NCBI RefSeq assembly: GCF_029392895.1
Contig: NZ_CP114200.1
Coordinates: 7,818,501 to 7,882,500 of the forward strand
DNA: 64,000 nt
Direction of reading: 5' to 3'
Source of the DNA: Streptomyces sp. 71268
Lineage (GTDB): Bacteria; Actinomycetota; Actinomycetes; Streptomycetales; Streptomycetaceae
Each line of letters starts with the position of its first letter. Within the stretch, counting starts at the first letter, position 1. Below the pieces are notes generated by a model. The model ran no database searches and was not told where the DNA came from. It saw nothing but the letters and a program-made list of their open reading frames with translations. Of this stretch, positions 1-64,000 are shown piece by piece. The position numbers and the translations under genes are program-made.

Positions 1-2
1 GG

Positions 3-515
3 GACCGGCTCGGACAGTTGCGGACCCCGACAGTGGCGGCCGTCCACGGATACGCCCTCGGCGGCGGCTGCGAGTTGGCCATGCTCTGCGACATCCTGCT
101 CGCCGCCGATACCGCGGTCTTCGGCCAACCGGAGATCAAGCTCGGGGTGATTCCCGGCATCGGTGGCTCCCAACGACTGACCCGCGCGGTGGGTAAGGCC
201 AAAGCCATGGAGCTGTGCCTGACGGGGCGCACCATGGACGCCACCGAGGCCGAACGGGCCGGATTGGTCTCACGGATCGTGCCCGCCGGCGAACTGGTCG
301 AGGAGGCACTGTCGGTCGCCGAAACGGTCGCGGGTATGTCACTGCCCGTGGCCATGATGGCGAAGGAGGCTGTTGGTCGGGCCTTCGAGACCACGCTCGC
401 CGAGGGTGTCCGCTTCGAACGCCGGCTCTTCCACGCGGTGTTCGCCACCGCCGATCAGAAGGAGGGCATGGCCGCCTTCGCCGACAAGCGGCCCCCCACG
501 TTCCGGCATCGCTGA
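3..515 (+). CDS. Enoyl-CoA hydratase/isomerase (crotonase family), C-terminal part
   Basis: The reading frame enters the window already open, so only about the last 170 residues are visible. They carry the crotonase core: [16 protein letters not shown], the segment that forms the oxyanion hole, followed by [16 protein letters not shown] and QRL, a standard substrate-pocket block. Family members (about 255-265 aa) hydrate 2-enoyl-CoA esters in fatty-acid or amino-acid degradation. The C-terminal helical part ends normally in KRPPTF-x-HR before TGA, so the 3' end is intact. A strong hairpin follows directly, so this is the last gene of its transcript. The exact acyl substrate cannot be told from the sequence. 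Confidence 0.9.
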
Positions 516-526
516 ACCACGCGGAG

Positions 527-563
527 CGCGAGTGGCCCCGGAACTGTTCCGGGGCCACTCGCG
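527..563. terminator. Intrinsic terminator after the enoyl-CoA hydratase gene
   Basis: A perfect 17-bp inverted repeat (527-543 with 547-563) has a 3-nt loop and is followed by TTCT. It begins 12 nt after the stop codon. The stem is symmetric, so it may also stop transcription arriving from the minus-strand galE gene. Confidence 0.85.
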
Positions 564-763
564 TTCTCTGACGCACATCGGTTCGGAGACCGCGTCTGCG
601 AACGCCGCCTCTGTACACGGCCCTCGTCTTCTACCTGCGTCCCGTACGGGGAGGGAAACGGCGCTCCGTGACGGCGCGTCCAACCCGTTGGGCTTGCGCC
701 CATTGCTGCCCTTGGAGCCCGATCGCGGTCATGGCCTTACCTGGGCAGAGGAAGAGGGGCGTA

Positions 764-1759
764 TCAACCTTCGAGTACCTTGTCGCGTACCGTCATCCAG
801 TCGAGGGCGGATTGGATCCCCTCCTCCAGAGACAGCTTCGGTGTCCACTCCAGCAGGCGTTGGGCCCGATCGCTCGTGGTGTACCCGCCGGCTACGTCGC
901 CAGGGCGAGGGTCGGTGTCGATCGTTGCGACGGGGGTGCTCACGACATTGTTGAACGCGGTGCACAGCTCGCGGACGGTGGTGCCGGCGCCGGTGCCCAG
1001 GTTGATCACGTCCGACGGCTGCGATGCGGTGAGGATGGAGTCGAACCGCTCGACCGCCGCGATGTGGGCTGCGGCGAGGTCCCAGACGTGCACGTAGTCG
1101 CGGATGCCCGTTCCATCGCGGGTCGGGTAGTCCACGCCGGTGACCGGGAACGCCGTGCCTTCTTGGTGTGCCTGGATGAGTTTGCCCAGCGCATGGCTGG
1201 GTCGCTTGAGTTGGAGACCGGTCCGCAGGAGGGGGTCGGAGCCGACCGGGTTGAAGTACCGCAGCGACAGGACCCGCATCTTCCCGGCGGCGGCGATGTC
1301 GGCGAACATCTCCTCGCACACGGCCTTGGTTCGCGCGTAGGGGCTCTGCGGCGCCAGCGGTGAGTCCTCGGTGACGGGGGAGCCGTCCTCGACCTGATAG
1401 ATGGAGGCCGAGCTGCTGAAGATGAGCCGGTCGCAGCCGTTGCGATGGAGGTGGCGGACGAAGTCCAGGCTCTTGCCGACGTTCGCCTCGTAGTAGCCGA
1501 TCGGGTCCGCCACGGACTCCGGCACCACGATCAGCCCCGCGCAGTGCACCACAGCGGAGATGTCCGGGTGCTCGGCGAAGACCCTGTCGACCACGGCCCC
1601 ATCTGAAATGTCGCCCTCGTGGAAGATCCGGCCATCGGTGAACTCCCTGCGGCCCGTGACAAGGCTGTCGAGGATCACTGGGGTAACCCCCGCGTCCAGG
1701 CACGCCGAAGCGACGGTGCTTCCGATGTAACCGGCTCCGCCGGCGATGAGAACAGCCAT
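764..1759 (-). CDS. galE: UDP-glucose 4-epimerase (GalE-type extended SDR)
   Basis: This 331-residue protein interconverts UDP-glucose and UDP-galactose (or a similar NDP-sugar pair) with bound NAD. The N-terminus has the Rossmann motif GGAGYIGST. The SSSASIY segment and the YARTK pair supply the catalytic Ser, Tyr and Lys of the SDR family. Tracts such as RYFNPVGSD and DYPTRDGTGIRDYVHVWDLA match GalE substrate-binding blocks, and the length is normal for GalE. An AAGGGA ribosome site lies 6 nt before the ATG at 1759. It stands alone between the crotonase terminator and the terminator of the cobalamin operon. The motifs do not exclude an epimerase acting on another NDP-hexose. Confidence 0.92.
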   Translation of the reverse strand: MAVLIAGGAGYIGSTVASACLDAGVTPVILDSLVTGRREFTDGRIFHEGDISDGAVVDRVFAEHPDISAVVHCAGLIVVPESVADPIGYYEANVGKSLDFVRHLHRNGCDRLIFSSSASIYQVEDGSPVTEDSPLAPQSPYARTKAVCEEMFADIAAAGKMRVLSLRYFNPVGSDPLLRTGLQLKRPSHALGKLIQAHQEGTAFPVTGVDYPTRDGTGIRDYVHVWDLAAAHIAAVERFDSILTASQPSDVINLGTGAGTTVRELCTAFNNVVSTPVATIDTDPRPGDVAGGYTTSDRAQRLLEWTPKLSLEEGIQSALDWMTVRDKVLEG

Positions 1760-1955
1760 GGCCTATCCCTTCTCGGCCCTCGTGTGGCCTGGAACTGGCA
1801 GAAGAGTTGGCGGAGTGGTCGAAGCGTGAAGTACCGGACCGTCACTGAGGGAGTCGACGCCTCGTGACCGGCTGAGGCGGTGATGGCAGCGTCACGACAT
1901 GCCCGGCCTCGCGTAGCTTCTGGCGTCCCGGCCACCCGCCCCAGGGGGCAGTTGG

Positions 1956-1995
1956 GCGGTTGGCTCGCTGTGCCGTGACACAGCGAGCCAACCGC
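1956..1995 (-). terminator. Terminator of the cobalamin-uptake operon
   Basis: A perfect 17-bp inverted repeat (1956-1972 with 1979-1995) starts 7 nt past the stop of the last gene of the minus-strand operon. It closes the unit transcribed from about 10.45 kb. Confidence 0.8.
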
Positions 1996-2002
1996 GGGTT
2001 GC

Positions 2003-2488
2003 CTAAAGTGCCGTCCAGGTGAAGGCGACCTTGTCGCCCGCCTTGAGGGCGAATTGGCAGCCGCCGACGGGGATCGAGGTGCCGTTGACGGAGATGTTCC
2101 AGTACGCCGACGAGCCACCGGTGACGTTCTTGATCGTGTCTACCGAGAAGTCGTCGAAGGAGGCGTACCACGTGCCATCCCAGACGAACTGCGCCTTACG
2201 TGCGGCGTCGTCGAGGGCTGCGGTGGGTGTGGGTACCGGGGCCGGGTTCTTGCCTGCGTTGGTGCCGTCACATCTGTGGGTGCCCCCGGTGGCCGTGGTG
2301 ACATCGTGGCCCTTGGTTCTTATCGTCCCCTGGTAGAGCGTGGTGTCGGGCCCCTGGACCGTGACGGACACGGAGACGGGTGCGTTGGGGCCGGGCGGGG
2401 GACAGGCCGCGAAGGCCGGGGTGGCTTGGAGTGCGAGCGCGAGAGCGGCGGCGGGCAGGGCCGCACGGCGCAGCAGGGTGAGGTCCAT
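2003..2488 (-). CDS. Secreted DUF4430-like (transcobalamin C-terminal-like) protein
   Basis: This 161-residue protein has a Sec signal peptide (RR, hydrophobic stretch, ATPAFA-A cleavage region). Its C-terminal half matches the DUF4430-type fold: aromatic-rich SAYWNISVNGTSIPVGGCQFALKAGDKVAF, i.e. a W-x-x-x-VNG core followed by a 'GD' turn. In the transcobalamin/intrinsic-factor family a domain of this kind packs against the alpha-toroid and contributes to holding cobalamin. It is the last gene of the ECF operon, 75 nt after the S component. A similar domain ends the protein at 10,750-12,180. I infer an extracellular or wall-associated B12-handling protein; its ligand is not shown directly. 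Confidence 0.75.
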   Translation of the reverse strand: MDLTLLRRAALPAAALALALQATPAFAACPPPGPNAPVSVSVTVQGPDTTLYQGTIRTKGHDVTTATGGTHRCDGTNAGKNPAPVPTPTAALDDAARKAQFVWDGTWYASFDDFSVDTIKNVTGGSSAYWNISVNGTSIPVGGCQFALKAGDKVAFTWTAL

Positions 2489-2563
2489 CAGTGAGCCTTT
2501 CGGTGAGAAGGGTTGGGGTGGTGGGCATGGAGTGCTGCCCGGGCCCCGGTGGGGAAGGGCTGG

Positions 2564-3439
2564 TTACGTGTCGACTGGCTTCTCGCCCGTGTCGGTGGGT
2601 CGCCGGGTCGCGAAGGCGACCGGTGCCTGGAAGCGGGCCTTGCGCGCGGCGCGTCGGAAGACCGTGAGGACGGCCGGGCCGGCGAGGGTGATGCAGACGA
2701 AGTTGGTGATGGCCCGCCCGGTGTCCCAGCCCAGCGAGGTGGCGATGTCGAAGGCGACGTAGCGCTGCCACTGTTCGGTGAAGGGCAGGCCGGGCAGGTA
2801 GGCGATGGAGCTGTTCGGGTCGAGTGAGAAGGGCCAGAAGGAGAGGTTGAGCAGGAATCCGAAGAGGTAGCCGGAGCAGGCGCCGTAGGTGGCCAGCAGC
2901 AGTACCTCGCGCCGACCGGTGGCTCGCGGGAGTAGTCCGGCGAGCAGGCCGACGAAGGCGCAGCCGAACATCTGGTAGGGCATCCATGGGCCGACCCCGC
3001 CAGTGATCAGGGCGGAGGCGAACAGTGACGTACACCCGAGGGTGAAGCCGAAGCCGGGACCGTAGACGCGGCCGGCCAGGACCAGGATGAAGAAGACCGT
3101 CTCGATGCCGGCGGTGCCCGCGCCCAGGGGACGGATCGCCGCGTTCACGGCGGACAGCACGCCCAGCATGGCCAGCGCCTTGGAGTTGATGCCGCCCTCG
3201 GCGATCTCCGATATGACCACGCACAGCACGAGGATGAGCAGCACACCGAAGATCAGCAGTGGGGCGTAGGTCGATCCGAAGGTGCCCGGGGCGACCACGA
3301 ACGGCCAGAAGAACGCCACGACACCCAAGAACGCGGCCATCGCGATGACGAGGCCGGCACGTGGGGTAATGCGGATGGCGGTGGCGTTGCCGGTTCCTGG
3401 GCTCGGAGCGGTGACGCGCGCTCGCCCGCGGCGGATCAT
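2564..3439 (-). CDS. ECF transporter substrate-binding (S) component, probably cobalamin
   Basis: This 291-residue integral membrane protein has about six hydrophobic helices. Conserved helix-loop features of ECF S components are visible, such as FILVLAGRVYGPGFGFTLG and GPWMPYQMFGCAFVGLLAGLLP. S components bind the vitamin and topple in the membrane when driven by the T-A-A' module. The start codon overlaps the stop of the ATPase gene (ATGA). The divergent cobalamin riboswitches and the transcobalamin-like neighbours indicate cobalamin as the substrate. That assignment rests on context, because S components of different vitamins are poorly conserved. Confidence 0.82.
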   Translation of the reverse strand: MIRRGRARVTAPSPGTGNATAIRITPRAGLVIAMAAFLGVVAFFWPFVVAPGTFGSTYAPLLIFGVLLILVLCVVISEIAEGGINSKALAMLGVLSAVNAAIRPLGAGTAGIETVFFILVLAGRVYGPGFGFTLGCTSLFASALITGGVGPWMPYQMFGCAFVGLLAGLLPRATGRREVLLLATYGACSGYLFGFLLNLSFWPFSLDPNSSIAYLPGLPFTEQWQRYVAFDIATSLGWDTGRAITNFVCITLAGPAVLTVFRRAARKARFQAPVAFATRRPTDTGEKPVDT

Positions 3440-5130
3440 CGAGTGCCGCTCCCCTCGGTGGCGGGGGTGGGTTCGGTCTCGTCCAGGGCCAGGGCCGTCT
3501 GCTCCACGGTCAGGTACGGCAGCGGCGCGAGGACCTTGGCCACCTGCGGGGCGAACACCGGTGAGGCCACGACGACCTCAGCCGCCGGACCGTCTGCGAC
3601 GATCTCACCCTCGGCCATCACCAGGACGCGGTCCGCGGTGCGGGCCACGAACTCGACGTCGTGTGTGGAGACCACCACCGCTCGTCCCTCGGCGGCCAGG
3701 GCGTCCAGCACCTCGGTCAGCCGGGCCTTGGCCCGGTAGTCCAGGCCCCGGGTGGGCTCGTCGAGCAGGACGACGCCGGGTGCGGCTGAGAGTTGGATGG
3801 CCAGCACCAGGGCCAGCTTCTGGCCTTCGGAGAGATCGCGCGGATGGGTGTGGTCGTCGATGCCGGGGGCGAGGCGGTCCAGGATCTCGCGGGCCGAGAA
3901 GCCGGCGCGCGGGGTCGACTCGGCGTCGGCCTGGTCGAGCTCCTGCCGCACACTCTCCAGGTAGAGGAGGTCCGTGGGGGTCTGGGGGACGAGGCCGACC
4001 AGGCGGCGGGCGCTGGCGGCCGAGACCGCCGCGGGGTCGTGGGCCGGGCCCACGGCTGTGGCTGGAAGGTTCCAGGGCGCCACGCGTACGGAGCCCTGGG
4101 AGCGTGGTCCCGAGCCTTGCAGCGCCCACAGCAGCGAGGACTTGCCGGAGCCGTTGCGGCCCATTAGTGCCGTGGTCTCGCCGCCGCGTAGCCGTAGTCC
4201 GGCCTCGCGTACCGCAGGTAGCGGCTGGCCTCGGTAGTGCACGCTGACCGCGTGGGCCTGCAGCAGCTCACGCGGGTCCGCCAGCGGTCGAGGGGGCCGT
4301 GCGGCGGGTACGGGGAGGCGGGCGAGGCGGTCGCGCAGTGGGCGAGCCGCGCGGCGCGCGTCGCGTACCGAGAGGGGCAGCGGAGCCCACTGCGCGCGGC
4401 GCCCCAACTCCACCACCGGGGGCGCGATCGAAGTGGTCCGGAAGACCTCGGCGGGCGGTCCCGACACCACGCGGCCGTCGCCCGGCAGGTGCAGAACGCG
4501 GTCCGCGTACTGCACCACCCGCTCCAGTCGGTGCTCTGCCAGGAGCACGGTGACGCCCAGGTCGTGGACGAGTCGGGTGATCGCCGCGAGCACCTCCTCG
4601 GCGGCCGTGGGGTCGAGGGCCGAGGTCGGCTCGTCCAGGACCAGGACACGTGGGTGTGCGGTGAGGACGGAGCCGATCGCCACGCGCTGCTGCTGGCCAC
4701 CGGAGAGTTCGTGCAGCGCCCGATGGCGCAAGTCCGCCAGGCCCAGCAGGTCGAGGGTCTCCTCGACACGTTTGCGCATGGTCTCCGGCGGGATGGCCAA
4801 CTGCTCCATCGCGTACGCGAGTTCTTCCTCGACCGTATCGGTGACGAACCCGTCGATCGGGTCCTGGCCGACTACTCCCACCACGTCGGCCAACTCCCGG
4901 GGCGGGTGGGTCGCGGTGTCGCGGCCGTCCACGGTCACGCTGCCGTACAGGGTGCCGCCGGTGAAGTGGGGCACGAGGCCGTTGACGGTGCCGAGCAGAG
5001 TGGACTTGCCCACACCGGTGTGACCGACGACCAGGCACAGCTCGCCCTCGTCGATGGTCAGGTGGATGTCGCTCAGCACGGGCTGGGGCGCCTCGTCATA
5101 CGCCACGCTGACGTGGTCGAAGGTGATCAC
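3436..5130 (-). CDS. ECF transporter ATPase, two ABC domains fused (A-A')
   Basis: This 564-residue protein carries two complete ABC nucleotide-binding domains in tandem. Domain 1 has Walker A GHTGVGKST (residues 36-44), signature LSGGQQQRVAIG and Walker B VLVLDEPTSALD. Domain 2 has Walker A GRNGSGKSS (about 324-332), a variant signature LSEGQKLAL and Walker B VVLLDEPTRGLD. It powers the ECF vitamin transporter by ATP hydrolysis at the inner face of the membrane. I chose GTG at 5130, which forms a GTGA overlap with the stop of the T-component gene. Longer readings upstream lie inside that gene. Fusion of both ATPases into one chain is common in actinobacterial ECF systems. Confidence 0.93.
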   Translation of the reverse strand: MITFDHVSVAYDEAPQPVLSDIHLTIDEGELCLVVGHTGVGKSTLLGTVNGLVPHFTGGTLYGSVTVDGRDTATHPPRELADVVGVVGQDPIDGFVTDTVEEELAYAMEQLAIPPETMRKRVEETLDLLGLADLRHRALHELSGGQQQRVAIGSVLTAHPRVLVLDEPTSALDPTAAEEVLAAITRLVHDLGVTVLLAEHRLERVVQYADRVLHLPGDGRVVSGPPAEVFRTTSIAPPVVELGRRAQWAPLPLSVRDARRAARPLRDRLARLPVPAARPPRPLADPRELLQAHAVSVHYRGQPLPAVREAGLRLRGGETTALMGRNGSGKSSLLWALQGSGPRSQGSVRVAPWNLPATAVGPAHDPAAVSAASARRLVGLVPQTPTDLLYLESVRQELDQADAESTPRAGFSAREILDRLAPGIDDHTHPRDLSEGQKLALVLAIQLSAAPGVVLLDEPTRGLDYRAKARLTEVLDALAAEGRAVVVSTHDVEFVARTADRVLVMAEGEIVADGPAAEVVVASPVFAPQVAKVLAPLPYLTVEQTALALDETEPTPATEGSGTR

Positions 5131-6332
5131 TGCGCGGCGGCCTTCCGAGATTGCCGCACGGGTTCGCGCGGTGCGGCGGGTGTGACTGGTGGGGCAGTAG
5201 TGGATGGTGGCGGAGGTGCCAGGAACCCGGCCGCTCCGGCCAGCAGGATCGCGATGGCCGGCACGGCGGGGAGGGTGGGCCAGCTCAACGGGTAGAGCGA
5301 CGGGTTGAGTTCGGCCGCGTCGAAGCCCGCGTTGGTGAAGAGCAGGACGCACGAGAACACCCCGCAGCCCGTTACCGCCCACTCCGCCAGCCGCCACGGG
5401 TCCGGCCGATAGGCGGTACGGGTGATGCGCCGGCCGCCCAGCCGTAGCCCGGCCACGCACAGCACGGCGCCCACCGCCAGCGCCGGCATTCCCAGGAACG
5501 CGGGAGTGGTGGCGTCCAGCAGCCCGTAGGCTCCGGCGCACAGGCCGCACATGCCGAGCAGCAGCAGGGCGCCGGTCAGTCGACGGGAGGCGGCAGTGGC
5601 GCGCCCGGCGCGGCCGTAGCCACGGGAGTCCATGGCAGCCGCCAGCCGCAGCGAGCGCTCCAAGGCGTCCTCCAGGACGGGTACCACGATGCCGCGCAGC
5701 GCACGGAGTCCCTTGGTACGGCCGGCGCGCAACCGGCGCGCTCGGTGCACGCGTTGCACACTTTGGACGAGTTGTGGAGCCACGCTGATGGAGACGGTGA
5801 CCGCGACTCCCAGCTCGTAGAGCGCGCCCGGAAGCACACGCAGCGCCCGTTTGGGGTTGGCCAGGGTGTTCGCGGCGCCGATGCAGCACAGCATGCAGGC
5901 CAGCCGCAGGCCGTCCACGGCCGAGGAGAGCACCGCCTCCAGGGAGACCGGACCGCCGATCTCGATGCCCGCGTACCAGTCGGGGGTGGGGATGCGCGGG
6001 AGGGAGAAGAGGAAGTGATCGTGCGGAGTGATGCCGGTGGCGAAGACCGCGCGGAAGAGTACGCGGATCGCCACCACGGTCAACGCCAGGTACAGGTAGT
6101 ACTTGAAGCCTCGGGCCCAGGGCGCCTCGGTGCGGCGCATGCTGATCACGTAGCCGAGGACGGCAAGGACGAGGAAGAGCAGCAGGGGGTTGTTCGTCCT
6201 GCTGACCGCGGTGGCCAGGGCCAGTGCCCACACCCACCAGGCCACCGGGTGCAGGGTGCGCGGCAGCCGGCGCGCCACAGCGGGCCGCTGCCCGGGCCCC
6301 GCCCGCCGCTCAGTGACAGTGCTGTTCGTCAC
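5127..6332 (-). CDS. ECF transporter transmembrane coupling (T) component, CbiQ family
   Basis: This protein of about 401 residues has several N-terminal transmembrane helices. It also has the cytoplasmic coupling segment of the EcfT/CbiQ family, including the Ala-Arg motif region VHRARRLRAGRTKGLRALRG and AAAMDSRGYGR, which contact the ATPases. Extra hydrophobic helices follow in the C-terminal third. It links the S component to the fused ATPase. GTG at 6332 is preferred because it overlaps only the end of the upstream gene; a poor ribosome site leaves this start uncertain. Its stop overlaps the ATPase start (GTGA). Confidence 0.88.
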   Translation of the reverse strand: MTNSTVTERRAGPGQRPAVARRLPRTLHPVAWWVWALALATAVSRTNNPLLLFLVLAVLGYVISMRRTEAPWARGFKYYLYLALTVVAIRVLFRAVFATGITPHDHFLFSLPRIPTPDWYAGIEIGGPVSLEAVLSSAVDGLRLACMLCCIGAANTLANPKRALRVLPGALYELGVAVTVSISVAPQLVQSVQRVHRARRLRAGRTKGLRALRGIVVPVLEDALERSLRLAAAMDSRGYGRAGRATAASRRLTGALLLLGMCGLCAGAYGLLDATTPAFLGMPALAVGAVLCVAGLRLGGRRITRTAYRPDPWRLAEWAVTGCGVFSCVLLFTNAGFDAAELNPSLYPLSWPTLPAVPAIAILLAGAAGFLAPPPPSTTAPPVTPAAPREPVRQSRKAAAQ

Positions 6333-6336
6333 CGGG

Positions 6337-7323
6337 CTACCCGGCACGCCGGCGCTTGACCGCGTACCAGGCGGCACCGCCGATCACCATGACGAGACCG
6401 GCGGTGACGGCCGCGGGCACGATCGAGCCCGTGTCGTGTGCGGCATCCCGTGCCGGTGCGGCATCGGCGATGGTCACCGACGGCGCGGGAGCGGCGAGCG
6501 CGGCACCCGGGCTGGCGCTGCCGGACGCCGAGGCCGAGGGAGAGGCTGACGCCGAGGGGGAGGCCGTGGCGCTGGCCGACGTGGACGGCGACGGTGGTGG
6601 GGAGGTGGGCTTCGCCGAGGCGGGTGGGTCCGACGGGCGCGAGGGCGCGTCGGGTCGGCCCCGCGGGGGAGCGGGGCGCTCCCGAGCCGGCTGCTCGGGA
6701 GCGGGGCCGGTGTCCACGTCGGGCGGCAGCGGTGTGGCAGTGCGGGTGTCGCGCGGCGCGGGCGCGCCGCTGGGCCGGGCGTTGTGGGCCCGGAGTTGGT
6801 CGGGGGTCACCGTCGGCCGGCCCTCGGTCCCGCCGATGTTGGTCCCGCCGAAGATCCACAGGTCCACGCTGCCGGGCTTGGGCTTGTAGAGCATCGCGCC
6901 GAGTTGGCTGTACTGCCAGTCGTTCTGGCCCGGATCGGCGTGCCAGTATGACCAGTAGGCGGAGGCTGGCGGAGTCAGGACGCAGTCCTCCTGCGCGGGC
7001 GGCGGAAACTGCTTGCCGCCCTGGTAGCCGCTGTAGCCGATGCGGCAGATGAACGCCGGGCCGTCGTGGCCGGTGCCGGTGGTGCGCCAGCCGCCCTGGT
7101 TGAGCAGCTCGTAGCCGGTGGTGGGGGTGGTGCCGCAGGAGCGGAAGATCGGCCCGCCCCAGTCGCTGAAGTCGACGGCCAGCACCGCCCCGGACGAGGT
7201 GGTGCACTGGCCGATGGGCCGCGGCGCAGCGGCTACCTGACTGGAGGTGGCGAACGCGGTGCCCGCGACCAGTGTCAGGGCACCCACCACGCGTGCGACG
7301 GCCTGTGGCACGCGGGCCCTCAC
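6337..7323 (-). CDS. Secreted, membrane-anchored protein of the cobalamin operon
   Basis: This 328-residue protein has a signal peptide, then a Cys-containing globular domain (about residues 38-175). The key phrases are AVDFSDWGG, TTPTTGYELL, HDGPAFICRIGY and LTPPASAYWSYW. A long Pro/Ala/Ser-rich stalk follows, and one C-terminal transmembrane helix ends in KRRRAG, so the domain faces the cell exterior. The same domain begins the next upstream protein (7320-10,211), indicating duplication. Its start overlaps that gene's stop (ATGA). The domain function is unknown. Its place between the toroid protein and the ECF transporter suggests a relay or docking role in B12 capture at the cell surface. 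Confidence 0.85.
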   Translation of the reverse strand: MRARVPQAVARVVGALTLVAGTAFATSSQVAAAPRPIGQCTTSSGAVLAVDFSDWGGPIFRSCGTTPTTGYELLNQGGWRTTGTGHDGPAFICRIGYSGYQGGKQFPPPAQEDCVLTPPASAYWSYWHADPGQNDWQYSQLGAMLYKPKPGSVDLWIFGGTNIGGTEGRPTVTPDQLRAHNARPSGAPAPRDTRTATPLPPDVDTGPAPEQPARERPAPPRGRPDAPSRPSDPPASAKPTSPPPSPSTSASATASPSASASPSASASGSASPGAALAAPAPSVTIADAAPARDAAHDTGSIVPAAVTAGLVMVIGGAAWYAVKRRRAG

Positions 7324-10211
7324 GCGCTCTCTCCCGTGTCCGTCGCGGCCCGCCGCCGCGCGATGACGACCGTGCGCCAGCCGGCCAGCGACAGCAGGAT
7401 GGCGGCCAGCGCCAGCCCGCCGGCCTGCACGCCGGTGGACGCCAGTGCACCGTTCGACGTGTCGACGCCGGGCCCGCCTCCGCTGGTTCCGCCGGTACCG
7501 GCGCCGCCGACGGAGCCGGTCGAGCCGTCGGCGATGCCTGGGCCGCCATCGCCCGGGGTGACGATGTCAGGAAGGCCACCGTTGCCCGGCGGCGTGTCAC
7601 CCGACGGCGTGGGGGTGGGCTGGGTGCCGGTGGGCGGCTGCGGCCGGGTCCCGTTCAGATCCCGGACCAGAGTGGCGAACGAGGTGCCGACCGAACCGCC
7701 GAGCCCCTGCGTGGAGGCGCGTACGTCCGAGCCCCGTTGGCCGTCGGCCGCCACGTTGAAGCCGCCGTCGCTGTTCTGCTGGCGGGCCAGAAACTTCCGG
7801 GCCTTGGCAATCTGCGCCTGGTACTTCGACGCGTCCAACGACAGTCCCTGCACCGCCAGGGCCGCGGAGTTCACGGAGTTGCCCGAGGCACCGGGGAAGC
7901 CGCCGTCAGCCAACTGCTTGCTCGCGATCCAGGCGAGGGCTTTCTCCACCGCCTGCCGGGACGCGGCGTCCGGTACCAGGTCGAGCGCCATGGCCGCCAT
8001 TGCGGTGGAGTCGACCTCGGAGTCCCCGGTGGAAGGAATCAGGCTGGGCCAGGCGCCGGAGGCGTGTTGCAGGCCGCGCAGGTAGGCGACCGGAGCGCTG
8101 GCCGCCGCCTTCTCGCCGGCCCGCAACTGGGCGATGACCCCCAGGGACTGGCCGAACACCGAGGGGGCGTAGGCGTACGCGCCCTTGGCCGCGCACTTAC
8201 GCTCCGGCGCCTGGCTCGGCGCCTCGCACACCGCCGCCGCCAGCGCCGAGATCAGGTCGTGGCCCGCGAAGTCCCGCGGGTCACGCCCGACGATCTGGGC
8301 GAGCACCGCCACCTTGCCGATCGATCCACCGGCGGCGTGCCGGGTGCCCACCCCCGTCCAGTCGTTGACGGTCCGCCCCGACGAGGTGGTGTCCTTCCCC
8401 CTGCCGTCGAGGAAGTCGACGATGCCGCGCAGCGCGCCGTTGTCGTACCCCGTCGCTGCCAGGGCGTACGCCCCGTCGATGGTCAGACCGAAGTCGGCGA
8501 ACCCGCTGCCGACCACGTTCTCGTAGAAGTGCCCCTGCTGAAGACGGGAGCGGTCGACCAGGTAGGCCGTCCCCTTCCTCAGGTCAGGGCCCTCCCCGGG
8601 GCGCCACGGCGGCTTGGGGCCGCTCGTCGGCGGCGTGGAGGGCTCCGTCGGGTGGGTGGTCGGCGGCTTCGGTAGATCGGGTCGCTTGGTCGTCAGCGAG
8701 GCGAGACTGGTCCGTGCCCCCGCCAACGCGGCGCTCCAGGTGGGGAAGAGCTCAGGGTCCGCGGCGCCCTCGTCGAACCCGAAGCCACCCGAGGCGGTCT
8801 GCTGCCGAGACAGCCACGACACGGCGGCATCCGCCCGGCGGGTGTCACCCAACAACCGCAGCGCCTGCGCCGAGCGGGCGCTGGCGGTCACATCGCCGCT
8901 GGTCACACCCGGGTACGCGGCGAAGGCCCCGCTGGACAACTGCGAAGTACGCAGCGTCTTACGAGCCCTGGCCACCACATCCGCGTGCCCACCGACCTGG
9001 TGGAGCGCGATGACGGCATACGGGGTGGTGGCCGGGTCGCTGTACGCACAGGTCTCACCCGCGCGGACCAGCGTCGCGCTGAACCCGCCGTCCTTGCACT
9101 GGTGAGCGGCGAGCCGGTCGACCGCCGCCTTCGGCACCGGCACACCCGACCGGTGCAGCGCCAGTACGGCCAGGGCCTGGGTTTCCACGTCGTCCACGCC
9201 GACGAAGTCACCCGCTGCCGCACAGCCCTCACCACCAGCCGTGCAGAGGCTCCCGGCGAGGTCGCCGGCCAGGTCATGGCCGCCGAACGCGCGCGGATCG
9301 CCCTCCGTGCTCGCCGCCAACAGAGCCAGCAGAGCGGCACCGATCACGCTGGGAGCGTGATCGGTTCCCTCGGGGTAGGCGAACTCCTCGGTATGCGCGG
9401 CGAGCCAGGACGTCATCTTCGTCAGCGTCTCGCTCCGGCCGCCGGCCCCGGCCACCGCCAGCGCGGTCTGCGCCGACTGGTAGAGGTGCGGGGCCTGCGC
9501 CGCCTCGTCTTGGACGTGGTCGCCGTCGGTGAGGCGGCTCGTGAGCCAGTCCCGCAGTGCCGGCAGGTCCACCTCACCTGGCTCGACATCGGGCGGAGTG
9601 TCGCCCCCGTCGCCCCCACCTCCCGCCCGCACCTGGGCGGGCGTGAACGTGGGGCCGCCGGTCGAGCCGCCCGGGGCGGTGGCGCCGAACACCCACGCCT
9701 CGACCGAGCCGTCCTTGGGCCGCTGACTCATCGCCCCCAGCGGGCTGTAGGTCCAGTAGTCCTGGCCGGGTGGGGCGATCCAGTACGACCAGTACGCCGA
9801 GGCGGGCGGGGTGAGCTTGCACGCCTCGCGGTCGGGCGTGGGGTACTGCTTGCCGTCCTGGAACTGGGCGTGGCCCAGACGGCAGATGAAGGCCGGACCG
9901 TCGTGTTCGGTACCGACAGTGCTGAAGCCCGCCTCGTGCAGCAGGTCGTAGCCGGTAGTCGGGGTGGCGTCACAGCCGCGGACGATGCCACCGCCCCAGT
10001 CGCTGAAGTCCACCGCGACCACGGCGCCCTTGGTCGGGGTGCAGGAGGCGATCGGATCGGCCGCCGCCGGTGTGGCCAGGGTGAGCGGGCCGGGCCCGAG
10101 GCCCGCTATCACCGCGAGCGCACACGCCGATGCGGCGAGGCGGGCACGCCTACCACGCACTGGTCTGCGGCCATCACGCCGGACCGCTCGGTTCCCGTAC
10201 CGCAACCTCAC
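7320..10211 (-). CDS. Large surface protein: duplicated domain plus alpha-toroid (terpene cyclase/transcobalamin-like) repeats
   Basis: This protein has about 963 residues. After a signal peptide comes the same domain as in the downstream protein (AVDFSDWGG ... HDGPAFICRLGH ... PPASAYWSYW). Two blocks of helical-hairpin repeats of the prenyltransferase/squalene-oxidase-like toroid follow, recognisable by repeated QxxxGGF-type turns (QCKDGGFSATL, QTASGGFGF, QLADGGFPGASG, QNSDGGFNV). It ends with a Pro/Thr/Gly-rich stalk and a C-terminal transmembrane helix. Toroids of this kind form the N-terminal domain of intrinsic factor and transcobalamin. I chose GTG at 10,211 because an AGGGGAG ribosome site lies 5 nt upstream. 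A longer reading from 10,361 would start inside the riboswitch. Confidence 0.85.
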   Translation of the reverse strand: MRLRYGNRAVRRDGRRPVRGRRARLAASACALAVIAGLGPGPLTLATPAAADPIASCTPTKGAVVAVDFSDWGGGIVRGCDATPTTGYDLLHEAGFSTVGTEHDGPAFICRLGHAQFQDGKQYPTPDREACKLTPPASAYWSYWIAPPGQDYWTYSPLGAMSQRPKDGSVEAWVFGATAPGGSTGGPTFTPAQVRAGGGGDGGDTPPDVEPGEVDLPALRDWLTSRLTDGDHVQDEAAQAPHLYQSAQTALAVAGAGGRSETLTKMTSWLAAHTEEFAYPEGTDHAPSVIGAALLALLAASTEGDPRAFGGHDLAGDLAGSLCTAGGEGCAAAGDFVGVDDVETQALAVLALHRSGVPVPKAAVDRLAAHQCKDGGFSATLVRAGETCAYSDPATTPYAVIALHQVGGHADVVARARKTLRTSQLSSGAFAAYPGVTSGDVTASARSAQALRLLGDTRRADAAVSWLSRQQTASGGFGFDEGAADPELFPTWSAALAGARTSLASLTTKRPDLPKPPTTHPTEPSTPPTSGPKPPWRPGEGPDLRKGTAYLVDRSRLQQGHFYENVVGSGFADFGLTIDGAYALAATGYDNGALRGIVDFLDGRGKDTTSSGRTVNDWTGVGTRHAAGGSIGKVAVLAQIVGRDPRDFAGHDLISALAAAVCEAPSQAPERKCAAKGAYAYAPSVFGQSLGVIAQLRAGEKAAASAPVAYLRGLQHASGAWPSLIPSTGDSEVDSTAMAAMALDLVPDAASRQAVEKALAWIASKQLADGGFPGASGNSVNSAALAVQGLSLDASKYQAQIAKARKFLARQQNSDGGFNVAADGQRGSDVRASTQGLGGSVGTSFATLVRDLNGTRPQPPTGTQPTPTPSGDTPPGNGGLPDIVTPGDGGPGIADGSTGSVGGAGTGGTSGGGPGVDTSNGALASTGVQAGGLALAAILLSLAGWRTVVIARRRAATDTGESA

Positions 10212-10329
10212 CGCTGCTCCCCTGGCCAGTCGGCCGTGGCGGAGGCCCGCGTGACGCGGTGGGCCCGACCCAAGATCCCGGGGTCGTGCCTGCCGTACCA
10301 CGCCGTAGTCCGCGACGGCGTCAGTCGCT

Positions 10330-10470
10330 CGGCCTCGGACCAGGTAATCCGGCTCGCCCATCGAACACTTGGGGTGCTCGATGAGCCTACGGTTGCGGGT
10401 CAGCGCCGGACTTGGACCGGCTTCCCCTGGTAACTGAGGCTGGAATCTGCCGAATTAGAGCACAGGTGCG
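10330..10470 (-). ncRNA. Cobalamin riboswitch, minus strand (leader of the ECF/toroid operon)
   Basis: Read on the minus strand, the leader carries the adenosylcobalamin aptamer core. The GGGGAAGCCGGTCCAAGTCC segment leads into GGCGCTGACCCGCAACCG, the strongly conserved GCTGACCCGCAAC block. A B12-box-like element GAGCCGGATTACCTGG follows at about 10,338-10,355. It lies about 120 nt before the toroid gene's GTG, so high cobalamin should reduce expression of the whole uptake operon. The exact 5' and 3' limits are estimates. Confidence 0.85.
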
Positions 10471-10504
10471 AAATGGATGACAAGGGGGTGTCTCGGCCGG
10501 CCCG

Positions 10505-10625
10505 GGGCGAGTACCGTCTCTCACCGTGCCGAGCGGGGGAATCTGGTGCGAACCCAGAGCTGACGCGCAGCGGTGTGGAACGGTCGGTGGCCGATCCGAG
10601 CCCGAATGCCCGCCCGGCCCGTCAT
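10505..10625 (+). ncRNA. Cobalamin riboswitch, plus strand (leader of the toroid-DUF4430 gene)
   Basis: The plus strand shows GGGGGAATCTGGTGCGAACC, then AGAGCTGACGCGCAGCGGTG, and a B12 box AGCCCGAATGCCCGCC near 10,599-10,614. These match the conserved cobalamin riboswitch core in order and spacing. It precedes the gene starting at 10,750 by about 125 nt. With the minus-strand copy it makes two divergent B12 riboswitches within about 300 bp. The boundaries are approximate. Confidence 0.88.
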
Positions 10626-10749
10626 CACGGACGTCGCACCACGCGCTTGGGCGACGGCCGCGCCGCTGCCGGAGGTCGCCCAGCTCGCCCAAGGGGCCCG
10701 ACAGGCAAAGCGCGAGGCCGTCTCCCCCTTCTGCCGGGAGCTCACCGAC

Positions 10750-12180
10750 ATGTCACCGATCCACACCCCGCGCCCGCACGGCCTCACGGGCAACCGTCGC
10801 GCTCTGTTCGCCCTGCCGGCGGCTCTTACTGCCCTCACCATGGCCGCCGTCCCTGCCACCGCGACCTCGACACCCGCCCAGATATCCACCTCCACAACCA
10901 ACGGGGTGTCCTACCTCAGATCGCTCCAGGCCGCCGACGGCTCGTACGCGGGCGCCGGCCTGTCCAACGAGTGGGCGTTCTCCGCCTTCGCGGCGGCCGG
11001 CACCGCCGCCGTCGACGTCGCGCCAGGGGGCGACGCGACCAGGAACGCCCGTACCGTCTACCGCAACCACCTGGCCGCCCCGGGGTGGCCAGGAACCTCC
11101 CCGGTCGTCACCGACTACGAACGCGGCACCATCAACGCCTACTCCGCCGGCATCGACCCCGCGCGCGTCTCAGCCGGACGCAACCTGATCGCCGACACCT
11201 ACGGACACTGGCAGAACTCGGCCCCCGGGTACTGGGGTTCGCCCACCAACTTCAACGGCACGGTCTTCGCTCTGCTGGCCCTGGCCGGCGCCAAGACCCA
11301 GTCGGGCGGCCAGCGCGTACCGCAAGCCCTGCTCGACCGCTCCGTCGCCACCGTACGGGCCAACCAGCACGACGACGGTGGTTGGAACTACAGCAAGGCC
11401 GAGGGCGACCCGGCCAAGCTCGCCGCCGCCAGCGACATCGACATGACCGGCGCCACCATGGCCTCCCTGTGTGTCTCCGGCGTCCCCGCCTCCGATCCGG
11501 CGATCACCAAGGCCAAAGCCTTCCTGAAGTCCAAGCTCATCAACGGCTCGGGGGCCTTCGACGCCATGTTCGGTGTCAACACCGACTCCAACGGCTGGGC
11601 CGTATCCGGCCTCAACGCGTGTGGCATCAATCCGCAGACCGGCGACTTCCTCACCAAGGCCGGCAAGACCCCGATCGACTTCCTGATAGCCCAACAGTTC
11701 AAGCCCGGCGGCGGCTTCAAGTACCTGCCCACGGACACCAGCCCCTCCGCCTACGCTTCCATCGACGGCCTGCGCGCCGTCGCCGGTGGCGGCTTCGCGA
11801 CCGCACCTCCCACACCTACCACCGGCGCGTCCCGCTGGGTGGCGACCACCCAGTTCGCCCCGGGCACGGCAGCCCGGCTGGCCGTGACCGTGGATGACGG
11901 CACCTCGCTCAAGGTCTGCGCCGTCACCCTCACCCCGACTGGAACGACCACCACCCTGGGAGCGGTCTTGGACGCGGCCACCAGCTCCGCCGCCCCTGCC
12001 GGCTGCGTCACCAGCCTCACCCCCACCACCGGCGACGGCACCGTCACCTCCCTCAACGGCAAGACGAACAACGCGACATCCACCTGGAAGGTGAGCGTGG
12101 ACGGAGCGCCGGCCAACACGGCTGCCCGTAACAAGGTGATCAACCTGGGCGACACCATCGCCCTTCGCTACGGGAGCTGA
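10750..12180 (+). CDS. Secreted transcobalamin-like protein: alpha-toroid plus DUF4430-type domain
   Basis: This 476-residue protein has a signal peptide (RRALFALPAALTALTMAAV, cleaved near ATA-TST). An alpha-toroid with hairpin repeats follows (GVSYLRSLQAADGSYAG, VRANQHDDGGWNY, FLIAQQFKPGGGFKYL). A C-terminal beta domain includes STWKVSVDGAPAN and the final NLGDTIALRYGS, typical of DUF4430. This toroid-plus-beta order matches human intrinsic factor and transcobalamin, which hold cobalamin between the two domains. It sits behind a cobalamin riboswitch, so I infer a secreted B12-capturing protein. The ATG at 10,750 has GGGAG 9 nt upstream. In-frame codons further upstream fall within the riboswitch and are not plausible starts. 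There is no transmembrane anchor, unlike its divergent relative. Confidence 0.88.
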   Translation: MSPIHTPRPHGLTGNRRALFALPAALTALTMAAVPATATSTPAQISTSTTNGVSYLRSLQAADGSYAGAGLSNEWAFSAFAAAGTAAVDVAPGGDATRNARTVYRNHLAAPGWPGTSPVVTDYERGTINAYSAGIDPARVSAGRNLIADTYGHWQNSAPGYWGSPTNFNGTVFALLALAGAKTQSGGQRVPQALLDRSVATVRANQHDDGGWNYSKAEGDPAKLAAASDIDMTGATMASLCVSGVPASDPAITKAKAFLKSKLINGSGAFDAMFGVNTDSNGWAVSGLNACGINPQTGDFLTKAGKTPIDFLIAQQFKPGGGFKYLPTDTSPSAYASIDGLRAVAGGGFATAPPTPTTGASRWVATTQFAPGTAARLAVTVDDGTSLKVCAVTLTPTGTTTTLGAVLDAATSSAAPAGCVTSLTPTTGDGTVTSLNGKTNNATSTWKVSVDGAPANTAARNKVINLGDTIALRYGS

Positions 12181-12185
12181 CCTGA

Positions 12186-12219
12186 CCGCTGGGCCCGGGA
12201 CCGAGCGCGGGCCCAGCGG
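12186..12219 (+). terminator. Terminator after the transcobalamin-like gene
   Basis: A perfect 12-bp GC-rich inverted repeat (12,186-12,197 with 12,208-12,219) starts 5 nt after the stop codon. Confidence 0.7.
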
Positions 12220-12374
12220 GAGGGTTCTCCGTCAGCACTGGATAACGAGCTGCTGGGGACAGCACCCAGATAGGTCCTGCTGCTATGCCGTAGCGCCGTC
12301 GATAGAATTCTGACCGAACGCGGTAAGCATTGCGAGATGTACGCTGAGCAGCGAGCAAATGGAAGAATGAGTAG

Positions 12375-13195
12375 ATGGCTACGCACTTGTTTCATCACGT
12401 GAGGCACGCCGCTGCGCTGGGAGCTGCCCTTGACCGCCTGGGTGTGGTTTTTCGGAAGTTCGAAGAACAGGACTCCGGCTGTGTCTCCTACGGGTTATTG
12501 GCCTCGGGGCAGCGCTGGTTCGTGCAAGGCGCTACAACCCCGCAAGGGATCTCTGCTCTACGGCGTGCGATTGCACTTCACCGCAGCATTTCACACCCGG
12601 CCATAGTGCCTTTGGCGAGCTCGTTCGCCACTGAGGATGGTCTGGTGCTGGTCTATCCATGGACGAGTGGTGATGTTTTATATCACCCAACGCTTTCGCG
12701 TGTGGGAGGGCGTGCAACGTCGGGAAGTCCGATGGCTAGGTTCAGGAGCCTTCCTCTCCCTCGCATTTACGCTGCACTCAACGTCATGCTCTCTGCGCAT
12801 GTGGGCGTGGAAGAAGCTGGGTTTGTCGCAATCGATTTCTATGACGGATGCATGCTCTACGACTTTGATCAGCACCGCATCAAGCTGATCGACCTGGATG
12901 AATACCGGGTAGGTCCATTTGTCTTGGAGGCCGACCGACTTCCTGGATCGAGGCGTACATGGCGCCAGAGGAGTTTGTGCGCGGATCGCTGATTGACACG
13001 CGCACTACGGTGTTCGCTCTCGGCCGGATGCTCCGTTTGCTCTTGGACGCGGGTGACGAGGAGAAGCTCTGGCGTGGGACAGGGGAACAACTGGACATCA
13101 TCAAGACGGCGACCGCGGCTGACCCAGAGCACCGGTTCTCGTCTGTCCGATCATTCGTTCGCGCCTGGCAGGCGTCAGCGGGAGATGGTATGTGA
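12375..13195 (+). pseudogene. Protein-kinase-like gene split by a frameshift
   Basis: Two overlapping frames together read as one Ser/Thr-kinase-like domain of about 270 residues. The first (12,375 to about 12,945) carries a degenerate N-lobe and LIDLDEYRVGPFVLEADRLPGSR, where DLD replaces the usual DFG. The second continues directly from 12,959 with MAPEEFVRG, the usual APE activation-loop end, then helices ending at 13,195. The break lies around 12,945-12,960. The canonical HRD catalytic loop is not recognisable, so the protein may have been a pseudokinase even when intact. GC content is visibly lower than in neighbouring genes, suggesting transfer. A single sequencing error could also produce this frameshift. 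A strong terminator follows. Confidence 0.7.
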
Positions 13196-13214
13196 CCGTA
13201 GGTTTGCGGTTGTA

Positions 13215-13264
13215 GACAGCGGTGCGGTGGTGCGACGCGAGCTGTCGCATCACCGCACCGCTGT
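13215..13264 (+). terminator. Terminator after the kinase-like gene
   Basis: A 22-bp stem (13,215-13,236 with 13,243-13,264) contains only one G-T pair and has a 6-nt loop. It starts about 20 nt after the stop. Confidence 0.75.
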
Positions 13265-13758
13265 CGGTCATTACAGCCCACGCTGCGGCGGTCAGCCATG
13301 CTGCGGCTGCTGGGTTCAGCCAGGCAGTTGTCCCGCCGAGGCGCGGCATCTTGTGTACCTGACGGTTCAGGTGATGCACTCCGCAACACAGTCGTGAGTT
13401 CAACTGACGTATTGCGCCCCATGGGCGGCAAACGTCGCTTCGGGACCTACCGCCGAGCAGCCTTTCGGTTGGCCGTCGCTCCTCGCGCATGGCGCCCCGT
13501 CCGACCTCCCCTCGTTCGAGCGCAGGCGCCCCTCCGGCCTCACAGGATGACCAGGCCGGCGGCGTTGAGGAAGGAAGTTCGGAGTTGACGGTCAGTATTA
13601 GGGTGCGACTACGCTGGCAGTTGCCTTAACGGAGGTTGGCGGATACGAACGTGGATAACGTCAACCGTCAGGTTCGACTGAGCTTCCTGGGTTGATCAAG
13701 ATCATCCTGGGCCTGACCGCCCAATCTCCGTACTCTGCGCGTTCGAAACGGAGAGACC
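13265..13758. other. Gene-poor stretch without a recognisable gene
   Basis: No convincing coding frame is visible on either strand. Short open stretches lack ribosome sites, family motifs and the expected third-position GC bias. It separates the kinase relic from the recombinase fragment. Confidence 0.6.
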
Positions 13759-14097
13759 TTGCGCCGTACGGACCAGAACATGATCGAACGACCCTACGAC
13801 GGCTGCGGGCAGTGCCTGCTGGGCGTCCGCCGGCGCAACATCGTCGACTGCCTGAAAACCGGCTACAGGATGCGGGACGAGGGCAAGCTCCTCCTCACCC
13901 ACGGACACGACGGCCCGTGGGATCTCAAAGACGAGAACCGCTTCACCATGGAGGCGTGGGGCGCCCAGATGGAGTTGCCGGCCATCCAGCGCCGTATCCG
14001 GGACGGCACGGTCAAGACTCGCGCGGCTGGTCGCCCCAAGGGCAAACCCTTGTACGGCTTCCGGTACGTACGTGATGGGGTGCCCGCCAGCGTGTAA
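13759..14097 (+). pseudogene. Truncated serine-recombinase fragment
   Basis: This 112-residue frame has a recognisable middle segment of a large serine recombinase: WDLKDENRFTMEAWGAQMEL followed by IQRRIRDGTVKTRAAGRPKG, then YGFRYVR. In intact recombinases this segment joins the catalytic domain, which has an N-terminal active Ser, to the zinc-ribbon/DNA-binding region. Both flanks are missing here, since the N-terminal SR-x-S active-site motif is absent and the frame stops soon after YGFRYVR. It is probably the remnant of an integrated element, in keeping with the surrounding debris. Confidence 0.65.
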
Positions 14098-14365
14098 GCC
14101 GGTCGGCCGCTTGAGGGCCGAAGAGTTCCGGAGCAGCCAGCCATCGCTGCCACTGGCGCACTGACTGCTGGAATCTGATGCCGAAGAAGTCATGCGGCGG
14201 GTCGATGGCATATGGAGCTGGGCGCTCGGCGCGCTCGGAGTTCCATTCACGACAGGGCATTCTCCGCGATGGACCTCACCGCCCACCACCTGCTGTCCCC
14301 CGTGAAGTACACGGTGCAGACCTCGCCGCCGTCGGCGAACTCCAGAGCGAGCTGACCTACGGCAG

Positions 14366-14445
14366 CCTCCACCCCCGCGCGCGGGGATCAGCCCCACATC
14401 AGGATGTGGAATACATCCATGATGGGCCATCCCCGCGCGGGGGGG
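14366..14445 (-). CRISPR. Two decayed type I-E CRISPR-like repeats
   Basis: Two copies of a CCATCCCCGCGCGCGGGGA-like unit lie 58 nt apart (cores at 14,373 and 14,431). On the minus strand they read as CTGnnCCCCGCGCGCGGGG, the form of type I-E repeats in actinomycetes. The spacing fits a repeat of about 28 nt plus a spacer of about 30. The copies differ from each other, and no cas gene is nearby. Confidence 0.5.
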
Positions 14446-14597
14446 CAGGTACGCGGAGTGACGCTGGACGCGTTGGACCTCGATTTTTGCAACCTCGGAA
14501 CGCGACCTGTCACACAAACTTCACACGCCACCCGCAACGCCCCTCCCCCCGTAAGCCAGACCACACAGCCTAGCGACGAGCCCCACTAACACGCTTC

Positions 14598-14768
14598 CTT
14601 CTGTCTCGCCCGGCCGGGGTCGGTGTCGAACTCGGCGGTGACTGCGGCCACCGCATCCGCTTCGTCGTCCCCCGCCATCAGCGTCTTGACTACCAAGGCG
14701 CCGGCCGGCTTCAACCCGTTCACGGAAGAGGGCCGTGGAGCAAGCCTTGCACCATCGCGTCGACCCAC
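14598..14768 (-). pseudogene. PqqD-like (RiPP recognition element) remnant
   Basis: A short frame reads GLKPAGALVVKTLMAGDDEA followed by DAVAAVTAEFDTDPGRARQ. This is the usual second half of PqqD-family proteins: a 'TGA-hydrophobic-LL-x-G' helix, then a region of the form AVAALTAEYDVDPxxAR. The family binds RiPP leader peptides, for example the lasso B1 proteins. The frame begins abnormally and stops before the last helix, and no partner protease or cyclase is beside it. I read it as a relic of a lost RiPP locus, possibly a lasso type; the match is short. Confidence 0.35.
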
Positions 14769-14841
14769 CGCGCGGTCAGCGTATGGGCCAGGCCGGCGGG
14801 CTCAGCCCCGCTCCCCTCGGTGAGCGGCGCGGCCGGATCGG

Positions 14842-15477
14842 TCAGGACGCGGCGGGGGCCACCGCGTCCAGACCTCGGGCGGCGACGAGTTGTGCGCTGC
14901 CGTCGGCCAGGCGATAGGACAGCCCCACCACCGCCAGGCGGCCGTCGGCCACCGCATCGGCCAGGACGCGGGAGCGTTCGAGGAGCAGGTCCACGGTGTG
15001 CTCGATGTGCTCGGCCAGGATCTCCTCGGCCGTCTCGCGCCCGGCGGCGCGGGCTGCCAGCACGCTCGGGGTCACCCGTTCAACGATGTCCCGGACGAAG
15101 CCGCCCGGCGTCTGCCCGTCCTGCAGAGCGGAGCAGGCCGCGGCGACGGCGCCGCACGAGTCATGGCCGAGGACGACGACCAGGGGCGCCTTGAGGACGC
15201 TCACGCCGAACTCGATGGAGCCAAGGACCTCCGTGCCGGTGACGTGGCCGGCGGTGCGGACGACGAACAGGTCGCCCAGGCCGCGGTCGAAGATGATCTC
15301 GGCGGCCAGCCGGGAGTCGGAGCACCCGAACAGTACGGCGAAGGGCTGCTGGGACGGTGCCGTCTCGGTGCGGCGGGTAGCGTCCTGGTTCGGGTGATCG
15401 GGGGTGCCGGAGACGAAGCGCTGGTTACCGGCCATGAGCAGCTCGAAGGCCTCGCGGGGCGTCTGGGTCGCAGTCAT
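14842..15477 (-). CDS. Beta-class carbonic anhydrase
   Basis: This 211-residue protein interconverts CO2 and bicarbonate in the cytoplasm. It has the beta-class zinc site: Cys52-x-Asp54-x-Arg56 in GCSDSRLAAE, and His105-x-x-Cys108 in GHDSCGAV. The Asp-Arg dyad is conserved, and the length is normal for a bacterial beta-CA. No ribosome site is obvious before the ATG at 15,477. It is an isolated gene within a region otherwise full of relics, so it may be part of the core genome flanked by insertions, or cargo. Confidence 0.93.
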   Translation of the reverse strand: MTATQTPREAFELLMAGNQRFVSGTPDHPNQDATRRTETAPSQQPFAVLFGCSDSRLAAEIIFDRGLGDLFVVRTAGHVTGTEVLGSIEFGVSVLKAPLVVVLGHDSCGAVAAACSALQDGQTPGGFVRDIVERVTPSVLAARAAGRETAEEILAEHIEHTVDLLLERSRVLADAVADGRLAVVGLSYRLADGSAQLVAARGLDAVAPAAS

Positions 15478-15624
15478 GGCCGCAGCCTACGAGGCGGCAG
15501 CAGCCCTGGCTGTGACCGGTCCCGCCGGAGGGCACCATCTCAGGTGATGATGCCGAACCCAGCGTGAGCACCAGGCGCCGGGCGGGGGGTGCCCTTCGAG
15601 GCCGAATCTCCGCGCGCGGTGCAG

Positions 15625-15875
15625 GGCCCACCCCGCTCGCGGGGAGCACCACCATTCGATGACTGGGTCCTGGTGTCCATCCCCGCGCGCGGGGACCAGA
15701 TGCGGATGGCGGTCGGGATCCACTCCCCGCCGGGTCCACCCCCGCAGTGGGGAGAACTGGTGCTCGACCTGGCCGGCGGCGCGGCGGGAGCCATCCCCGC
15801 GCGCAGGGAGCAGTTCGCCGCGTACCCGGTCCCGGGGGTGATGCTGGGGCCAATCCCCACGCACGGAGCAGCGCC
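15625..15875 (-). CRISPR. Decayed type I-E CRISPR-like array, about five repeats
   Basis: Imperfect copies of a GnCCATCCCCGCGCGCGGGG-AGCAG unit have cores at about 15,631, 15,681, 15,740, 15,795 and 15,855, a spacing of 50-60 nt. On the minus strand they read as type I-E repeats. Each copy has substitutions or one-base losses and the spacing drifts, so the array is probably inactive. No cas genes were found in the window. Confidence 0.6.
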
Positions 15876-16081
15876 GCGACAGTCGCCGGTTTCGCAGCGC
15901 ACGGGGTTGGCTTCGTTCACGTTTGGCGGCAGCACTTGTGCATGCTTTTCGGAGGCAGTTGGTGATCACTCCATCGAGAGATGTTCGCGAGTTTTGATGG
16001 CGCCGTCGTGCCGTCGTGCCGTCGTCGCGGTGAGTGGTCAATTCACTGTGCCTGGGCAAGCAGCGTCCGTAGGGTTTGTGC

Positions 16082-16447
16082 ATGACGGATGAGAGTGAGC
16101 AGGCCGTGCAGGCGGCCATCGACGGGGAGTTGCGGCTTCTCGATCCCGAGGTGCGTGCCTCCCCGGCCCATGTCCTGGAGCTTCTGGACCCGGAGTTCAC
16201 CGAGATCGGGGCTTCCGGACGCCGGTGGGACGTGGAGTCGATCCTCACGGTGACGAGCGGCGGCTCGGTCTCCCCAGAGTCTCCGGTCAAGGTCAGCGAG
16301 ATGTCCGGCATCGTCCTCGCTCCGGGCGTCGTTCATCTGACGTACTTCGCCGACAACCAGGGCCGTCGGGCATGGCGGAGCTCTTTGTGGCGCCTGACGG
16401 AGACGGGCTGGCGGATGTACTTCCACCAGGCCACTTTGACCGGTTGA
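16082..16447 (+). CDS. NTF2-like (SnoaL/DUF4440-type) small protein
   Basis: This 121-residue protein has the pattern of the DUF4440/NTF2-like cone fold. An N-terminal helix (EQAVQAAIDGELRLLDPEVR) is followed by LLDPEFTEIGASGRRWD and a C-terminal beta-sheet ending in WRLTETGWRMYFHQATL. Such proteins often bind small molecules or act as small hydrolases or isomerases; no specific function can be assigned. The ATG at 16,082 is preferred to an in-frame GTG two codons upstream because it gives the usual M-T-x-E start. The gene stands alone. Confidence 0.75.
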   Translation: MTDESEQAVQAAIDGELRLLDPEVRASPAHVLELLDPEFTEIGASGRRWDVESILTVTSGGSVSPESPVKVSEMSGIVLAPGVVHLTYFADNQGRRAWRSSLWRLTETGWRMYFHQATLTG

Positions 16448-17014
16448 GCGGGTAGGACTGCCGACCGGGAGGGCGGCGGTCACCCGCCGAATCGTGCGGC
16501 TTCAGCTGGCCGTGGCTGGCGCTTCCGCTCGCGCGCGGGTGCTGGCGAGGCGATAGCGCCCGCCGGGAGCCGGCGCACCGCAGCGCCTGACCGTCTGGCT
16601 GTAACCCTCGACCCGGCGGGCGCTGCAGTGGCCAGCCCGCGGAGGCCATCCCGCGGGGGCGAGGTGGTTCGCCGAGGGAGAAGGCGTCCAGCCAGGCCGG
16701 GCGTTCGCCCAGGCGCGCGCTATCCGGCGGGCGCCCCGGCCGCACCGTGGTAGCCGACGCGACACTCCGCCGGGCACAGGCTCCGGCCCGTCACCCGGTC
16801 CCGGGCGCACACACCACGTACGACCTCAGCCCGGCCCCGATCACCCCGTCGACTCAATGGCAGCGGGCGTGGGCCCGCCCGCTCCGCCCCGGGCTCCTTC
16901 TTGCCAGGGCACCGGACGCGTCCCCCGGGGGTCCTACGAGCGGAGGATGTGCCGGCTGCTTCAGCTGCAGAAATTGGGTGGACTGGCCTTGATGCACTGT
17001 GCAACGTTCCTGGC
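16448..17014. other. Intergenic stretch, nothing recognised
   Basis: High-GC sequence with open frames in several phases but no start-and-ribosome-site combination and no family motif. It contains no clear hairpin of terminator strength. Confidence 0.5.
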
Positions 17015-17839
17015 ATGCCGAGCGAGATATCCCCGTCAGAGTTCTTCGGAGCCACAGCGTCGTTGGAGTCCTTCGACGGCACCGACATCAGCTATCGACA
17101 GCTCGGCTCGGGGCCACCGGTCGTCATGGTCCACGGCTCCGGCGGTGGACTGCACTCCTGGCAGCCGGTGGCCGAGCACCTCGCCGACCAGTTCAAGCTT
17201 TGGATACCCGCCCGCCGCGGGTATGCCCCGAGCGGGCCGGGCCGATCGCCGAAACGCTTTGCCGACGAGGTGGGGGATCTTGAGGCACTGATCGCTAAGA
17301 TCGGCAGTCCCGTGCACCTGGTCGGTATGTCCTACGGAGCCTCCGTCGCCCTGCACGCTGCGGCAGCTGGACTGCCGGTTCGCTCGCTGGTGCTGTGGGA
17401 GCCACCTCTGTACGCGGCCGGCGAAGAACTGACACCTGTACTGGGCGAGTTTTCGGCGCTGACCGCGAACGGTGACCGGCGGCAAGCCGATCGGTTGCTG
17501 GCGGAGAAGGTAGCCCGCGTTCCGGCCGTGCTTCTGGACCTCATGAATGCGGGCGAGCCCGCCGATAACGAACCCGATGACGCGCCCGGTTGGCTCCGTG
17601 ACCTCGAGTCGATGGCCGCCGACTCGGTGGACGTGGAGCGCTGGTCCGCGATCAGCGTCCCAACACTGCTGATGCGGGGCGCCGACACCTGGCAGCCGAT
17701 GCCGGCGACGCTCGACCGGCTCGCGACCGCACTGCCCCACGTCACCTACACGACGTTCCCCGGCCAGATGCACTTCGCGCCCTCGGTTGTCCCCGAAGCC
17801 GTGGCGGCGGAGATCGCTCGCTTCCTGCCGCGGTCCTGA
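17015..17839 (+). CDS. Alpha/beta-hydrolase
   Basis: This 274-residue alpha/beta-hydrolase has the HG-x-GG oxyanion region (MVHGSGGGLHSWQ) and the nucleophile elbow GMSYGAS (G-x-S-x-G). The acid lies near MRGADTWQPM and the catalytic His in GQMHFAP. Such enzymes cleave esters, lactones or related bonds; the substrate is not evident. The ATG at 17,015 starts the conserved region shortly after MPSEISPSEFF. The frame is open further upstream, but that extension has no homologous character. It is an isolated gene between two relic-rich stretches. Confidence 0.85.
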   Translation: MPSEISPSEFFGATASLESFDGTDISYRQLGSGPPVVMVHGSGGGLHSWQPVAEHLADQFKLWIPARRGYAPSGPGRSPKRFADEVGDLEALIAKIGSPVHLVGMSYGASVALHAAAAGLPVRSLVLWEPPLYAAGEELTPVLGEFSALTANGDRRQADRLLAEKVARVPAVLLDLMNAGEPADNEPDDAPGWLRDLESMAADSVDVERWSAISVPTLLMRGADTWQPMPATLDRLATALPHVTYTTFPGQMHFAPSVVPEAVAAEIARFLPRS

Positions 17840-18567
17840 AGCCGTCCAGGAACCGGGGGCCAAGCTGGTCACGTCACGACCTGAGACACAGGCGGATCGC
17901 GGCGACGGTGACGGTGCCGTGTTCGGTGACCTCGCAGTCACTCAACCGGATGACCTCGCGGATGGGGCTGTCACACCGCGACCATCTCGCAGCGGCGATC
18001 GGCGCGCTGGTCCCCGGCCGGCTTGGCGCGGTTCGCGGATCTCACCTGAAGGCCATGGCGTTCAGTTCAGCCACCGTCACAGCCAGTACGGCCCCCGCAC
18101 CCTATGAGACGAGGTCACCCACGCCCACCAGCGATGAGCCGTGGCAGGCCGGTCAGCCATCGCAGACCACAAGATCATCATCATGGCGGGCACGAGAAGA
18201 CCGATCGCGACGCGACGGCACGGGACCACCGGCAAGCGGCCGACGCGGCCGGCCTTCCATGCCAGCAACGGCCCCGAACGACACCCCGGCGCACTATCGA
18301 TGGACAGGTAAACCGGCTCACACGCTCCAGCTCCCCGAACTCTTCGCGCCGGCGGACCGCACCCACGAGCCCGGGCCGCGCCACCGCTCGACCGGAACGC
18401 GCCGCGCCGCTGTCTGGGCCGCCGGCCGGCTCGACCAGGCGCCTCGCGAAGCCTGGCGCACCACATCTCCGGCCAACCCTCCCAGCCCGACGCGGTAACC
18501 GAGGAGAAGTCCACTTGTGGGGTCTGACGGAGCAGCGCCCGTGGTCGCGGTGTAGCGCGAGCGGAAG
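17840..18567. other. Non-coding or relic stretch
   Basis: No intact gene is supported. On the minus strand about 17,851-17,960 there is a short gene-like tail (IREVIRLSDCEVTEHGTVTV) without a start or recognised family. It may be the end of a lost gene. Confidence 0.4.
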
Positions 18568-18655
18568 GGGTCCATCCCAGCGCGCGGGGAGCAGTGCACG
18601 GTGCCGAGCCATCCGTCTCTCAGCTCGGGGCCATCCCCGCGCGCGGAGCAGGACT
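18568..18655 (-). CRISPR. Two decayed type I-E CRISPR-like repeats
   Basis: Two imperfect copies of the same repeat as at 14.4 and 15.7 kb, with cores at about 18,575 and 18,635, are exactly 60 nt apart. One lacks a G in the right arm. This is the third island of the same relic repeat family within 4.3 kb. Confidence 0.5.
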
Positions 18656-18730
18656 TCTTGGCGACCTTGGCGACCTTGGCGGCGGCGGCAACCCCGTGGC
18701 CGTGCCCGGCGTCGACTGACACGCACAGGT

Positions 18731-18771
18731 AAGGGGGCCTCGCGCCGGGACAACCGGCGTGAGGCCCCCTT
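18731..18771. terminator. Strong intrinsic terminator
   Basis: An 18-bp stem (18,731-18,748 with 18,754-18,771, one G-T pair) is followed by TCTCG. A short coding-like tail ending VAVPGVD-stop (18,718-18,720) lies just before it on the plus strand, so it may be the preserved 3' end of a gene otherwise lost. Confidence 0.65.
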
Positions 18772-19874
18772 TCTCGTTCTGGGTTCGTACAGTTCGAAGG
18801 GGTCCGGCAGCCGCGGCGGGCCGTCCTGGGTACCCGGGGTGGGACCCGCCTGCGTATCCGACGCGTAGTCGGCGTTGAGCGTGTCCGCTCCATCCGGCCG
18901 ACTGTTATCGCGCAGTCGCCCCCTCTACGGGCGAGACGCGTGTCACATCCGGCAAGTCCGCCGTCCGCGTTTATTGGCAAGGGTTGTCAGGTGCGCAGAG
19001 CAGCACTCTTGTCGCTTACGGCGGCCGGGCAGGTCAAGACGGTGCCAATTCGGAGAGCCGCTTGTCACTTTGAGATTCTTCGTAAGGCTGGCTCTCCTGC
19101 GTTACGCACCGGAAACTTGAAGGACATACCAGTACGGGGGCGTTGACTTACAGGTCGCAGCACGGGGGCATTGCTGCGACTTCCACAGCCGTCCAACGGA
19201 TGCCCCGTTCGGTATTCTGGGCGGGTGTTCGCGGGGGCTCGGGCGCATCGCCTCACCACACTCCTCATGCCCTTCGCACGGACGTGATATCCGTGTTCGC
19301 AACCGCCAGCACCCGGCGCTTTCAGGCCATCGCTGACTTTCCGTTGGAGTTGTGATGCAAGAACACCGCGTGAAAACCCTCACCCGGCCACCGTTTCAGA
19401 AGCGATGAACGGGCCCTCAGCATGGTGACCAGCCCGGCGTTTGAGGAATTCCGCGCGTCCGGCGGAAGCTCCGCTTAGCCGACGGCGAAAAGACGGCACC
19501 CCTACGGTGTTCGTCTCGGCCCACCCACCTGCCTTCCTTTTTCCCGCCGGTCTCTCGTCCACGCTCGGCGTCCCCAGCTTTCCCACGCCGACGGACATGT
19601 CCTGGCTCTCCGCCGCCTCATGTGCGCCCGCCCCGGATAGCGCGACCCCCGGCGGTGATCCCGGCGCCGCGCCGGACACGCTTGGGCCAGGCGGCGGCAA
19701 CCGCCTCCGCGGTCTCCCCGTCTGGCCCCTCCCGCCCGATTCGCCCAGTACCACAGCCCTTTCCACCGTCCGCGTGCGCCTCTGCTGACGCCGACGGACG
19801 CACCACCTCGTACGCGCGTCGGCCTCGCCACAGCCATCCGGCCCGGGCCGCCGCGCCGGTCAAGGAGGCCGGTC
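18772..19874. other. Gene-free stretch before the acyl/PurF operon
   Basis: About 1.1 kb without a convincing gene. Base composition is lower in GC around 18.9-19.4 kb. The promoter of the operon starting at 19,875 should lie in the last part; I could not define its elements. Confidence 0.5.
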
Positions 19875-20756
19875 ATGACCACCCAGCAAGCCACCGCACA
19901 GCTGTCCGATGTCCAGGACCGCGTGCTCGACGACGTCCTCGTCGGCATGCCGTACAACAGCGCGTCCCAATTCCACGAGTACTACGGCACCCGGGCCGCC
20001 CCCGAACGGTTCGGCGCCTCCTGCGCGTGGCAGTCGTTCGCCGCGGGCCACGCGGTCGCCGAACGCACCGGGGTCGAGGCCGACTACCTCATAGACGGCC
20101 GCCATGTGGCGGCCGTCTACCGCGATCCGGAGTGCGTCACGCTGCTCGACCCGTACCTGCTGCACCAGCGCCCGCCGCGCCTGGAACGCGCGGCGGCCGT
20201 CGACGGCGAGGTGCGGGTCACGGTCGACGCGTACCCGCTCCGCGTCCGGGCAGACGGCTCGCCCGCGCCCGCCCGGATGCGGGCGACCTGGCTGCTCGAC
20301 GACGACTCGATACGCCTGGACTACGTGCGGTACAGCCCGCGGCGCGGCCACAACGTCCTGTCGCGTTCGTTCACGCTGCGGCCCGACGTCCGGCTCGCCG
20401 CCGTACCGCCACCCGCCGAATGGGTCAGGCCGCTGCTCGTCCACCCCGAACAGCACAGCGTCTCGGTGCGCGTCGTCCACCCCGACACCCGGCGGATGGC
20501 GGAGCTGATCCTGCCGTTGGCACGGGCGCACGGCGGGGCGGCCGCCGGGGCCTCCGCGCTGGTGACCAAGGACAACCAGGGCGTGGTCAGCGCGTACGGC
20601 AGCGCTGCCTTCCAGCGGGACGCCGAGCTGGTGGCCGACGCGGTCCAAGCCACGGAGGCGGACGTCACCGCGTTCCTGCTGGAGGCTGCCGCGATCCACC
20701 GAGCCGTGGCCCCCGCCGGACTCGAACTGGCCGCGTACTCCCTGGAGGACGAATGA
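19875..20756 (+). CDS. Unknown protein with a Cys-His-Asp arrangement, putative ACP-dependent acyltransferase
   Basis: I do not recognise this 293-residue protein as a named family. It shows an ordered Cys50 (FGASCAWQSF), His77 (IDGRHVAAVY) and Asp92 (LLDPYLLHQ). That order resembles papain-like/arylamine N-acetyltransferase-type triads, and BtrH, which moves an acyl group from a carrier protein to an amine. A beta-rich second half follows (MRATWLLDDDSIRLDYVRYS). Start: AAGGAGG ends 6 nt before the ATG. It is the first gene of a tightly overlapping five-gene operon (ATGA junction with the next). An acyl-AMP ligase and a carrier protein close that operon, so acyl transfer to an amine is a plausible but unproven role. 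Confidence 0.6.
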   Translation: MTTQQATAQLSDVQDRVLDDVLVGMPYNSASQFHEYYGTRAAPERFGASCAWQSFAAGHAVAERTGVEADYLIDGRHVAAVYRDPECVTLLDPYLLHQRPPRLERAAAVDGEVRVTVDAYPLRVRADGSPAPARMRATWLLDDDSIRLDYVRYSPRRGHNVLSRSFTLRPDVRLAAVPPPAEWVRPLLVHPEQHSVSVRVVHPDTRRMAELILPLARAHGGAAAGASALVTKDNQGVVSAYGSAAFQRDAELVADAVQATEADVTAFLLEAAAIHRAVAPAGLELAAYSLEDE

Positions 20757-21298
20757 CCGCGCCACCCGCCGCACGCCGCCAAGCCCGCTCGTTCTTCCTC
20801 GCCGGGACCATGCAGGGCGCCCGCCCCGGCGCGCACGTCACCGATCAGTCGTACCGCGCGGCACTGACAGCCGCCATCACCGAGCGCAGGCCGGACGCGC
20901 TGGTCCACGACCCCGGGGTGATGATGCGCGACTGGCTCGCCGGGCATCCGGCCGACGTACGCGCCGCCCACGCGGCCCTCGCCGCACGGCAGACCATCCA
21001 CCGCCGCGAACTCGGCCCGGAACTCATCGAGCTGACCGACCTGTTCCACCAGCTCACCCAGCTCGCGGCGGACAGCGACGTCTGCGTGGCGTGGCTGCCG
21101 GGGCACGAGCCGAGCATGGGAACGGCCGCCGAGATGCTGTCCGCCTACCGTGCCAGGACCACCGTCGTCACCATCACCGAGATGCGGCAGAACCTCGCCG
21201 TGCTGTCCTGCTCGACCCTCATCCTGCCGGACCTGGACGCCTTCACCGCGTGGCTCGACAACGCCGGTGACGCCAGTGCCGTCGGTGACGCCCCATGA
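20753..21298 (+). CDS. Nucleoside 2-deoxyribosyltransferase-like protein
   Basis: This 181-residue protein has the opening FFLAGTMQG typical of the nucleoside deoxyribosyltransferase/nucleotide N-glycosidase fold. HDPGVMMRDW and SDVCVAWLPGHEPSMGTAAE follow, where Glu127 sits at the place of the catalytic nucleophile in the family's 'D-x-GT-x-x-E' motif. Here the motif begins HEPSMGT rather than D-SGT, so the chemistry may differ. Relatives such as MilB/BcmB hydrolyse CMP or related nucleotides in nucleoside-antibiotic pathways. It overlaps its neighbours on both sides (ATGA). Beside a PurF-like enzyme, it may cleave or exchange an N-ribosyl bond. Confidence 0.65.
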   Translation: MTAPPAARRQARSFFLAGTMQGARPGAHVTDQSYRAALTAAITERRPDALVHDPGVMMRDWLAGHPADVRAAHAALAARQTIHRRELGPELIELTDLFHQLTQLAADSDVCVAWLPGHEPSMGTAAEMLSAYRARTTVVTITEMRQNLAVLSCSTLILPDLDAFTAWLDNAGDASAVGDAP

Positions 21299-22770
21299 GC
21301 GACGGGCCCACCGCGGACAAGCCGCGCGAGGCGTGCGGAGTCGCCGGAGCCCGCGGGCCGACGGGCCGGCACGCGGACCTGGTGCGCGAACTGCTGCTCG
21401 CGCTCCAGCACCGGGGCCAGGAGACGGCCGGCATCGCCGTGGGCACGGGCGACTCCCTCGTCGCCCAGCATGGCGCCGGGCTGGTGGCCGAAGCACTCGC
21501 CGACATCACCGCCCTGCCCTCGGGACCGCTGGCCGTCGGCCATGTCCGCTACTCCACCGACGGCGCGCGGGGCGGTCTGGCCGGAGCGCAGCCCATCGTG
21601 CTGCCCGGGCGCGCACTGGCCGTCGCGCACAACGGCACCCTCGTCAACAGCCGCCCGGACCCCCGCGCGCCGGGCCCGGGGCACGGGTCTGGAACGACCG
21701 ACAGCGAGCACCTCGCCCACCTCCTGGCCGACGAGACGGCGGCCACCGGCGGCGATCTGCACGCCGCCCTGCACACAGTGCTCCCCCGGCTGGAGGGCGC
21801 GTACGCGCTCGTCCTGTCGGACGGCCAGGAACTGATCGGCGTGCGCGACCCGCACGGCTTCCGGCCGCTCGCCCTCGGGATGCTCGGTGACACCTGGCTG
21901 CTGGCCTCGGAGACGGCCGCCATCACCGCCGTGGGCGGTGACGTCGTCCGCGAGCTGGAGCCTGGCGAGGTGCTGGCCATCGGCGCCCGGGGCAGCCGCA
22001 GTTCCCGGCTGGCCGCGCCCGACGCCAAGACGGCGGCCTGCCTGTTCGAGTACGTGTACTTCGCCCGGCCCGACTCCGAGCTGTCGGGCCGCAGCGTCTA
22101 CCGGTCCCGTTACCGGGCCGGGCAGGCACTGGCCGACTACGCCCCGCCGCCGCCCCGGCGCGGAGCCGAGCCGCCGGTGGTGGTCGCCACGCCCGATTCG
22201 GCCCGGGTGGCCGCGGACGGCTACGCCCAGCGCGCCCAACTGAGCACCGTGCAGGGCCTGTCGCGCTCCGGGGCGACCGGGCGCAGCTTCATCGAACGTG
22301 ACCAGCGCTCCCGGGAGGCGCTGGTCCGCAGGAAGCTCTCCCCGGTCCCCGCCGCGGTCGCCGGGCGGCAGGTGGTGCTCGTGGACGACTCGCTCGTCCG
22401 CGGCACCACGATGCGTACCGTAGCGGGAATGCTGCGCCGGGCCGGGGCCGCCGAGATTCATCTGCGCATCGCCTCGCCGCCGTACCGCTGGCCGTGTTTC
22501 TACGGCATCGACACCGGCGACCCCGCCGAACTGCTCGCCGCCCGGCTGCCGGTCAGCGCGATCGCCGGGCAGCTCGACTGCGACACGGTGGCCTTCCTGC
22601 CGCTCGACCGGCTGATCGCCGCGACGGGCGGGGACCCCGGTAACTACTGCGCCGCGTGCCTCACCGGCCGCTACCCGACCGCTGTTCCCGCCTCCCCCGT
22701 CAGTCTGCCGCTCCCTGCCGTGCGGCCGGACTCCGACTCCGCCCTCGCGTTCCCAGGACGTGCCGAATGA
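21295..22770 (+). CDS. PurF-like glutamine phosphoribosylpyrophosphate amidotransferase (pathway paralogue)
   Basis: This 491-residue protein resembles amidophosphoribosyltransferase, which makes 5-phosphoribosylamine from PRPP and glutamine. Cys14 in EACGVAG follows a 13-residue propeptide-like N-terminus and would be the Ntn nucleophile. LALQHRGQETAGI and SGTTDSEHLAHLL match the glutaminase domain. The PRPP site LVDDSLVRGTT is intact near residue 360. Cysteines at ACLFEYVYF, YRWPCFYGID and GNYCAACL match the Fe-S ligands of Bacillus-type PurF. No purine-pathway gene is adjacent. It is translationally coupled to a glycosyl-bond enzyme and followed by an acyl ligase, so I regard it as a specialised paralogue rather than the housekeeping PurF. 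Confidence 0.85.
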   Translation: MSDGPTADKPREACGVAGARGPTGRHADLVRELLLALQHRGQETAGIAVGTGDSLVAQHGAGLVAEALADITALPSGPLAVGHVRYSTDGARGGLAGAQPIVLPGRALAVAHNGTLVNSRPDPRAPGPGHGSGTTDSEHLAHLLADETAATGGDLHAALHTVLPRLEGAYALVLSDGQELIGVRDPHGFRPLALGMLGDTWLLASETAAITAVGGDVVRELEPGEVLAIGARGSRSSRLAAPDAKTAACLFEYVYFARPDSELSGRSVYRSRYRAGQALADYAPPPPRRGAEPPVVVATPDSARVAADGYAQRAQLSTVQGLSRSGATGRSFIERDQRSREALVRRKLSPVPAAVAGRQVVLVDDSLVRGTTMRTVAGMLRRAGAAEIHLRIASPPYRWPCFYGIDTGDPAELLAARLPVSAIAGQLDCDTVAFLPLDRLIAATGGDPGNYCAACLTGRYPTAVPASPVSLPLPAVRPDSDSALAFPGRAE

Positions 22771-22783
22771 GGAGAACACCAGC

Positions 22784-24643
22784 GTGAACACCGCACCTTC
22801 ACCGGCGGCGCGGGCGTCCGGCCACCGCGACGCCCGTCCGTTAGACGCCCGTACGATCGTTGAGGCACTGCTGATCCGCGCCACGGGGCCGCACGCCGAC
22901 GAACCGCTGCTGACCGCACTGGACGCGGGCGGCGAACCCGTCGAGCGGCTGACAGCGGCCGGGCTCGACACACGGGCCAGGGCGGTGGCGGCCGCACTGC
23001 TGGCGGTGGGCGGCGTGGGAGACCGGGTGATCGTGCCGGCCATGCCCGGCCTCGACTTCCACGTGGGCTTCGTCGGCTGCCTGTACGCGGGAATGATCGC
23101 CGTGCCCGTCCCCGCCTTCCGTGCCTCCGCCACCCGTGGGTCGGCGCGCGCCGACCGGCTGTCGGCCATCTGCGGGGACTGCGCCCCGTGCGCCGTGCTG
23201 GTGTCCTCCCCGGAGGCGGCCGAGGCGGCGGACCCAGACCGACTGCCCTCGGTGGCCTGGGTCGCCATACGGGAGGCCGCCGGGCCCACGCAAGCCGCGG
23301 AATCCGCAGAAGCCGCGGCCACCCCGGCATTGCCCGACCCCGCCGCCCTCGACCCGGACACAACGGCCCTGTTGCAGTACACCTCGGGATCGACCGGTGA
23401 CCCGCGCGGCGTCATCGTCGGCCACGGCAACCTGGTGGCCAACCAGACCGCGATGCGCGACCGGTGCGAGGTCGGGCCGGCCACCACGATCGTGTCCTGG
23501 CTGCCGTGCTTCCACGACATGGGACTGTGCACCGCCGTCGTGCTGCCCCTGGTGTCCGGGGCGCGCACCGTGAGCATCGAACCGGCGGCCTTCGTCCGTG
23601 ACCCCCGGGTGTGGCTGCGGGCCATCGCCGGCGAGGACGACGTGTTCACCGCCGCCCCCGACTTCGCGTACGACCTGTGCGTCAACCGCGTTTCCGCGGA
23701 GGAACGCGCGGCCATCGACCTGACGTCCTGGCGGGTGGCGATCAACGGCTCCGAGCCGGTACGCGCCGCGACCCAGCGCCGGTTCGCCACCGCCTTCGAG
23801 GCGAGTTCCTTCCGCGCCGCGGCGTTCTCGCCCGGGTTCGGCCTCGCCGAGTGCACCCTCGGGGTGAGCCTCAGCCCGTCGCTGGTCCCGACGGTGGTCG
23901 CGCACTACGACCGGGACGCGCTCGCCGAGGGCAAGGCGGTCCCCGTGGCCCCGTCCGACGACGGCGTCGAACTCGTCGGCTGCGGCCCGGCACTGGAGCG
24001 TACGGACATCCGCATCGTCGATCCGCACACCCGCAGCGCGCTGCCCGAAGGGGGCGTCGGCGAGATCTGGGTGCACGCGCCGGGAAACTGCCGGGGCTAC
24101 TGGGGCCGGGCGCGGGAGTCCGAGGAGGTCTTCGCCGCCCGGATCGAGGGCGCGGACCCCGAAGCGGTCTTCGTGCGCACGGGCGACCTCGGTTTCCTGG
24201 AGGACGGTGAGCTATTCATCACCGGGCGGATCAAGGACCTGCTGATCATCGGCGGGGAGAACTACTTCCCGCAGGACGCCGAGGCGGTGGCCACCCAGGC
24301 GCACCCCGCGTTCGCCCATCAGCGCGCCGCCGCCTGGTCGCGCGGCGCGGACGACCGTGAGGTGGCCGTGGTGGTGGAGACCACCGAGCGCGACCCGGAG
24401 CGGCTGGCCGTGGCACTGCGCGCCGCCGGGATCGCCGTGGCCAAGGCGATCCCGGCCACGATCACGATGTACGCGGTGGCCCGCAACAAGATTCCACGCA
24501 CCACCAGCGGCAAGGTCCGGCGCCGTGAGTGCGGCCGGCAGACAAGGGCGGGACAACTGACGCCGCTCGGCCAGTGGTCCAGCACAGCGCAGGTGGTCCA
24601 GCAGAAAGCAGAGGGGGACACATCGTGGGGGCAACACCGGTGA
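22784..24643 (+). CDS. Fatty-acyl-AMP ligase (FAAL-type acyl-activating enzyme)
   Basis: This 619-residue ANL enzyme has the P-loop YTSGSTGDPRGV (about residues 199-210), VSWLPCFHDMGLC and AAPDFAYDLCVNRVS, which are characteristic of FAALs. INGSEPVRA, FGLAECTLG and TGDLGFLEDGELFITGR follow, then IGGENYFPQD, and the C-terminal catalytic Lys is in TTSGKVRRRE. FAALs form an acyl-adenylate and pass the acyl group to a carrier protein rather than to CoA. The GTG at 22,784 has GGAG 9 nt upstream; an in-frame ATG at 22,760 lies inside the previous gene and is less likely. The carrier protein gene overlaps its 3' end, giving an obvious partner. Confidence 0.88.
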   Translation: MNTAPSPAARASGHRDARPLDARTIVEALLIRATGPHADEPLLTALDAGGEPVERLTAAGLDTRARAVAAALLAVGGVGDRVIVPAMPGLDFHVGFVGCLYAGMIAVPVPAFRASATRGSARADRLSAICGDCAPCAVLVSSPEAAEAADPDRLPSVAWVAIREAAGPTQAAESAEAAATPALPDPAALDPDTTALLQYTSGSTGDPRGVIVGHGNLVANQTAMRDRCEVGPATTIVSWLPCFHDMGLCTAVVLPLVSGARTVSIEPAAFVRDPRVWLRAIAGEDDVFTAAPDFAYDLCVNRVSAEERAAIDLTSWRVAINGSEPVRAATQRRFATAFEASSFRAAAFSPGFGLAECTLGVSLSPSLVPTVVAHYDRDALAEGKAVPVAPSDDGVELVGCGPALERTDIRIVDPHTRSALPEGGVGEIWVHAPGNCRGYWGRARESEEVFAARIEGADPEAVFVRTGDLGFLEDGELFITGRIKDLLIIGGENYFPQDAEAVATQAHPAFAHQRAAAWSRGADDREVAVVVETTERDPERLAVALRAAGIAVAKAIPATITMYAVARNKIPRTTSGKVRRRECGRQTRAGQLTPLGQWSSTAQVVQQKAEGDTSWGQHR

Positions 24644-24915
24644 TCACGGTGGACCGTGCCGTCGAGCGGTTGCGGAGGCTGCTCGCCGACACGGTGGAGA
24701 TGGAGGTGGGGTCGGTGGACCCCGAACTCCCGCTGAGCGCGTTCGGCATCGACTCGGTCAACGGCACGGTGCTGATCAACGACCTGGAGCGGTGGTCCGG
24801 GGTGACCCTGAGCCGCGATCTCCTGGTCGGCGAGCTCACGGTCGTCGAACTGGCCCAGGAGCTCATGGAGGCACTGGGGCGAGGCACCGAGGCCACCTCA
24901 CAGCCCTCGGCCTGA
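24625..24915 (+). CDS. Acyl carrier protein
   Basis: This 96-residue carrier protein has the phosphopantetheine attachment site GIDSVNG (Ser44). It sits after PELPLSAF and before LINDLERWSGVTLSRDLL, the usual helix II-III layout. It would carry the acyl group loaded by the FAAL just upstream. The GTG start lies inside the last codons of that gene, with GAGGGGG 7-13 nt upstream, showing translational coupling. It is the last gene of the operon and is followed at once by a terminator. Confidence 0.9.
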   Translation: MGATPVITVDRAVERLRRLLADTVEMEVGSVDPELPLSAFGIDSVNGTVLINDLERWSGVTLSRDLLVGELTVVELAQELMEALGRGTEATSQPSA

Positions 24916-24916
24916 C

Positions 24917-24958
24917 GCCTTGCCGGCTCCGCCCCCGGGTGGGTGGAGCCGGCAAGGC
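24917..24958 (+). terminator. Terminator of the five-gene acyl/PurF operon
   Basis: A perfect 14-bp inverted repeat (24,917-24,930 with 24,945-24,958) begins 1 nt after the ACP stop. Confidence 0.75.
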
Positions 24959-25225
24959 CGCTGCCTCTCCGGCGGCGCGTACGGACCGGCACGGCGGTAC
25001 GTGACCGGCGCGGGCAGCGGAGCGGGAGTGGTGGCGCGCGGGGCAAGGAGCGGTCATGACAGCGCGGCTATTGCAGCCGGGCGCTGCGCCGCAGGCGGAT
25101 CTCCCGGCCGCACCGCTCGCGCCCAGGAGCCCGGCCATCTCCAGTCACCAGATGGCGGTCACCCCGCGTCCGTACGATCTGTGGGAACCGAGCCGACCCT
25201 CCCACGTCCACCGGTGATGGTTGTT

Positions 25226-25285
25226 ACTAGAGCGCGCCTCGATCACCAGCGGTTGACCGAAGGCGCGAACGACGGCTGCTTTCAT
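25226..25285 (-). pseudogene. N-terminal remnant of a zinc alcohol dehydrogenase (AdhP type)
   Basis: The minus strand reads MKAAVVRAFGQPLVIEARS after a perfect AAGGAGG ribosome site, which is the typical start of adhP. The similarity ends after about 19 residues and the frame runs into unrelated sequence. The expected GHEG and zinc-ligand regions are absent downstream. A deletion or rearrangement has removed the rest. Confidence 0.65.
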
Positions 25286-25626
25286 GGCGTGCCCTCCTTG
25301 CGACCGCGCGGAGAGTCGGTGTTCTTCCAACCCTCCGTTCCACCTCCGAGCCTGCGCCGGCCACCACCACCCGCACAGCGGCTACCCGTCCCGCCCCCAG
25401 GGCCACGGGTCCCCAGGTCACCCCCGCCGAGCGCCGAACGTCCCGACTCCCTCACCCGTGCGACGAGGACGGCGCGCCTGTGGTCCAATTCCGGTGACGC
25501 GGTTCGCCGGACAGCGTCGGCCCGGCACCGGGTACGGCGGTGCGGGCGGTCGCCGTGGCTGGGCCGACCGACACGACCACGCGGCTGTGCCGCCCCGGCC
25601 AGCCACTCTCGGATGGGAAGGCCACC
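25286..25626. other. Upstream region of the universal stress protein gene
   Basis: Contains the promoter side of the Usp gene and the leader of the adhP remnant. No further gene is supported. Confidence 0.4.
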
Positions 25627-26478
25627 ATGAACGCACCCGCCACAGCTCTCCGTGACCACGTGGTCGTCGGCACCGACGGTTCGCCTCCCGCGATGGCGGC
25701 CCTGGACCGGGCGGCGACCGAGGCCCTCCGCCGCGCGGTACCGCTGGAGATCGTGCACGGCTGGTCCTGGGGAGGGGCCTACGAGCCCACCGACGACTCG
25801 TCGGCCATCCTGGACGCGGCCCTGCGGCGGGTGGCCGGCCAGCACCCCGACCTACCGGTCGTGACGACCTCCGTACCGGAGGACGCCGCGAGCGTACTCG
25901 TGCGCCGCAGCGGCGACGCGAGCCTGACCGTGCTCGGCACGCGCGGACGCGGCGGATTCACCGGGCTCCTGCTGGGTTCGGTCACACTCCGGGTGGCCGC
26001 CCACTGCCACAGCCCGCTGCTCGTCGTACGAGGCACCGCCGACCGGCCCGAGCAGTCCCGCGAGCCGACGGTGGTGCTCGGCGTGCGGTCCGCCGCGGAC
26101 TCGGCCACCACCGCCTTCGCCTTCGAGGAAGCCGTACGGCAGCACGCCCGACTGCTGGCCGTGCACGCCCGGCCCGGCCCCGCCGGAAGCGAGTCGGGCG
26201 ACTCCCCGGCGCCGGCCGAGCAGGCCACCGAGCCGCCGGACCGGGCGGTGTCCGAGTGGCGGGCGACGTACCCGCACGTGGACGTGGAAGCGCGGACGGT
26301 ACGGGGCGACCCGGCACGCACCCTGGTCGAGGTCACACAAGCGGCGACGGCCATCGTCATCGCCGTGCACCGCCGCACCACGGGCCTGGGCATGCAACTC
26401 GGCCCGGTCACGCACGCCCTGCTCCAGCACTCCCACGCCCCCGTCGTCCTGGTCCCACCCGGCGCCCGGTCGGCCTGA
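25627..26478 (+). CDS. Universal stress protein with two Usp domains
   Basis: This 283-residue tandem Usp protein begins with VVVGTDGSPPAMAALDRA. Domain 1 ends with the ATP-binding loop GTRGRGGFTGLLLGSVT (G-2x-G-9x-G-S/T pattern) and HSPLLVVRG. Domain 2 starts at VVLGVRSAADSATTAFAF and ends with HAPVVLVPPG; its loop is less regular. Tandem Usp proteins in actinobacteria respond to hypoxia, redox stress or dormancy. The ATG at 25,627 has GGGAAGG upstream. It is monocistronic and lies close to an alcohol-dehydrogenase remnant, a combination common in redox-stress regions. Confidence 0.9.
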   Translation: MNAPATALRDHVVVGTDGSPPAMAALDRAATEALRRAVPLEIVHGWSWGGAYEPTDDSSAILDAALRRVAGQHPDLPVVTTSVPEDAASVLVRRSGDASLTVLGTRGRGGFTGLLLGSVTLRVAAHCHSPLLVVRGTADRPEQSREPTVVLGVRSAADSATTAFAFEEAVRQHARLLAVHARPGPAGSESGDSPAPAEQATEPPDRAVSEWRATYPHVDVEARTVRGDPARTLVEVTQAATAIVIAVHRRTTGLGMQLGPVTHALLQHSHAPVVLVPPGARSA

Positions 26479-27031
26479 GAGGGGTTCTTCGGATGCCGTA
26501 GTGCCGGTCGCGGACCATTGCCGACGGCGTGTCGACACCAGAGGGCGTCGACCGGATGTTCATGGTGAACACCGGCGCGTTCAGGGTTCAAGCGCGAGCT
26601 CGCCACAGGCGGGACCGCACGCTACGACACGTACTCCTTTCAGCCCAAGGAACCCGACGGTTCCAACGGCGACGGCAGCGCGGTGGACGGCATGTCCATC
26701 AACTACACGGGCTACGACATCAACGCGCCCGGCAGGCGCCTGGTCGAGTGGGGCCGGCCGAGCCGCGAAGAGGACCGTAAGGGCGCATACGCTTTGCGCA
26801 CGGCCCGTTGCAAGACAGGATCCCGGCGCTGGCCGGTGAGTCGATCTACGAGGAGAACGGAAGCCGGCAGGAGAACGCCGAGGTGCCACGCTTCTCGGAC
26901 GACATCCTCACTCCGGCGCGCGGCTGGCGGCACGTTATTCACACTGCCGACCAACCGGGACATCAAGCGATCTTGCAAAGGGCTCTGGGGGCCGAGGCCG
27001 GGGCCGGCTCACTCACGGAACTCCTCAATTC
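26479..27031 (+). pseudogene. Relic coding sequence of unknown type
   Basis: A coding-like segment runs about 26,530-26,770 across two frames. VDRMFMVNTGAFR is followed, after a shift near 26,583, by KRELATGGTARYDTYSFQP and MSINYTGYDINAPGRRLVEW. The composition is protein-like, but there is no start with a ribosome site and no recognised family. It then degenerates. It lies between the Usp gene and the 3' end of the large minus-strand cluster operon. Confidence 0.35.
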
Positions 27032-29440
27032 TCACCCTCGCACGGCCAACGCCCGCACCTCGAAGGTGCGCCCATCGGCCAGCCAGAGATCTTGAGGGCC
27101 TGGCAGCATCTCGCTGAACGTCACGACGGGGCGGTCCGTGCCGTTCGGGGCGTGGCGCAGGAGGCCCGCGAACGCGCCGACGGACAGCGGGTTGCGGAAG
27201 TCGAGCAGGGTGGGCTTCGGCTCCCACGGCAGGCGTACGAAGACCAGCTCAGGCATGCCCTGCTCGAACCGGAACGCCCGTGCGGCCAGGAGCTGTTCGG
27301 CGTCCCGCAGTCCGCCGATGGCGGGGGCGGGCGTCCGCCAGGTGGCCCGCTGCGCCACGGTGCGCCCGACGACGACGCGGGGCCGCAGTGGCCCCAGGCC
27401 GAACGGCACGCTCTGCACAGCGGGAAAGGAGAGCGCGGCCAGCGGGTCGAAGGTGGCGGTGGCGGGACGGACGGCGGGCAGCAGCCACAGTGGACCGTGC
27501 GAGTCCCAGAGTGTGACGCTGCCCCCCTCGTCGCCCTCGTTCGATTGGCTCGATTCTCTCCGTACGGTCAGCTGCGAGGCGGGCAGGGCCGCGTGGTCCG
27601 GTAGATGGGGGCGCAGCTGCACCGCGACGGCGGGCTGTCGGTACTGGAAGATCTTGGTGTCGCGGCCGGTGACCAGCCAGGCCGCCCTGCGCCCGGTGCG
27701 CTGGAGCGCGCCGAACAGCCAGCTGTCCCGCCGCGCGTGGGCCCCGGGGTCCCGCAGGCGCGCGAAGTGGTCCGTCGGGAAGACGGACAGCAGATGCCCG
27801 GCGTGCGCCTCGCCGAGGACCCAGCGCAGGTCGCCCCGGAACGCGGCCGTCGCGTCAGGGGCCGCGAGCAAGAGGTCGACGGAGGTGAAGACCGGCCCGG
27901 TCACGGCGTTCGTGAGCGACATCAACTCCGCCGGCTTCAGGCGTACTTCATCGGCGGACTCACCCACGAGCGCGGCCATCTCCGTCTCGGCCGGGGTCGG
28001 GGCCGACACGGCAGGCAGGGCCGCGGCGGCGCGGAGGAAGGTGGGCAGTGGAACCGCGGGCCTGCCGGGCCACTCCCGGTCGTACAGCGCGGCGGCGGCC
28101 CGCTGGTGCTGCCGGTGCCGCTGGCAGGCGACCGCGGCCCAGTAGGTGAGGACGGGGGCGAGGTCGTCGGGCAGTTCCGCGGCGGCCGGGCCGCCGACGG
28201 TCAGGGAGAGACGGTTCTCGCGCTCCTCGAACAGCACGCTGCGGTCGGCGTACATCCGACCGCCGCCCTGCCGGGGAGTCCCGCCGGTCAGCGCGGCGAC
28301 GCGGTTCTCCGCCCTGCCGAGCGCCGCGCGCCGGGCGACGCTTCCCGAGGCCGTCCCGAACGCCCGCATGTCCGCGCGCAGTTCGCCCAGCCGTGCCAGC
28401 CACTCCCGCGCCGCGGCTCGCGGCCCCAGGTCCCGCAGCCAGGCTTCGAGCGAGGCGAGCGGGTCGGCGGTCCACAGGTCGAGCGGCACCTGGCGGACGA
28501 GCGCCCCTATCCCGAGAAGCCGGTCCGGCGGCGGGTCCGGGACGGGTGGGGGTGGGGCGTCCGCGCCGGGGCGGAGAGCCGACCAGAGTTCCGCTTCGCT
28601 CGGGCTCACCCGCGTCGAGCGCCCGCTCGGCAGATGCGTCAGCCGCCCCTCCGTCAGCGTGAACATCGGCGACCTGCGCAGCACCAGGTGGTGGGCGAAC
28701 TCCGGCTCGGCGGCGATTAGTTCGGCCAATTCGCGGACCGTTCGGGGGCTGCTGAACACCACCGGAGGCCCGTGCCCGGGCGTGCCGTCGACGCGCAGCG
28801 GCTCCGGCGCGTCCGGGCGGAAGGTGGCGGCACCGATCGGTCCGAAGTAGCTGTTGGTCTCGTTCTTGGCGACCAGGCGCTGTAGATACAGCAGGAACCG
28901 GTGCTCCAGGCTGCGGACGCGGCTGGTGCGCGTCGGGGGCAGCGGGGCGTGCGCGAAGCGGTGGAGCGCCTCGCCGAAGGACGGGCTGAGCAGGCCGACG
29001 GCCTCCAACAGCGTTTCCCCGCTGGCAAGTTCGTGCAGCCGCCGCCGTAGCGTCGGGACGCCTTCGGTCCAACTCCCGGACAGGCGGGACTCGGCTTCCC
29101 GTACCGCCTCAAGCCGTCCGTTCCACTCCCGCAGCGCGTCTCGTACGCCGGCCGGTGCCGCCTCCGGTGCCGCCACCGGGCGGTTCTTGCCCACCGCCGT
29201 ACGGCACTTGCTGAGCACGCGGCGCGTCTCGGGGTCACCGGCCGCGTCGACGGCGGCGGGGAACGCGGCGGTCAGCAGCTCGGCCCGGTGCTGACGGGCG
29301 GCCGCCCAGCGCGCGTCCAGCTCGGCCTGCGCGGCGAGCAGCGGGGGAGGGGACAGCCGCTCCCACCAGGAGAAGGGGAATCCGGCCATCCGCAGGGCGG
29401 CCTCCGGGTACACCGACCAGCCGCCCGTCGTGTCCGTCAC
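27032..29440 (-). CDS. LanB N-terminal-type tRNA-dependent enzyme 1 (putative PEARL)
   Basis: This 802-residue protein of the lantibiotic-dehydratase N-terminal (glutamylation-domain) family is recognised by AKNETNSYFGPIGAATF, RMYADRSVLFEERE and the C-terminal PKPTLLDFRNPLSVGAF. LanB N-domains use aminoacyl-tRNA. Stand-alone versions without the C-terminal elimination domain are known as PEARLs and add an amino acid to the C-terminus of a scaffold peptide. No elimination domain is fused here, and none is encoded separately in the cluster. GTG at 29,440 overlaps the TldE stop (GTGA). It is the last gene of the minus-strand operon. The amino acid it uses cannot be read from the sequence. Confidence 0.82.
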   Translation of the reverse strand: MTDTTGGWSVYPEAALRMAGFPFSWWERLSPPPLLAAQAELDARWAAARQHRAELLTAAFPAAVDAAGDPETRRVLSKCRTAVGKNRPVAAPEAAPAGVRDALREWNGRLEAVREAESRLSGSWTEGVPTLRRRLHELASGETLLEAVGLLSPSFGEALHRFAHAPLPPTRTSRVRSLEHRFLLYLQRLVAKNETNSYFGPIGAATFRPDAPEPLRVDGTPGHGPPVVFSSPRTVRELAELIAAEPEFAHHLVLRRSPMFTLTEGRLTHLPSGRSTRVSPSEAELWSALRPGADAPPPPVPDPPPDRLLGIGALVRQVPLDLWTADPLASLEAWLRDLGPRAAAREWLARLGELRADMRAFGTASGSVARRAALGRAENRVAALTGGTPRQGGGRMYADRSVLFEERENRLSLTVGGPAAAELPDDLAPVLTYWAAVACQRHRQHQRAAAALYDREWPGRPAVPLPTFLRAAAALPAVSAPTPAETEMAALVGESADEVRLKPAELMSLTNAVTGPVFTSVDLLLAAPDATAAFRGDLRWVLGEAHAGHLLSVFPTDHFARLRDPGAHARRDSWLFGALQRTGRRAAWLVTGRDTKIFQYRQPAVAVQLRPHLPDHAALPASQLTVRRESSQSNEGDEGGSVTLWDSHGPLWLLPAVRPATATFDPLAALSFPAVQSVPFGLGPLRPRVVVGRTVAQRATWRTPAPAIGGLRDAEQLLAARAFRFEQGMPELVFVRLPWEPKPTLLDFRNPLSVGAFAGLLRHAPNGTDRPVVTFSEMLPGPQDLWLADGRTFEVRALAVRG

Positions 29441-30675
29441 CCGACGCTCCCCTCGGAAAGGAGCACGGCGGGGGCGGCCAGGCCGCGGAAGACCGCCGAG
29501 TGGTGCAGCGTCGGGCCGCACGCCACCACCGTACGGAGCCAGCCGAAGAGCCCCACCTCCAACGTGACCGGGCCGACGGGACGGTCGCGCTCGCCGGCGC
29601 GCACGTGCCAGCCGAACAGCTCCAGGCGGATCTTCCGGCCGCCGTCGGTCCGTACGGCGGGGCGGCACACGGTGACCGCTTCGAGCCCGGTGCCGAGGAG
29701 GGTGCGCAGCTCGTCCACTCCGTCGGAACCACCGCTCGCACCGGCCCCGCCACCGCCCTGTGGCAGCAGCGCGAAGCCGCGGACGGCGGGCCCTGTGGGG
29801 CCGTCCGGCTGGCTGCGCACCGCACAGCCGTTGGGCGGGCACCCGAAGGCGGCGGCCGTCGCCCGCGAGTGCAGGAACCCGCGCAGGACGCCGGACTCCA
29901 GAAGGACGTTACGCGCCGTGGGCACGCCTTCGTCGTCGACGAGGGAGCCGTACGGCCCGTCCAGGCGCCCGTCGTCCACCACCGTGACGGCCGGGGCGGC
30001 GATCCGGCGGCCGACCCGCTCCCGCAGGGCCCGCATGCCGCCCAGCACGTTGGTGCCGTTGACCATGCTGGCGAGGAGGTTGACCAGGTGCAGGGCGACG
30101 GCCGGGCGCAACAGGACCGGCATCGTGCCCCGTAGCCCCGACCCGGCGTCCCGCACCGCGAGCAGTCCGAGGCGCTCCTCGCGCGGAACCAGCGGGTCGG
30201 GCAGCCGATCCCCCCAGGTGACGGCGCCCTCCAGGTGCTGCCCCCCGGCGCCGCCGACCCAGTGCCGCAGCCGCCGGTGCGTGTGCTCCCACCGGGTCAG
30301 CCCGTCGGCGTCCAGGACGGTGACCTCGCTGGACGTCTCGGCGTACTCGGCGTCGACGACCTCGGGGCAGGGCTGTCCGGTGGCGGGGTCGAGGAGGCAC
30401 GCGGACACCCGCTCCGCCGCGTCCGTCGGCGGTGGGTGCGGTAGCGGCGGCGCGGCGCCGTCGGTGAGGTCGGTGGACCAGTGGGAGCCGGTCCGCACCG
30501 ACACCACGACGGAGCGGTGGGTGCCGCCGCGCTGGGAGACCGCCCCGTCGTAGCCGGTGCGGTACGCGGAGGTGACGGAGTCCGTGACGCGGACGCGTAC
30601 CTCGTCCGCGTCGTGTGCGGCCCGGTGCGCGGCGATCCGCCGGGCGAGCCGGTCGGCGGGCGGGATGTCGGTCAT
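29437..30675 (-). CDS. TldE/PmbA-like protease subunit
   Basis: This 412-residue protein belongs to the TldE/PmbA half of the TldD/TldE metalloprotease family. It has an N-terminal domain with repeated beta strands (RSVVVSVRTGSHWSTDLTDG) and a C-terminal half with VTVVDDGRLDGPYGSLVDDEGVPTARN-type sequence, and VLLESGVLRGFLHSRATAA, the usual central block. As is normal for TldE, it lacks the HExxxH zinc site carried by the TldD partner. The heterodimer degrades unfolded peptides and matures microcin B17 and related RiPPs. Its start overlaps the TldD stop (ATGA), supporting a 1:1 complex. Confidence 0.85.
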   Translation of the reverse strand: MTDIPPADRLARRIAAHRAAHDADEVRVRVTDSVTSAYRTGYDGAVSQRGGTHRSVVVSVRTGSHWSTDLTDGAAPPLPHPPPTDAAERVSACLLDPATGQPCPEVVDAEYAETSSEVTVLDADGLTRWEHTHRRLRHWVGGAGGQHLEGAVTWGDRLPDPLVPREERLGLLAVRDAGSGLRGTMPVLLRPAVALHLVNLLASMVNGTNVLGGMRALRERVGRRIAAPAVTVVDDGRLDGPYGSLVDDEGVPTARNVLLESGVLRGFLHSRATAAAFGCPPNGCAVRSQPDGPTGPAVRGFALLPQGGGGAGASGGSDGVDELRTLLGTGLEAVTVCRPAVRTDGGRKIRLELFGWHVRAGERDRPVGPVTLEVGLFGWLRTVVACGPTLHHSAVFRGLAAPAVLLSEGSVG

Positions 30676-32048
30676 GCGCCGGTGACCCCCAGGGCACGGA
30701 TGCGGACGGTGGGCTGCCCGACCGACACTTTGAGCGGGAACTGCCCCTGTTTGTTGCAGTGGTAGCCGTACGCCAGGAAGTCCAGGTCGTCGCAGACGAC
30801 GTCGATCCGCCGCAGGACGTCCGTGCCGGAGCCGTGCAGGGTCGCCGACCGTACGGGAGCGGTGATGCGGCCGTTCTCGACGAGGAAGCTCTCGGTGACG
30901 TCGGCGGTGAACTCGCCGCCGCTCATGTCGGTCTCGCCGGTCACGACGGACCGCACGTACAGCCCGCGACGGATGCCCGCGAGCGCCTCCTCCGGCGGGG
31001 CCTGGCCCGCCGCGAGATACGTACAGCTCATCCGGGACAGCGCGGGGTGGGCGTGGTCGAGGCGTCGGCCGTTGCCGGTCGCGGGGTGGCCGGTACGCCG
31101 GGACACCTCGCCGTCGGCGAGGTATCCCGCGAGCACGCCCCGGTCGATGAGGGGGGTCGGCCCGGCGGCCCGGCCCTCGTCGTCGACCCGGTACAGCGGC
31201 GCCCAGCTCGGCATGCCGGGGTCGTCGACGACGGTCACCAGGGGCGAGGCCACGCGTCGGCCGAGCAGGTCCTGGTAGGCGCCCCCGGGCGCGCACGCCA
31301 CGTCGGCCTCCAGGCCGTGCCCGCACACCTCGTGCAGCAGCGCGGCGGGCCCGGCGGGCCCGAGGACCACCGGCAGTTCGCCCTCGGGCGGGTCGACCGC
31401 GTCGGTCCGCGCCAGGGCGGCGCGTACCACCTCGTCGGCGGCGGCCAGGTGCCGGTCGCCCTTGAGCAGCAGCTCCAGGGACGTGGCGGAGACGATGCGC
31501 AGGCCGCGCGCGGTCGCCGGGGCGCCGGCGATCCGCGCCCCAACGCGCAGCTCCAGATACAGCCGGTCGTCGGTGGCCAGGGTCCCGTCGGCGCGCAGAA
31601 CGGCGATACGGGTACGGGTGGCGTCGGCGTTGATCAGCGGAACGAGCCCCGGGTGGCCACCGCTGAGCATGCGGTCGGCCAGCTGTCCGGCGAGGCGCGG
31701 CAGCGCCGCCGCCACCTCGGCGGGCAGCTCGTCCCCGGCGTCCAGCGCCTCCCGCCCGGCGGCCTCGGGAGCGGCGGCCGCGCCGGAGCCCTGGGCGGCC
31801 TCGGCGAGGCGGTGCAGTGCGGCGGCCGAGCAGGCGCCGGTGAACGTGTGGCGGCGCGCGCCGGGGCCGACGGTCTCCAGGGCCGAGCCCGCGGTGCTGT
31901 GCCGGGTCGAGGTGACGGCGTCACCGCGCAGGGCGGTCTGCTGCGTGGCGCCGCGGCGCAGCAACGCGAGGGTGGCCGGGCCCAGTTCGCGCAGCACCGG
32001 AGCCAGCGCGGCGTGCTCGCCGTCGCCGAACAGCTCGGCGGGGCTCAC
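30672..32048 (-). CDS. TldD-like zinc metalloprotease
   Basis: This 458-residue TldD-family protein has the zinc motif HEVCGH (H-E-x-x-x-H, about residues 238-243) in ALLHEVCGHGLEAD. LVTVVDDPGMPSWAPLYRVD and DEGRAAGPTPLIDRGVLAGY follow, then SGGEFTADVTESFLVENGRI and YHCNKQGQFP, all standard TldD blocks. It should cut peptides together with TldE encoded next. In a pathway built on a carrier peptide, it is the natural candidate to release the finished C-terminal residues. GTG at 32,048 overlaps the stop of LanB-like 2 (GTGA). The N-terminus is somewhat divergent. Confidence 0.88.
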   Translation of the reverse strand: MSPAELFGDGEHAALAPVLRELGPATLALLRRGATQQTALRGDAVTSTRHSTAGSALETVGPGARRHTFTGACSAAALHRLAEAAQGSGAAAAPEAAGREALDAGDELPAEVAAALPRLAGQLADRMLSGGHPGLVPLINADATRTRIAVLRADGTLATDDRLYLELRVGARIAGAPATARGLRIVSATSLELLLKGDRHLAAADEVVRAALARTDAVDPPEGELPVVLGPAGPAALLHEVCGHGLEADVACAPGGAYQDLLGRRVASPLVTVVDDPGMPSWAPLYRVDDEGRAAGPTPLIDRGVLAGYLADGEVSRRTGHPATGNGRRLDHAHPALSRMSCTYLAAGQAPPEEALAGIRRGLYVRSVVTGETDMSGGEFTADVTESFLVENGRITAPVRSATLHGSGTDVLRRIDVVCDDLDFLAYGYHCNKQGQFPLKVSVGQPTVRIRALGVTGA

Positions 32049-34513
32049 TCCGCGTCCCCTCGTCCGGTCTCTCCCAGGCGCGCCGACACTCCTGGTGGTC
32101 CCGGTTGTCCCGGGCCGTTCGTCCGGTCGAGCACCATCGTCGTACGCAGTTCGGCGCAGTGTCTGCCCCGCTCTCCGCGCAACCACAGCCCGTCGGGTCC
32201 CGGCAGCAGCTCCGTGAGGACCACGTGGTCCCGCACCGCCCGGGCCGAGAGGTGGCGGCCCAGGTCGAGCAGCGCGGGCGCCCGCAGGTCGAGGAGTACG
32301 GGCTTGCGCTCGCCCGGCACCTTGAGGAAGCCACGGCGCGGCAGCCCGTGGGCGGTGGCCGCCGCGCGGGCGGTGCGAAGAAGCCGCAGTTCGTCGACCG
32401 CCTCGCCCTGCCGTGGGAACAGCTCGGCGCGGTCCACCTCCCAGCGGGCCCGCGCCAGGACGACATCGCCGAGCACCACGCGCGGTGTGCGAGGGGACTG
32501 CCCGAAGCGGACGGGACGGACCCGGGGTGGGGCGAGGACGTTGTGCACGTCGGAGTCCAACTCGCCGTGATGGAGGAGGAAGTGCGGTACGCCGGGCGCG
32601 GTGCACACCAGCCTGCCGCCGCGCAGCACGACCCCCACGTCGGCCAGCGGCAGGCGCGGCCGGTCGCCGTGCGGCGGCGTACTGCCGAGGTCGACCACCG
32701 GGCCGGGGAAGTCGAACGGCACGATCTTCGCCCGGCGGGAGCCGAGCACGACCGCCATCGTGGTGTCCGCGCAGGCGCGGCGCAGGAGGTCGGCGCCCGC
32801 CTCCTGGACCTGCTGCCGCTGGGGGTGGAACTGCAGCGCCCACCCCCAGATCAGCAGGGTGTCGTGGCACTCGGCGAGCACCAGGTCGCCGTCGCCCGCG
32901 AGGACGTCGGCGAGGCTTTCGGCCCGGAACATCACGTCGGGCGAGGCGATCAGCGGGTCGGTACCGAGGTCCACCGGGGGGAGGTCGGCCGGGTCGACGC
33001 GCAGCGGGCGGTCGGGATCGGTGTGTGCCGCCCGCTCCACGAGTTCCGCCAGGCGCAGACCCGCGGGCGTGAGCGGCCCGTCGTCCGGTGGTGCCGCGTC
33101 TGTCGCGTCTGGTGCGGGCGTACGCAGCAGGGTGAGCAGCGGGACCGTGGCGCCCGAGGCGAGTTCGGGGTGGCGCTCCAGGAACTGTCGGGTGAGCCGG
33201 GCGTGGCGGGCCACGGCCTCGGCGGCGAGCAGGTCGAGCGCCGGTGCGAGCCGATCGCGCAGCCGGTCCCGCAGCGCGCGCCCGAGCGGCAGCGGGCTGA
33301 CACTGCCCAGCGCCTCCTCGTGCACCACCAGGCGGTCCGCGTACCACTCGCCGCCGCCACGGCGCACCGCTCCGTCTCCCTGGCGGGCGATCTCCCGCTC
33401 CAGCTCGGCGAGCAGCTCCCGCCGTCGCTCAAGGCCCGCCGTGCCGAAGGCCGCCAACCGCCCCTGGACACGGTCCAGAAGGTGGAGCCAGTCCGCCCCG
33501 GTGGGGAACGAGGCGACCTCCGCGCGCAGCCACCCGAGCGCGTCGGTGACGGTTACCGGCGGGCGGCAGTCGAGGAGGAGCAGGCCGCGGTCCGCCGCGT
33601 GCCGCGCCGTCGCGAGGACCGTGTCGGGGGAGGCGCCGAGCGACCGGGCCAGTTCCGTCACCGTGTGGCGGCCGTCGGCGGCGCGCAGCAGTGCCAGGGT
33701 GGCGGGCGGCAGGCTCGGCCGCTTGCCCGCGACGGTGAGCGGCTCCGCGCGGGAGACGAGGCCGCTGGTGCGCGGGCGCAGGTACGGCTGGACGGCGGGA
33801 TCGGCCGCGACCGCGTCGGCGAGGACCACCACCGCCCAGTACGCGAGCGAGGCCGAACGCAGCGCCGGGGCCGAGACGAGGGGCTCGGTGCCGGTCGGCT
33901 CCTGGCCGAACTCGGCGTAGTTGACGGGGCCGAAGAACGACGTGGTCTCGTTCTTGGCGGACAGCCGCTGCAGGTACGCGGCGAACTGGCGGCGCAGTCT
34001 GCGGGCGGGGCCCCGGGAGGGGCGTGCCGCCAGGGCGGACAGTTCGCCGATGCCACGGTCGTGCATCGAGGGGCTGGACAGCCACACGGCCTCGCGCAGG
34101 GCGGGGTCCGCGACGGCCTCGACGAGCGCCCGGTGGCTCTCCCCGGTCTCCTCGTCCGCGCACCACCCGGCGGTGTGCCGCGCGTCCCGCACGGCCGCGA
34201 GGCGCTTCGCGTACTCCTGGAGGGCCGAGCGCACCGGCTGGCTGTCGACGGCGGTGTACAGCTCGTCGGGTGCGTCGTCGTGGCGGCTCAGCGCCTTGCG
34301 CAGCTTGCGGGAGAGGCGCGGCTCCACCGCCGACGGGTCGGCCCGTATGGCGGCGACCACCCCGGTGACCGCGTCCGCGAGGTCCGACTCGGCCCGGTCG
34401 AGGTCAGCGAGGGCGGCGTCGGTGCGCGGCCAGTCGAGGGCTTCGACGAGCTGCCAGGGGAAGCCCGTGCTGCGGAGGATCGCGTGGTCGTGGAGCAGCC
34501 ATCGACCGCTCAT
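32045..34513 (-). CDS. LanB N-terminal-type tRNA-dependent enzyme 2 (putative PEARL)
   Basis: This 822-residue family member has LSAKNETTSFFGPVNYAEF, GEWYADRLVVHEEALG and a C-terminal RKPVLLDLRAPALLDLG. As with its relatives, there is no SpaB-C/elimination domain, so peptide-aminoacyl-tRNA ligation is the best hypothesis. It shares only the family motifs with the other four copies, which implies a different tRNA or peptide intermediate rather than redundancy. It is coupled to the flavin oxidoreductase gene upstream (ATGA) and to tldD downstream (GTGA). Confidence 0.82.
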   Translation of the reverse strand: MSGRWLLHDHAILRSTGFPWQLVEALDWPRTDAALADLDRAESDLADAVTGVVAAIRADPSAVEPRLSRKLRKALSRHDDAPDELYTAVDSQPVRSALQEYAKRLAAVRDARHTAGWCADEETGESHRALVEAVADPALREAVWLSSPSMHDRGIGELSALAARPSRGPARRLRRQFAAYLQRLSAKNETTSFFGPVNYAEFGQEPTGTEPLVSAPALRSASLAYWAVVVLADAVAADPAVQPYLRPRTSGLVSRAEPLTVAGKRPSLPPATLALLRAADGRHTVTELARSLGASPDTVLATARHAADRGLLLLDCRPPVTVTDALGWLRAEVASFPTGADWLHLLDRVQGRLAAFGTAGLERRRELLAELEREIARQGDGAVRRGGGEWYADRLVVHEEALGSVSPLPLGRALRDRLRDRLAPALDLLAAEAVARHARLTRQFLERHPELASGATVPLLTLLRTPAPDATDAAPPDDGPLTPAGLRLAELVERAAHTDPDRPLRVDPADLPPVDLGTDPLIASPDVMFRAESLADVLAGDGDLVLAECHDTLLIWGWALQFHPQRQQVQEAGADLLRRACADTTMAVVLGSRRAKIVPFDFPGPVVDLGSTPPHGDRPRLPLADVGVVLRGGRLVCTAPGVPHFLLHHGELDSDVHNVLAPPRVRPVRFGQSPRTPRVVLGDVVLARARWEVDRAELFPRQGEAVDELRLLRTARAAATAHGLPRRGFLKVPGERKPVLLDLRAPALLDLGRHLSARAVRDHVVLTELLPGPDGLWLRGERGRHCAELRTTMVLDRTNGPGQPGPPGVSARLGETGRGDAE

Positions 34514-35622
34514 AAGGTGGTCCTCGCCGGGTCGAAGTCCACCAGTTCCGCGGGCTGTTCACCGGAGACCAGCGCGGCCACCAGCTCGCCGGTGCGGCCC
34601 CCGGTGAGGATGCCCTGGCCGCCGTGGCCCGTGGCGACGACGACGCGGGGGTGGCCGGGCAGTCCGCCGATCAGGGGGCGGCCGTCCTTGGTCGCGGCGC
34701 GGAAGCCGTACCAGGTGTCGACCACCCGGGCCGTGCGGAGCGCGGGCCAGTTCCGGGCGACGTGGGCGAGCAGCATCAGGGTGCCTTCGACCGTGGGCCC
34801 CGGCGTGAGACCGGTGTCCTCCTCCGTGGCCCCGACCAGCACCGTGCGTCCGTCGGGTGCCGGGGCGAGGTAGAGCGGGCCGGAGACGATGTGGCGGGGG
34901 CGCTGGTCCGCCGACTCGGGGGCGAGGCGGAGCATCTGGCCCCTGAGGGGTCGTACGGGAAGCGCGGGCAGGCCGGGCAGCGCGCCGGCCCAGGCGCCCG
35001 CCGCCAGGACCAGGGTGTCGGCGCGGACCGGACCGTCGGGCAGCTCGGCGGTCACGCCCTGGTCGTCGGAGCGTAGGCCGAGGAGCGGGCAGTCGGTGCG
35101 CACGGTGACACCGGCCCGGCGTGCCTCGGCGACGAGGGCGTCCACGTAGGCGGGGGCGTCGACGACGGTGGCACCGGGATCGACGTAGGCGCCGTGCGCG
35201 GCCTTCCGCATCGTGGGCTCCAGAGCGGCGACCTCGTCCGGGGAGGCCCAGGAGCCGAGGAATCCGGGGTGCTCGGCCGCGAGCGCGGCCAGGCGGTCCG
35301 CGGCCGCCTCGTCGGCGACGGGCCGCAGCACTCCGCAGGCCCCCGACAGCGGGCGTGCCGGCGTCGCGAGTCGGTCGAGGTCCTTGGCCAGGGTCCGCTG
35401 ACCGCGGAGCGCGAAGGCGAGCATGGGCGGGTCCTGGAGGAGCCGCACGGAGGGTACGCCCACCCCGGCGGCGGCGCGGGAACCGGCTCCCGGCTCTTGG
35501 TCACGCTCGATCAGCAGTACGCGGGCGCCCGCGTGGGCCAGTTCGCGCGCCGTGGAGGCGCCGACCACACCGGCGCCCACGACGATCACGTCCGGCCGCC
35601 GGGCAGCGCTCTTGTCAGACAT
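34510..35622 (-). CDS. FAD-dependent glycine-oxidase/DAO-family oxidoreductase
   Basis: This protein of about 370 residues has the N-terminal FAD dinucleotide fold VIVVGAGVVGASTARELAHAG and IERDQEPGAGSRAAAG. The DAO-family C-terminus is TWYGFRAATKDGRPLIGGLP followed by GHGGQGILTGGRTGELVA. Relatives (glycine oxidase, ThiO) oxidise amines and amino acids to imines with O2. In this cluster the substrate could be the amine of an amino acid attached to, or released from, the scaffold peptide. I prefer the second ATG (35,622), which gives an 8-nt overlap with the upstream gene; the first, at 35,634, is also possible. It lies between two LanB-like genes. Confidence 0.87.
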   Translation of the reverse strand: MSDKSAARRPDVIVVGAGVVGASTARELAHAGARVLLIERDQEPGAGSRAAAGVGVPSVRLLQDPPMLAFALRGQRTLAKDLDRLATPARPLSGACGVLRPVADEAAADRLAALAAEHPGFLGSWASPDEVAALEPTMRKAAHGAYVDPGATVVDAPAYVDALVAEARRAGVTVRTDCPLLGLRSDDQGVTAELPDGPVRADTLVLAAGAWAGALPGLPALPVRPLRGQMLRLAPESADQRPRHIVSGPLYLAPAPDGRTVLVGATEEDTGLTPGPTVEGTLMLLAHVARNWPALRTARVVDTWYGFRAATKDGRPLIGGLPGHPRVVVATGHGGQGILTGGRTGELVAALVSGEQPAELVDFDPARTTL

Positions 35623-38206
35623 GGTGCTCCGCATCAGGGACGGTCGAGCCAGGGACAGTCGGATCAGAGGCGGGCGAGGAGGCTTCCCAACCCACGGTCA
35701 ACCGCCACTCGCAGCTGACGGGTCGTCCCGCGGGGCGCAGCCACCACTGCCCGGGCTCGGGCAGCATCTCGGTCAGGTCGACGGTCGGGGACTTGCGCAG
35801 GTAGTGCGAGAGGTGCAGCAGGCTGGTGGGGCAGTGCAGGTCAGCGAAGACGGGTTTGCGGGCGGCCGGTGACTTGGCGAACACCCGTCGGGGCAGGCCC
35901 AGTTGTTCCCTCATTTCAGCCGCCGCCCGCACGAGCGGCACCGGGTCGCGGGCCGCCGCCAACTCGCGCGTCCGGTCGGCGTCGAGACGCCACCGGCGAC
36001 GCCAGGCCACCACGTCGCCGACCAGGACGCGGGGCGCGTACGCGGCCTCGCGCAGCGGCAGCGGGGCGATCACCGGCGGCGGCCCGAACAGCCAGTTGGC
36101 GGGGCTGCGCGGGTGCCTGGCGCGCAGTCGTACGGGAGTGCCGTCCGGGGCGGCGAGGCGCAGGACACCGCCGCTCTCGTGGACGGTGAGCTGTGCCGCG
36201 TCCCACACGCGGGGGTGCGGCTGGGCGAGAGCGGCGCGGAACCGCACCGCGGGACCCGGCAGTTCCCGTTCGAAGGCCTTGCCCTGGGTGCGGCGGCAGA
36301 CGAGAGAGGCGACCTCGGGGCCCGCCCCGGCCGACGAGGTCCCCATGGTCCCCGAGGTCACGGCGGCCACCGCGGCCTCCGTGGCCGACGGTTCGGGGTC
36401 GAGCACGGACAGCTGGGACCACACCTGGGCGCCGTGGTGGACCTCGCCGATGACGAGGGGGTTGTCCGCCATGGACGTACGGGCGGGGTCGGCGCACAGG
36501 AAGATGTCGGGGGAGACGACGAGGCCGGGCGGCGGCTCGGTCAACAGGGGCGCGAGCGCGGCCGGTTCGAGGTGGGCGGTGCCGTCGATGGTGCGGGAGT
36601 CGATCAGCGCGTCGAGCCGGTCGAGCCAGGCGATGGGGCCGGGGGCGGCCTGGGCGTCGGCGACCGGTAGCGCGGCGTCCAGCTCCGCCACGAGCCGCAG
36701 ATAGCTCACCGGGCCGCCGCGGGACAGCTCGGCGTGGAGCGCCAATGCCCGGTCGTGGACCGCGCGTTGCACGACGGTGCTGTAGGAGGCGCACAGCAGC
36801 AGCGCGGGGGAGAGCCTGCGGATGAGGGTCTCGGTCTCCCCGGCCGGCACGGCGCACTCGGTCACCCCGCCCCGGTAGTCCTCGGTGACGAGCAGCCGAT
36901 CGGCGAAGTGGTCCCCGGCCCCGCGCCGGGCGGGCTCACCGGTGGCCTGGGTGAAGGCGGCTTCCAGCGCGTCGAGGTGGGGAACGTGGCCGGGCTCGGC
37001 CTCAGCCCCTCCGGTCGACTCCGTCGCCTCGCGGACCAGCGCGGCCACCGTGTCGCGCCACGGCTCGGCCACGGTGGCGCCCGAGCGCACGAGGTCGTCC
37101 AGTTGGCCGAGGAGCCAGGCGCCCGGGTCGTCCAGTGCGGTGGGGACCAGCGGGCGGCAGGTGAGCAGGCCGTGGGTCAGTAACTCCTCCACCACCGAGG
37201 GGTCGGGGCACCAGGACCGAAGCTCCGCACAGCTGTACCGTCCCGGCGCGGCGCGGCGCAGCACAGCCGCGTGGTGCGCGCCGAGGCGCACGCGACGGTC
37301 GGTCGCGGCGATCAGGAGTTGCCCGTCAGGGGTCAGTGCGCAACCGTCGCGCAGCCGCACCGGAAGGCGCTCCGCGAGGGCGGGGTCCCGGGCGGCGCGG
37401 TCGGCGAGCGCCTGGACCGCCCAGTGGGCGAGCCGGACGCTGCGTGCCTGTACGGGCCGACGGGCGTAGCGAAGCCGTGTGGTCGCCGCTTCGCCGCTGT
37501 CGCCGTTCTCGGCCTTCGCGGCTCTCTCACCGGTGTCGCGGGTGTCGCCCGTGTCGAAGGCGCCGTAATCGACGGGGCCGAAGAAGCTGACCGTCTCGTT
37601 CTTGGTGGCGAAGCGCTGGGCGTACGCGTACACCGTCCGCTCGGCCTGCCGGGTGGCCGAGCGGCGCCCCTGGGGGTCGGCCCGCATGGTGCGGGCCATG
37701 ATGGCCGCGGCCCCCGGATTGGAGACCGTGAGCGCGGCGGCGAAGCGGCGGTCGGCGAGGAGCGCGCGGAGCGCGTCGCGGCCGTGTTGCGCGGCGCGAC
37801 GGACCGCGTCGTCCAACTCCTGTTCGGCGCTGTCGAGCAGAGCGAGGCAGGCGTGCCAGTCGCGGACCCAGGCGGCGTCGAAGTGCTCGGCGACGGCCTC
37901 GGGGACCGGGCGCAGGGACGTGACCTCCCGCCGCGCCTTGTACACGGCCCTGAACAAGGGGCGGTCGGCCCGCGGGGCGCCGTCCGGCCGGTGTTCGAGC
38001 CGGTCCACGGCGGCATCGAACCGCTCCGGCCACTGCCGCAGCAACTGGGCCGCCCGCGCACGGGGTTTCGCTACGCGATCCAGGGCCTCGACGACCTCGG
38101 CCGCACCGCATTCCGTCAGCTCAATCGGGAATCCAGCGCTCCGAATAAGAAAACGGAATACGGGACGCCACTTTCCTGTAATCCCGGGCGTAATGATCTC
38201 GGGCAT
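35615..38206 (-). CDS. LanB N-terminal-type tRNA-dependent enzyme 3 (putative PEARL)
   Basis: At 863 residues this is the longest of the five. It has FATKNETVSFFGPVDYGAF, GDHFADRLLVTEDYRGG and RKPVFADLHCPTSLLHLSHY. It carries insertions rich in Asp/Thr/Ala around residues 220-240 and 650-670 that the others lack. There is no elimination domain. Start: the ATG at 38,206 has GAGGGAGG 5 nt upstream. It is the first gene of the minus-strand operon (LanB3, oxidase, LanB2, TldD, TldE, LanB1) and is divergent from the scaffold-peptide gene, so both share the 38,207-38,444 control region. Confidence 0.82.
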   Translation of the reverse strand: MPEIITPGITGKWRPVFRFLIRSAGFPIELTECGAAEVVEALDRVAKPRARAAQLLRQWPERFDAAVDRLEHRPDGAPRADRPLFRAVYKARREVTSLRPVPEAVAEHFDAAWVRDWHACLALLDSAEQELDDAVRRAAQHGRDALRALLADRRFAAALTVSNPGAAAIMARTMRADPQGRRSATRQAERTVYAYAQRFATKNETVSFFGPVDYGAFDTGDTRDTGERAAKAENGDSGEAATTRLRYARRPVQARSVRLAHWAVQALADRAARDPALAERLPVRLRDGCALTPDGQLLIAATDRRVRLGAHHAAVLRRAAPGRYSCAELRSWCPDPSVVEELLTHGLLTCRPLVPTALDDPGAWLLGQLDDLVRSGATVAEPWRDTVAALVREATESTGGAEAEPGHVPHLDALEAAFTQATGEPARRGAGDHFADRLLVTEDYRGGVTECAVPAGETETLIRRLSPALLLCASYSTVVQRAVHDRALALHAELSRGGPVSYLRLVAELDAALPVADAQAAPGPIAWLDRLDALIDSRTIDGTAHLEPAALAPLLTEPPPGLVVSPDIFLCADPARTSMADNPLVIGEVHHGAQVWSQLSVLDPEPSATEAAVAAVTSGTMGTSSAGAGPEVASLVCRRTQGKAFERELPGPAVRFRAALAQPHPRVWDAAQLTVHESGGVLRLAAPDGTPVRLRARHPRSPANWLFGPPPVIAPLPLREAAYAPRVLVGDVVAWRRRWRLDADRTRELAAARDPVPLVRAAAEMREQLGLPRRVFAKSPAARKPVFADLHCPTSLLHLSHYLRKSPTVDLTEMLPEPGQWWLRPAGRPVSCEWRLTVGWEASSPASDPTVPGSTVPDAEHHV

Positions 38207-38444
38207 TGCCCTCCCTCGGGAGCCACGAGGTCAGCGTGGAACCACTCCATGATCGGAAAGATTTCATTTGGGGGCCTTGCGTGTCAATAGTGACGGCCCC
38301 TACAGTTTCTTCGGCTACGCCTTGCTCGTCTTCTTCGAGTGCGCCCTGACCGGAGTGCGCCCTGACTGGTCCGAGCGGTTCCGCATAACGTCAGGGCGTC
38401 GGGGCGGGAATCGATAAAACACCGGATACAACGAGAGGATCGTC
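38207..38444. promoter_or_regulatory. Divergent control region of the RiPP-type cluster
   Basis: This 238-bp region between the minus operon and the scaffold-peptide gene is clearly richer in A/T than the coding DNA around it. It holds a perfect 14-nt direct repeat GAGTGCGCCCTGAC (38,337-38,350 and 38,353-38,366, 16-nt period). An inverted partial copy GTCAGGGCG lies at about 38,390-38,398. These are candidate operator sites for coordinated control of both operons. No promoter hexamers could be assigned with confidence, and no regulator gene lies inside the cluster. Confidence 0.55.
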
Positions 38445-38672
38445 ATGTCCGACAGCGAGAAGGTCCTGGACGCGAGCACCGCCGATGTGGTCGAGGGGGC
38501 CGAATCGGCTACGGGCGAAGTGGACAATGCCGAGGAGTTAACCCCTACGGCAGCCACCGAGCCCACTGAAGCGGCACAGCAGGACGGTCTTGACGACGGC
38601 CTCGACGACGATCTCGACGACATGGAATTCATGCTCGACGAGATCGAGAACCGCATCGCCCCGCTGGCCTGA
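38445..38672 (+). CDS. Acidic scaffold (precursor) peptide of the LanB/PEARL cluster
   Basis: This 75-residue peptide contains 13 Asp and 11 Glu against one Lys and one Arg. It has a Leu-Asp-Asp repeat tract at residues 48-59 and ends DEIENRIAPLA. There is no Cys, and the last Ser/Thr is Thr41, so the C-terminal 34 residues cannot form dehydroamino acids, thioethers or azoles. PEARL scaffold peptides are likewise short and acidic, and are extended at their C-terminus. A terminal Ala is in keeping with that use. GAGAGGA lies 5 nt before the ATG. Just 13 nt separate it from the next gene's ATG. It is the divergent first gene of the plus-strand operon. Confidence 0.85.
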   Translation: MSDSEKVLDASTADVVEGAESATGEVDNAEELTPTAATEPTEAAQQDGLDDGLDDDLDDMEFMLDEIENRIAPLA

Positions 38673-38685
38673 GAACATTCCCCAT

Positions 38686-40629
38686 ATGCTGCGAAGGCAG
38701 AACGGCGTGAAGGTACCGCCGACGCTTCTGTTGCTGGGCGCACCGCCAGTATCCCTTTATGAAGGTGACGTGGCGGAAATCAATATCGGCCCCGGCCTCC
38801 CTGCCGGGTTGGACGGCATGCGTCACATCCTGCTGAAACTGACCGCATCGGACGCGAACCGCGCGGCTGCGATCCGGAAAGTCGCCGAACGGCGCGCCGC
38901 TGAATGGAACATTCTCTTTCCCGGAGAGTTCCCCGACGCCGCCCCACTTCCCGTCATCGCCGCGACCTGTTCCGAGCGGCGCCTGCACGCCGAAAGCGAG
39001 CAGGTATTCCGGGTCATCACAGCGGTCGGCCAGGCGGTGACAGCCGCCGCCCAGGCCGAGCCGCTCACGCTGGTACTCCGCCGGGCCGCGGCCCTCGACC
39101 TGCCGACCCTGCGGGCCATTCCGCATCTGGTGGAGAGAGCCGCGCTCTGCGGAGCCCCGCTGCGCCTCGTCCTCGCCGAACTCGACCCCGACGGGCCCGA
39201 CGCGAACGCCGACGGTGCCGAACTGAGCGCCGACGGGCCTGACGCGGTCCCCGACGGCTTCGGCGACGCCGCGCGGGAACGCTCCGCGATCCGCCGCCTC
39301 TACCTCACCGCCCTCATCGACCGCCTCGGCGTCCCGGTGGAACCCGGTGACCCCGCCCTGGCAACCAGCACGCCGGCCGCACCAGCGGTCCGACCACCGA
39401 GCCGCGAACGCGAAGCCCTCGACGCCCTGCGGGCCGCCGCCTCACCCGAAGCCGCCGTCGCGGCGGCCATCGCCCTGATGCGCGCCGCGTTCTTCAACAC
39501 CCACCACGACATCGGCGTCCTCGCCGCCCACCGGCTCCTCGCCGAGGCCGACCAGCACCCCGTGCTGGACACCCGCGCCGTCCAACTCCTGCTGGAGGAG
39601 TGGGACCTCGGCGACGACCCCGGGTCCGTCGGCGTCGACGCCAGCGCCGTCACCAGCGCCGACGCCCTGCGCAGCCTCGCCCACCGCTACCTGGGCATGG
39701 TGCACGTCTTCGTACTCGACTACCGCACCGGCGCCGCACACCTGCGCCGCGCCGCCGACCTCGGCCCGGCCGTCGTGCGCGCCCGGGCCCAGCTGCTGCT
39801 CGCGCTCCTGCTCATCAAGCGCGTGCGGCGGGTCCCGGAAGGCTTCGCCGCGGCCGACGCCGGCCTGGCCGCCCTGGCGGGCGACACCTCCCCGGCCGCC
39901 GTAGTGGAGGCGGCCTGGTTGCACAACGTCAAGGCGCTCGGCCACGTCCAGCTCCGCGACGGGAGCGCGGCGATGGCCGAGGAGAGGATCGCGGTCCGCC
40001 TCATCGGGAAGCTGACCAACACCGACGCCACCCACCTCAAGGTCAACCTCATCTCGAACATCAGCGTCCTCAAGGAGTACGCGCGCCAGCCCGAGGCCGC
40101 CGTACAGGCGTGGCGCCGCTTCTCCCGGCGCAGCACCGAATGGGGCGACACCTTCTTCAAGCACCACGCCTACCGCGAGGCGGGACTCCTGGTCGCCGCC
40201 GGAGACGTCGAGCAGGCGCGGCCCCTCCTCGCCGAATCCCGCCGACTCGCCGAACTCGCCCACGACGACTTCTACGGCGCCCACATGGCCCTGGAACGCG
40301 GCACGTTGCTGCTCACGGCCGACCCCGACCAAGCCGCACGGGCCTTCGCCGACGCGAGGGACCACGCCATCGCGCTCGGCGACCCCTACCTGCGCGCGCT
40401 CGCGGTCGTCGGCGGCGCGGCGGCGGCCGGACAGATCGGCGACGCGCCCCGACACGAAGCGGCGGCACTCCTGGAAGCCTCCACCTCGTACCCCGAGCAG
40501 AGCGCCCGGCTCGCCGCCGCGCTCACCGACGGCACCGACGAGGAACTGCGCGCCTTCCTGCCCGCTCCCAGAACCAAACTCAACCGGCCCTTCGCCACCG
40601 TGCGGCTGGCCTTCCCGGAGCGCGCATGA
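38686..40629 (+). CDS. TPR-like helical protein with a degenerate N-terminal domain
   Basis: This protein of about 647 residues has a C-terminal 350 residues made of helix pairs resembling tetratricopeptide repeats (YRTGAAHLRRAADLGPAVV, LISNISVLKEYARQPEAAVQ, ARAFADARDHAIALGDPYL). The N-terminal 200 residues weakly resemble the P-loop half of STAND/LuxR-type ATPases (LTLVLRRAAALDLPTLRAIP followed by LRLVLAELD), but no Walker A motif and no HTH are visible. It is therefore unlikely to be an ordinary regulator. A structural or peptide-handling role is possible. Start: ATG at 38,686, or GTG at 38,707 with AAGG upstream. Its stop overlaps the next LanB-like gene (ATGA). I know no named family for it. 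Confidence 0.65.
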   Translation: MLRRQNGVKVPPTLLLLGAPPVSLYEGDVAEINIGPGLPAGLDGMRHILLKLTASDANRAAAIRKVAERRAAEWNILFPGEFPDAAPLPVIAATCSERRLHAESEQVFRVITAVGQAVTAAAQAEPLTLVLRRAAALDLPTLRAIPHLVERAALCGAPLRLVLAELDPDGPDANADGAELSADGPDAVPDGFGDAARERSAIRRLYLTALIDRLGVPVEPGDPALATSTPAAPAVRPPSREREALDALRAAASPEAAVAAAIALMRAAFFNTHHDIGVLAAHRLLAEADQHPVLDTRAVQLLLEEWDLGDDPGSVGVDASAVTSADALRSLAHRYLGMVHVFVLDYRTGAAHLRRAADLGPAVVRARAQLLLALLLIKRVRRVPEGFAAADAGLAALAGDTSPAAVVEAAWLHNVKALGHVQLRDGSAAMAEERIAVRLIGKLTNTDATHLKVNLISNISVLKEYARQPEAAVQAWRRFSRRSTEWGDTFFKHHAYREAGLLVAAGDVEQARPLLAESRRLAELAHDDFYGAHMALERGTLLLTADPDQAARAFADARDHAIALGDPYLRALAVVGGAAAAGQIGDAPRHEAAALLEASTSYPEQSARLAAALTDGTDEELRAFLPAPRTKLNRPFATVRLAFPERA

Positions 40630-43001
40630 GCTGGAAGCTCAGCGACACCTTCCTGCTGCGGCGGGCCGGCTTTCCCTTCGACCTGCTCGACGGGTTCGCC
40701 GCCACCGACCTCGCCCGCATCGCCCTGCGCTGGGCCGACGTCACGGAGGAGGCCGAGCGGCGGCGCCGGACACTGCTTGGCGAGCTGTTCCCCGCCGCCG
40801 TGGAACGGGCCCGCAAGCGCGAGGACCGAGCGGCGCTGCGCGGCCTGTCCGCGCTGCGCCGCTCGGTCGGCCGCCGCCGGGTCCGCCCCGCACCACCGGG
40901 CCTCGACGACGAGCTGACCCAAGCCCACCGCGCCTGGGCGGAACAGGCCGACCAAGCCACTCAGCTGGCCGCGGAGGCGCGACGCGCCGTGGCGCCCGCC
41001 TGGGAGAGCGCGGGCCGCGGCCTGCGCGAACTCGCCGAGCGCGAGGACATCTCCGACGCCCTCCTCCAACTCTCGCCCGACTTCCACGAAGCCACCACGC
41101 GCCACCTCGCCGACGACCGGCGCGCCGACGCGGCGTCCCGGGCGCACGACCGGCGCCTGTGGTCCTACCTGCAGCGCCTCGCCGCCAAGAACGAGACCAC
41201 CAGCGCCTTCGGTCCCGTGACCTTCGGCTCCTTCGGCGCGGTCGACGCACCGGAGACGGGCGCGGAACTCCCCGCCGGCGTACGCGAACGCGTCGCCTTC
41301 GTCTCGTTCTGGGCCGCCGTGGCCATCGGCCGCGCCGCGACCCGCAGCGCGGCCGTGCGCGACCTCGTCCCGGCGCGCCGCTTGCCCGCCGTCCACCTCG
41401 CCGGCGACCTGGCGACCCTGCCCGGCCGCCCGCCCGTCCAGCTCTCCGAGACCGAGCTGAGCGTGCTGCACGCCTGCGACGGCACCCGCGACGCCCGGGG
41501 CGTCGCCGACGCCACCCGGCTCGACATCGCCGCCACCCGCACGGCCCTCGCCGCCCTGGAGCGCTCCGCGCTCATCCAGCGGCGCTGCGAGCCGTGCTCC
41601 ACCAACCTCGACCCGCTGCACGACGTACTCGACCAACTCCCCGACACCCCCGAACTGCACGCGTTCACCGCCGCGGCGAGGGAGTTCGCCGATCTCGTCG
41701 CCGCCTTCGCCACCAGCCCGCCCGACGCGCGCCGCGCCGCGCTCCGCCGCGCCGAGCGGGCCTTCGAAACCCTCACGGGCACTCCCGCCCGACGCAACGC
41801 GGGCGGCACCTACGCCGACCGGCTCGTCCTCTTCGAGGACTGCCACGGAGACGGCCAGCCCCTCATCCTCCCAGAGCGCCTGCGGCAGCGCATCCAGCAC
41901 GAACTGCGCCCCGTGCTCGACTTCGGCCTCACCGTCGGACAGCGGGTGCGCACCGCCCACCGCCAGCTTGCCACCGAACTGCTCGCCGATACGGGCGAGT
42001 TGCCCTTCCTCGAATTCGCCGCGCGGCTCACCCGCGCCGTCGAAGAAGGCCGCCTGCGCCCGGCGCTCGCCCCGGTGGAACGGCTCCACGACGCCTACCG
42101 GAGCCTGGTCACCGACGCGAGCGACGGCCGCACCGCCCGCCTCGACCCCGACCGGCTGGCCGCACTCGGGCGGCCGGACGACACCCCCGCCTTCGTCAGC
42201 CCGGACCTGCTGCTCACCGGCGCCCGGCACGGCGAAGGTCCCCTCGTGCTCGGCGAGATCCACCCGTACGTCTTCGGCTGGGGCCTCCAGGGTGGCTTCG
42301 CCCCCGACCCGGAGGCGCTGCGGCAGGAACTGGCCGGGCTCCTGCCCGCCTGGGGCGGCCCCGACCGGCTCGCCACCGTGCTGCACCGCAGGCGCCACAA
42401 GGGTCTGATCACCAACCGCTTCCCGGGCACGTTCATCGAGGTCACCGGCACCGCGCGCAGCGCACCCCGCCGCGTGCCCATCAACGACCTGCGGGTCACC
42501 CTGCGCGACGGCGAGCCCACGCTGCTCGGCCCGGACGGCCCGCTGGAGCTGTACGTCGGCGAGGCGGACCACCCGCACCTGCGCGTCTTCGCCCCCGCCC
42601 AGGTCGAAGTGGCCCGGCTAGCCTTCGGCGAACGCACCCCGAGGGTCGTCGTCGGTGACGTCGTGGTGCAGCGCGCGGCCTGGCGGCCCGGTGACACCCA
42701 CCGTGAGGCCCTCGTGGCGGCCACCACCGAGCAACTGCCCGTGGCCGTCGCCTCGTTGCGCCGCGCCCTCGGCCTGCCCAGACATCTCTTCTCCCTCGGC
42801 GCGGGCGAGATCAAGCCCCTCTACCTGGACCTCGACTGCGTCCACAGCCAGTACGCGCTGCGACAGCAAGCCGAACGCGGGCCCCTGTCCCTGGTGGAGA
42901 TGCTCCCCGCGCCCGACCAGCTCTGGCTGCGCCGCTCCACCGGCGCCTTCACCAGCGAGCTGCGCCTGTCCATGTCCCGGGTGACGGGAGGCCGCGCGTG
43001 A
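40626..43001 (+). CDS. LanB N-terminal-type tRNA-dependent enzyme 4 (putative PEARL)
   Basis: This 791-residue protein has LAAKNETTSAFGPVTFGSF, GGTYADRLVLFEDCHG and IKPLYLDLDCVHSQYAL, and ends with the family's C-terminal SELRLSMSRV strand. There is no elimination domain. It is encoded on the same transcript as the scaffold peptide, so it may act first on it. The ATG at 40,626 overlaps the stop of the TPR-like gene. The open frame extends far upstream in the shadow of that gene, but the conserved N-terminal FLLRRAGFPFDLLD segment begins right after this ATG. Confidence 0.83.
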   Translation: MSWKLSDTFLLRRAGFPFDLLDGFAATDLARIALRWADVTEEAERRRRTLLGELFPAAVERARKREDRAALRGLSALRRSVGRRRVRPAPPGLDDELTQAHRAWAEQADQATQLAAEARRAVAPAWESAGRGLRELAEREDISDALLQLSPDFHEATTRHLADDRRADAASRAHDRRLWSYLQRLAAKNETTSAFGPVTFGSFGAVDAPETGAELPAGVRERVAFVSFWAAVAIGRAATRSAAVRDLVPARRLPAVHLAGDLATLPGRPPVQLSETELSVLHACDGTRDARGVADATRLDIAATRTALAALERSALIQRRCEPCSTNLDPLHDVLDQLPDTPELHAFTAAAREFADLVAAFATSPPDARRAALRRAERAFETLTGTPARRNAGGTYADRLVLFEDCHGDGQPLILPERLRQRIQHELRPVLDFGLTVGQRVRTAHRQLATELLADTGELPFLEFAARLTRAVEEGRLRPALAPVERLHDAYRSLVTDASDGRTARLDPDRLAALGRPDDTPAFVSPDLLLTGARHGEGPLVLGEIHPYVFGWGLQGGFAPDPEALRQELAGLLPAWGGPDRLATVLHRRRHKGLITNRFPGTFIEVTGTARSAPRRVPINDLRVTLRDGEPTLLGPDGPLELYVGEADHPHLRVFAPAQVEVARLAFGERTPRVVVGDVVVQRAAWRPGDTHREALVAATTEQLPVAVASLRRALGLPRHLFSLGAGEIKPLYLDLDCVHSQYALRQQAERGPLSLVEMLPAPDQLWLRRSTGAFTSELRLSMSRVTGGRA

Positions 43002-44437
43002 TCACGGTCGTGCCCCCGTACGGAGACCCCAGCCTCCGCCTCGCCCACCACCCCGAGGACGGTGAACTCCTCGACATCACCGTCGAGTTCGTGGCCGAGC
43101 TGGTGGCGGCGGCAGAGGACGGAAAGCCCTTCGACGGCGCCGAACCCGCCGACCGGGGCGCCGCGCTGATGCGGACGGCGGGGACCGCCGCACTGGGCAA
43201 CAGACACGCCGACACCGTGCACCGGCTGCGCGGCCTCGGCCCCGTCCTCGCCAGCCTCGCCACCCCGGCACACGGCGTACACCTGCGCCTCGACGACCTC
43301 GAACTGACCGAGGGAACCACCCAGAGCAGCGCCGACGTGCTCCGCGCCGCCGCCGCACCCGCCCCCTACCAGGCCGCCCTGGCCCGCGCCGCCGACCACG
43401 CCCGTACCCATCGCGAGGTCACCGTCGTCATCGAACGCGACCAACAACTGCCCGCCGCGCTGTGGCTCCTCGGCGAACTGCGCGCGGCACCACCCCGCAC
43501 CGTGCGGGTGACCGGTCGCTACGCCACCGCCTGCTGGCCCGTGCTGCGCACCCTGCCACCCTGCGCGGACGCGACGCTCGCCCCCACCCCCCGCGGGCTG
43601 CCCTGGCTCGTCGTCGACCCCTTCCGGCCCGATGCCCCGCCCGGCCTCCGCTGGCGGGAGCGGGCCGCCGACCCACGGCCGCACGGCCCCTGGGCGGGCC
43701 GGGTCGCCCTGCGCCACGTCCTCGCGGGGGACGCCGCGGGCGCCCGCACGGCCGTCCTCGGACTGTGCGCCAGCGGCGAACGCGTCCTCGGCCGCGGCGG
43801 CTCCACCGCCACCTGGCCGGAGCTGGCCAGGGCCGTGGAGGTGCTGCGCGCCCAGGGCACCCGCGTCCTCGCCGAAGTGTGGATCGGCGCCCCGGGCTGC
43901 GCACCCGACGAAGCCACGCGGGGCCTGCGGGCCGTGGCGGACACCGTGGACCGCGTCGCCGGACTTTGCGTCTTCGACTGGCCGGTCGGCTGGACCACGC
44001 CCCGCTGGGGCCCGTACCCGGTGACGTACGAGAAGACCGGCCACGACCTGGCCCGCCACCACAGCCTGCGCGGACAGCCGCCGCCGGCCGAACTCACCGC
44101 ACTCGTCACCGCCCTGGCCGGACCGCTGGCACGCGCCGGAGAGCTGGTTCCCGGCAGGGTCGCGGCCGCCTACCTCAGCGCCCCGCCCGCCCGCACCGGC
44201 CCGGGCCTCGGGCTCGACCCCGACGTGGTGCTCGGCGCCCACAGCGCCCGGACCGGCAAGGGCATCGCCGTCAACCTGCGCACCGGCGCCTGCACCAAGA
44301 TCGGCAGCGAGATGACCGCACTCCTCACCCGGCCCCCCGCGCGGCGAGCGGACGCCGTCCGCGCCGTCCTCGCGGCGCTGCCCGGGCCGCAGCTGTCCGC
44401 GCTGCGCGACGGCGACGTCCTGGTGGGGGTCGCGTGA
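42998..44437 (+). CDS. Degenerate radical-SAM-like cluster protein lacking the CxxxCxxC motif
   Basis: This 479-residue protein is of unnamed function. Parts resemble the later barrel strands of radical SAM enzymes from RiPP pathways: AQGTRVLAEVWIGAPGCAPD, LCVFDWPVGWTTPRWGPYPV and TYEKTGHDLARHH. No CxxxCxxC iron-sulfur motif occurs anywhere. The last 80 residues (VNLRTGACTKIGSEMTALL and DAVRAVLAALPG) have a winged-helix, PqqD-like look and could bind the scaffold peptide. It could be a non-catalytic peptide-delivery or scaffolding partner of LanB4 and LanB5, to which it is coupled by GTGA overlaps on both sides. This reading is tentative. Confidence 0.5.
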   Translation: MITVVPPYGDPSLRLAHHPEDGELLDITVEFVAELVAAAEDGKPFDGAEPADRGAALMRTAGTAALGNRHADTVHRLRGLGPVLASLATPAHGVHLRLDDLELTEGTTQSSADVLRAAAAPAPYQAALARAADHARTHREVTVVIERDQQLPAALWLLGELRAAPPRTVRVTGRYATACWPVLRTLPPCADATLAPTPRGLPWLVVDPFRPDAPPGLRWRERAADPRPHGPWAGRVALRHVLAGDAAGARTAVLGLCASGERVLGRGGSTATWPELARAVEVLRAQGTRVLAEVWIGAPGCAPDEATRGLRAVADTVDRVAGLCVFDWPVGWTTPRWGPYPVTYEKTGHDLARHHSLRGQPPPAELTALVTALAGPLARAGELVPGRVAAAYLSAPPARTGPGLGLDPDVVLGAHSARTGKGIAVNLRTGACTKIGSEMTALLTRPPARRADAVRAVLAALPGPQLSALRDGDVLVGVA

Positions 44438-46629
44438 GCGGGGCGTGGCGCATGTCGCCGGTCTTCGTGCTGCGCCACGCGGGGATGCCCTGGGAGTGGC
44501 TGGCCGACGTCGCCTTCCCCGCCGAACTGGTGCGGCTCGCCGACCACGCGGAGGACGACGACGCCGACGCCACCGCCCGCTTCGACGACGCGTACGCGAC
44601 CGAACGTGCCCGCCTGCGCGCGGAGTTGCACCGGCGGGCACGCCACGAGGAGTTCCGCGCCGCCGTGTTCCTCTCCAACCCCGGCATGTACGAGGGCATG
44701 CTGCGCGGATACCTGGACCGGGACGAGATACCGGACAACGCGCGCTTCCGGCGCGTCGAGCGACAGATCTACCTCTACCTCCAGCGGTTCTGCGGCAAGA
44801 ACGAGACCACCAGCACCTTCGGCCCGATGGGATACGGCGAACGGGACGACGGCGAGGGCCTGCGCGTCGAGCGGCGCGCACAGCGCCGCAAGGTCCTGCC
44901 CGCGCGCTGGGCACTGGAGGAACTGGCCCGCGCCCTGGCACGGGATGCCGCACTGCGCCGTCACATCCCGGTGCGCCGCCCCCTCCTGACCACGTCGGCG
45001 GACTCGGACCGGACGCCGCGCACGCCACCGGAGCGGGCCCTGTGGGACGCGCTGGCCGACGGCCCGCTGTCGCCCGCCGCGCTCGCCGACCGCCTCGGCA
45101 CCTCCGTCGCCGAGACCGGACGGCAACTGCGCCCGCTGCTCGCGGACGGACGGCTACACCGGGGGCTGCTGTTCCCCGCCGACGTCGTCGACGGCCTCGC
45201 CGGGCTGCGCGACGCGGTCGCGGCGCTGCCCGAAGTACCGGGCCGTGACGTCTGGTTGGCCGAGCTGGACGCCTTCGCCGACGGCCTGCGGGCGTTCGCC
45301 GCGGCCGGGGTGGACCAACGCGCACGCCTCCTGACCGCGCTGGAGACCAGGTTCACGGAACTGACCGGAGTCCCCGCCCGCCGTGGGGCCGGAGACGTCT
45401 ACGCGGACCGCCTCATCCTCTTCGAGGAGGCGTCCTCCCCCTTCCACCTCAGGGTCGGAGACGACCTCGCGCGGAGTGTCGAACGCCAGGTGGCCGACGG
45501 ACTCGACCTCTCCGCCGCCGCGGGCACCGCCGTCCAGCGCGACTACCAGGAGCGGATGGCCGCCGTGCTGCGGGAGCTGGGGGGCTCGGCGCGGTTCACC
45601 GAGTACGCGGCCGCCGCCAAGCCCCAGGGGGAGATGAGCTCAAGCTTCGGCGGCCACCAGCACACCACCACCGTCGACGTGCCGCCGGGGGACGACGTCA
45701 CCCTGCCCGCCCCGGCCGAGCTCGCGGCGCCCCAGCGCTACGCACTCCCCGACATCTGCCTGACCTCCCCGTTCGGCCCCCGCCCCGGTGTCCTGCTCGC
45801 CCGCGTGCACCACCACCTGCTCCTGGAGGGCTGGCTCACCACCTTCTGGGACGACCCCGACCGCATCACCCGGCAAGTACGGACCTGGCTCACCGGCACC
45901 GCCCCCGGACGGCAGCTCGCCGCGCTCGCCACCACCCGGCGCAACAAGGGCTTCTACCGGTTCCCGGGGCGACGCGTCCTCATCGCGCACGTCGACCACG
46001 AGGGCGGCACCGACACGGTGGCGGGCGACCGGCTGACCGTACGGCTGCGCGACGGCGCGCCGCAGCTCACCGACCCGGACGGGCACCGCGTGCTGCTGTA
46101 CCCGATGCTCGCCGACCTCACCACGTACCCGCCGATCGCGGCCCTGACGGACGCCCCCGTCCTGCACCTGCCGGTCCGGCAGGCCGACCCGGGGCGGGCC
46201 CTCGGGCGAGTGCGGGTCGGCGACGCCGTCTACCAACGGGCCCGCTGGGAACTGGAGCTGACGGAACTGCGCGGCCTGCGCGGCAGCGCGGCCTTCCGGT
46301 GGCTGCGCCGCACCGCGCGCCGCACCGGGCTGCCCCGGTTCTTCTTCGTCCGCGCGGAGAGCGAACGCAAACCCCTCCTCATCGACTCCTGGTCGCCCTT
46401 CGCCGTGGACGTGCTCTGCCACCTGGCACGGGACGTCGACCGCTGCCGGGCCGAGGAGATGTATCCGGCACCCGAGGACCTCTGGCTCCGAGACGAGCGC
46501 GGGCACTACACGTGCGAGCTGCGAGTACAGTTCTTGCGCGCGGTGGACGGCCACGTCGACGAAGCGGGTGACCGCGACGGCGCGACGGATGGCCACACCG
46601 ACTCGGCAGGCGAGAGGACGGCACCGTGA
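44434..46629 (+). CDS. LanB N-terminal-type tRNA-dependent enzyme 5 (putative PEARL)
   Basis: At 731 residues this is the shortest copy. It has FCGKNETTSTFGPMGYGE, GDVYADRLILFEEASS and ERKPLLIDSWSPFAVDVL, then CELRVQFLRAVDG. It lacks part of the N-terminal helical region seen in the other four. No elimination domain is present. GTG at 44,434 overlaps the preceding stop, and the conserved start VFVLRHAGMPWEWLADV lies 9 residues in. A hydrophilic tail rich in Asp and Gly precedes the stop, which overlaps the exporter gene (GTGA). Confidence 0.82.
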   Translation: MSGAWRMSPVFVLRHAGMPWEWLADVAFPAELVRLADHAEDDDADATARFDDAYATERARLRAELHRRARHEEFRAAVFLSNPGMYEGMLRGYLDRDEIPDNARFRRVERQIYLYLQRFCGKNETTSTFGPMGYGERDDGEGLRVERRAQRRKVLPARWALEELARALARDAALRRHIPVRRPLLTTSADSDRTPRTPPERALWDALADGPLSPAALADRLGTSVAETGRQLRPLLADGRLHRGLLFPADVVDGLAGLRDAVAALPEVPGRDVWLAELDAFADGLRAFAAAGVDQRARLLTALETRFTELTGVPARRGAGDVYADRLILFEEASSPFHLRVGDDLARSVERQVADGLDLSAAAGTAVQRDYQERMAAVLRELGGSARFTEYAAAAKPQGEMSSSFGGHQHTTTVDVPPGDDVTLPAPAELAAPQRYALPDICLTSPFGPRPGVLLARVHHHLLLEGWLTTFWDDPDRITRQVRTWLTGTAPGRQLAALATTRRNKGFYRFPGRRVLIAHVDHEGGTDTVAGDRLTVRLRDGAPQLTDPDGHRVLLYPMLADLTTYPPIAALTDAPVLHLPVRQADPGRALGRVRVGDAVYQRARWELELTELRGLRGSAAFRWLRRTARRTGLPRFFFVRAESERKPLLIDSWSPFAVDVLCHLARDVDRCRAEEMYPAPEDLWLRDERGHYTCELRVQFLRAVDGHVDEAGDRDGATDGHTDSAGERTAP

Positions 46630-47846
46630 TCGGCCACTACCGGACCTTCTTCGCCCGCCCCGGCGTGCCGTGGCTGGCGTCCTTCGGCCTGGTGGGACGG
46701 CTGCCGAACGGCATGCTGAGCCTGGTCTTCGTCCTGGCCACCGCCGAAAGCACCGGGTCCTACGCCATCGCCGGGGCCGCCGCCGCCTGCTACACGGTGG
46801 GCACCGCCCTCGGCAACCCCCTGTGGAGCCGAGGCGTCGACCGCCTCGGCGCGCGCGCCGTGCTGGCCGGCACCGGCATCGCGCAGAGCGCCCTGCTCCT
46901 CGTCGCCGCCGCCGTACTGACCGGCGAGGACCGCAGCGCCGTACTCCTGGTGCTGCTCGCCGCCCTGTGCGGGGTGCTGCTTCCGCCGCTGAACGCCGTG
47001 ATGCGGTCCCTCTGGTCACGGATGTTCAGCGGGTCCGAGCTCAAGACGACGGCCTTCGCGTACGAATCCGTCGTCACCGACCTGGTCTTCATCGTCGGCC
47101 CCTTCCTGGTGGCCGCCGTGATGGCGGTCGCCGACCCCGGCCTCGCGCTGGTGGCGGCCGCGGTGGCGACGGCCGTCGGCTGCGTCCTGGTGGCCGTCAG
47201 CCCGCAGGCCAGGGCCGTCCCACCCGCCGAGCAGGGCGACCGGCACTGGCTTGGACCCCTGCGGTTCCGCGCCGTACTCGGCCTGCTGCCCGTCGGGTTC
47301 CTGTTGATCGGCAGCATCGTCGCCATCGAGGTGACGCTCGTGTCCTTCGCCGACATCAGGGGCACGCCCAGCCTGTCCGGCGTGCTGATCGCGGTGCTCT
47401 CGGTGGGCGGTGTGGCAGGCGGACTCTACTGGGGGGCACGGCGCCAACCCGGCACGCACGTCCAGCAGCTCGTCGTCCTCCTCGGCGCCCTGGGCGCGGG
47501 CTGGGGACTGCTCGCCGTGACGCGGAACCCCTGGGTCCTCGGCGGTCTGCTGCTGCTCGCCGGTCTGGTGCTCAACCCCGCGATCACCGCGCAGTTCTCC
47601 GCCATGGACGACGTGGCGCCACCGGAGATGATCACCGAGTCGTTCGGCTGGCTCAACGCGATGACTTCGGCGGGCTCGGCGGCGGGTGCGACGCTCGCCG
47701 GTCTCCTCGTCTCGGAGCGCGCGGAGCCCGGCTTCCTGCTCGCGGCGGGCATGTGCCTCCTCGGCTGCCTCGTCGCGGCGGCGTTCCAGGGCCCGTGGCG
47801 AAGCGCCGGCGCGGCGCCGGAGAAGCCGGTGGAGCAGGCGAGTTGA
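46626..47846 (+). CDS. MFS transporter, probable product exporter
   Basis: This 406-residue membrane protein of the major facilitator superfamily has about twelve hydrophobic helices. LWSRGVDRLGARAVLAG at the loop between helices 2 and 3 corresponds to the MFS signature region (G-x-x-x-D-R-x-G-x-R). FLLIGSIVAIEVTLVSFADI and later helices complete the fold. It is coupled to LanB5 by a GTGA overlap, so it is expressed with the biosynthetic enzymes and likely exports the end product or gives self-resistance. An ABC peptide exporter with a peptidase domain is absent, which fits a small released molecule rather than a secreted peptide. Confidence 0.85.
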   Translation: MIGHYRTFFARPGVPWLASFGLVGRLPNGMLSLVFVLATAESTGSYAIAGAAAACYTVGTALGNPLWSRGVDRLGARAVLAGTGIAQSALLLVAAAVLTGEDRSAVLLVLLAALCGVLLPPLNAVMRSLWSRMFSGSELKTTAFAYESVVTDLVFIVGPFLVAAVMAVADPGLALVAAAVATAVGCVLVAVSPQARAVPPAEQGDRHWLGPLRFRAVLGLLPVGFLLIGSIVAIEVTLVSFADIRGTPSLSGVLIAVLSVGGVAGGLYWGARRQPGTHVQQLVVLLGALGAGWGLLAVTRNPWVLGGLLLLAGLVLNPAITAQFSAMDDVAPPEMITESFGWLNAMTSAGSAAGATLAGLLVSERAEPGFLLAAGMCLLGCLVAAAFQGPWRSAGAAPEKPVEQAS

Positions 47847-47895
47847 GGGGCGCGGACGGCGCAGCCAGACATGCGTGGAAGGGAAACGGAACACC

Positions 47896-48504
47896 ATGGC
47901 CATGAGCAGCCCCCGCCCCAAGGTGGTGTGCGTCAGCGGTTCGCTGCCGCCGGACTCCAAGACCGAACGCCTGGCGCTGTGGTGCGCCACGGCCCTCGGT
48001 GACCTGGGCGCGGACGTGGTCCTCTACCGAGGCGCCGACATCGAGTTCCCGCACTACCGCATACTGCCCGCCGAGCGGGACAAGCCCTTACAGCGCTACC
48101 TGGAGGACCTCAAGGAGGCCGACGGCGTCGTCCTGATCTCCCCCACGTACCACGGCACCGTGTCCGGCCTACTGAAGAACGCCCTCGACTACGTGAACGA
48201 CCTCATCGGCGAACCCCGCCCGTTCCTCGACGGCCGCCCCGTCGGCTGCGTCGCGGTGGCCGCGGGCGACCAGGGCGCGACCGCCACGCTGACCACGCTG
48301 CGCACCATCGCCCACGCGCTGCGGGCCTGGCCGACACCGCTGGGCGTGGCGGCCACGGGCCCGTCCGCCGCGCTCGACGCCGAGGGCGGCCCGGCCGACG
48401 ACCGCCTCGCGGCACAGCTCCAGATCATGTTCGGCCAGGTACTCAGCCTGGCGGTGCCCCATGCGCGCAGGCGCGGCCGCAGGACCAGCTCCTCGCCCTC
48501 GTGA
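47896..48504 (+). CDS. NADPH-dependent FMN reductase family protein
   Basis: This 202-residue flavodoxin-like protein has the FMN phosphate loop VCVSGSLPPDSKTERLA and the family motif ISPTYHGTVSGLLKNALDY, characteristic of NADPH-dependent FMN reductases (SsuE/azoreductase type). It could supply reduced FMN to a hydroxylase or act directly on a product intermediate. No FMN-dependent monooxygenase lies beside it, so its partner is open. The ATG at 47,896 is 50 nt after the exporter gene; a second ATG two codons later is possible. It is the last gene of the plus operon. Confidence 0.88.
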   Translation: MAMSSPRPKVVCVSGSLPPDSKTERLALWCATALGDLGADVVLYRGADIEFPHYRILPAERDKPLQRYLEDLKEADGVVLISPTYHGTVSGLLKNALDYVNDLIGEPRPFLDGRPVGCVAVAAGDQGATATLTTLRTIAHALRAWPTPLGVAATGPSAALDAEGGPADDRLAAQLQIMFGQVLSLAVPHARRRGRRTSSSPS

Positions 48505-48629
48505 TACGACAGCGCGCGGGCACCCTCGCCGCCACCTCCCGTGCGCACCACCAGCAGCCGCCCTTCCGGCGCATCACCGGTCTCAACACCCAGCCGCATA
48601 CCAGGAACACCCTGCGCCGCCCCGCGCGT

Positions 48630-48658
48630 GTGCGGGGCCCCGGGTAAGGGCCCCGCAC
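48630..48658 (+). terminator. Terminator of the plus-strand cluster operon
   Basis: A perfect 11-bp GC-rich inverted repeat (48,630-48,640 with 48,648-48,658) lies 126 nt after the FMN reductase stop. It sits between convergent genes and may serve both. Confidence 0.6.
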
Positions 48659-48826
48659 CGTGCGATGTGACCGTGGAGTCGACCGCCGGCCCACAGGCGC
48701 GGCGGCCCGGGCGCTGGAGGTGGCGTCGTTGTGGGATGGGGCCTGTGCCCGCCACCCGTCCGGCGGTGGGCGGTTTCGGGTGACCGTTCCGGTCAGCCGG
48801 GCAGGTGTGAGCGACGGGCCCCGCGG

Positions 48827-49702
48827 TCAGCCCCTGGCCAACTGGGTCTTGACCCAGTCACCCATCTCGTTGGTGAGCCGTCCCCACGCGCCGTAGCTCG
48901 TGCAGCCGGTCTTCACCCACGAGGCGACGCCGACCACGACACCGTCCACGACCAGCGGGCCACCGCTGTCGCCCTGACAGATGCCGTCGCGGCCGTTCGC
49001 GTACCCGGCACAGACCATGGTCGCGTCCTTGAAGTCACCGAAGGAGCCGCACGTGTTGCGCCCGTCCACGATCGGCAGGTTGGCCTTCTTCACCCGCGCG
49101 TACTGGTTCTCACCGAGGCGTACGCGGCCGTAGCCGACCGCGGTACCGGTCTTGCCCGGCTTGGACAGGCCGCTGTCGGCCGACGTGGCGAACCTGGCGT
49201 ACTGGCCGCCCTTGACCGGGATCGTCTGCTTGGTCTTGACGACGGCCACGTCGTAGCCGGTCGGCCGACCGTCCGGCGACGAGTACTTGGGGTGCTGGGT
49301 GTAGGACTCGACGTCGATCTTCACGCCTCCTTCCGGCTTGGTGAGGTCGTCGGCTCCGTAGAAGAAGGACTTGGCACCGTCGCCGTTCTTGCAGTGCGCG
49401 GCGATCAGGATCGTCTTCGGGCCGATCACCGATCCCGTACAGGTCTGGCCCATCGGGCGCTGCCCGCCCTCGCGCAGCGCGGCGATGATGTAGGGGTACT
49501 CGGCGACCGTGGTCGGCTGGCCCCCGACGATTCTGGTGTGCGCCTCGCTGGGCGCGGGCGCCGTGTCGGTCGGGTTGACCGCCCGCGTGCGGTGGGTGGT
49601 GTCGTCGGTCGCCGCCTGAGCGCCCCCGGACAACAGTGGTGCGAAGGCGAGGGCCGCGACCGTGAGGCTGGCCACCTGGGTCAGCCGCTTGGCTGTGCTC
49701 AT
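48827..49702 (-). CDS. Secreted chymotrypsin-family (S1) serine protease
   Basis: This 291-residue preproprotein has a signal peptide ending near GGAQA-A and a propeptide to Arg57. The mature enzyme starts IVGGQ at Ile58, as in trypsin-like zymogens. The catalytic triad is His103 (IAAHC), Asp151 (YDVAVV) and Ser246 (GDSGGP). At the S1-pocket position equivalent to trypsin Asp189 there is Gly240 (in DGICQGDSGG), with Asp one residue earlier, so classic Arg/Lys specificity is uncertain. GAGAGGAAC precedes the ATG at 49,702; longer readings are unlikely. Extracellular. Confidence 0.92.
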   Translation of the reverse strand: MSTAKRLTQVASLTVAALAFAPLLSGGAQAATDDTTHRTRAVNPTDTAPAPSEAHTRIVGGQPTTVAEYPYIIAALREGGQRPMGQTCTGSVIGPKTILIAAHCKNGDGAKSFFYGADDLTKPEGGVKIDVESYTQHPKYSSPDGRPTGYDVAVVKTKQTIPVKGGQYARFATSADSGLSKPGKTGTAVGYGRVRLGENQYARVKKANLPIVDGRNTCGSFGDFKDATMVCAGYANGRDGICQGDSGGPLVVDGVVVGVASWVKTGCTSYGAWGRLTNEMGDWVKTQLARG

Positions 49703-50264
49703 GCTGTTCCTCTCTCCGTGGATGCCCGCCATGGGGCGGGCGGCCCCCGACCGGCTGACCGCACCCGTTGACCCCGGCTCCATGGACCCGTCGCGCTGGT
49801 GTGGCGTCGAGCCGCGTGGTGCGTGGCGCGCTGTAGGCGCTGTGAGGTCCTGGTTCCCGTCGCGGTACGGGCTCTGGCGTCTGGTCCCGGTCTCAGGACG
49901 CCTGGGCCCGGCTCGCTACGGGGAACCTTGTCGGGTGCATGTCGTGGTGGGGGGATGAAGGGACCGTAGAGGCGGCACGGGAGGGGGACAATCCGTGATT
50001 TCATCCGTACCTGGACGCGCCAGGCGCGCCACCCCGCACGGGCGTTGACACCGCCCCCGACCAGCGGCCCGGACACACCCGGGAGTTCGCGGCACAGCCC
50101 GCGCGGCGCCCCTGTGAGACAGCCGCGTCCCACGCCGTGCACCGGTCACAGGTTCGGCCGTACCGCATACCGGCGGAGTCTTCCCCTCTTGCTCCGGCGG
50201 CCCACGGAAAGTAGCTTCGCGTTACCGCGGTGGCCGACTGGCTACGGGCGAGCCGGAAGAGACA
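49703..50264. other. Intergenic region between the S1 protease and the LuxR regulator
   Basis: No gene is supported. It contains the protease promoter side and, at its right end, leads into the tandem repeat upstream of the regulator. Confidence 0.5.
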
Positions 50265-50340
50265 GCCGATGGGTGACGACCGGAAACACCGGTGCGGTCT
50301 CCGCCGATGGATGACGACCGGAAACACCGGTGCAGTCTCC
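50265..50340 (+). repeat. Tandem 38-nt repeat with ACCGG-5-CCGGT palindromes (candidate operator)
   Basis: Two head-to-tail 38-nt units (50,265-50,302 and 50,303-50,340) differ at only two positions. Each contains ACCGGAAACACCGGT, a 5-bp inverted repeat with a 5-nt centre. They lie about 100-180 nt before the ATG of the large LuxR-family regulator, a typical place for autoregulatory binding sites. No coding interpretation is convincing. Confidence 0.6.
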
Positions 50341-50442
50341 ACAGACCTACGGCCACGACCGAGACGGCCAGTCCGGGTGCGTCGCCGTCCGTCTGCCACC
50401 GTGAGCCACGGCCTCGGCCTTCCCTCGGGCACGGAGTCCCCC

Positions 50443-53400
50443 ATGACCAGTCCACTTCTTCGCCGTTCGGGCGTTCCGGCCCTCGTCGGGCGCACCGGAG
50501 AACTGCGCGCGCTGCTCGACGCCATCAACCACCCTCCCGCGGTCGCCTTCGTCGAGGGAGAGGCCGGGATAGGCAAGACCCGGCTGATCCGGGAGACGCT
50601 GGGCCACCCGTCCGTACGAGGCCGCCGCGTGCTGCTCGGCACATGCCAGCCGCTGCGCGAACCCTTCCCCTACGGCCCGTTCTTCGACCTGCTACGGCAA
50701 CTCGAAGGCCAGTTACCCCGCGCTCTCAACCCGGTGTGCGGCGCGCTGCGGCCCTACCTGCCGGAGTTGGCCGACGCGTTGCCGCCCACGCCGGAGACAC
50801 TGCACGACCACCAGGCTCGCCGACACCGGCTCTTCCGCGCGGTGCGCGCACTCCTCGCCTCGCTCGGCCAGGTCGTCGTGGTCGTGGAGGACCTGCACTG
50901 GGCGGACGACGGCACCCGCGACCTGGTCGGCTTCCTCGTCGAGGACCCGCCCGCCGACCTGGCGATGGTGCTCAGCTACCGCCGCGAGGACCTCGCGAAC
51001 ATCGGGCTGCAACTAGGCCGCGCCTATCGGCACCCGCCCGGTACCACCTCCGCCCTGATCCCGCTCGGGCCCCTGGACGTGTCGGCCGTCCGTAGTCTCG
51101 CCACCGCCATCACCGGCGGCGAGACCGTACCCGCCGACCTCGCCGCCGAACTGCACGAACGCACCGCCGGCATCCCGTTCGTCCTGGAGGAGGTCGTCCG
51201 CGCGCTCACCGTCGGCGGTCTACCGGCGGGCTGGGGCGCGCAGCGGGAGACACTCGACGCGATGGAGGTGCCCCGGCTGCTGCGCGAGGCGATGGTGGAC
51301 CAGACGACGGGGTTCTCGGCGAACGCCATGGCCGTGGTGCGTGCGGCTGCCGTGCTGCGCGTCCCCGCCGCCGAGGACCTGATCACCGCTGTCGCCAGCG
51401 CCGAGCCCGCTCTCGCCGAAGCCGATGACCCTCGGTCCTTCGCGAGCGCCGGCCGAGCGGGTACGCGCGGGGACGCGCCGGGCGCGCTGTCGGGGCACGG
51501 TGCTGGCGGGGCTGGCGGTGGCGCGTACCCCCGCGTGCCCCGGCCCCCGAGCGGCGTCGACGCGGGCGGTGGGATCAGGGAGGCGCTGCTGGCGGGCGTG
51601 CTCCACGACTTCGGCGGTGACCGCTACGGCTTTCGGCACTCCCTCGCCCAGCAGGCGGCCTACGACGCACTGCCGAGCCTGGACCGGCGGCGACTGCACC
51701 GCCGTGTGATGGCCGTGCTCGTCGACGTCGATCCGCCGCCGCTGGTGCAACTCGCCTACCACGCACGGCAGGTCGGCGACCTCGATGCCTGGTTGCGGTA
51801 CAGCGAGGCGGCGGTGGACGCCGCCCGCGAGCTGGGCGACACCGCCGTCGCGGCCGAGATACTGGAGGGGTTGCTGTCCGACCCTCGACTGCGCGACAGC
51901 GACCGGGCCAGGTTCGCCGTCCAGCTCAGCCGGGTCGCGGTGTTGGGCCTCGCCTACCGCAGGGCCGTCGCGCTGTTGCGCGACATCGTGCGCGACGGCG
52001 ACCTCCCCGACGTCGTACGCGGCGAGGTCCGGCTCAACCTCGGGCTGTTGCTCAGGAACCAGGCCGGACAGTACGAGCAGGGTTGGCTGGACACCGAGAT
52101 CGCGGTCCGGGAGCTGCGCGACTCGCCCGAACTCGCCGCCCGGGCCATGGCCGCGCTGGCCATGGCGAGCTCCGGCGAGCAGCCGTACGGGTCGTACCAG
52201 CGGTGGATCGCCCGCGCCGAGGGGCTCCTCACCGACCGGTCGGACCCGGCCCTGCGGCTGGCCGTACGGGGCAACCACGTCGTCCTGCGCATGATGGCCG
52301 GCGATCCCACGGTCTGGGCCGAGGCAGAGGAGATGATGGGCACCGGGCGGAGCCCCGAAGAGTGCCTCCAGCTCGCCCGGCTGTCCGGCAACCTGGCCGA
52401 GGCCACCACCTGGCTCGGCCACTACGCGGCGGCGCAGCGGTTCCGACGGGTGGGAGAGCGACTCGCCGCCGAGTGTGGGTCGCCCTGGCTCCAGGGGATC
52501 GTCGACGGCACCTCGCTGCGGCTGGAATGGAGCCTGGGCAACTGGCGTGACCTGGCCACGCGTGCGCGCCAGGTGCTCGACATGGTGCAGGGTGTGTCCG
52601 GCACCGCGGCCGACGCGTACCTGGTCCTCGGCCTCCTCGCCATCGCACGCGGTGAGTGGGACGAGGCCGCCGACGCACTCGAAGCCGCCGCCCTCGGTGA
52701 CCCGGTCAACGCCCGGGCCCCCGTCCTGGCCGCCGCCACGGGGGCGATGATCCGGGTGTGGATGGCCCGTGGCGAGATGGGGGCGGCCCGGACGGAGGCG
52801 GAACGGGCCGTTGCCAGGGTCCGACGCAAGGGGATGTGGGTCTGGGGCGCGGACCTCATGCCGACGGCGGTCGCCGTGCTCGTACGTCACGGACGGGTGC
52901 CGGAGGCGGACGCCCTGGTCGCGGAGTACGCCGCGGGCATCGCCGGCCGCGACGCGCCGCTGGCCGCCGCCGCACTGGAGGCATGCCGGGGGGCGGTGGC
53001 GTACGCACAGGGCCACCTGGCCACGGCCATCGCGGCCTACGAGACGGCGAGCGCTCGGTACGCGGCGCTGCCCAGACCGTACTCGGCGGCCCGCGCCGCT
53101 GAAGCCGCGCTGCGCTGCGGTCTCGCTACGGGGGGCCTTGGGGGCAAGGCCGGCCTTGCCGGTACGGCGGGGCGCGGCGGTGCCGGCCGCGCGGAGGGTA
53201 GGTCCGGGGCGCGGATCGCCAGGGAGCTGACCGAACTCGCCGAGCGCTTCGCCGCACTGGGCGCCACGCGGGACGCGGCCCGGTGCCGTCGGGTGTTGCG
53301 TGATAACGGTGTCAGCATCTCCGCGCGACGCGGTCGGCGCGGCTACGGCGACCAACTCACGCCGCGCGAGAAGGAGGTGGCCCGCCTCGTGGCCACGGGG

Positions 53401-53526
53401 CGCACGAACCGGGAGATCGCCGACGTGCTCTTCCTGTCGCCACGGACGGTCGAGCAGCACGTGGCGCGGGTGCTGCACAAGCTCAACCTCACCTCCCGAA
53501 GCGAGGTGCCAACGGACGCCTACTGA
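50443..53526 (+). CDS. LuxR-family transcriptional regulator with N-terminal ATPase (LAL type)
   Basis: This 1027-residue regulator has an N-terminal AAA/STAND ATPase with Walker A GEAGIGKTRL and Walker B VVVVEDLHWADDG. A long helical TPR-like middle follows. The C-terminal LuxR HTH is LTPREKEVARLVATGRTNRE followed by IADVLFLSPRTVEQHVARVL. LALs often act as pathway-specific or global activators in streptomycetes. The ATG at 50,443 has GGAG 6 nt upstream; a GTG at 50,401 is an alternative. It lies 2 kb after the RiPP-type cluster but beyond its terminator, so control of that cluster is possible without direct evidence. Low-complexity Gly/Ala insertions occur around residues 345-380. Confidence 0.92.
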   Translation: MTSPLLRRSGVPALVGRTGELRALLDAINHPPAVAFVEGEAGIGKTRLIRETLGHPSVRGRRVLLGTCQPLREPFPYGPFFDLLRQLEGQLPRALNPVCGALRPYLPELADALPPTPETLHDHQARRHRLFRAVRALLASLGQVVVVVEDLHWADDGTRDLVGFLVEDPPADLAMVLSYRREDLANIGLQLGRAYRHPPGTTSALIPLGPLDVSAVRSLATAITGGETVPADLAAELHERTAGIPFVLEEVVRALTVGGLPAGWGAQRETLDAMEVPRLLREAMVDQTTGFSANAMAVVRAAAVLRVPAAEDLITAVASAEPALAEADDPRSFASAGRAGTRGDAPGALSGHGAGGAGGGAYPRVPRPPSGVDAGGGIREALLAGVLHDFGGDRYGFRHSLAQQAAYDALPSLDRRRLHRRVMAVLVDVDPPPLVQLAYHARQVGDLDAWLRYSEAAVDAARELGDTAVAAEILEGLLSDPRLRDSDRARFAVQLSRVAVLGLAYRRAVALLRDIVRDGDLPDVVRGEVRLNLGLLLRNQAGQYEQGWLDTEIAVRELRDSPELAARAMAALAMASSGEQPYGSYQRWIARAEGLLTDRSDPALRLAVRGNHVVLRMMAGDPTVWAEAEEMMGTGRSPEECLQLARLSGNLAEATTWLGHYAAAQRFRRVGERLAAECGSPWLQGIVDGTSLRLEWSLGNWRDLATRARQVLDMVQGVSGTAADAYLVLGLLAIARGEWDEAADALEAAALGDPVNARAPVLAAATGAMIRVWMARGEMGAARTEAERAVARVRRKGMWVWGADLMPTAVAVLVRHGRVPEADALVAEYAAGIAGRDAPLAAAALEACRGAVAYAQGHLATAIAAYETASARYAALPRPYSAARAAEAALRCGLATGGLGGKAGLAGTAGRGGAGRAEGRSGARIARELTELAERFAALGATRDAARCRRVLRDNGVSISARRGRRGYGDQLTPREKEVARLVATGRTNREIADVLFLSPRTVEQHVARVLHKLNLTSRSEVPTDAY

Positions 53527-53650
53527 CCACTGTCGCCTCTGTTGGCCTCGCCGGTCCGTGCGGCGTGGTCGTGGGGTGGTTGACTTCCGCGCCCACTGCT
53601 TCGCGTACGCCGACCGGAGCGTCGCGGGTCGCGTACGCCGCCACACGTCG

Positions 53651-53676
53651 GTGCGGGGCCCCTGGGGGCCCCGCAC
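53651..53676 (+). terminator. Terminator after the LuxR regulator
   Basis: A 12-bp GC-rich inverted repeat with a minimal loop (53,651-53,662 with 53,665-53,676) lies 125 nt after the stop. Confidence 0.6.
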
Positions 53677-53692
53677 GCTGCGGGTGGTCTGT

Positions 53693-53728
53693 CTCGGAGG
53701 TCGGGTGTGGGACGGCCCGACCTCCGAG
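53693..53728 (-). terminator. Terminator between convergent genes, probably for the subtilisin-like gene
   Basis: A perfect 13-bp inverted repeat (53,693-53,705 with 53,716-53,728) lies about 106 nt past the stop of the minus-strand protease gene. Confidence 0.6.
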
Positions 53729-53834
53729 GGACGAGCGGTAGCCGTCGATGATTGGGAGGCTCGGCGGCTGGTGCGGGAAGGCAGTCAGCCGTGGTGGGTG
53801 GGAGGGTCAGCTGGCCTGTCGAGCGGTGGTGGGG

Positions 53835-55643
53835 TCAGTTACCGAAGCAGACGGTCTGGCTGCCGTAGTCGCGGCACTGGATCTGCTTGGTCGCGGTGCC
53901 GGCGTTGCCTGCCCGGTCGGTGACCGTGAGCTCCGCCGTGTAGGTCTTCTGACCCGCCGGGTAGGTGTTCTTGGCGGTCCTGCCCTCGCCGGTCTCGCCG
54001 TCGCCGAACTTCCAGGCGTACGAGGAGATGTCACCGTCCTTGTCGGTGGAGCGGGAGGCGTCGAAGGCGCACGCGTCGTTCCGGCAGGAGACGGTGAACC
54101 GTGCCACCGGCGGCTCGCCCGCAGGCTTGCCGACGGCCACCTTCCTGGTGACGGTCCCGGTCTTGCCGCTGTTGTCGGTCACCGTCAGCTTGACCTCGTA
54201 CGAACCGGCCTTGTCGTAGGTGTGCGACGGCTTGGCGCCCTCGCCGGTCCTGCCGTCACCGAACTCCCACGCGTACGAGGAGATCGAACCGTCCGGGTCC
54301 TTCGACGCGGACGCGTCGAAGGCGCACGTCGTGCTGGTCTGCGAGCAGGTGGGTGTGAACTCCGCGGTCGGCTTGCCGGGGTCGGCGGGGGCACCGAGCT
54401 TGGTCACGTCGAGGAACTTGTTGGGCGAGCCCGTGCCCGGGTTGGTGACCACGCCGTCCCGCGCGGCGGCGATCACCGCGTCGGTGGCCTGCGCGCTGCT
54501 CGCCTTCGGGTTGTTCTCCAGGTAGAGAGCGAGCGCGCCGGCGGCGTGCGGCGCGGCCATGGAGGTGCCACCCATCGTGGTCTTGCCCGTGTCGGAGCTG
54601 TTACTGGCCGAGGTGATGTTGCCGCCGGGGGCGAACAGGTCGATACAACGCCCGTAGTTGGAGAAGCTGGACCGCGCGTTGTTGCTGTCGGTGGAGCCGA
54701 GCGACAAAGCCTCGGGTGTGTCGCCGGGCGAGGTGCCGCACGCGTCCTGGTTGGCGTTGCCCGCCGAGATCGCGGTCGGGAACCCGGCCTGCACGGCTCG
54801 CTTGGTCGCGTCCCGCATGCCCTGCGGGTCGGCGTTCGGACCGCCGGAGCCCAGGCTCATGTTGATGACGCCGGGCTTCTTGCCGTTCTTGACGACCCAG
54901 TCGATGCCCGCGATGGTGTCCGCGTCGGGACCACTGCCCTGACAGTCGAGCACCCGTACGGCGACGATCTTGGCCTGCTTGGCGACGCCGTACTCCTTGC
55001 CGGCGACGGTGCCGGCCACATGCGTGCCATGGCCGTAGCAGTCGGCGGCGTCGTTGTCGTCGTCGAGGAAGTCGTAGCCGGACGAGGCGCGGCCCTCGAA
55101 GGTCTGGTGCGAGAACCGGGCGCCGGAGTCGATGACGTACGCGGTGACACCCGTGCCCGTGCCCGGGTAGTCGTACGCCTTGTCCTGCTTGCCGTCCACG
55201 GCGTCCAAGCCCCAGGACGGCGGGTTGGGTTGGCTGCCGCCCCCGGTCGCGCGCACCAGCAAGGACTGCTGCACGTAGGCGACCTCGGGGTCCGCCGCCA
55301 GCCGCTTGGCCTGGCCGGGCGTCATCCTGGCCGAGAAACCGCGCAGGGCCGCGGTGTAGACCCGATCGGCGACGCCGCCGTAGCGATCGGTGAGCCGGTC
55401 GGCCTGGTCGGTGACGGCGGTCTCGGCAGCCGCGGAGACCGAGGTGGCGCCCTTGAGCGAGACGATGTACAGGCCGTCGATGGCACCGGGGACCCCGGCG
55501 TTGACGACCCTTCCTTCGGCGGCCGTGCCGCCGCTGTCCCCGGTGGCCTGGGCGGGTGCGCCGGCCACGGCCAGCGCGGCGGTGACGGCGAGCCCGGTAC
55601 AACATGCCGTCAACCAGCGGTAGGTCCTTGTCGCGGTTCTCAT
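53835..55643 (-). CDS. Secreted subtilisin-family (S8) protease with two PKD domains
   Basis: This 602-residue preproprotein has a signal peptide to about AQA-TG, an I9 inhibitor propeptide (residues about 55-130) and an S8 catalytic domain. The catalytic residues are Asp172 (VIDSGARFSH), His205 (GHGTHVAGT), oxyanion Asn296 (SAGNANQD) and Ser361 (GGTSMAAPH). Two PKD domains follow, each with a SSYAW-x-FGDG core (about 395-480 and 490-575). They probably bind protein or polysaccharide substrates outside the cell. Start: ATG at 55,643, immediately before the signal peptide; upstream in-frame codons lack signal character. The tail ends CRDYGSQTVCFGN, with two Cys that could pair. Confidence 0.93.
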   Translation of the reverse strand: MRTATRTYRWLTACCTGLAVTAALAVAGAPAQATGDSGGTAAEGRVVNAGVPGAIDGLYIVSLKGATSVSAAAETAVTDQADRLTDRYGGVADRVYTAALRGFSARMTPGQAKRLAADPEVAYVQQSLLVRATGGGSQPNPPSWGLDAVDGKQDKAYDYPGTGTGVTAYVIDSGARFSHQTFEGRASSGYDFLDDDNDAADCYGHGTHVAGTVAGKEYGVAKQAKIVAVRVLDCQGSGPDADTIAGIDWVVKNGKKPGVINMSLGSGGPNADPQGMRDATKRAVQAGFPTAISAGNANQDACGTSPGDTPEALSLGSTDSNNARSSFSNYGRCIDLFAPGGNITSASNSSDTGKTTMGGTSMAAPHAAGALALYLENNPKASSAQATDAVIAAARDGVVTNPGTGSPNKFLDVTKLGAPADPGKPTAEFTPTCSQTSTTCAFDASASKDPDGSISSYAWEFGDGRTGEGAKPSHTYDKAGSYEVKLTVTDNSGKTGTVTRKVAVGKPAGEPPVARFTVSCRNDACAFDASRSTDKDGDISSYAWKFGDGETGEGRTAKNTYPAGQKTYTAELTVTDRAGNAGTATKQIQCRDYGSQTVCFGN

Positions 55644-56530
55644 CGTGGGTGTGTCTGCCTTTCCGTCTTGGTGTGGGGTGCCTGGTACGTCGGTGGAACG
55701 CCGGCGGTACACGGCGCACAGCCGGCGGGAACGGACGGACAACCGATGGCAGGCGAGAGGTGCCGGAGCCCGTTCGTGCCGCTCGCCACGAGCGTCGGCG
55801 GGAGGGACGCGTCCGCGATGGGAGACGGACGTGCCCCGGCTCCGATCGGCGGCCGCGACCAGACGGCCGCCGCCGTCGCGAGGTGCTCGACCACTCGCCC
55901 GGCGCGAGCGGACCCGGTGGGACGAGACGACGGTGCGTAACGCCTCTGCCCGTCCCGCGCCGAGGCTCACGGCCTGGGCGAGGTCGCCGTCACCGGTGGT
56001 GGCGCTCGCCGAACCGGTGCCGACCGTCGCGGACACTGTCGCGGCGGCGGCGACCCGACACGGCGTCGCCCGCCGCCTGGCCCGTGCCGCTGTCCATCGC
56101 CCCCGGTCGGAGGCGCCGTCCGGCCCGATGTGTGGTCGAGCCGAACGAGGAGTCCGCCACCAACGCCGTCGGGAGTGTGGGAGGTACGACGGCGCCGGCT
56201 GACGGGCCTACCTTGACGGTGTGCGGGGACCGGTAGCAATCCGTGTCGCACTCCGTATCGCGAGCGGCCTGGGCGCCGACGGTCTGACAGCCGGCGTGCC
56301 CAGTGCCGCGTACGGCTTCCTCGCCGACCCCGCGCACAGGTGACGAGGGCGGCGGGTGAGGAAACGGCGTGTGGCGCCCAACAGGCGGAACTGCGGATCG
56401 CGGCGTGTGCCCGGTCAGCGGCGGACGCGACACCCAGCCAAGTCACGGACAGGCGGTCTGACCAGCATGAGCGACTTACCGGGGGAGTGGCCGCCACGCC
56501 GCCGGGGAGGCGGTCCTCCGGCGGCGCGGG
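55644..56530. other. Intergenic stretch of about 890 nt
   Basis: No gene is supported. Several open frames exist on both strands because of high GC, but none has a ribosome site plus protein-family features. It includes the promoter of the subtilisin-like gene at its left end. Confidence 0.5.
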
Positions 56531-57436
56531 TCAGCGCTGTGATCCGGATTCCGCCGATGACAGCCTCTCCGATGCCAGGCCCTCCGTGGCGCCCAGTTCC
56601 TGCGCCCCTATGACGGACAGCAGCTCCAACTGCTCGGCCCCCCGGCTTCCGGGTGGGGCGGTGAACCACAGCAGTCGTTGCCGTCCGTCCTCGCTGAAGA
56701 GGTTGTAGCAGTCGAGTTCGACGACGCCCAGCAGGGGGTGGACGATCCGCTTGCGGTCCATGCGGCGCACCGCGACGTCGTGGGTGTCCCACAGGTCCGC
56801 GAACTCCTGGCTGCGGCGACGCAGCACGGCCACCATCTTCGTGACCTCCGCGTCCCGGCCGCGCCGGGCGGCCGCAGCCTGGAGGTCGGCCACGAACACC
56901 CGGGAGTGGTGCGGGTGGTCCTCGGGCGGGTACATCTCGCGCGCCCGCGGGTCGGTGAACCAGCGGTACACGAAGCTCGCCGCCGGGCCACGGTGTGCCG
57001 GGGACCTGCCGAGCAGGGCCCGAGCCAGGTCGTTCTCCACCAGGGTCTCGTGCAGGTCGGTGATGACGCGTGCCGGGGTGTTGGAGAGCCGGTCCAGGAG
57101 CCCGAGGAGCGCGGGCTGCACGTGTGCTGACGTTCCGTGTGCGGACGGCGGGATCGGCCGTTCGGCCAGGTGGTACAGGTGGTCGCGCTCGTCGCCGTTC
57201 AGGCGCAGGGCGCGGGCGAGGGCGGCCAGGGTCTGGGCCGAGGGTTGCACGCCGTTCTTGGCGCTGCCGCGTTCCAGCTCGGTGTAGTAGTCGACGGACA
57301 GCCCTGCCAGCTGTGCGACCTCCTCGCGGCGCAACCCGGGGACGCGTCGGCGCGGGCCTTGCGGGAGGCCGACCTCGCCGGGGCGGATGCGGTCGCGGCG
57401 GGTCCTGAGGAAGGCGCCGAGTTCTGGAAGGTTCAC
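56531..57436 (-). CDS. XRE-family regulator with MmyB-like ligand domain
   Basis: This 301-residue protein has an N-terminal helix-turn-helix (LGAFLRTRRDRI ... GLRREEVAQLAGLSVDYYTE then LERG, residues about 5-75). A C-terminal MmyB-like PAS-type domain follows (WFTDPRAREMYPPEDHPHHS). HPLLGVVELDCYNLFSED is its closing block. Relatives bind fatty-acid-like or other small ligands and repress a divergent SDR gene. GTG at 57,436 is the normal start for this family; GGAGG lies too close to serve as a standard ribosome site, so a leaderless or weakly initiated message is likely. Divergent from the SDR gene across 158 bp. Confidence 0.85.
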   Translation of the reverse strand: MNLPELGAFLRTRRDRIRPGEVGLPQGPRRRVPGLRREEVAQLAGLSVDYYTELERGSAKNGVQPSAQTLAALARALRLNGDERDHLYHLAERPIPPSAHGTSAHVQPALLGLLDRLSNTPARVITDLHETLVENDLARALLGRSPAHRGPAASFVYRWFTDPRAREMYPPEDHPHHSRVFVADLQAAAARRGRDAEVTKMVAVLRRRSQEFADLWDTHDVAVRRMDRKRIVHPLLGVVELDCYNLFSEDGRQRLLWFTAPPGSRGAEQLELLSVIGAQELGATEGLASERLSSAESGSQR

Positions 57437-57594
57437 CCCTCCATCGTCGCTCGTAGGACAGAGCGCAGCCAGGGGGTGGCAACCCCTGGGTAGACACAGC
57501 CCTGGCTGGGGGCGGCGGGCCGGTCGATCGTGGAGGCCACAGCAGGGCGACGGCGAGGCCGTGGCCCGCCCCCCATCCACCACAGGAGACAGCC
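57437..57594. promoter_or_regulatory. Shared control region of the MmyB-type regulator and the SDR gene
   Basis: A 158-bp divergent gap. In this gene arrangement the regulator usually binds between the two genes and controls both. I could not define the operator by eye. Confidence 0.45.
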
Positions 57595-58377
57595 ATGCCC
57601 CTCCCCACGTCCCCCGACGGGACCGCGTCCCCGGCCCAACCCTCCGACTCACCCCGTGTCGCGATCGTCGTCGGCGGCTCGCGCGGCATCGGCCGCCAGA
57701 CTGTCGGCCGGCTGGTCGCCGACGGATACGCCGTCGTGGTCGGCTACGCGGGCAACCGGGACGAGGCCGAGGTCGCCGTGCGGGAGGCCGCCGCTGTCGG
57801 TGGCCGGGCGATCGCGGTGCGCGCGGACGTCGCCGACGAACGCGCGGTCGCGGCCCTGTTCGACGCGGCCGAAGCGGAGTTCGGCGGGGTCGACGTCGTC
57901 GTGCACGCGGCCGGGCGAATGCACCTGGCGCCGATAGCCGAGCTGGACCTGGCCGCCCTGGACGACCTGCACCGCACCAACATCCGCGGCACGTTCGTCG
58001 TTGCCCAGCAGGCCGCTCGTCGGGTGCGTCCCGGTGGCGCGATCGTGACCTTCTCCACGTCCGTGGTGGGACTGGCCTTCCCGGGTTACGGCGCGTACGC
58101 CGCCAGCAAGGGTGCCGTCGAGGCGCTGACGCTGATCCTGGCCCGGGAGCTGCGGGGCCGGGACGTCACCGTCAACACCGTCGCGCCCGGCCCCACGGCC
58201 ACCAACCTGTTCCTGGACGGCAAGGACGAGGAGACCATCGCACGCCTGGCCGCCCAGCCCCCGCTGGAGCGCCTCGGTACCCCGGCCGACATCGCCGAGG
58301 TCGTCGCGTTCCTGGCCTCCCCGGCCGGCCACTGGATCAACGGACAGGTCATTCGCGCCAACGGCGGAATCGTCTGA
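57595..58377 (+). CDS. Short-chain dehydrogenase/reductase (classical SDR)
   Basis: This 260-residue NAD(P)-dependent oxidoreductase has the cofactor motif VGGSRGIGR (TGxxxGxG type), VVVHAAGRMH (NNAG position), the catalytic Ser in FSTSVVG and YAASK for Tyr and Lys. The ending HWINGQVIRANGG is the usual one. The enzyme most resembles 3-oxoacyl-ACP reductase-like SDRs; its substrate is unknown. CAGGAGA lies before the ATG. It is divergent from the MmyB-type regulator and followed 72 nt later by a tautomerase gene, forming a small regulated unit. Confidence 0.92.
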   Translation: MPLPTSPDGTASPAQPSDSPRVAIVVGGSRGIGRQTVGRLVADGYAVVVGYAGNRDEAEVAVREAAAVGGRAIAVRADVADERAVAALFDAAEAEFGGVDVVVHAAGRMHLAPIAELDLAALDDLHRTNIRGTFVVAQQAARRVRPGGAIVTFSTSVVGLAFPGYGAYAASKGAVEALTLILARELRGRDVTVNTVAPGPTATNLFLDGKDEETIARLAAQPPLERLGTPADIAEVVAFLASPAGHWINGQVIRANGGIV

Positions 58378-58449
58378 GCCGCCTGCGGGACAGCCTGCTC
58401 ACCGTAGACAGCCTCTGTAAGACCCCACTGAGAAAAGGAACAACCAGTC

Positions 58450-58674
58450 ATGCCTTTCGCGAACTTCAAGGTCCCCGAGAAGACCCTCACCCCGAGGCAG
58501 AAGGAGGAGATCGTCACCCGCACCACCGAGCTGTACGTCGAGATCTACGGCGAGCGCGCCCGCGACAACACCATGGTGCTGATCGAAGAGGTCGCCGACG
58601 GCGGCTGGGGCATCTCCGGCACCGTGCTGACCCTCGCCATGCTCGGCGAGGCGACACCCACTGACGCCCGCTGA
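58450..58674 (+). CDS. 4-oxalocrotonate tautomerase-family protein
   Basis: This 74-residue tautomerase has Pro2 directly after the initiator Met (MPFANFKVPEKTLTPRQK), which becomes the N-terminal catalytic proline. The GWGISGTVLT region matches the family's C-terminal hairpin. Small tautomerases isomerise enol-keto substrates as oligomers. The ribosome site AAAAGGAAC lies upstream. It is probably cotranscribed with the SDR gene. Confidence 0.85.
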   Translation: MPFANFKVPEKTLTPRQKEEIVTRTTELYVEIYGERARDNTMVLIEEVADGGWGISGTVLTLAMLGEATPTDAR

Positions 58675-58927
58675 CACCAGCGACGCCTGACCAGCACGGG
58701 CCGTCGTTCCGGGTTCACCGGCCGCGTCAGGGCCGCGGTGGGGCCATTCCCGCATGGCGGGTACGGTCCCTCCGCTACCGACCGATTCCCAACGTGGCCC
58801 GTGCCTGGGGGCCATCGCCACCGTCGCGAAAGCTCCTGACCAGCGGACAGGCCGCTCCCCTCGGAAGGGGCGTCGGCGCACGCGCGCAGCGGCGTGTCCG
58901 GCAGGCCGTAGCCGAGGCCCAGCCGCC

Positions 58928-59644
58928 TCACAGGGTCCGGCGCACGCCCGCCTGACGTTCGAGGTTGTTCAGCTGCACCGACAGGTCCCCGGCCACGGCG
59001 TCGTGGGCCGGGCCGAGACGTCCTACGGGCAGAAGCTCCTCGCCCCTCATGTCCTCCAGCAGGAGGGCGAACGCGGCATACATGGCCACCGCCGCGAGGA
59101 GCAGGCCGAGGGCACCGGAGGTGTAGCCGAGCCATGTGGCACCGGTGAAGTTGGAGAACGCGGCCACGGCGAAGCGCGGTACCGCCACACAGAGCACGAC
59201 CCACATCACCCGCTTGCGGGACGCGATGGTCGCCATCATCAGGGCGAAGACGGCGAACACGAGGTTGAGCACGCCAAGCACCTCGGTGCCCGACGGCGGA
59301 TCGATGGCCAGCACCAGGGAACTCGCCAGCCAGGTACCGGAGAAACAGGCCATGAGTGTCGCCGCGAGGACATCCCGTGCCCCGAACGCCAGGATGCTGA
59401 CGATCAGTTGCAGGATGAAGGCCGGAAAGATCGTCAAGGCCACGGCTCGATGAGCGTCGTCGCCCAGGAAGCCCAACTGGAGGCTGGCGACGACCACGGA
59501 GGCGATCGCCACCGCGAAGAAACCGACCGGCATGGGGGAGGCGATGGGGTGGAGGTTGATGCGGGTCATCGGGCGCAGGGACGGTTCGAAATGTACGCCT
59601 GTCGGCGCGGCCTGCTCCCCCAGCTGTTCGGGACTGTCTGTCAT
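58928..59644 (-). CDS. GPR1/FUN34/YaaH (acetate uptake) family membrane protein
   Basis: This 238-residue protein has six hydrophobic helices. The entry motif INLHPIASPMPVGFFAV corresponds to the N-P-A-P-x-G motif of the acetate/succinate transporter family but is altered (HPIASP-x-P). An FAFG-like segment (ILAFGARDVLAATLMACFSGTWL) and a C-terminal cytoplasmic tail follow. Such proteins move acetate or other small carboxylates. The change in the signature motif leaves the substrate open. CAGGAGAG precedes the ATG at 59,644. Confidence 0.75.
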   Translation of the reverse strand: MTDSPEQLGEQAAPTGVHFEPSLRPMTRINLHPIASPMPVGFFAVAIASVVVASLQLGFLGDDAHRAVALTIFPAFILQLIVSILAFGARDVLAATLMACFSGTWLASSLVLAIDPPSGTEVLGVLNLVFAVFALMMATIASRKRVMWVVLCVAVPRFAVAAFSNFTGATWLGYTSGALGLLLAAVAMYAAFALLLEDMRGEELLPVGRLGPAHDAVAGDLSVQLNNLERQAGVRRTL

Positions 59645-59738
59645 GGTGAACTCTCCTGTAAGTCGTTCTGGTGAGGGAGCGGGGACCGACCACCGCGACA
59701 GTCGGCATGCGGCGGCGGTTGCGGCCCGCAGCTCGACT

Positions 59739-59916
59739 AGCGGCCGTAGAGGATCTGTGTGTCGGCCAGGGCCTTGTCGAGCCGCTGACAGGAGTACATA
59801 CGGGCTTCGTGGGACAGGCCGAGCGGGAACTGCCTGACGGTCCCGAACTCCTGGACGCTCTCGCCCGTCTGCCGCGACCGTGGCTGGCTGCTCCCATGTC
59901 GCGAGCTGGTGGTCAT
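59739..59916 (-). pseudogene. Truncated Dps/ferritin-like gene
   Basis: After GGAGGCGGAAC and ATG the frame reads GTVRQFPLGLSHEARMYSCQ then RLDKALADTQILYGR-stop. This corresponds to the N-terminal 50-60 residues of streptomycete Dps-like proteins, where 'LADTQ-x-LY' is normally followed by KKHHW and the ferroxidase helices. Here a stop appears at that point and the rest is missing. The next gene downstream starts about 90 nt later. Confidence 0.5.
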
Positions 59917-60145
59917 GTTCCGCCTCCGGCGATCCGCTCTCTGTGTGCGGACGACGCTATGAGCCGGTGCGGCGGACTGGTTGCCCGGGAGCGCACGCGA
60001 TGGTGCGCGGCAGCGCACAGTGGACGCGGCTGGGCCCCGTGGTTCGTTCCTGGGCGAGTCCGCGTGCGCTGACGGGCACGTCCCGCTGCCTCGCCGCTTC
60101 TAGCCTCTCGCGGATGGTGTGAGCCGACGAGCGGCAAGGAGAGGT

Positions 60146-61444
60146 ATGAGGGCGAGCGAGCAGGCCGGCGTGGTTGTGCGTGGCGTGGAACACGGAGGCG
60201 AGTACACGGGTTCCGCGTCGAACCGCCTCGCGCCCGGGGGCATGCGGAAGACCGGGCGGTGGCGGGGGAGACCCGGGGGCAGTATGTCGGGTCGGGACCC
60301 CGGTGAACCGCACAGGACCGCCACGTCGCTGGAACTCCTCTTCGACCTGTGCGTCGTCATCGCGGTGGCACAGGCGTCCGCGAGCCTGTGCACAGCGGTG
60401 ATCGACGGGCAGTACGTCACCGGCCTCCTGCGCTACGCGCTGGTGTTCTTCACCATCTGGTGGGCGTGGATGAACTTCACGTGGTTCGCCTCGGCCTACG
60501 ACCCGGACGACATCCCCTACCGGTTGGTGGTGCTGGTCCAGATCACGGGGTCCCTCATCCTCGCCGCCGGCGTGCCCCGGGCGTTCGAGGAAGGTGACCT
60601 GCGCGTCATCACGTTGGGATACGCCGTGCTGCGCACGGCCCTGGCCGTCCTGTGGCTGCGTGCCGCACGATCGGACCCCGGCCGGCGGCGGACGGCACTA
60701 CGCTTCGCCGTCGGGGTGACGAGCTGCCAGGTCGGCTGGGTCGGGACGCTCCTCCTGCCCGAGTCGGCGCGACTGCCGGCCATCATCGTGCTGATCATCG
60801 CCGAGATCTCCGTCCCGGTGTGGGCGCAGTCCGCCGGAATGACCCCGTGGCATCCACACCACATCGCGGAACGCTACGAACTGTTCACCCTCATCGTGCT
60901 CGGTGAGTCCGTCGCGGCCGCCGCGGCGGCGGTCCGCGGCGCCTTCGACCGGGGCCACAACGCGGGTGCGCTGTACCTGCTGGCCGCGGGCGGCCTGCTC
61001 ATGGTCTTCGCCATGTGGTGGCTGTACTTCGCCAGGCCGGCGTACACGCTGCTCACCTCAACGCACCAGAGCCATCGCAGGAGGTTCACCTGGGCGTACG
61101 GCCACTACCTGGTCTTCGCCTCGGCAGGAGCCGAGAGAGCCGGTCTGGCGGCGTACGCGGGGTTGGTCACGCGGCGCACCGATGTCCCGTCGGTGGCGGC
61201 GGGTGTGGCGGTCACCCTGCCACTGGCGACCTTCCTGATGACCGTGTGGGCCGTACACGTCCGGCCGCACCGGCAGAGCGGGGTCGGGCAGTTCGCGATT
61301 CCCGTCGGCGCGGTCGCCGTCCTGGCGGCCGCTCTCTCCCCGGCACCGGCTCTGGTGGCCGGTCTGTCGGCGGCGGCCCTGGTCGTGGTCGTCACGGTGG
61401 TCGACCGGACCGGACCGGGCGCACGCGACACCGGTGCGCGGTGA
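60146..61444 (+). CDS. LtrA-family (low temperature requirement A) membrane protein
   Basis: This 432-residue protein begins its conserved part with TSLELLFDLCVVIAVAQASA, the typical LtrA opening. About ten to twelve transmembrane helices follow, including HIAERYELFTLIVLGESVAA, the family's central E-R-x-x-x-F-x-x-I-x-L-G-E-S block. LtrA proteins are widespread in actinobacteria; their biochemical role is not established. AAGGAGAGG lies directly before the ATG at 60,146. An Arg/Gly-rich N-terminal tail of about 55 residues precedes the membrane part. Confidence 0.9.
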   Translation: MRASEQAGVVVRGVEHGGEYTGSASNRLAPGGMRKTGRWRGRPGGSMSGRDPGEPHRTATSLELLFDLCVVIAVAQASASLCTAVIDGQYVTGLLRYALVFFTIWWAWMNFTWFASAYDPDDIPYRLVVLVQITGSLILAAGVPRAFEEGDLRVITLGYAVLRTALAVLWLRAARSDPGRRRTALRFAVGVTSCQVGWVGTLLLPESARLPAIIVLIIAEISVPVWAQSAGMTPWHPHHIAERYELFTLIVLGESVAAAAAAVRGAFDRGHNAGALYLLAAGGLLMVFAMWWLYFARPAYTLLTSTHQSHRRRFTWAYGHYLVFASAGAERAGLAAYAGLVTRRTDVPSVAAGVAVTLPLATFLMTVWAVHVRPHRQSGVGQFAIPVGAVAVLAAALSPAPALVAGLSAAALVVVVTVVDRTGPGARDTGAR

Positions 61445-61689
61445 GGCAAATCCCTGTGCGCTGACGGGGCATGGGCGCGTGCCTGCCGTGCCTATTGTGA
61501 TGGCGAAGCGGTCGAGCCCCCCCTCGCGAACAGGGTTGACCCTCTTTCTCAGGCACGACGATGTCGGTGGAAGGCCACTCGATCCGATTCGGGTAACGGG
61601 GCATCCGAGCGTGGCTGAATCGCCGAAGTTCGCCAGTGCCGGCCCGTGACTCGTAGCGAAGTCGTTTTCCCACAGGGAGTCTCACGTAA

Positions 61690-63582
61690 ATGTCAACAAT
61701 GCCCGTCGGCGGGCTGGTTCCGCATGCCGTCGACAATGCCACGGACCTCGTCGTCCGCAACGCGAAGATCCACACGGGAGACCCGGGCCGCCCGTACGCC
61801 GAGGCGCTGGCCATCCGCGACGGCCTCATCACGGTCGTCGGTGACGACAGGGACGTGGCCGGACACATCGGCCCGGGCACCAAGGTGGTCGACGCGCTCG
61901 GGCGGCGGGTGGTCCCGGGCCTCAACGACTCCCACCTGCATGTGATCAGAGGGGGCCTGAACTACGTACTGGAGCTGCGCTGGGACGGTGTGCGTAGCCT
62001 GCGTCAGGGGTTGGCGATGCTGCGTGAGCAGGCCGCTCGCACCCCGAAGGGCCAGTGGGTGCGGGTGGTGGGAGGCTGGTCGGCGGAGCAGTTCGCCGAG
62101 CGTCGGCTGCCGACCGTCGCCGAGCTGAACGCCGCCGCCCCGGACACGCCGGTGTTCGTCCTGCACCTGTACCAGTCGGCCGTGTTGAACCGGGCGGCGC
62201 TGAAGGCCGCCGGCTTCACCAAGGACACGCCCGACCCCAAGGGAGGGCAGATCGTGCGGGGCCGGGGCGGGGAGCCCACCGGCATGCTGCTGGCCGCGCC
62301 CAGCGCCCTCATCCTCTACTCGACCCTGGCCAAGGCGCCGGTGTTGCGGAGTGAGGAGGAGAAGAAGACCTCCACGCGGCATTTCCTGCGCGAGCTGAAC
62401 AGGTTCGGGCTCACCTCGGCGATCGACGCCGCCGGCGGATTCCAGAACTTCCCCGACAACTACGCCACCGTCATCGAACTCGCCAAGGCCGGCCAGCTCT
62501 CGCTGCGTATCGCCTACCACCTCTTTCCGCAGACTCCGGGGCAGGAGATCGACGATCTCACCCGCTGGGTCGAAACGGCCCGCCCCGGCGACGGGGACGC
62601 ATGGCTGCGGCTGAACGGCGCGGGTGAGAACCTCACCTGGTCGGCTGCCGATTTCGAGAACTTCGCCGAGCCGCGTCCGGAACTCGCCCCGGACTACGAG
62701 TCGGAGTTCGAGAAGGCGGTGCGCCTGCTCATGGAGAACGGGTGGGGGTTCCGGCTGCACGCCACCTACGACGAGACCATCCGCCGTGACCTCGCGGTGT
62801 TCGAGAAGCTCGCCGCGGAAGGGCTCTTCCCGGCTGGGAACCGGTGGCTGTTCGACCACGCGGAGACCGCCTCCGCGGACAGCCTCGACCGTATCGCCGC
62901 GCTCGGCGGGGCGATGTCCGTGCAGAACCGACTGTCCTTCCAGGGCGAAGCGTTCCTGCGGCGTTACGGCCCCGGCGCCGCCGCGGACGCCCCGCCGATT
63001 CGCGCCATGCTGGACCGTGGCCTGACCGTGGGCGCCGGCACCGACGCGACCCGGGTCTCCTCCTACAACCCCTGGGTCGCCCTGCACTGGCTCTTCAGCG
63101 GTCGCTCGGTCGGCGACCTGGCGCTGCGCCCGCCGGCGAACCGCGTCGACCGGGGGACCGCGCTGGCGATGTTCACGCGCGCCGGCGCCGCGCTGACCGG
63201 CGAGGACGAGGTCAAGGGCGTCCTCAGGCCGGGCTGTTACGCGGACCTGGCGGTGCTGTCCGAGGACTTCTTCAGCGTGCCCGAGCCGGACATCGCGCAC
63301 ATCGAGTCGCTGCTGACGGTGGCCGGTGGCCGCATCGTGTACGCCGCCGCCGAGTACGAGGGACTCGACGAGGAACTGCCACCCGTCAGCCCCGCGTGGA
63401 GCCCCGTGGCGCACTTCGGCGGTTACCTGGCCTCCCGCCGGACGGCCCGCTCCGGCGCCGACCAGGCGGAGGCACTCGGCCAGGTCGTCGCCGAGTCGGA
63501 GCGGCACCGCCAGTGGCGCGTCGCGCGCGGCCTGGCTCCCGACACCGCGAGCACCCCCTTCGATCCCTGCTTCGACCTGTGA
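61690..63582 (+). CDS. Amidohydrolase (YtcJ-like, amidohydrolase 3 family)
   Basis: This 630-residue metal-dependent hydrolase has LVVRNAKIHTGDPGRPYAEA, then VVPGLNDSHLHVIRGG, where His-x-His is the N-terminal metal pair. GFRLHATYDETI and FDHAETA are the later His ligand regions, and GAGTDATRVSSYNPW contains the catalytic Asp. Relatives act on N-substituted amides or formamides; the substrate is unknown. The ATG at 61,690 is the first codon of the conserved frame. The next gene, a putative isochorismatase-family hydrolase, follows in the same direction after 133 nt. Confidence 0.88.
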   Translation: MSTMPVGGLVPHAVDNATDLVVRNAKIHTGDPGRPYAEALAIRDGLITVVGDDRDVAGHIGPGTKVVDALGRRVVPGLNDSHLHVIRGGLNYVLELRWDGVRSLRQGLAMLREQAARTPKGQWVRVVGGWSAEQFAERRLPTVAELNAAAPDTPVFVLHLYQSAVLNRAALKAAGFTKDTPDPKGGQIVRGRGGEPTGMLLAAPSALILYSTLAKAPVLRSEEEKKTSTRHFLRELNRFGLTSAIDAAGGFQNFPDNYATVIELAKAGQLSLRIAYHLFPQTPGQEIDDLTRWVETARPGDGDAWLRLNGAGENLTWSAADFENFAEPRPELAPDYESEFEKAVRLLMENGWGFRLHATYDETIRRDLAVFEKLAAEGLFPAGNRWLFDHAETASADSLDRIAALGGAMSVQNRLSFQGEAFLRRYGPGAAADAPPIRAMLDRGLTVGAGTDATRVSSYNPWVALHWLFSGRSVGDLALRPPANRVDRGTALAMFTRAGAALTGEDEVKGVLRPGCYADLAVLSEDFFSVPEPDIAHIESLLTVAGGRIVYAAAEYEGLDEELPPVSPAWSPVAHFGGYLASRRTARSGADQAEALGQVVAESERHRQWRVARGLAPDTASTPFDPCFDL

Positions 63583-63715
63583 ACTCCCGGAAGGGCACGG
63601 ACACCGAGCCGCCCGTTCCGGGACACCACCCACCAACTCCGTCCCGACGGACGGTTCTTCCCACCACGGCACGGACAGCGATCCGCGCCGCCATCGCCGA
63701 GAAAGGCTCACCATC

Positions 63716-64000
63716 ATGGTCAACATCTCCGAGGTCACCGCTGCCCCCAGCCCCGACCTGCTCACCCCGGACAACTGCGCGGTGCTCTTCATCGACCACC
63801 AGCCGCAGATGTTCTTCGGCACCGGCAGCGGCGACCGCACCGCCATCCTCAACTCCACCGTGGGCCTGGCGAAGTCCGCGAAGGTGTTCGACGTGCCGGT
63901 CGTGCTGAGCACCGTGGCCGCCGAGTCCTTCTCCGGCCCGCTCATGCCGCGGCTGGCCGAGGTCTTCCCCGAGCAGCAGATCGTGGACCGCACCACGATG
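63716..64000 (+). CDS. Isochorismatase-family hydrolase, N-terminal part (cut by window end)
   Basis: The first 95 residues are visible and contain CAVLFIDHQPQMFFG, where Asp is the first residue of the cysteine-hydrolase triad of the isochorismatase/YcaC family. VPVVLSTVAAESFSGPLMPR, the typical second block, follows. The catalytic Lys and Cys regions lie beyond the window. GAGAAAGG precedes the ATG. It probably forms a unit with the amidohydrolase upstream. Confidence 0.85.
   Translation, partial: MVNISEVTAAPSPDLLTPDNCAVLFIDHQPQMFFGTGSGDRTAILNSTVGLAKSAKVFDVPVVLSTVAAESFSGPLMPRLAEVFPEQQIVDRTTM

Follow-up and report, generated by a model that had tools for sequence, protein, structure and literature searches.

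The window (the whole 64,000-nucleotide stretch of Streptomyces sp. 71268 DNA analysed here) holds a 21.6-kb cassette of 13 genes (Table 1) with five LanB N-terminal-type proteins, which raises the question of what five such enzymes do in one pathway. The earlier note had counted five, and all were recovered as intact open reading frames, LB1 to LB5, within 27,032-46,629, LB1 being 28–32% identical to LB2–LB5. The KNET-x-S-x-FGP motif was present in all five, as had been claimed; the YADR motif, also ascribed to all, held for four, with FADR in LB3. In the Pfam profile search, PF04738 scored above its cut-off in four of the five. LB1 gave no Pfam match in this search, and its predicted fold matched TbtB (6ec8, Foldseek E 1.3e-25) and other LanBs. 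TbtB was also the only structure found in the PDB when searching by sequence for a PEARL.

Table 1. Features of the cassette: feature, position in the window, strand, basis of the assignment
Whole cassette	26989..48556	.	block common to S. buecherae AC541
LB1, PEARL, clade found with short carriers only; predicted carrier-tail extender (or post-Trp adder)	27032..29440	-	tree; TbtB-like predicted fold; GTG start
TldE-like subunit, without HExxxH	29437..30675	-	PF19289 118.9 bits; ATG start
TldD-like metalloprotease subunit, HEVCGH motif	30672..32048	-	PF19289 173.3 bits; NF008006 203.7 bits (below its cut-off of 513)
LB2, PEARL, AmmB2-type, predicted Trp adder	32045..34513	-	PF04738 76.5 bits; tree
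FAD glycine-oxidase-like protein, Amm14/BhaG-type	34510..35634	-	PF01266 221.6 bits; TIGR02352 ThiO 192.6 bits (below its cut-off of 250.8)
LB3, PEARL, second clade found with short carriers only; predicted carrier-tail extender	35615..38206	-	PF04738 34.4 bits; tree
Divergent intergenic region separating two operons	38207..38444	.	gene layout
Carrier/precursor peptide, 75 aa, C-terminal end EFMLDEIENRIAPLA	38445..38672	+	NF033737 Amm_Lyn_leader (NCBIfam) 34.5 bits, cut-off 30
C1, AmmC1/BhaC1-type FMN-dependent Trp trihydroxylase homologue (TPR family)	38686..40629	+	homology to C1 loci; site residues
LB4, PEARL, AmmB1-type, predicted Leu-tRNA-dependent ring amination (C5)	40626..43001	+	PF04738 45.7 bits; tree
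Amm10-like protein, radical-SAM-like fold, no CxxxCxxC	42998..44437	+	
LB5, PEARL, AmmB3-type, predicted Gly-tRNA-dependent ring amination (C7)	44434..46629	+	PF04738 61.7 bits; tree
MFS exporter	46626..47846	+	PF07690 88.4 bits
NADPH-dependent FMN reductase, candidate quinone reductase (Amm17/BhaH role)	47896..48504	+	PF03358 97.4 bits; start codon read from frame

PF04738 membership and a closest predicted fold belonging to a glutamylation enzyme would also suit split LanB dehydratases acting on Ser/Thr by glutamylation, the elimination step being provided from elsewhere; thiopeptide dehydratases such as TbtB have both the fold and the domain in common with the cassette proteins. However, such enzymes require a SpaB-C partner, and PF14028 had no match in the whole 8.38-Mb genome, so that the elimination domain, stated by the earlier note to be absent from the five proteins, was not found anywhere in the genome. 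The domain was not found in S. buecherae by the same profile search, which is able to detect it, since 12 of the 20 genomes searched were positive; the 14 built-in control genomes yielded none. Split LanB dehydratases also lack the PEARL Arg and His. The ATP-site Arg, at the TglB Arg803 position, was present in all five window proteins and in 84/84 proteins of the PEARL set, compared with 0/11 LanB rows (eight adjoining a PF14028 match, and three from Bacilli taken without that test), while the PEARL-conserved His was found in 84/84 and 1/11, respectively. Column D517, taken for TglB Asp542, was rejected as a PEARL-specific Asp, as it is D in 84/84 PEARLs but also in nine of the 11 LanB rows. 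Moreover, the carrier is an ammosamide leader by its profile match, and Ser, Thr and Cys are all absent from its conserved tail EFMLDEIENRIAPLA. In the phylogeny against LanBs that had been called for, rooted on one LanB row, no LanB fell among the 84 PEARLs, which all lay on a single side, at a local support of just 0.34; the assignment therefore rests on the residues and not on the rooted tree. By these residues, LB1–LB5 are classed as PEARLs, as the earlier note had proposed, with a predicted aminoacyl-tRNA- and ATP-dependent ligation, and a dehydratase function is scarcely credible.

The other genes belong to a known kind of cluster. The carrier falls in the ammosamide/lymphostin leader family, and its RIAPLA end was found in all 25 carrier homologues listed, the window's own included. 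Profile searches recovered the TldD/E, glycine-oxidase-like, TPR-type and exporter genes reported earlier; the C1 protein itself matched no TPR model in the Pfam search. C1 is homologous to the S. uncialis C1 (34%), and its K378, N458 and K631, which correspond by spacing to AmmC1 Lys350, Asn432 and Lys602, are invariant in 17/17 sequences; it is thus identified as an AmmC1/BhaC1-type Trp trihydroxylase homologue, with the activity predicted. The C1 profile matched 25 of 396 Actinomycetota genomes, and the listed matches besides the window's own genome were short (17.8–27.3 bits) and were set aside as generic TPR proteins. The protein described as radical-SAM-like without cysteines has six Cys; what is absent is CxxxCxxC, and this fold without the motif is conserved in ammosamide-like clusters, as for Amm10. 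The glycine oxidase has a DAO/ThiO match and is accompanied by putative Trp- and Gly-adding PEARLs, their specificity being taken from tree orthology. Precursor, C1-type TPR protein, Amm10-like protein, glycine oxidase, TldD/E and a quinone-reductase-like gene constitute the ammosamide/bha set, which leaves the earlier view of a new product from a cluster without a described counterpart unsupported.

The roles of three PEARLs were approached through a tree of 84 proteins from 18 clusters, from which five of 89 rows (<600 aa) had been dropped. The omitted rows were two Anoxybacillus pieces, the two halves of the LB3 gene from I05A-00742, and one Lentzea row truncated where the retrieved region stops. 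With Ame numbers assigned by gene order and not by accession, LB4 grouped with S. uncialis 299984 (Ame8; support 100), LB5 with 306422 (Ame11; support 100), and LB2 with 302602 (Ame9; SH-aLRT 93 for the 16-row clade). The neighbours of LB2 inside this AmmB2-type clade are Saccharothrix and Actinoplanes proteins without assigned specificity. Tree and gene order together predict that LB4, LB2 and LB5 correspond to AmmB1 (nitrogen from Leu), AmmB2 (Trp) and AmmB3 (Gly). AmmB1 and AmmB3 were shown to donate only nitrogen to the Trp indole ring (PMC11117183); by orthology, Leu and Gly would therefore aminate the ring instead of lengthening the chain. This speaks against the earlier suggestion that up to five residues are added in succession to give a new peptide-like product, which five different PEARLs and no elimination domain had made attractive. 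The presence of glycine oxidase and C1 argues against it as well, and in related clusters with 2–7 PEARLs every carrier that was found is of the same kind. We regard five stepwise additions as very improbable. Those counts of 2–7 per cluster also led us to reject the idea that five PEARLs are unprecedented; the bha cluster has seven, four with an assigned role and three described by its authors as unassigned (PMC11117183).

LB1 and LB3 appear to be tied to the length of the carrier. The encoded end is APLA, two residues short of the ammosamide APLALA, so PLALA does not precede Trp as encoded; APLALA is encoded at 11 loci. Relatives of both LB1 and LB3 occurred in 8/8 clusters with short carriers (APLA, APLG, APLGL) and in 0/8 encoding APLALA. 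In this count, LB3 of I05A-00742 was included by similarity only; Mxsp and Pseudovib (in the tree, carrier not found) and A. syzygii, LS1784 and a Myxococcaceae MAG (encoding APLALA, not in the tree) were left out. Both clades had been seen in the Anoxybacillus cluster before its carrier proved to end in APLA, its members joining the LB1 and LB3 clades with a support of just 89 and 84. The C1 tree gave two changes in the carrier-length character, and as few as one or two evolutionary events may underlie the correlation. A precedent exists in BhaA, which ends in APLAL and receives its final Ala from BhaB1 before Trp (PMC9850906); according to published data, BhaC1 requires Leu-Ala before Trp, and a shorter spacer abolishes its activity. 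LB1 and LB3 thus likely add the missing Leu/Ala to the carrier.

On the basis of the gene content, the orthology, the conserved residues and the association of carrier length with LB1/LB3, we consider it rather probable that the cassette completes a short carrier end, loads Trp from tRNA and converts it to an ammosamide-type pyrroloiminoquinone; the individual reactions are predictions. LB1 and LB3 would between them add Leu and Ala to the ...IAPLA end, after which LB2 would add Trp. C1 would introduce three hydroxyl groups into the indole, and the FMN reductase would set the redox state. LB5 would put Gly on the ring, to be stripped to an amine by the glycine oxidase, and LB4 would place the second nitrogen from Leu-tRNA. 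TldD/E would then cut off the modified Trp, which would cyclise and leave through the MFS pump. No halogenase, N-methyltransferase or amide synthetase was recognised among the 13 genes, nor was an M20 dipeptidase or an AmmB4-type Arg ligase; the predicted product therefore resembles an unchlorinated, unmethylated ammosamaic acid. Ammosamides are cytotoxic.

LB1 and/or LB3 could instead work once Trp is in place and cap the modified residue in the manner of BhaB4 (Asn) and AmmB4 (Arg), with C1 and LB2 using the shorter spacer and the product class unchanged; the C1 of the short-carrier clade might tolerate a Trp that is nearer by two residues. In the tree, an AmmB4-clade PEARL was absent from the window and from S. 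buecherae. An M20 gene adjoins this PEARL in 5/5 amm-type clusters; none lies in the cassette, where all 13 genes are otherwise assigned and where none of the 14 listed of the genome's 15 M20 matches falls. With AmmB4 and its M20 partner missing, a different gate ahead of TldD/E would be plausible. Saccharothrix, whose carrier (APLGL) is one residue short, nevertheless keeps both LB1 and LB3 relatives, which also fits capping. However, both clades track carrier length, as counted above, and three class-d relatives hold an AmmB4-clade PEARL besides LB1 and LB3, which a straightforward replacement would not account for. On balance, capping after Trp is unlikely, and tail completion by LB1 and LB3 is preferred. 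The role of the AmmB4 clade is itself not fixed, because five clusters containing it show no nearby M20 gene among the rows listed. Glu581 of AmmB4 is the Arg determinant (PMC12715798). At the best candidate column for it, provisionally numbered, Glu was found in 5/5 amm-type AmmB4 orthologues, Val in three class-d members, Ser in two others, and P/A/L/Q/L in the window's five PEARLs; this comparison offers only a hint.

The closest published relatives are the amm/ame clusters (Streptomyces CNR-698, S. uncialis DCA2648), the latter strain being a known ammosester producer (PMC8210675). They have in common with the cassette the ammosamide-leader carrier, C1, the three orthologous PEARLs (Leu-N, Trp, Gly-N), the Amm10-like protein, glycine oxidase, TldD/E and FMN reductase, and the S. 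uncialis gene order (C1, LB4-like, LB2-like, Amm10-like, LB5-like, then TldD) parallels the cassette set. They differ in a carrier ending in APLALA (with an extension in S. uncialis) and in that the cassette has two extra PEARL clades and no recognised halogenase, methyltransferase or amide synthetase. Lacking the Arg-adding AmmB4 and the M20 dipeptidase Amm19, the cassette is not an ammosamide pathway proper. Compared from the papers, the bha cluster (Bacillus halodurans C-125) is alike in its short carrier completed by a PEARL before Trp, its multiple PEARLs, C1, glycine oxidase and quinone reductase; its carrier is encoded one residue longer. A protein search aimed at placing BhaB1 returned 22 hits, none named as B. 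halodurans. No Amm10-like gene was found in the Anoxybacillus cluster, the nearest bacillar stand-in. Eight of 398 Bacilli genomes searched matched; among five checked for PEARLs, three had LanB-size matches and one had none. In the fifth, a PEARL fragment spread over two frames lies some 2 kb away from a C1-like gene; no carrier and no other PEARL were found there, so it looks like a remnant and has no bearing on the placement of BhaB1. The 3-thiaglutamate and 3-thiahomoleucine pearlins (tgl, tmo) follow the same logic of carrier peptide and PEARL, but with one PEARL adding Cys and with other tailoring enzymes (TglHI, TmoHI, TmoS, TmoD).

The cluster kind is thus known, an ammosamide relative by sequence, and the new part is the LB1/LB3 clades tied to short carriers. 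One feature, the stop position of the carrier gene, allowed roles to be predicted for all five ligases, including two clades without assigned function. According to PMC9303977, PEARL specificity was not predictable as of 2022, and a link of carrier length to PEARL clade would be a first rule for it. More tentatively, the ribosome could leave the carrier two residues unfinished, with LB1/LB3 completing Leu-Ala, possibly anew in each round after the co-segregating TldD/E has removed product and tail. Such a self-rebuilding carrier could be passed from one cluster to another as a scaffold-handling module made up of the short carrier, LB1, LB3, the Trp ligase and TldD/E; here it would be combined with a module for ammosamide-type ring chemistry (C1, LB4, LB5, Amm10-like protein, glycine oxidase).

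The cassette is conserved beyond chance in S. buecherae AC541, with 95.2–96.5% nucleotide identity across the block (blastn) and full-length counterpart frames for 13/13 genes. Comparing its flanks with some 39 kb of AC541 sequence on either side gave no long match, the single further match above 150 bp being 654 bp at 65%, and no direct or inverted repeats of at least 11 nt were found at its ends in a check for attachment sites. It has the appearance of a compact gene set for making a pyrroloiminoquinone. The strain that carries it, Streptomyces ID71268, is in culture and its metabolomics have been published; the 32 antiSMASH regions listed for it in print do not include this locus. The FMN reductase gene (47,896-48,504), missing from the earlier note, encodes a protein 50%, 55% and 41% identical to frames at the S. 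uncialis, Lentzea and MJM8645 loci, respectively.

The five LanB-N-domain proteins of the cassette (LB1–LB5) are, judged by their sequences, peptide aminoacyl-tRNA ligases (PEARLs). PF04738 scored above its cut-off in four of them; LB1 had no Pfam match, and its predicted model (pLDDT 81.8) matched TbtB (E = 1.3e-25) and other LanBs. The earlier note had credited all five with KNET-x-S-x-FGP and YADR; the first motif was found in every protein, the second in four. Its claim that no SpaB-C/elimination domain is present was borne out: a genome-wide profile search with PF14028 gave no match, and hence no separate elimination protein. The same search was positive in 12 of 20 sampled genomes and in 0 of 14 built-in control genomes. 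According to PMC11117183, Arg803 of TglB tells PEARLs from split LanBs, and a His is highly conserved in PEARLs. The Arg was present in 84/84 PEARLs versus 0/11 LanB rows and the His in 84/84 versus 1/11, where the LanB set holds one gene twice (L071 and L078) and consists of eight rows located with a PF14028 match plus the three Bacilli rows L113–L115.

Coordinates of the features discussed (L numbers, fetched comparison loci)
Feature	Sequence	Position (strand)	Content
Window	genome, single contig of 8,379,354 bases	7,818,501-7,882,500	
Cassette	window	26,989-48,556	
Cassette	genome	7,845,489-7,867,056	
antiSMASH-table gap	genome	7,686,752-7,913,092	
Minus-strand operon	window	(-)	in order: LB3, glycine oxidase, LB2, TldD, TldE, LB1
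Plus-strand operon	window	(+)	in order: carrier, C1, LB4, Amm10-like, LB5, MFS, FMN reductase
Shared start region of the two divergent operons	window	38,207-38,444	
PurF-like/acyl-AMP-ligase-like pair	window	21,295-24,643 (+)	
Toroid protein locus	window	3,436-10,361 (-)	
Anoxybacillus sediminis carrier	L066	14,836 (-)	ORF, end DIEDKIAPLA; cluster with seven PEARLs
Saccharothrix carrier	L040	8,740	APLGL
Actinoplanes flavus carrier	L041	8,704	APLG
I05A-00742 LB3 orthologue	L049	~3,135-5,763	overlapping frames: true split, decay or sequencing error
C1-like gene and PEARL piece	L124 (record coordinates of G496:C29)	23,383-27,687	adjoining; PEARL piece in two frames

At the sequence level, the block is a cassette. 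It was homologous to S. buecherae AC541 throughout (95.2-96.5% identity), and the AC541 flanks (~39 kb on each side) gave only one match longer than 150 bp to the window flanks (654 bp, 65%). Adjacent genes overlap by 4-20 bases in most cases, as read from coordinates and starts. AC541 has an open counterpart for each of the 13 genes, its carrier (the precursor peptide) having 68 aa versus 75 aa in the window. Third codon positions held the most differences in 12 of the 13 genes, as expected for kept proteins; FMN reductase was the single gene lacking this excess. In PMC10127220, Streptomyces ID71268 is a near relative of S. buecherae, and the antiSMASH table for the strain lists 32 regions with a gap that encloses the cassette. 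Our limited literature search found nothing on the cassette or on carrier length versus PEARL number, although such a remark could exist.

A maximum-likelihood tree (quick method, SH-aLRT support only) was built for 84 PEARLs from 18 clusters. LB4 grouped with S. uncialis 299984 and LB5 with 306422 (support 100 each), while LB2 and 302602 shared a 16-row clade (support 93). By gene order, these S. uncialis proteins are Ame8, Ame11, and Ame9, respectively. The LanB-like proteins of the ammosamide (amm) cluster are Amm8, 9, 11, and 18, Amm9 being AmmB2 (PMC8210675); from gene order, we infer that Amm8 is AmmB1, Amm11 is AmmB3, and Amm18 is AmmB4. As described in PMC11117183 and PMC12715798, AmmB2 adds Trp, AmmB3 puts Gly on the ring, glycine oxidase leaves the nitrogen of that Gly, and the second ring nitrogen comes through AmmB1 from Leu-tRNA. 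The Arg that AmmB4 attaches marks the peptide for TldD/E, and the M20 enzyme Amm19 then splits the dipeptide (same sources). The AmmB4 clade was present in 10 of the 18 tree clusters, with no member in the window or S. buecherae. An M20 gene adjoined the AmmB4-clade gene in 5/5 amm-type clusters; the other five had no nearby M20 among the matches listed, and the cassette had none among the best 14 of the genome's 15 M20 matches.

Among the matches listed, 25/25 homologues of the window carrier, itself included, end in ...RIAPLA. At least 11 loci encode APLALA, five with a further tail (e.g., S. uncialis). A readable carrier was found in 16 of the 18 tree clusters. Short carriers end in APLA (window, S. 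buecherae, Streptomyces I05A-00742, Sphaerisporangium album, S. huiliensis, Anoxybacillus sediminis), APLG (Actinoplanes flavus), or APLGL (Saccharothrix), Gly replacing Ala in the last two. Full carriers (APLALA) belong to S. uncialis, MJM8645, Lentzea, Actinomadura craniellae, Marinitenerispora, S. xanthophaeus, Actinoplanes siamensis, and Actinomadura chibensis. Clusters with short carriers held relatives of LB1 as well as of LB3 in 8/8 cases, versus 0/8 for full ones, with the I05A-00742 LB3 (two frames, halves too short for the tree) identified by similarity (50% over 509 residues) and the Anoxybacillus members placed in these two clades at support values of no more than 89 (LB1) and 84 (LB3). 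In Anoxybacillus, both clades were found first, from the tree, and the APLA-ending carrier afterwards. Per PMC9850906, BhaA of Bacillus halodurans C-125 ends in APLAL, the last Ala being supplied by BhaB1; BhaC1 needs Leu-Ala ahead of Trp, and a shorter spacer abolishes its activity. The simplest reading is that the two residues missing from the short carrier would be added by LB1 and LB3. Against a two-residue completion stands Saccharothrix, which is one residue short, yet retains both clades. The correlation may also reflect one event only, because one to two changes suffice to place the short and full labels on the tree of C1 (the AmmC1/BhaC1-type Trp trihydroxylase homologue).

The class-d clusters look mixed, which suggests a possible module exchange: their LB4 and LB5 group with the amm-type in the PEARL tree, while LB1, LB2, and LB3 group, and TldD/E score, nearer to Saccharothrix/Actinoplanes. 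The Saccharothrix and Actinoplanes flavus clusters had neither an Amm10-like match nor an LB5-clade PEARL.

Eleven C1 loci (L015-L023, L028, L031) are mostly myxobacterial, L022 being titled Comamonas. By best match, 10 of the 11 carry C1, glycine oxidase, LB5-like and LB2-like PEARLs, and an Amm10-like gene; L031 has the same reduced set, its LB2-like gene truncated at the locus end. A profile search gave no carrier in these loci. These five genes possibly form a minimal set. The Bacilli locus L124, with no carrier or second PEARL in the 33 kb examined, is probably what is left of a cluster of the bha type.

Separate from the cassette, the window holds an odd pairing of a PurF-like amidophosphoribosyltransferase (TIGR01134, 377.5 bits; cut-off 350) and an adjoining fatty-acyl-AMP-ligase-like protein (PF00501, 211.2 bits). 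Also unrelated to it, a Prenyltrans/squalene-cyclase-like toroid protein is encoded near an ABC-transporter ATPase gene, perhaps, at a guess, an uptake locus.
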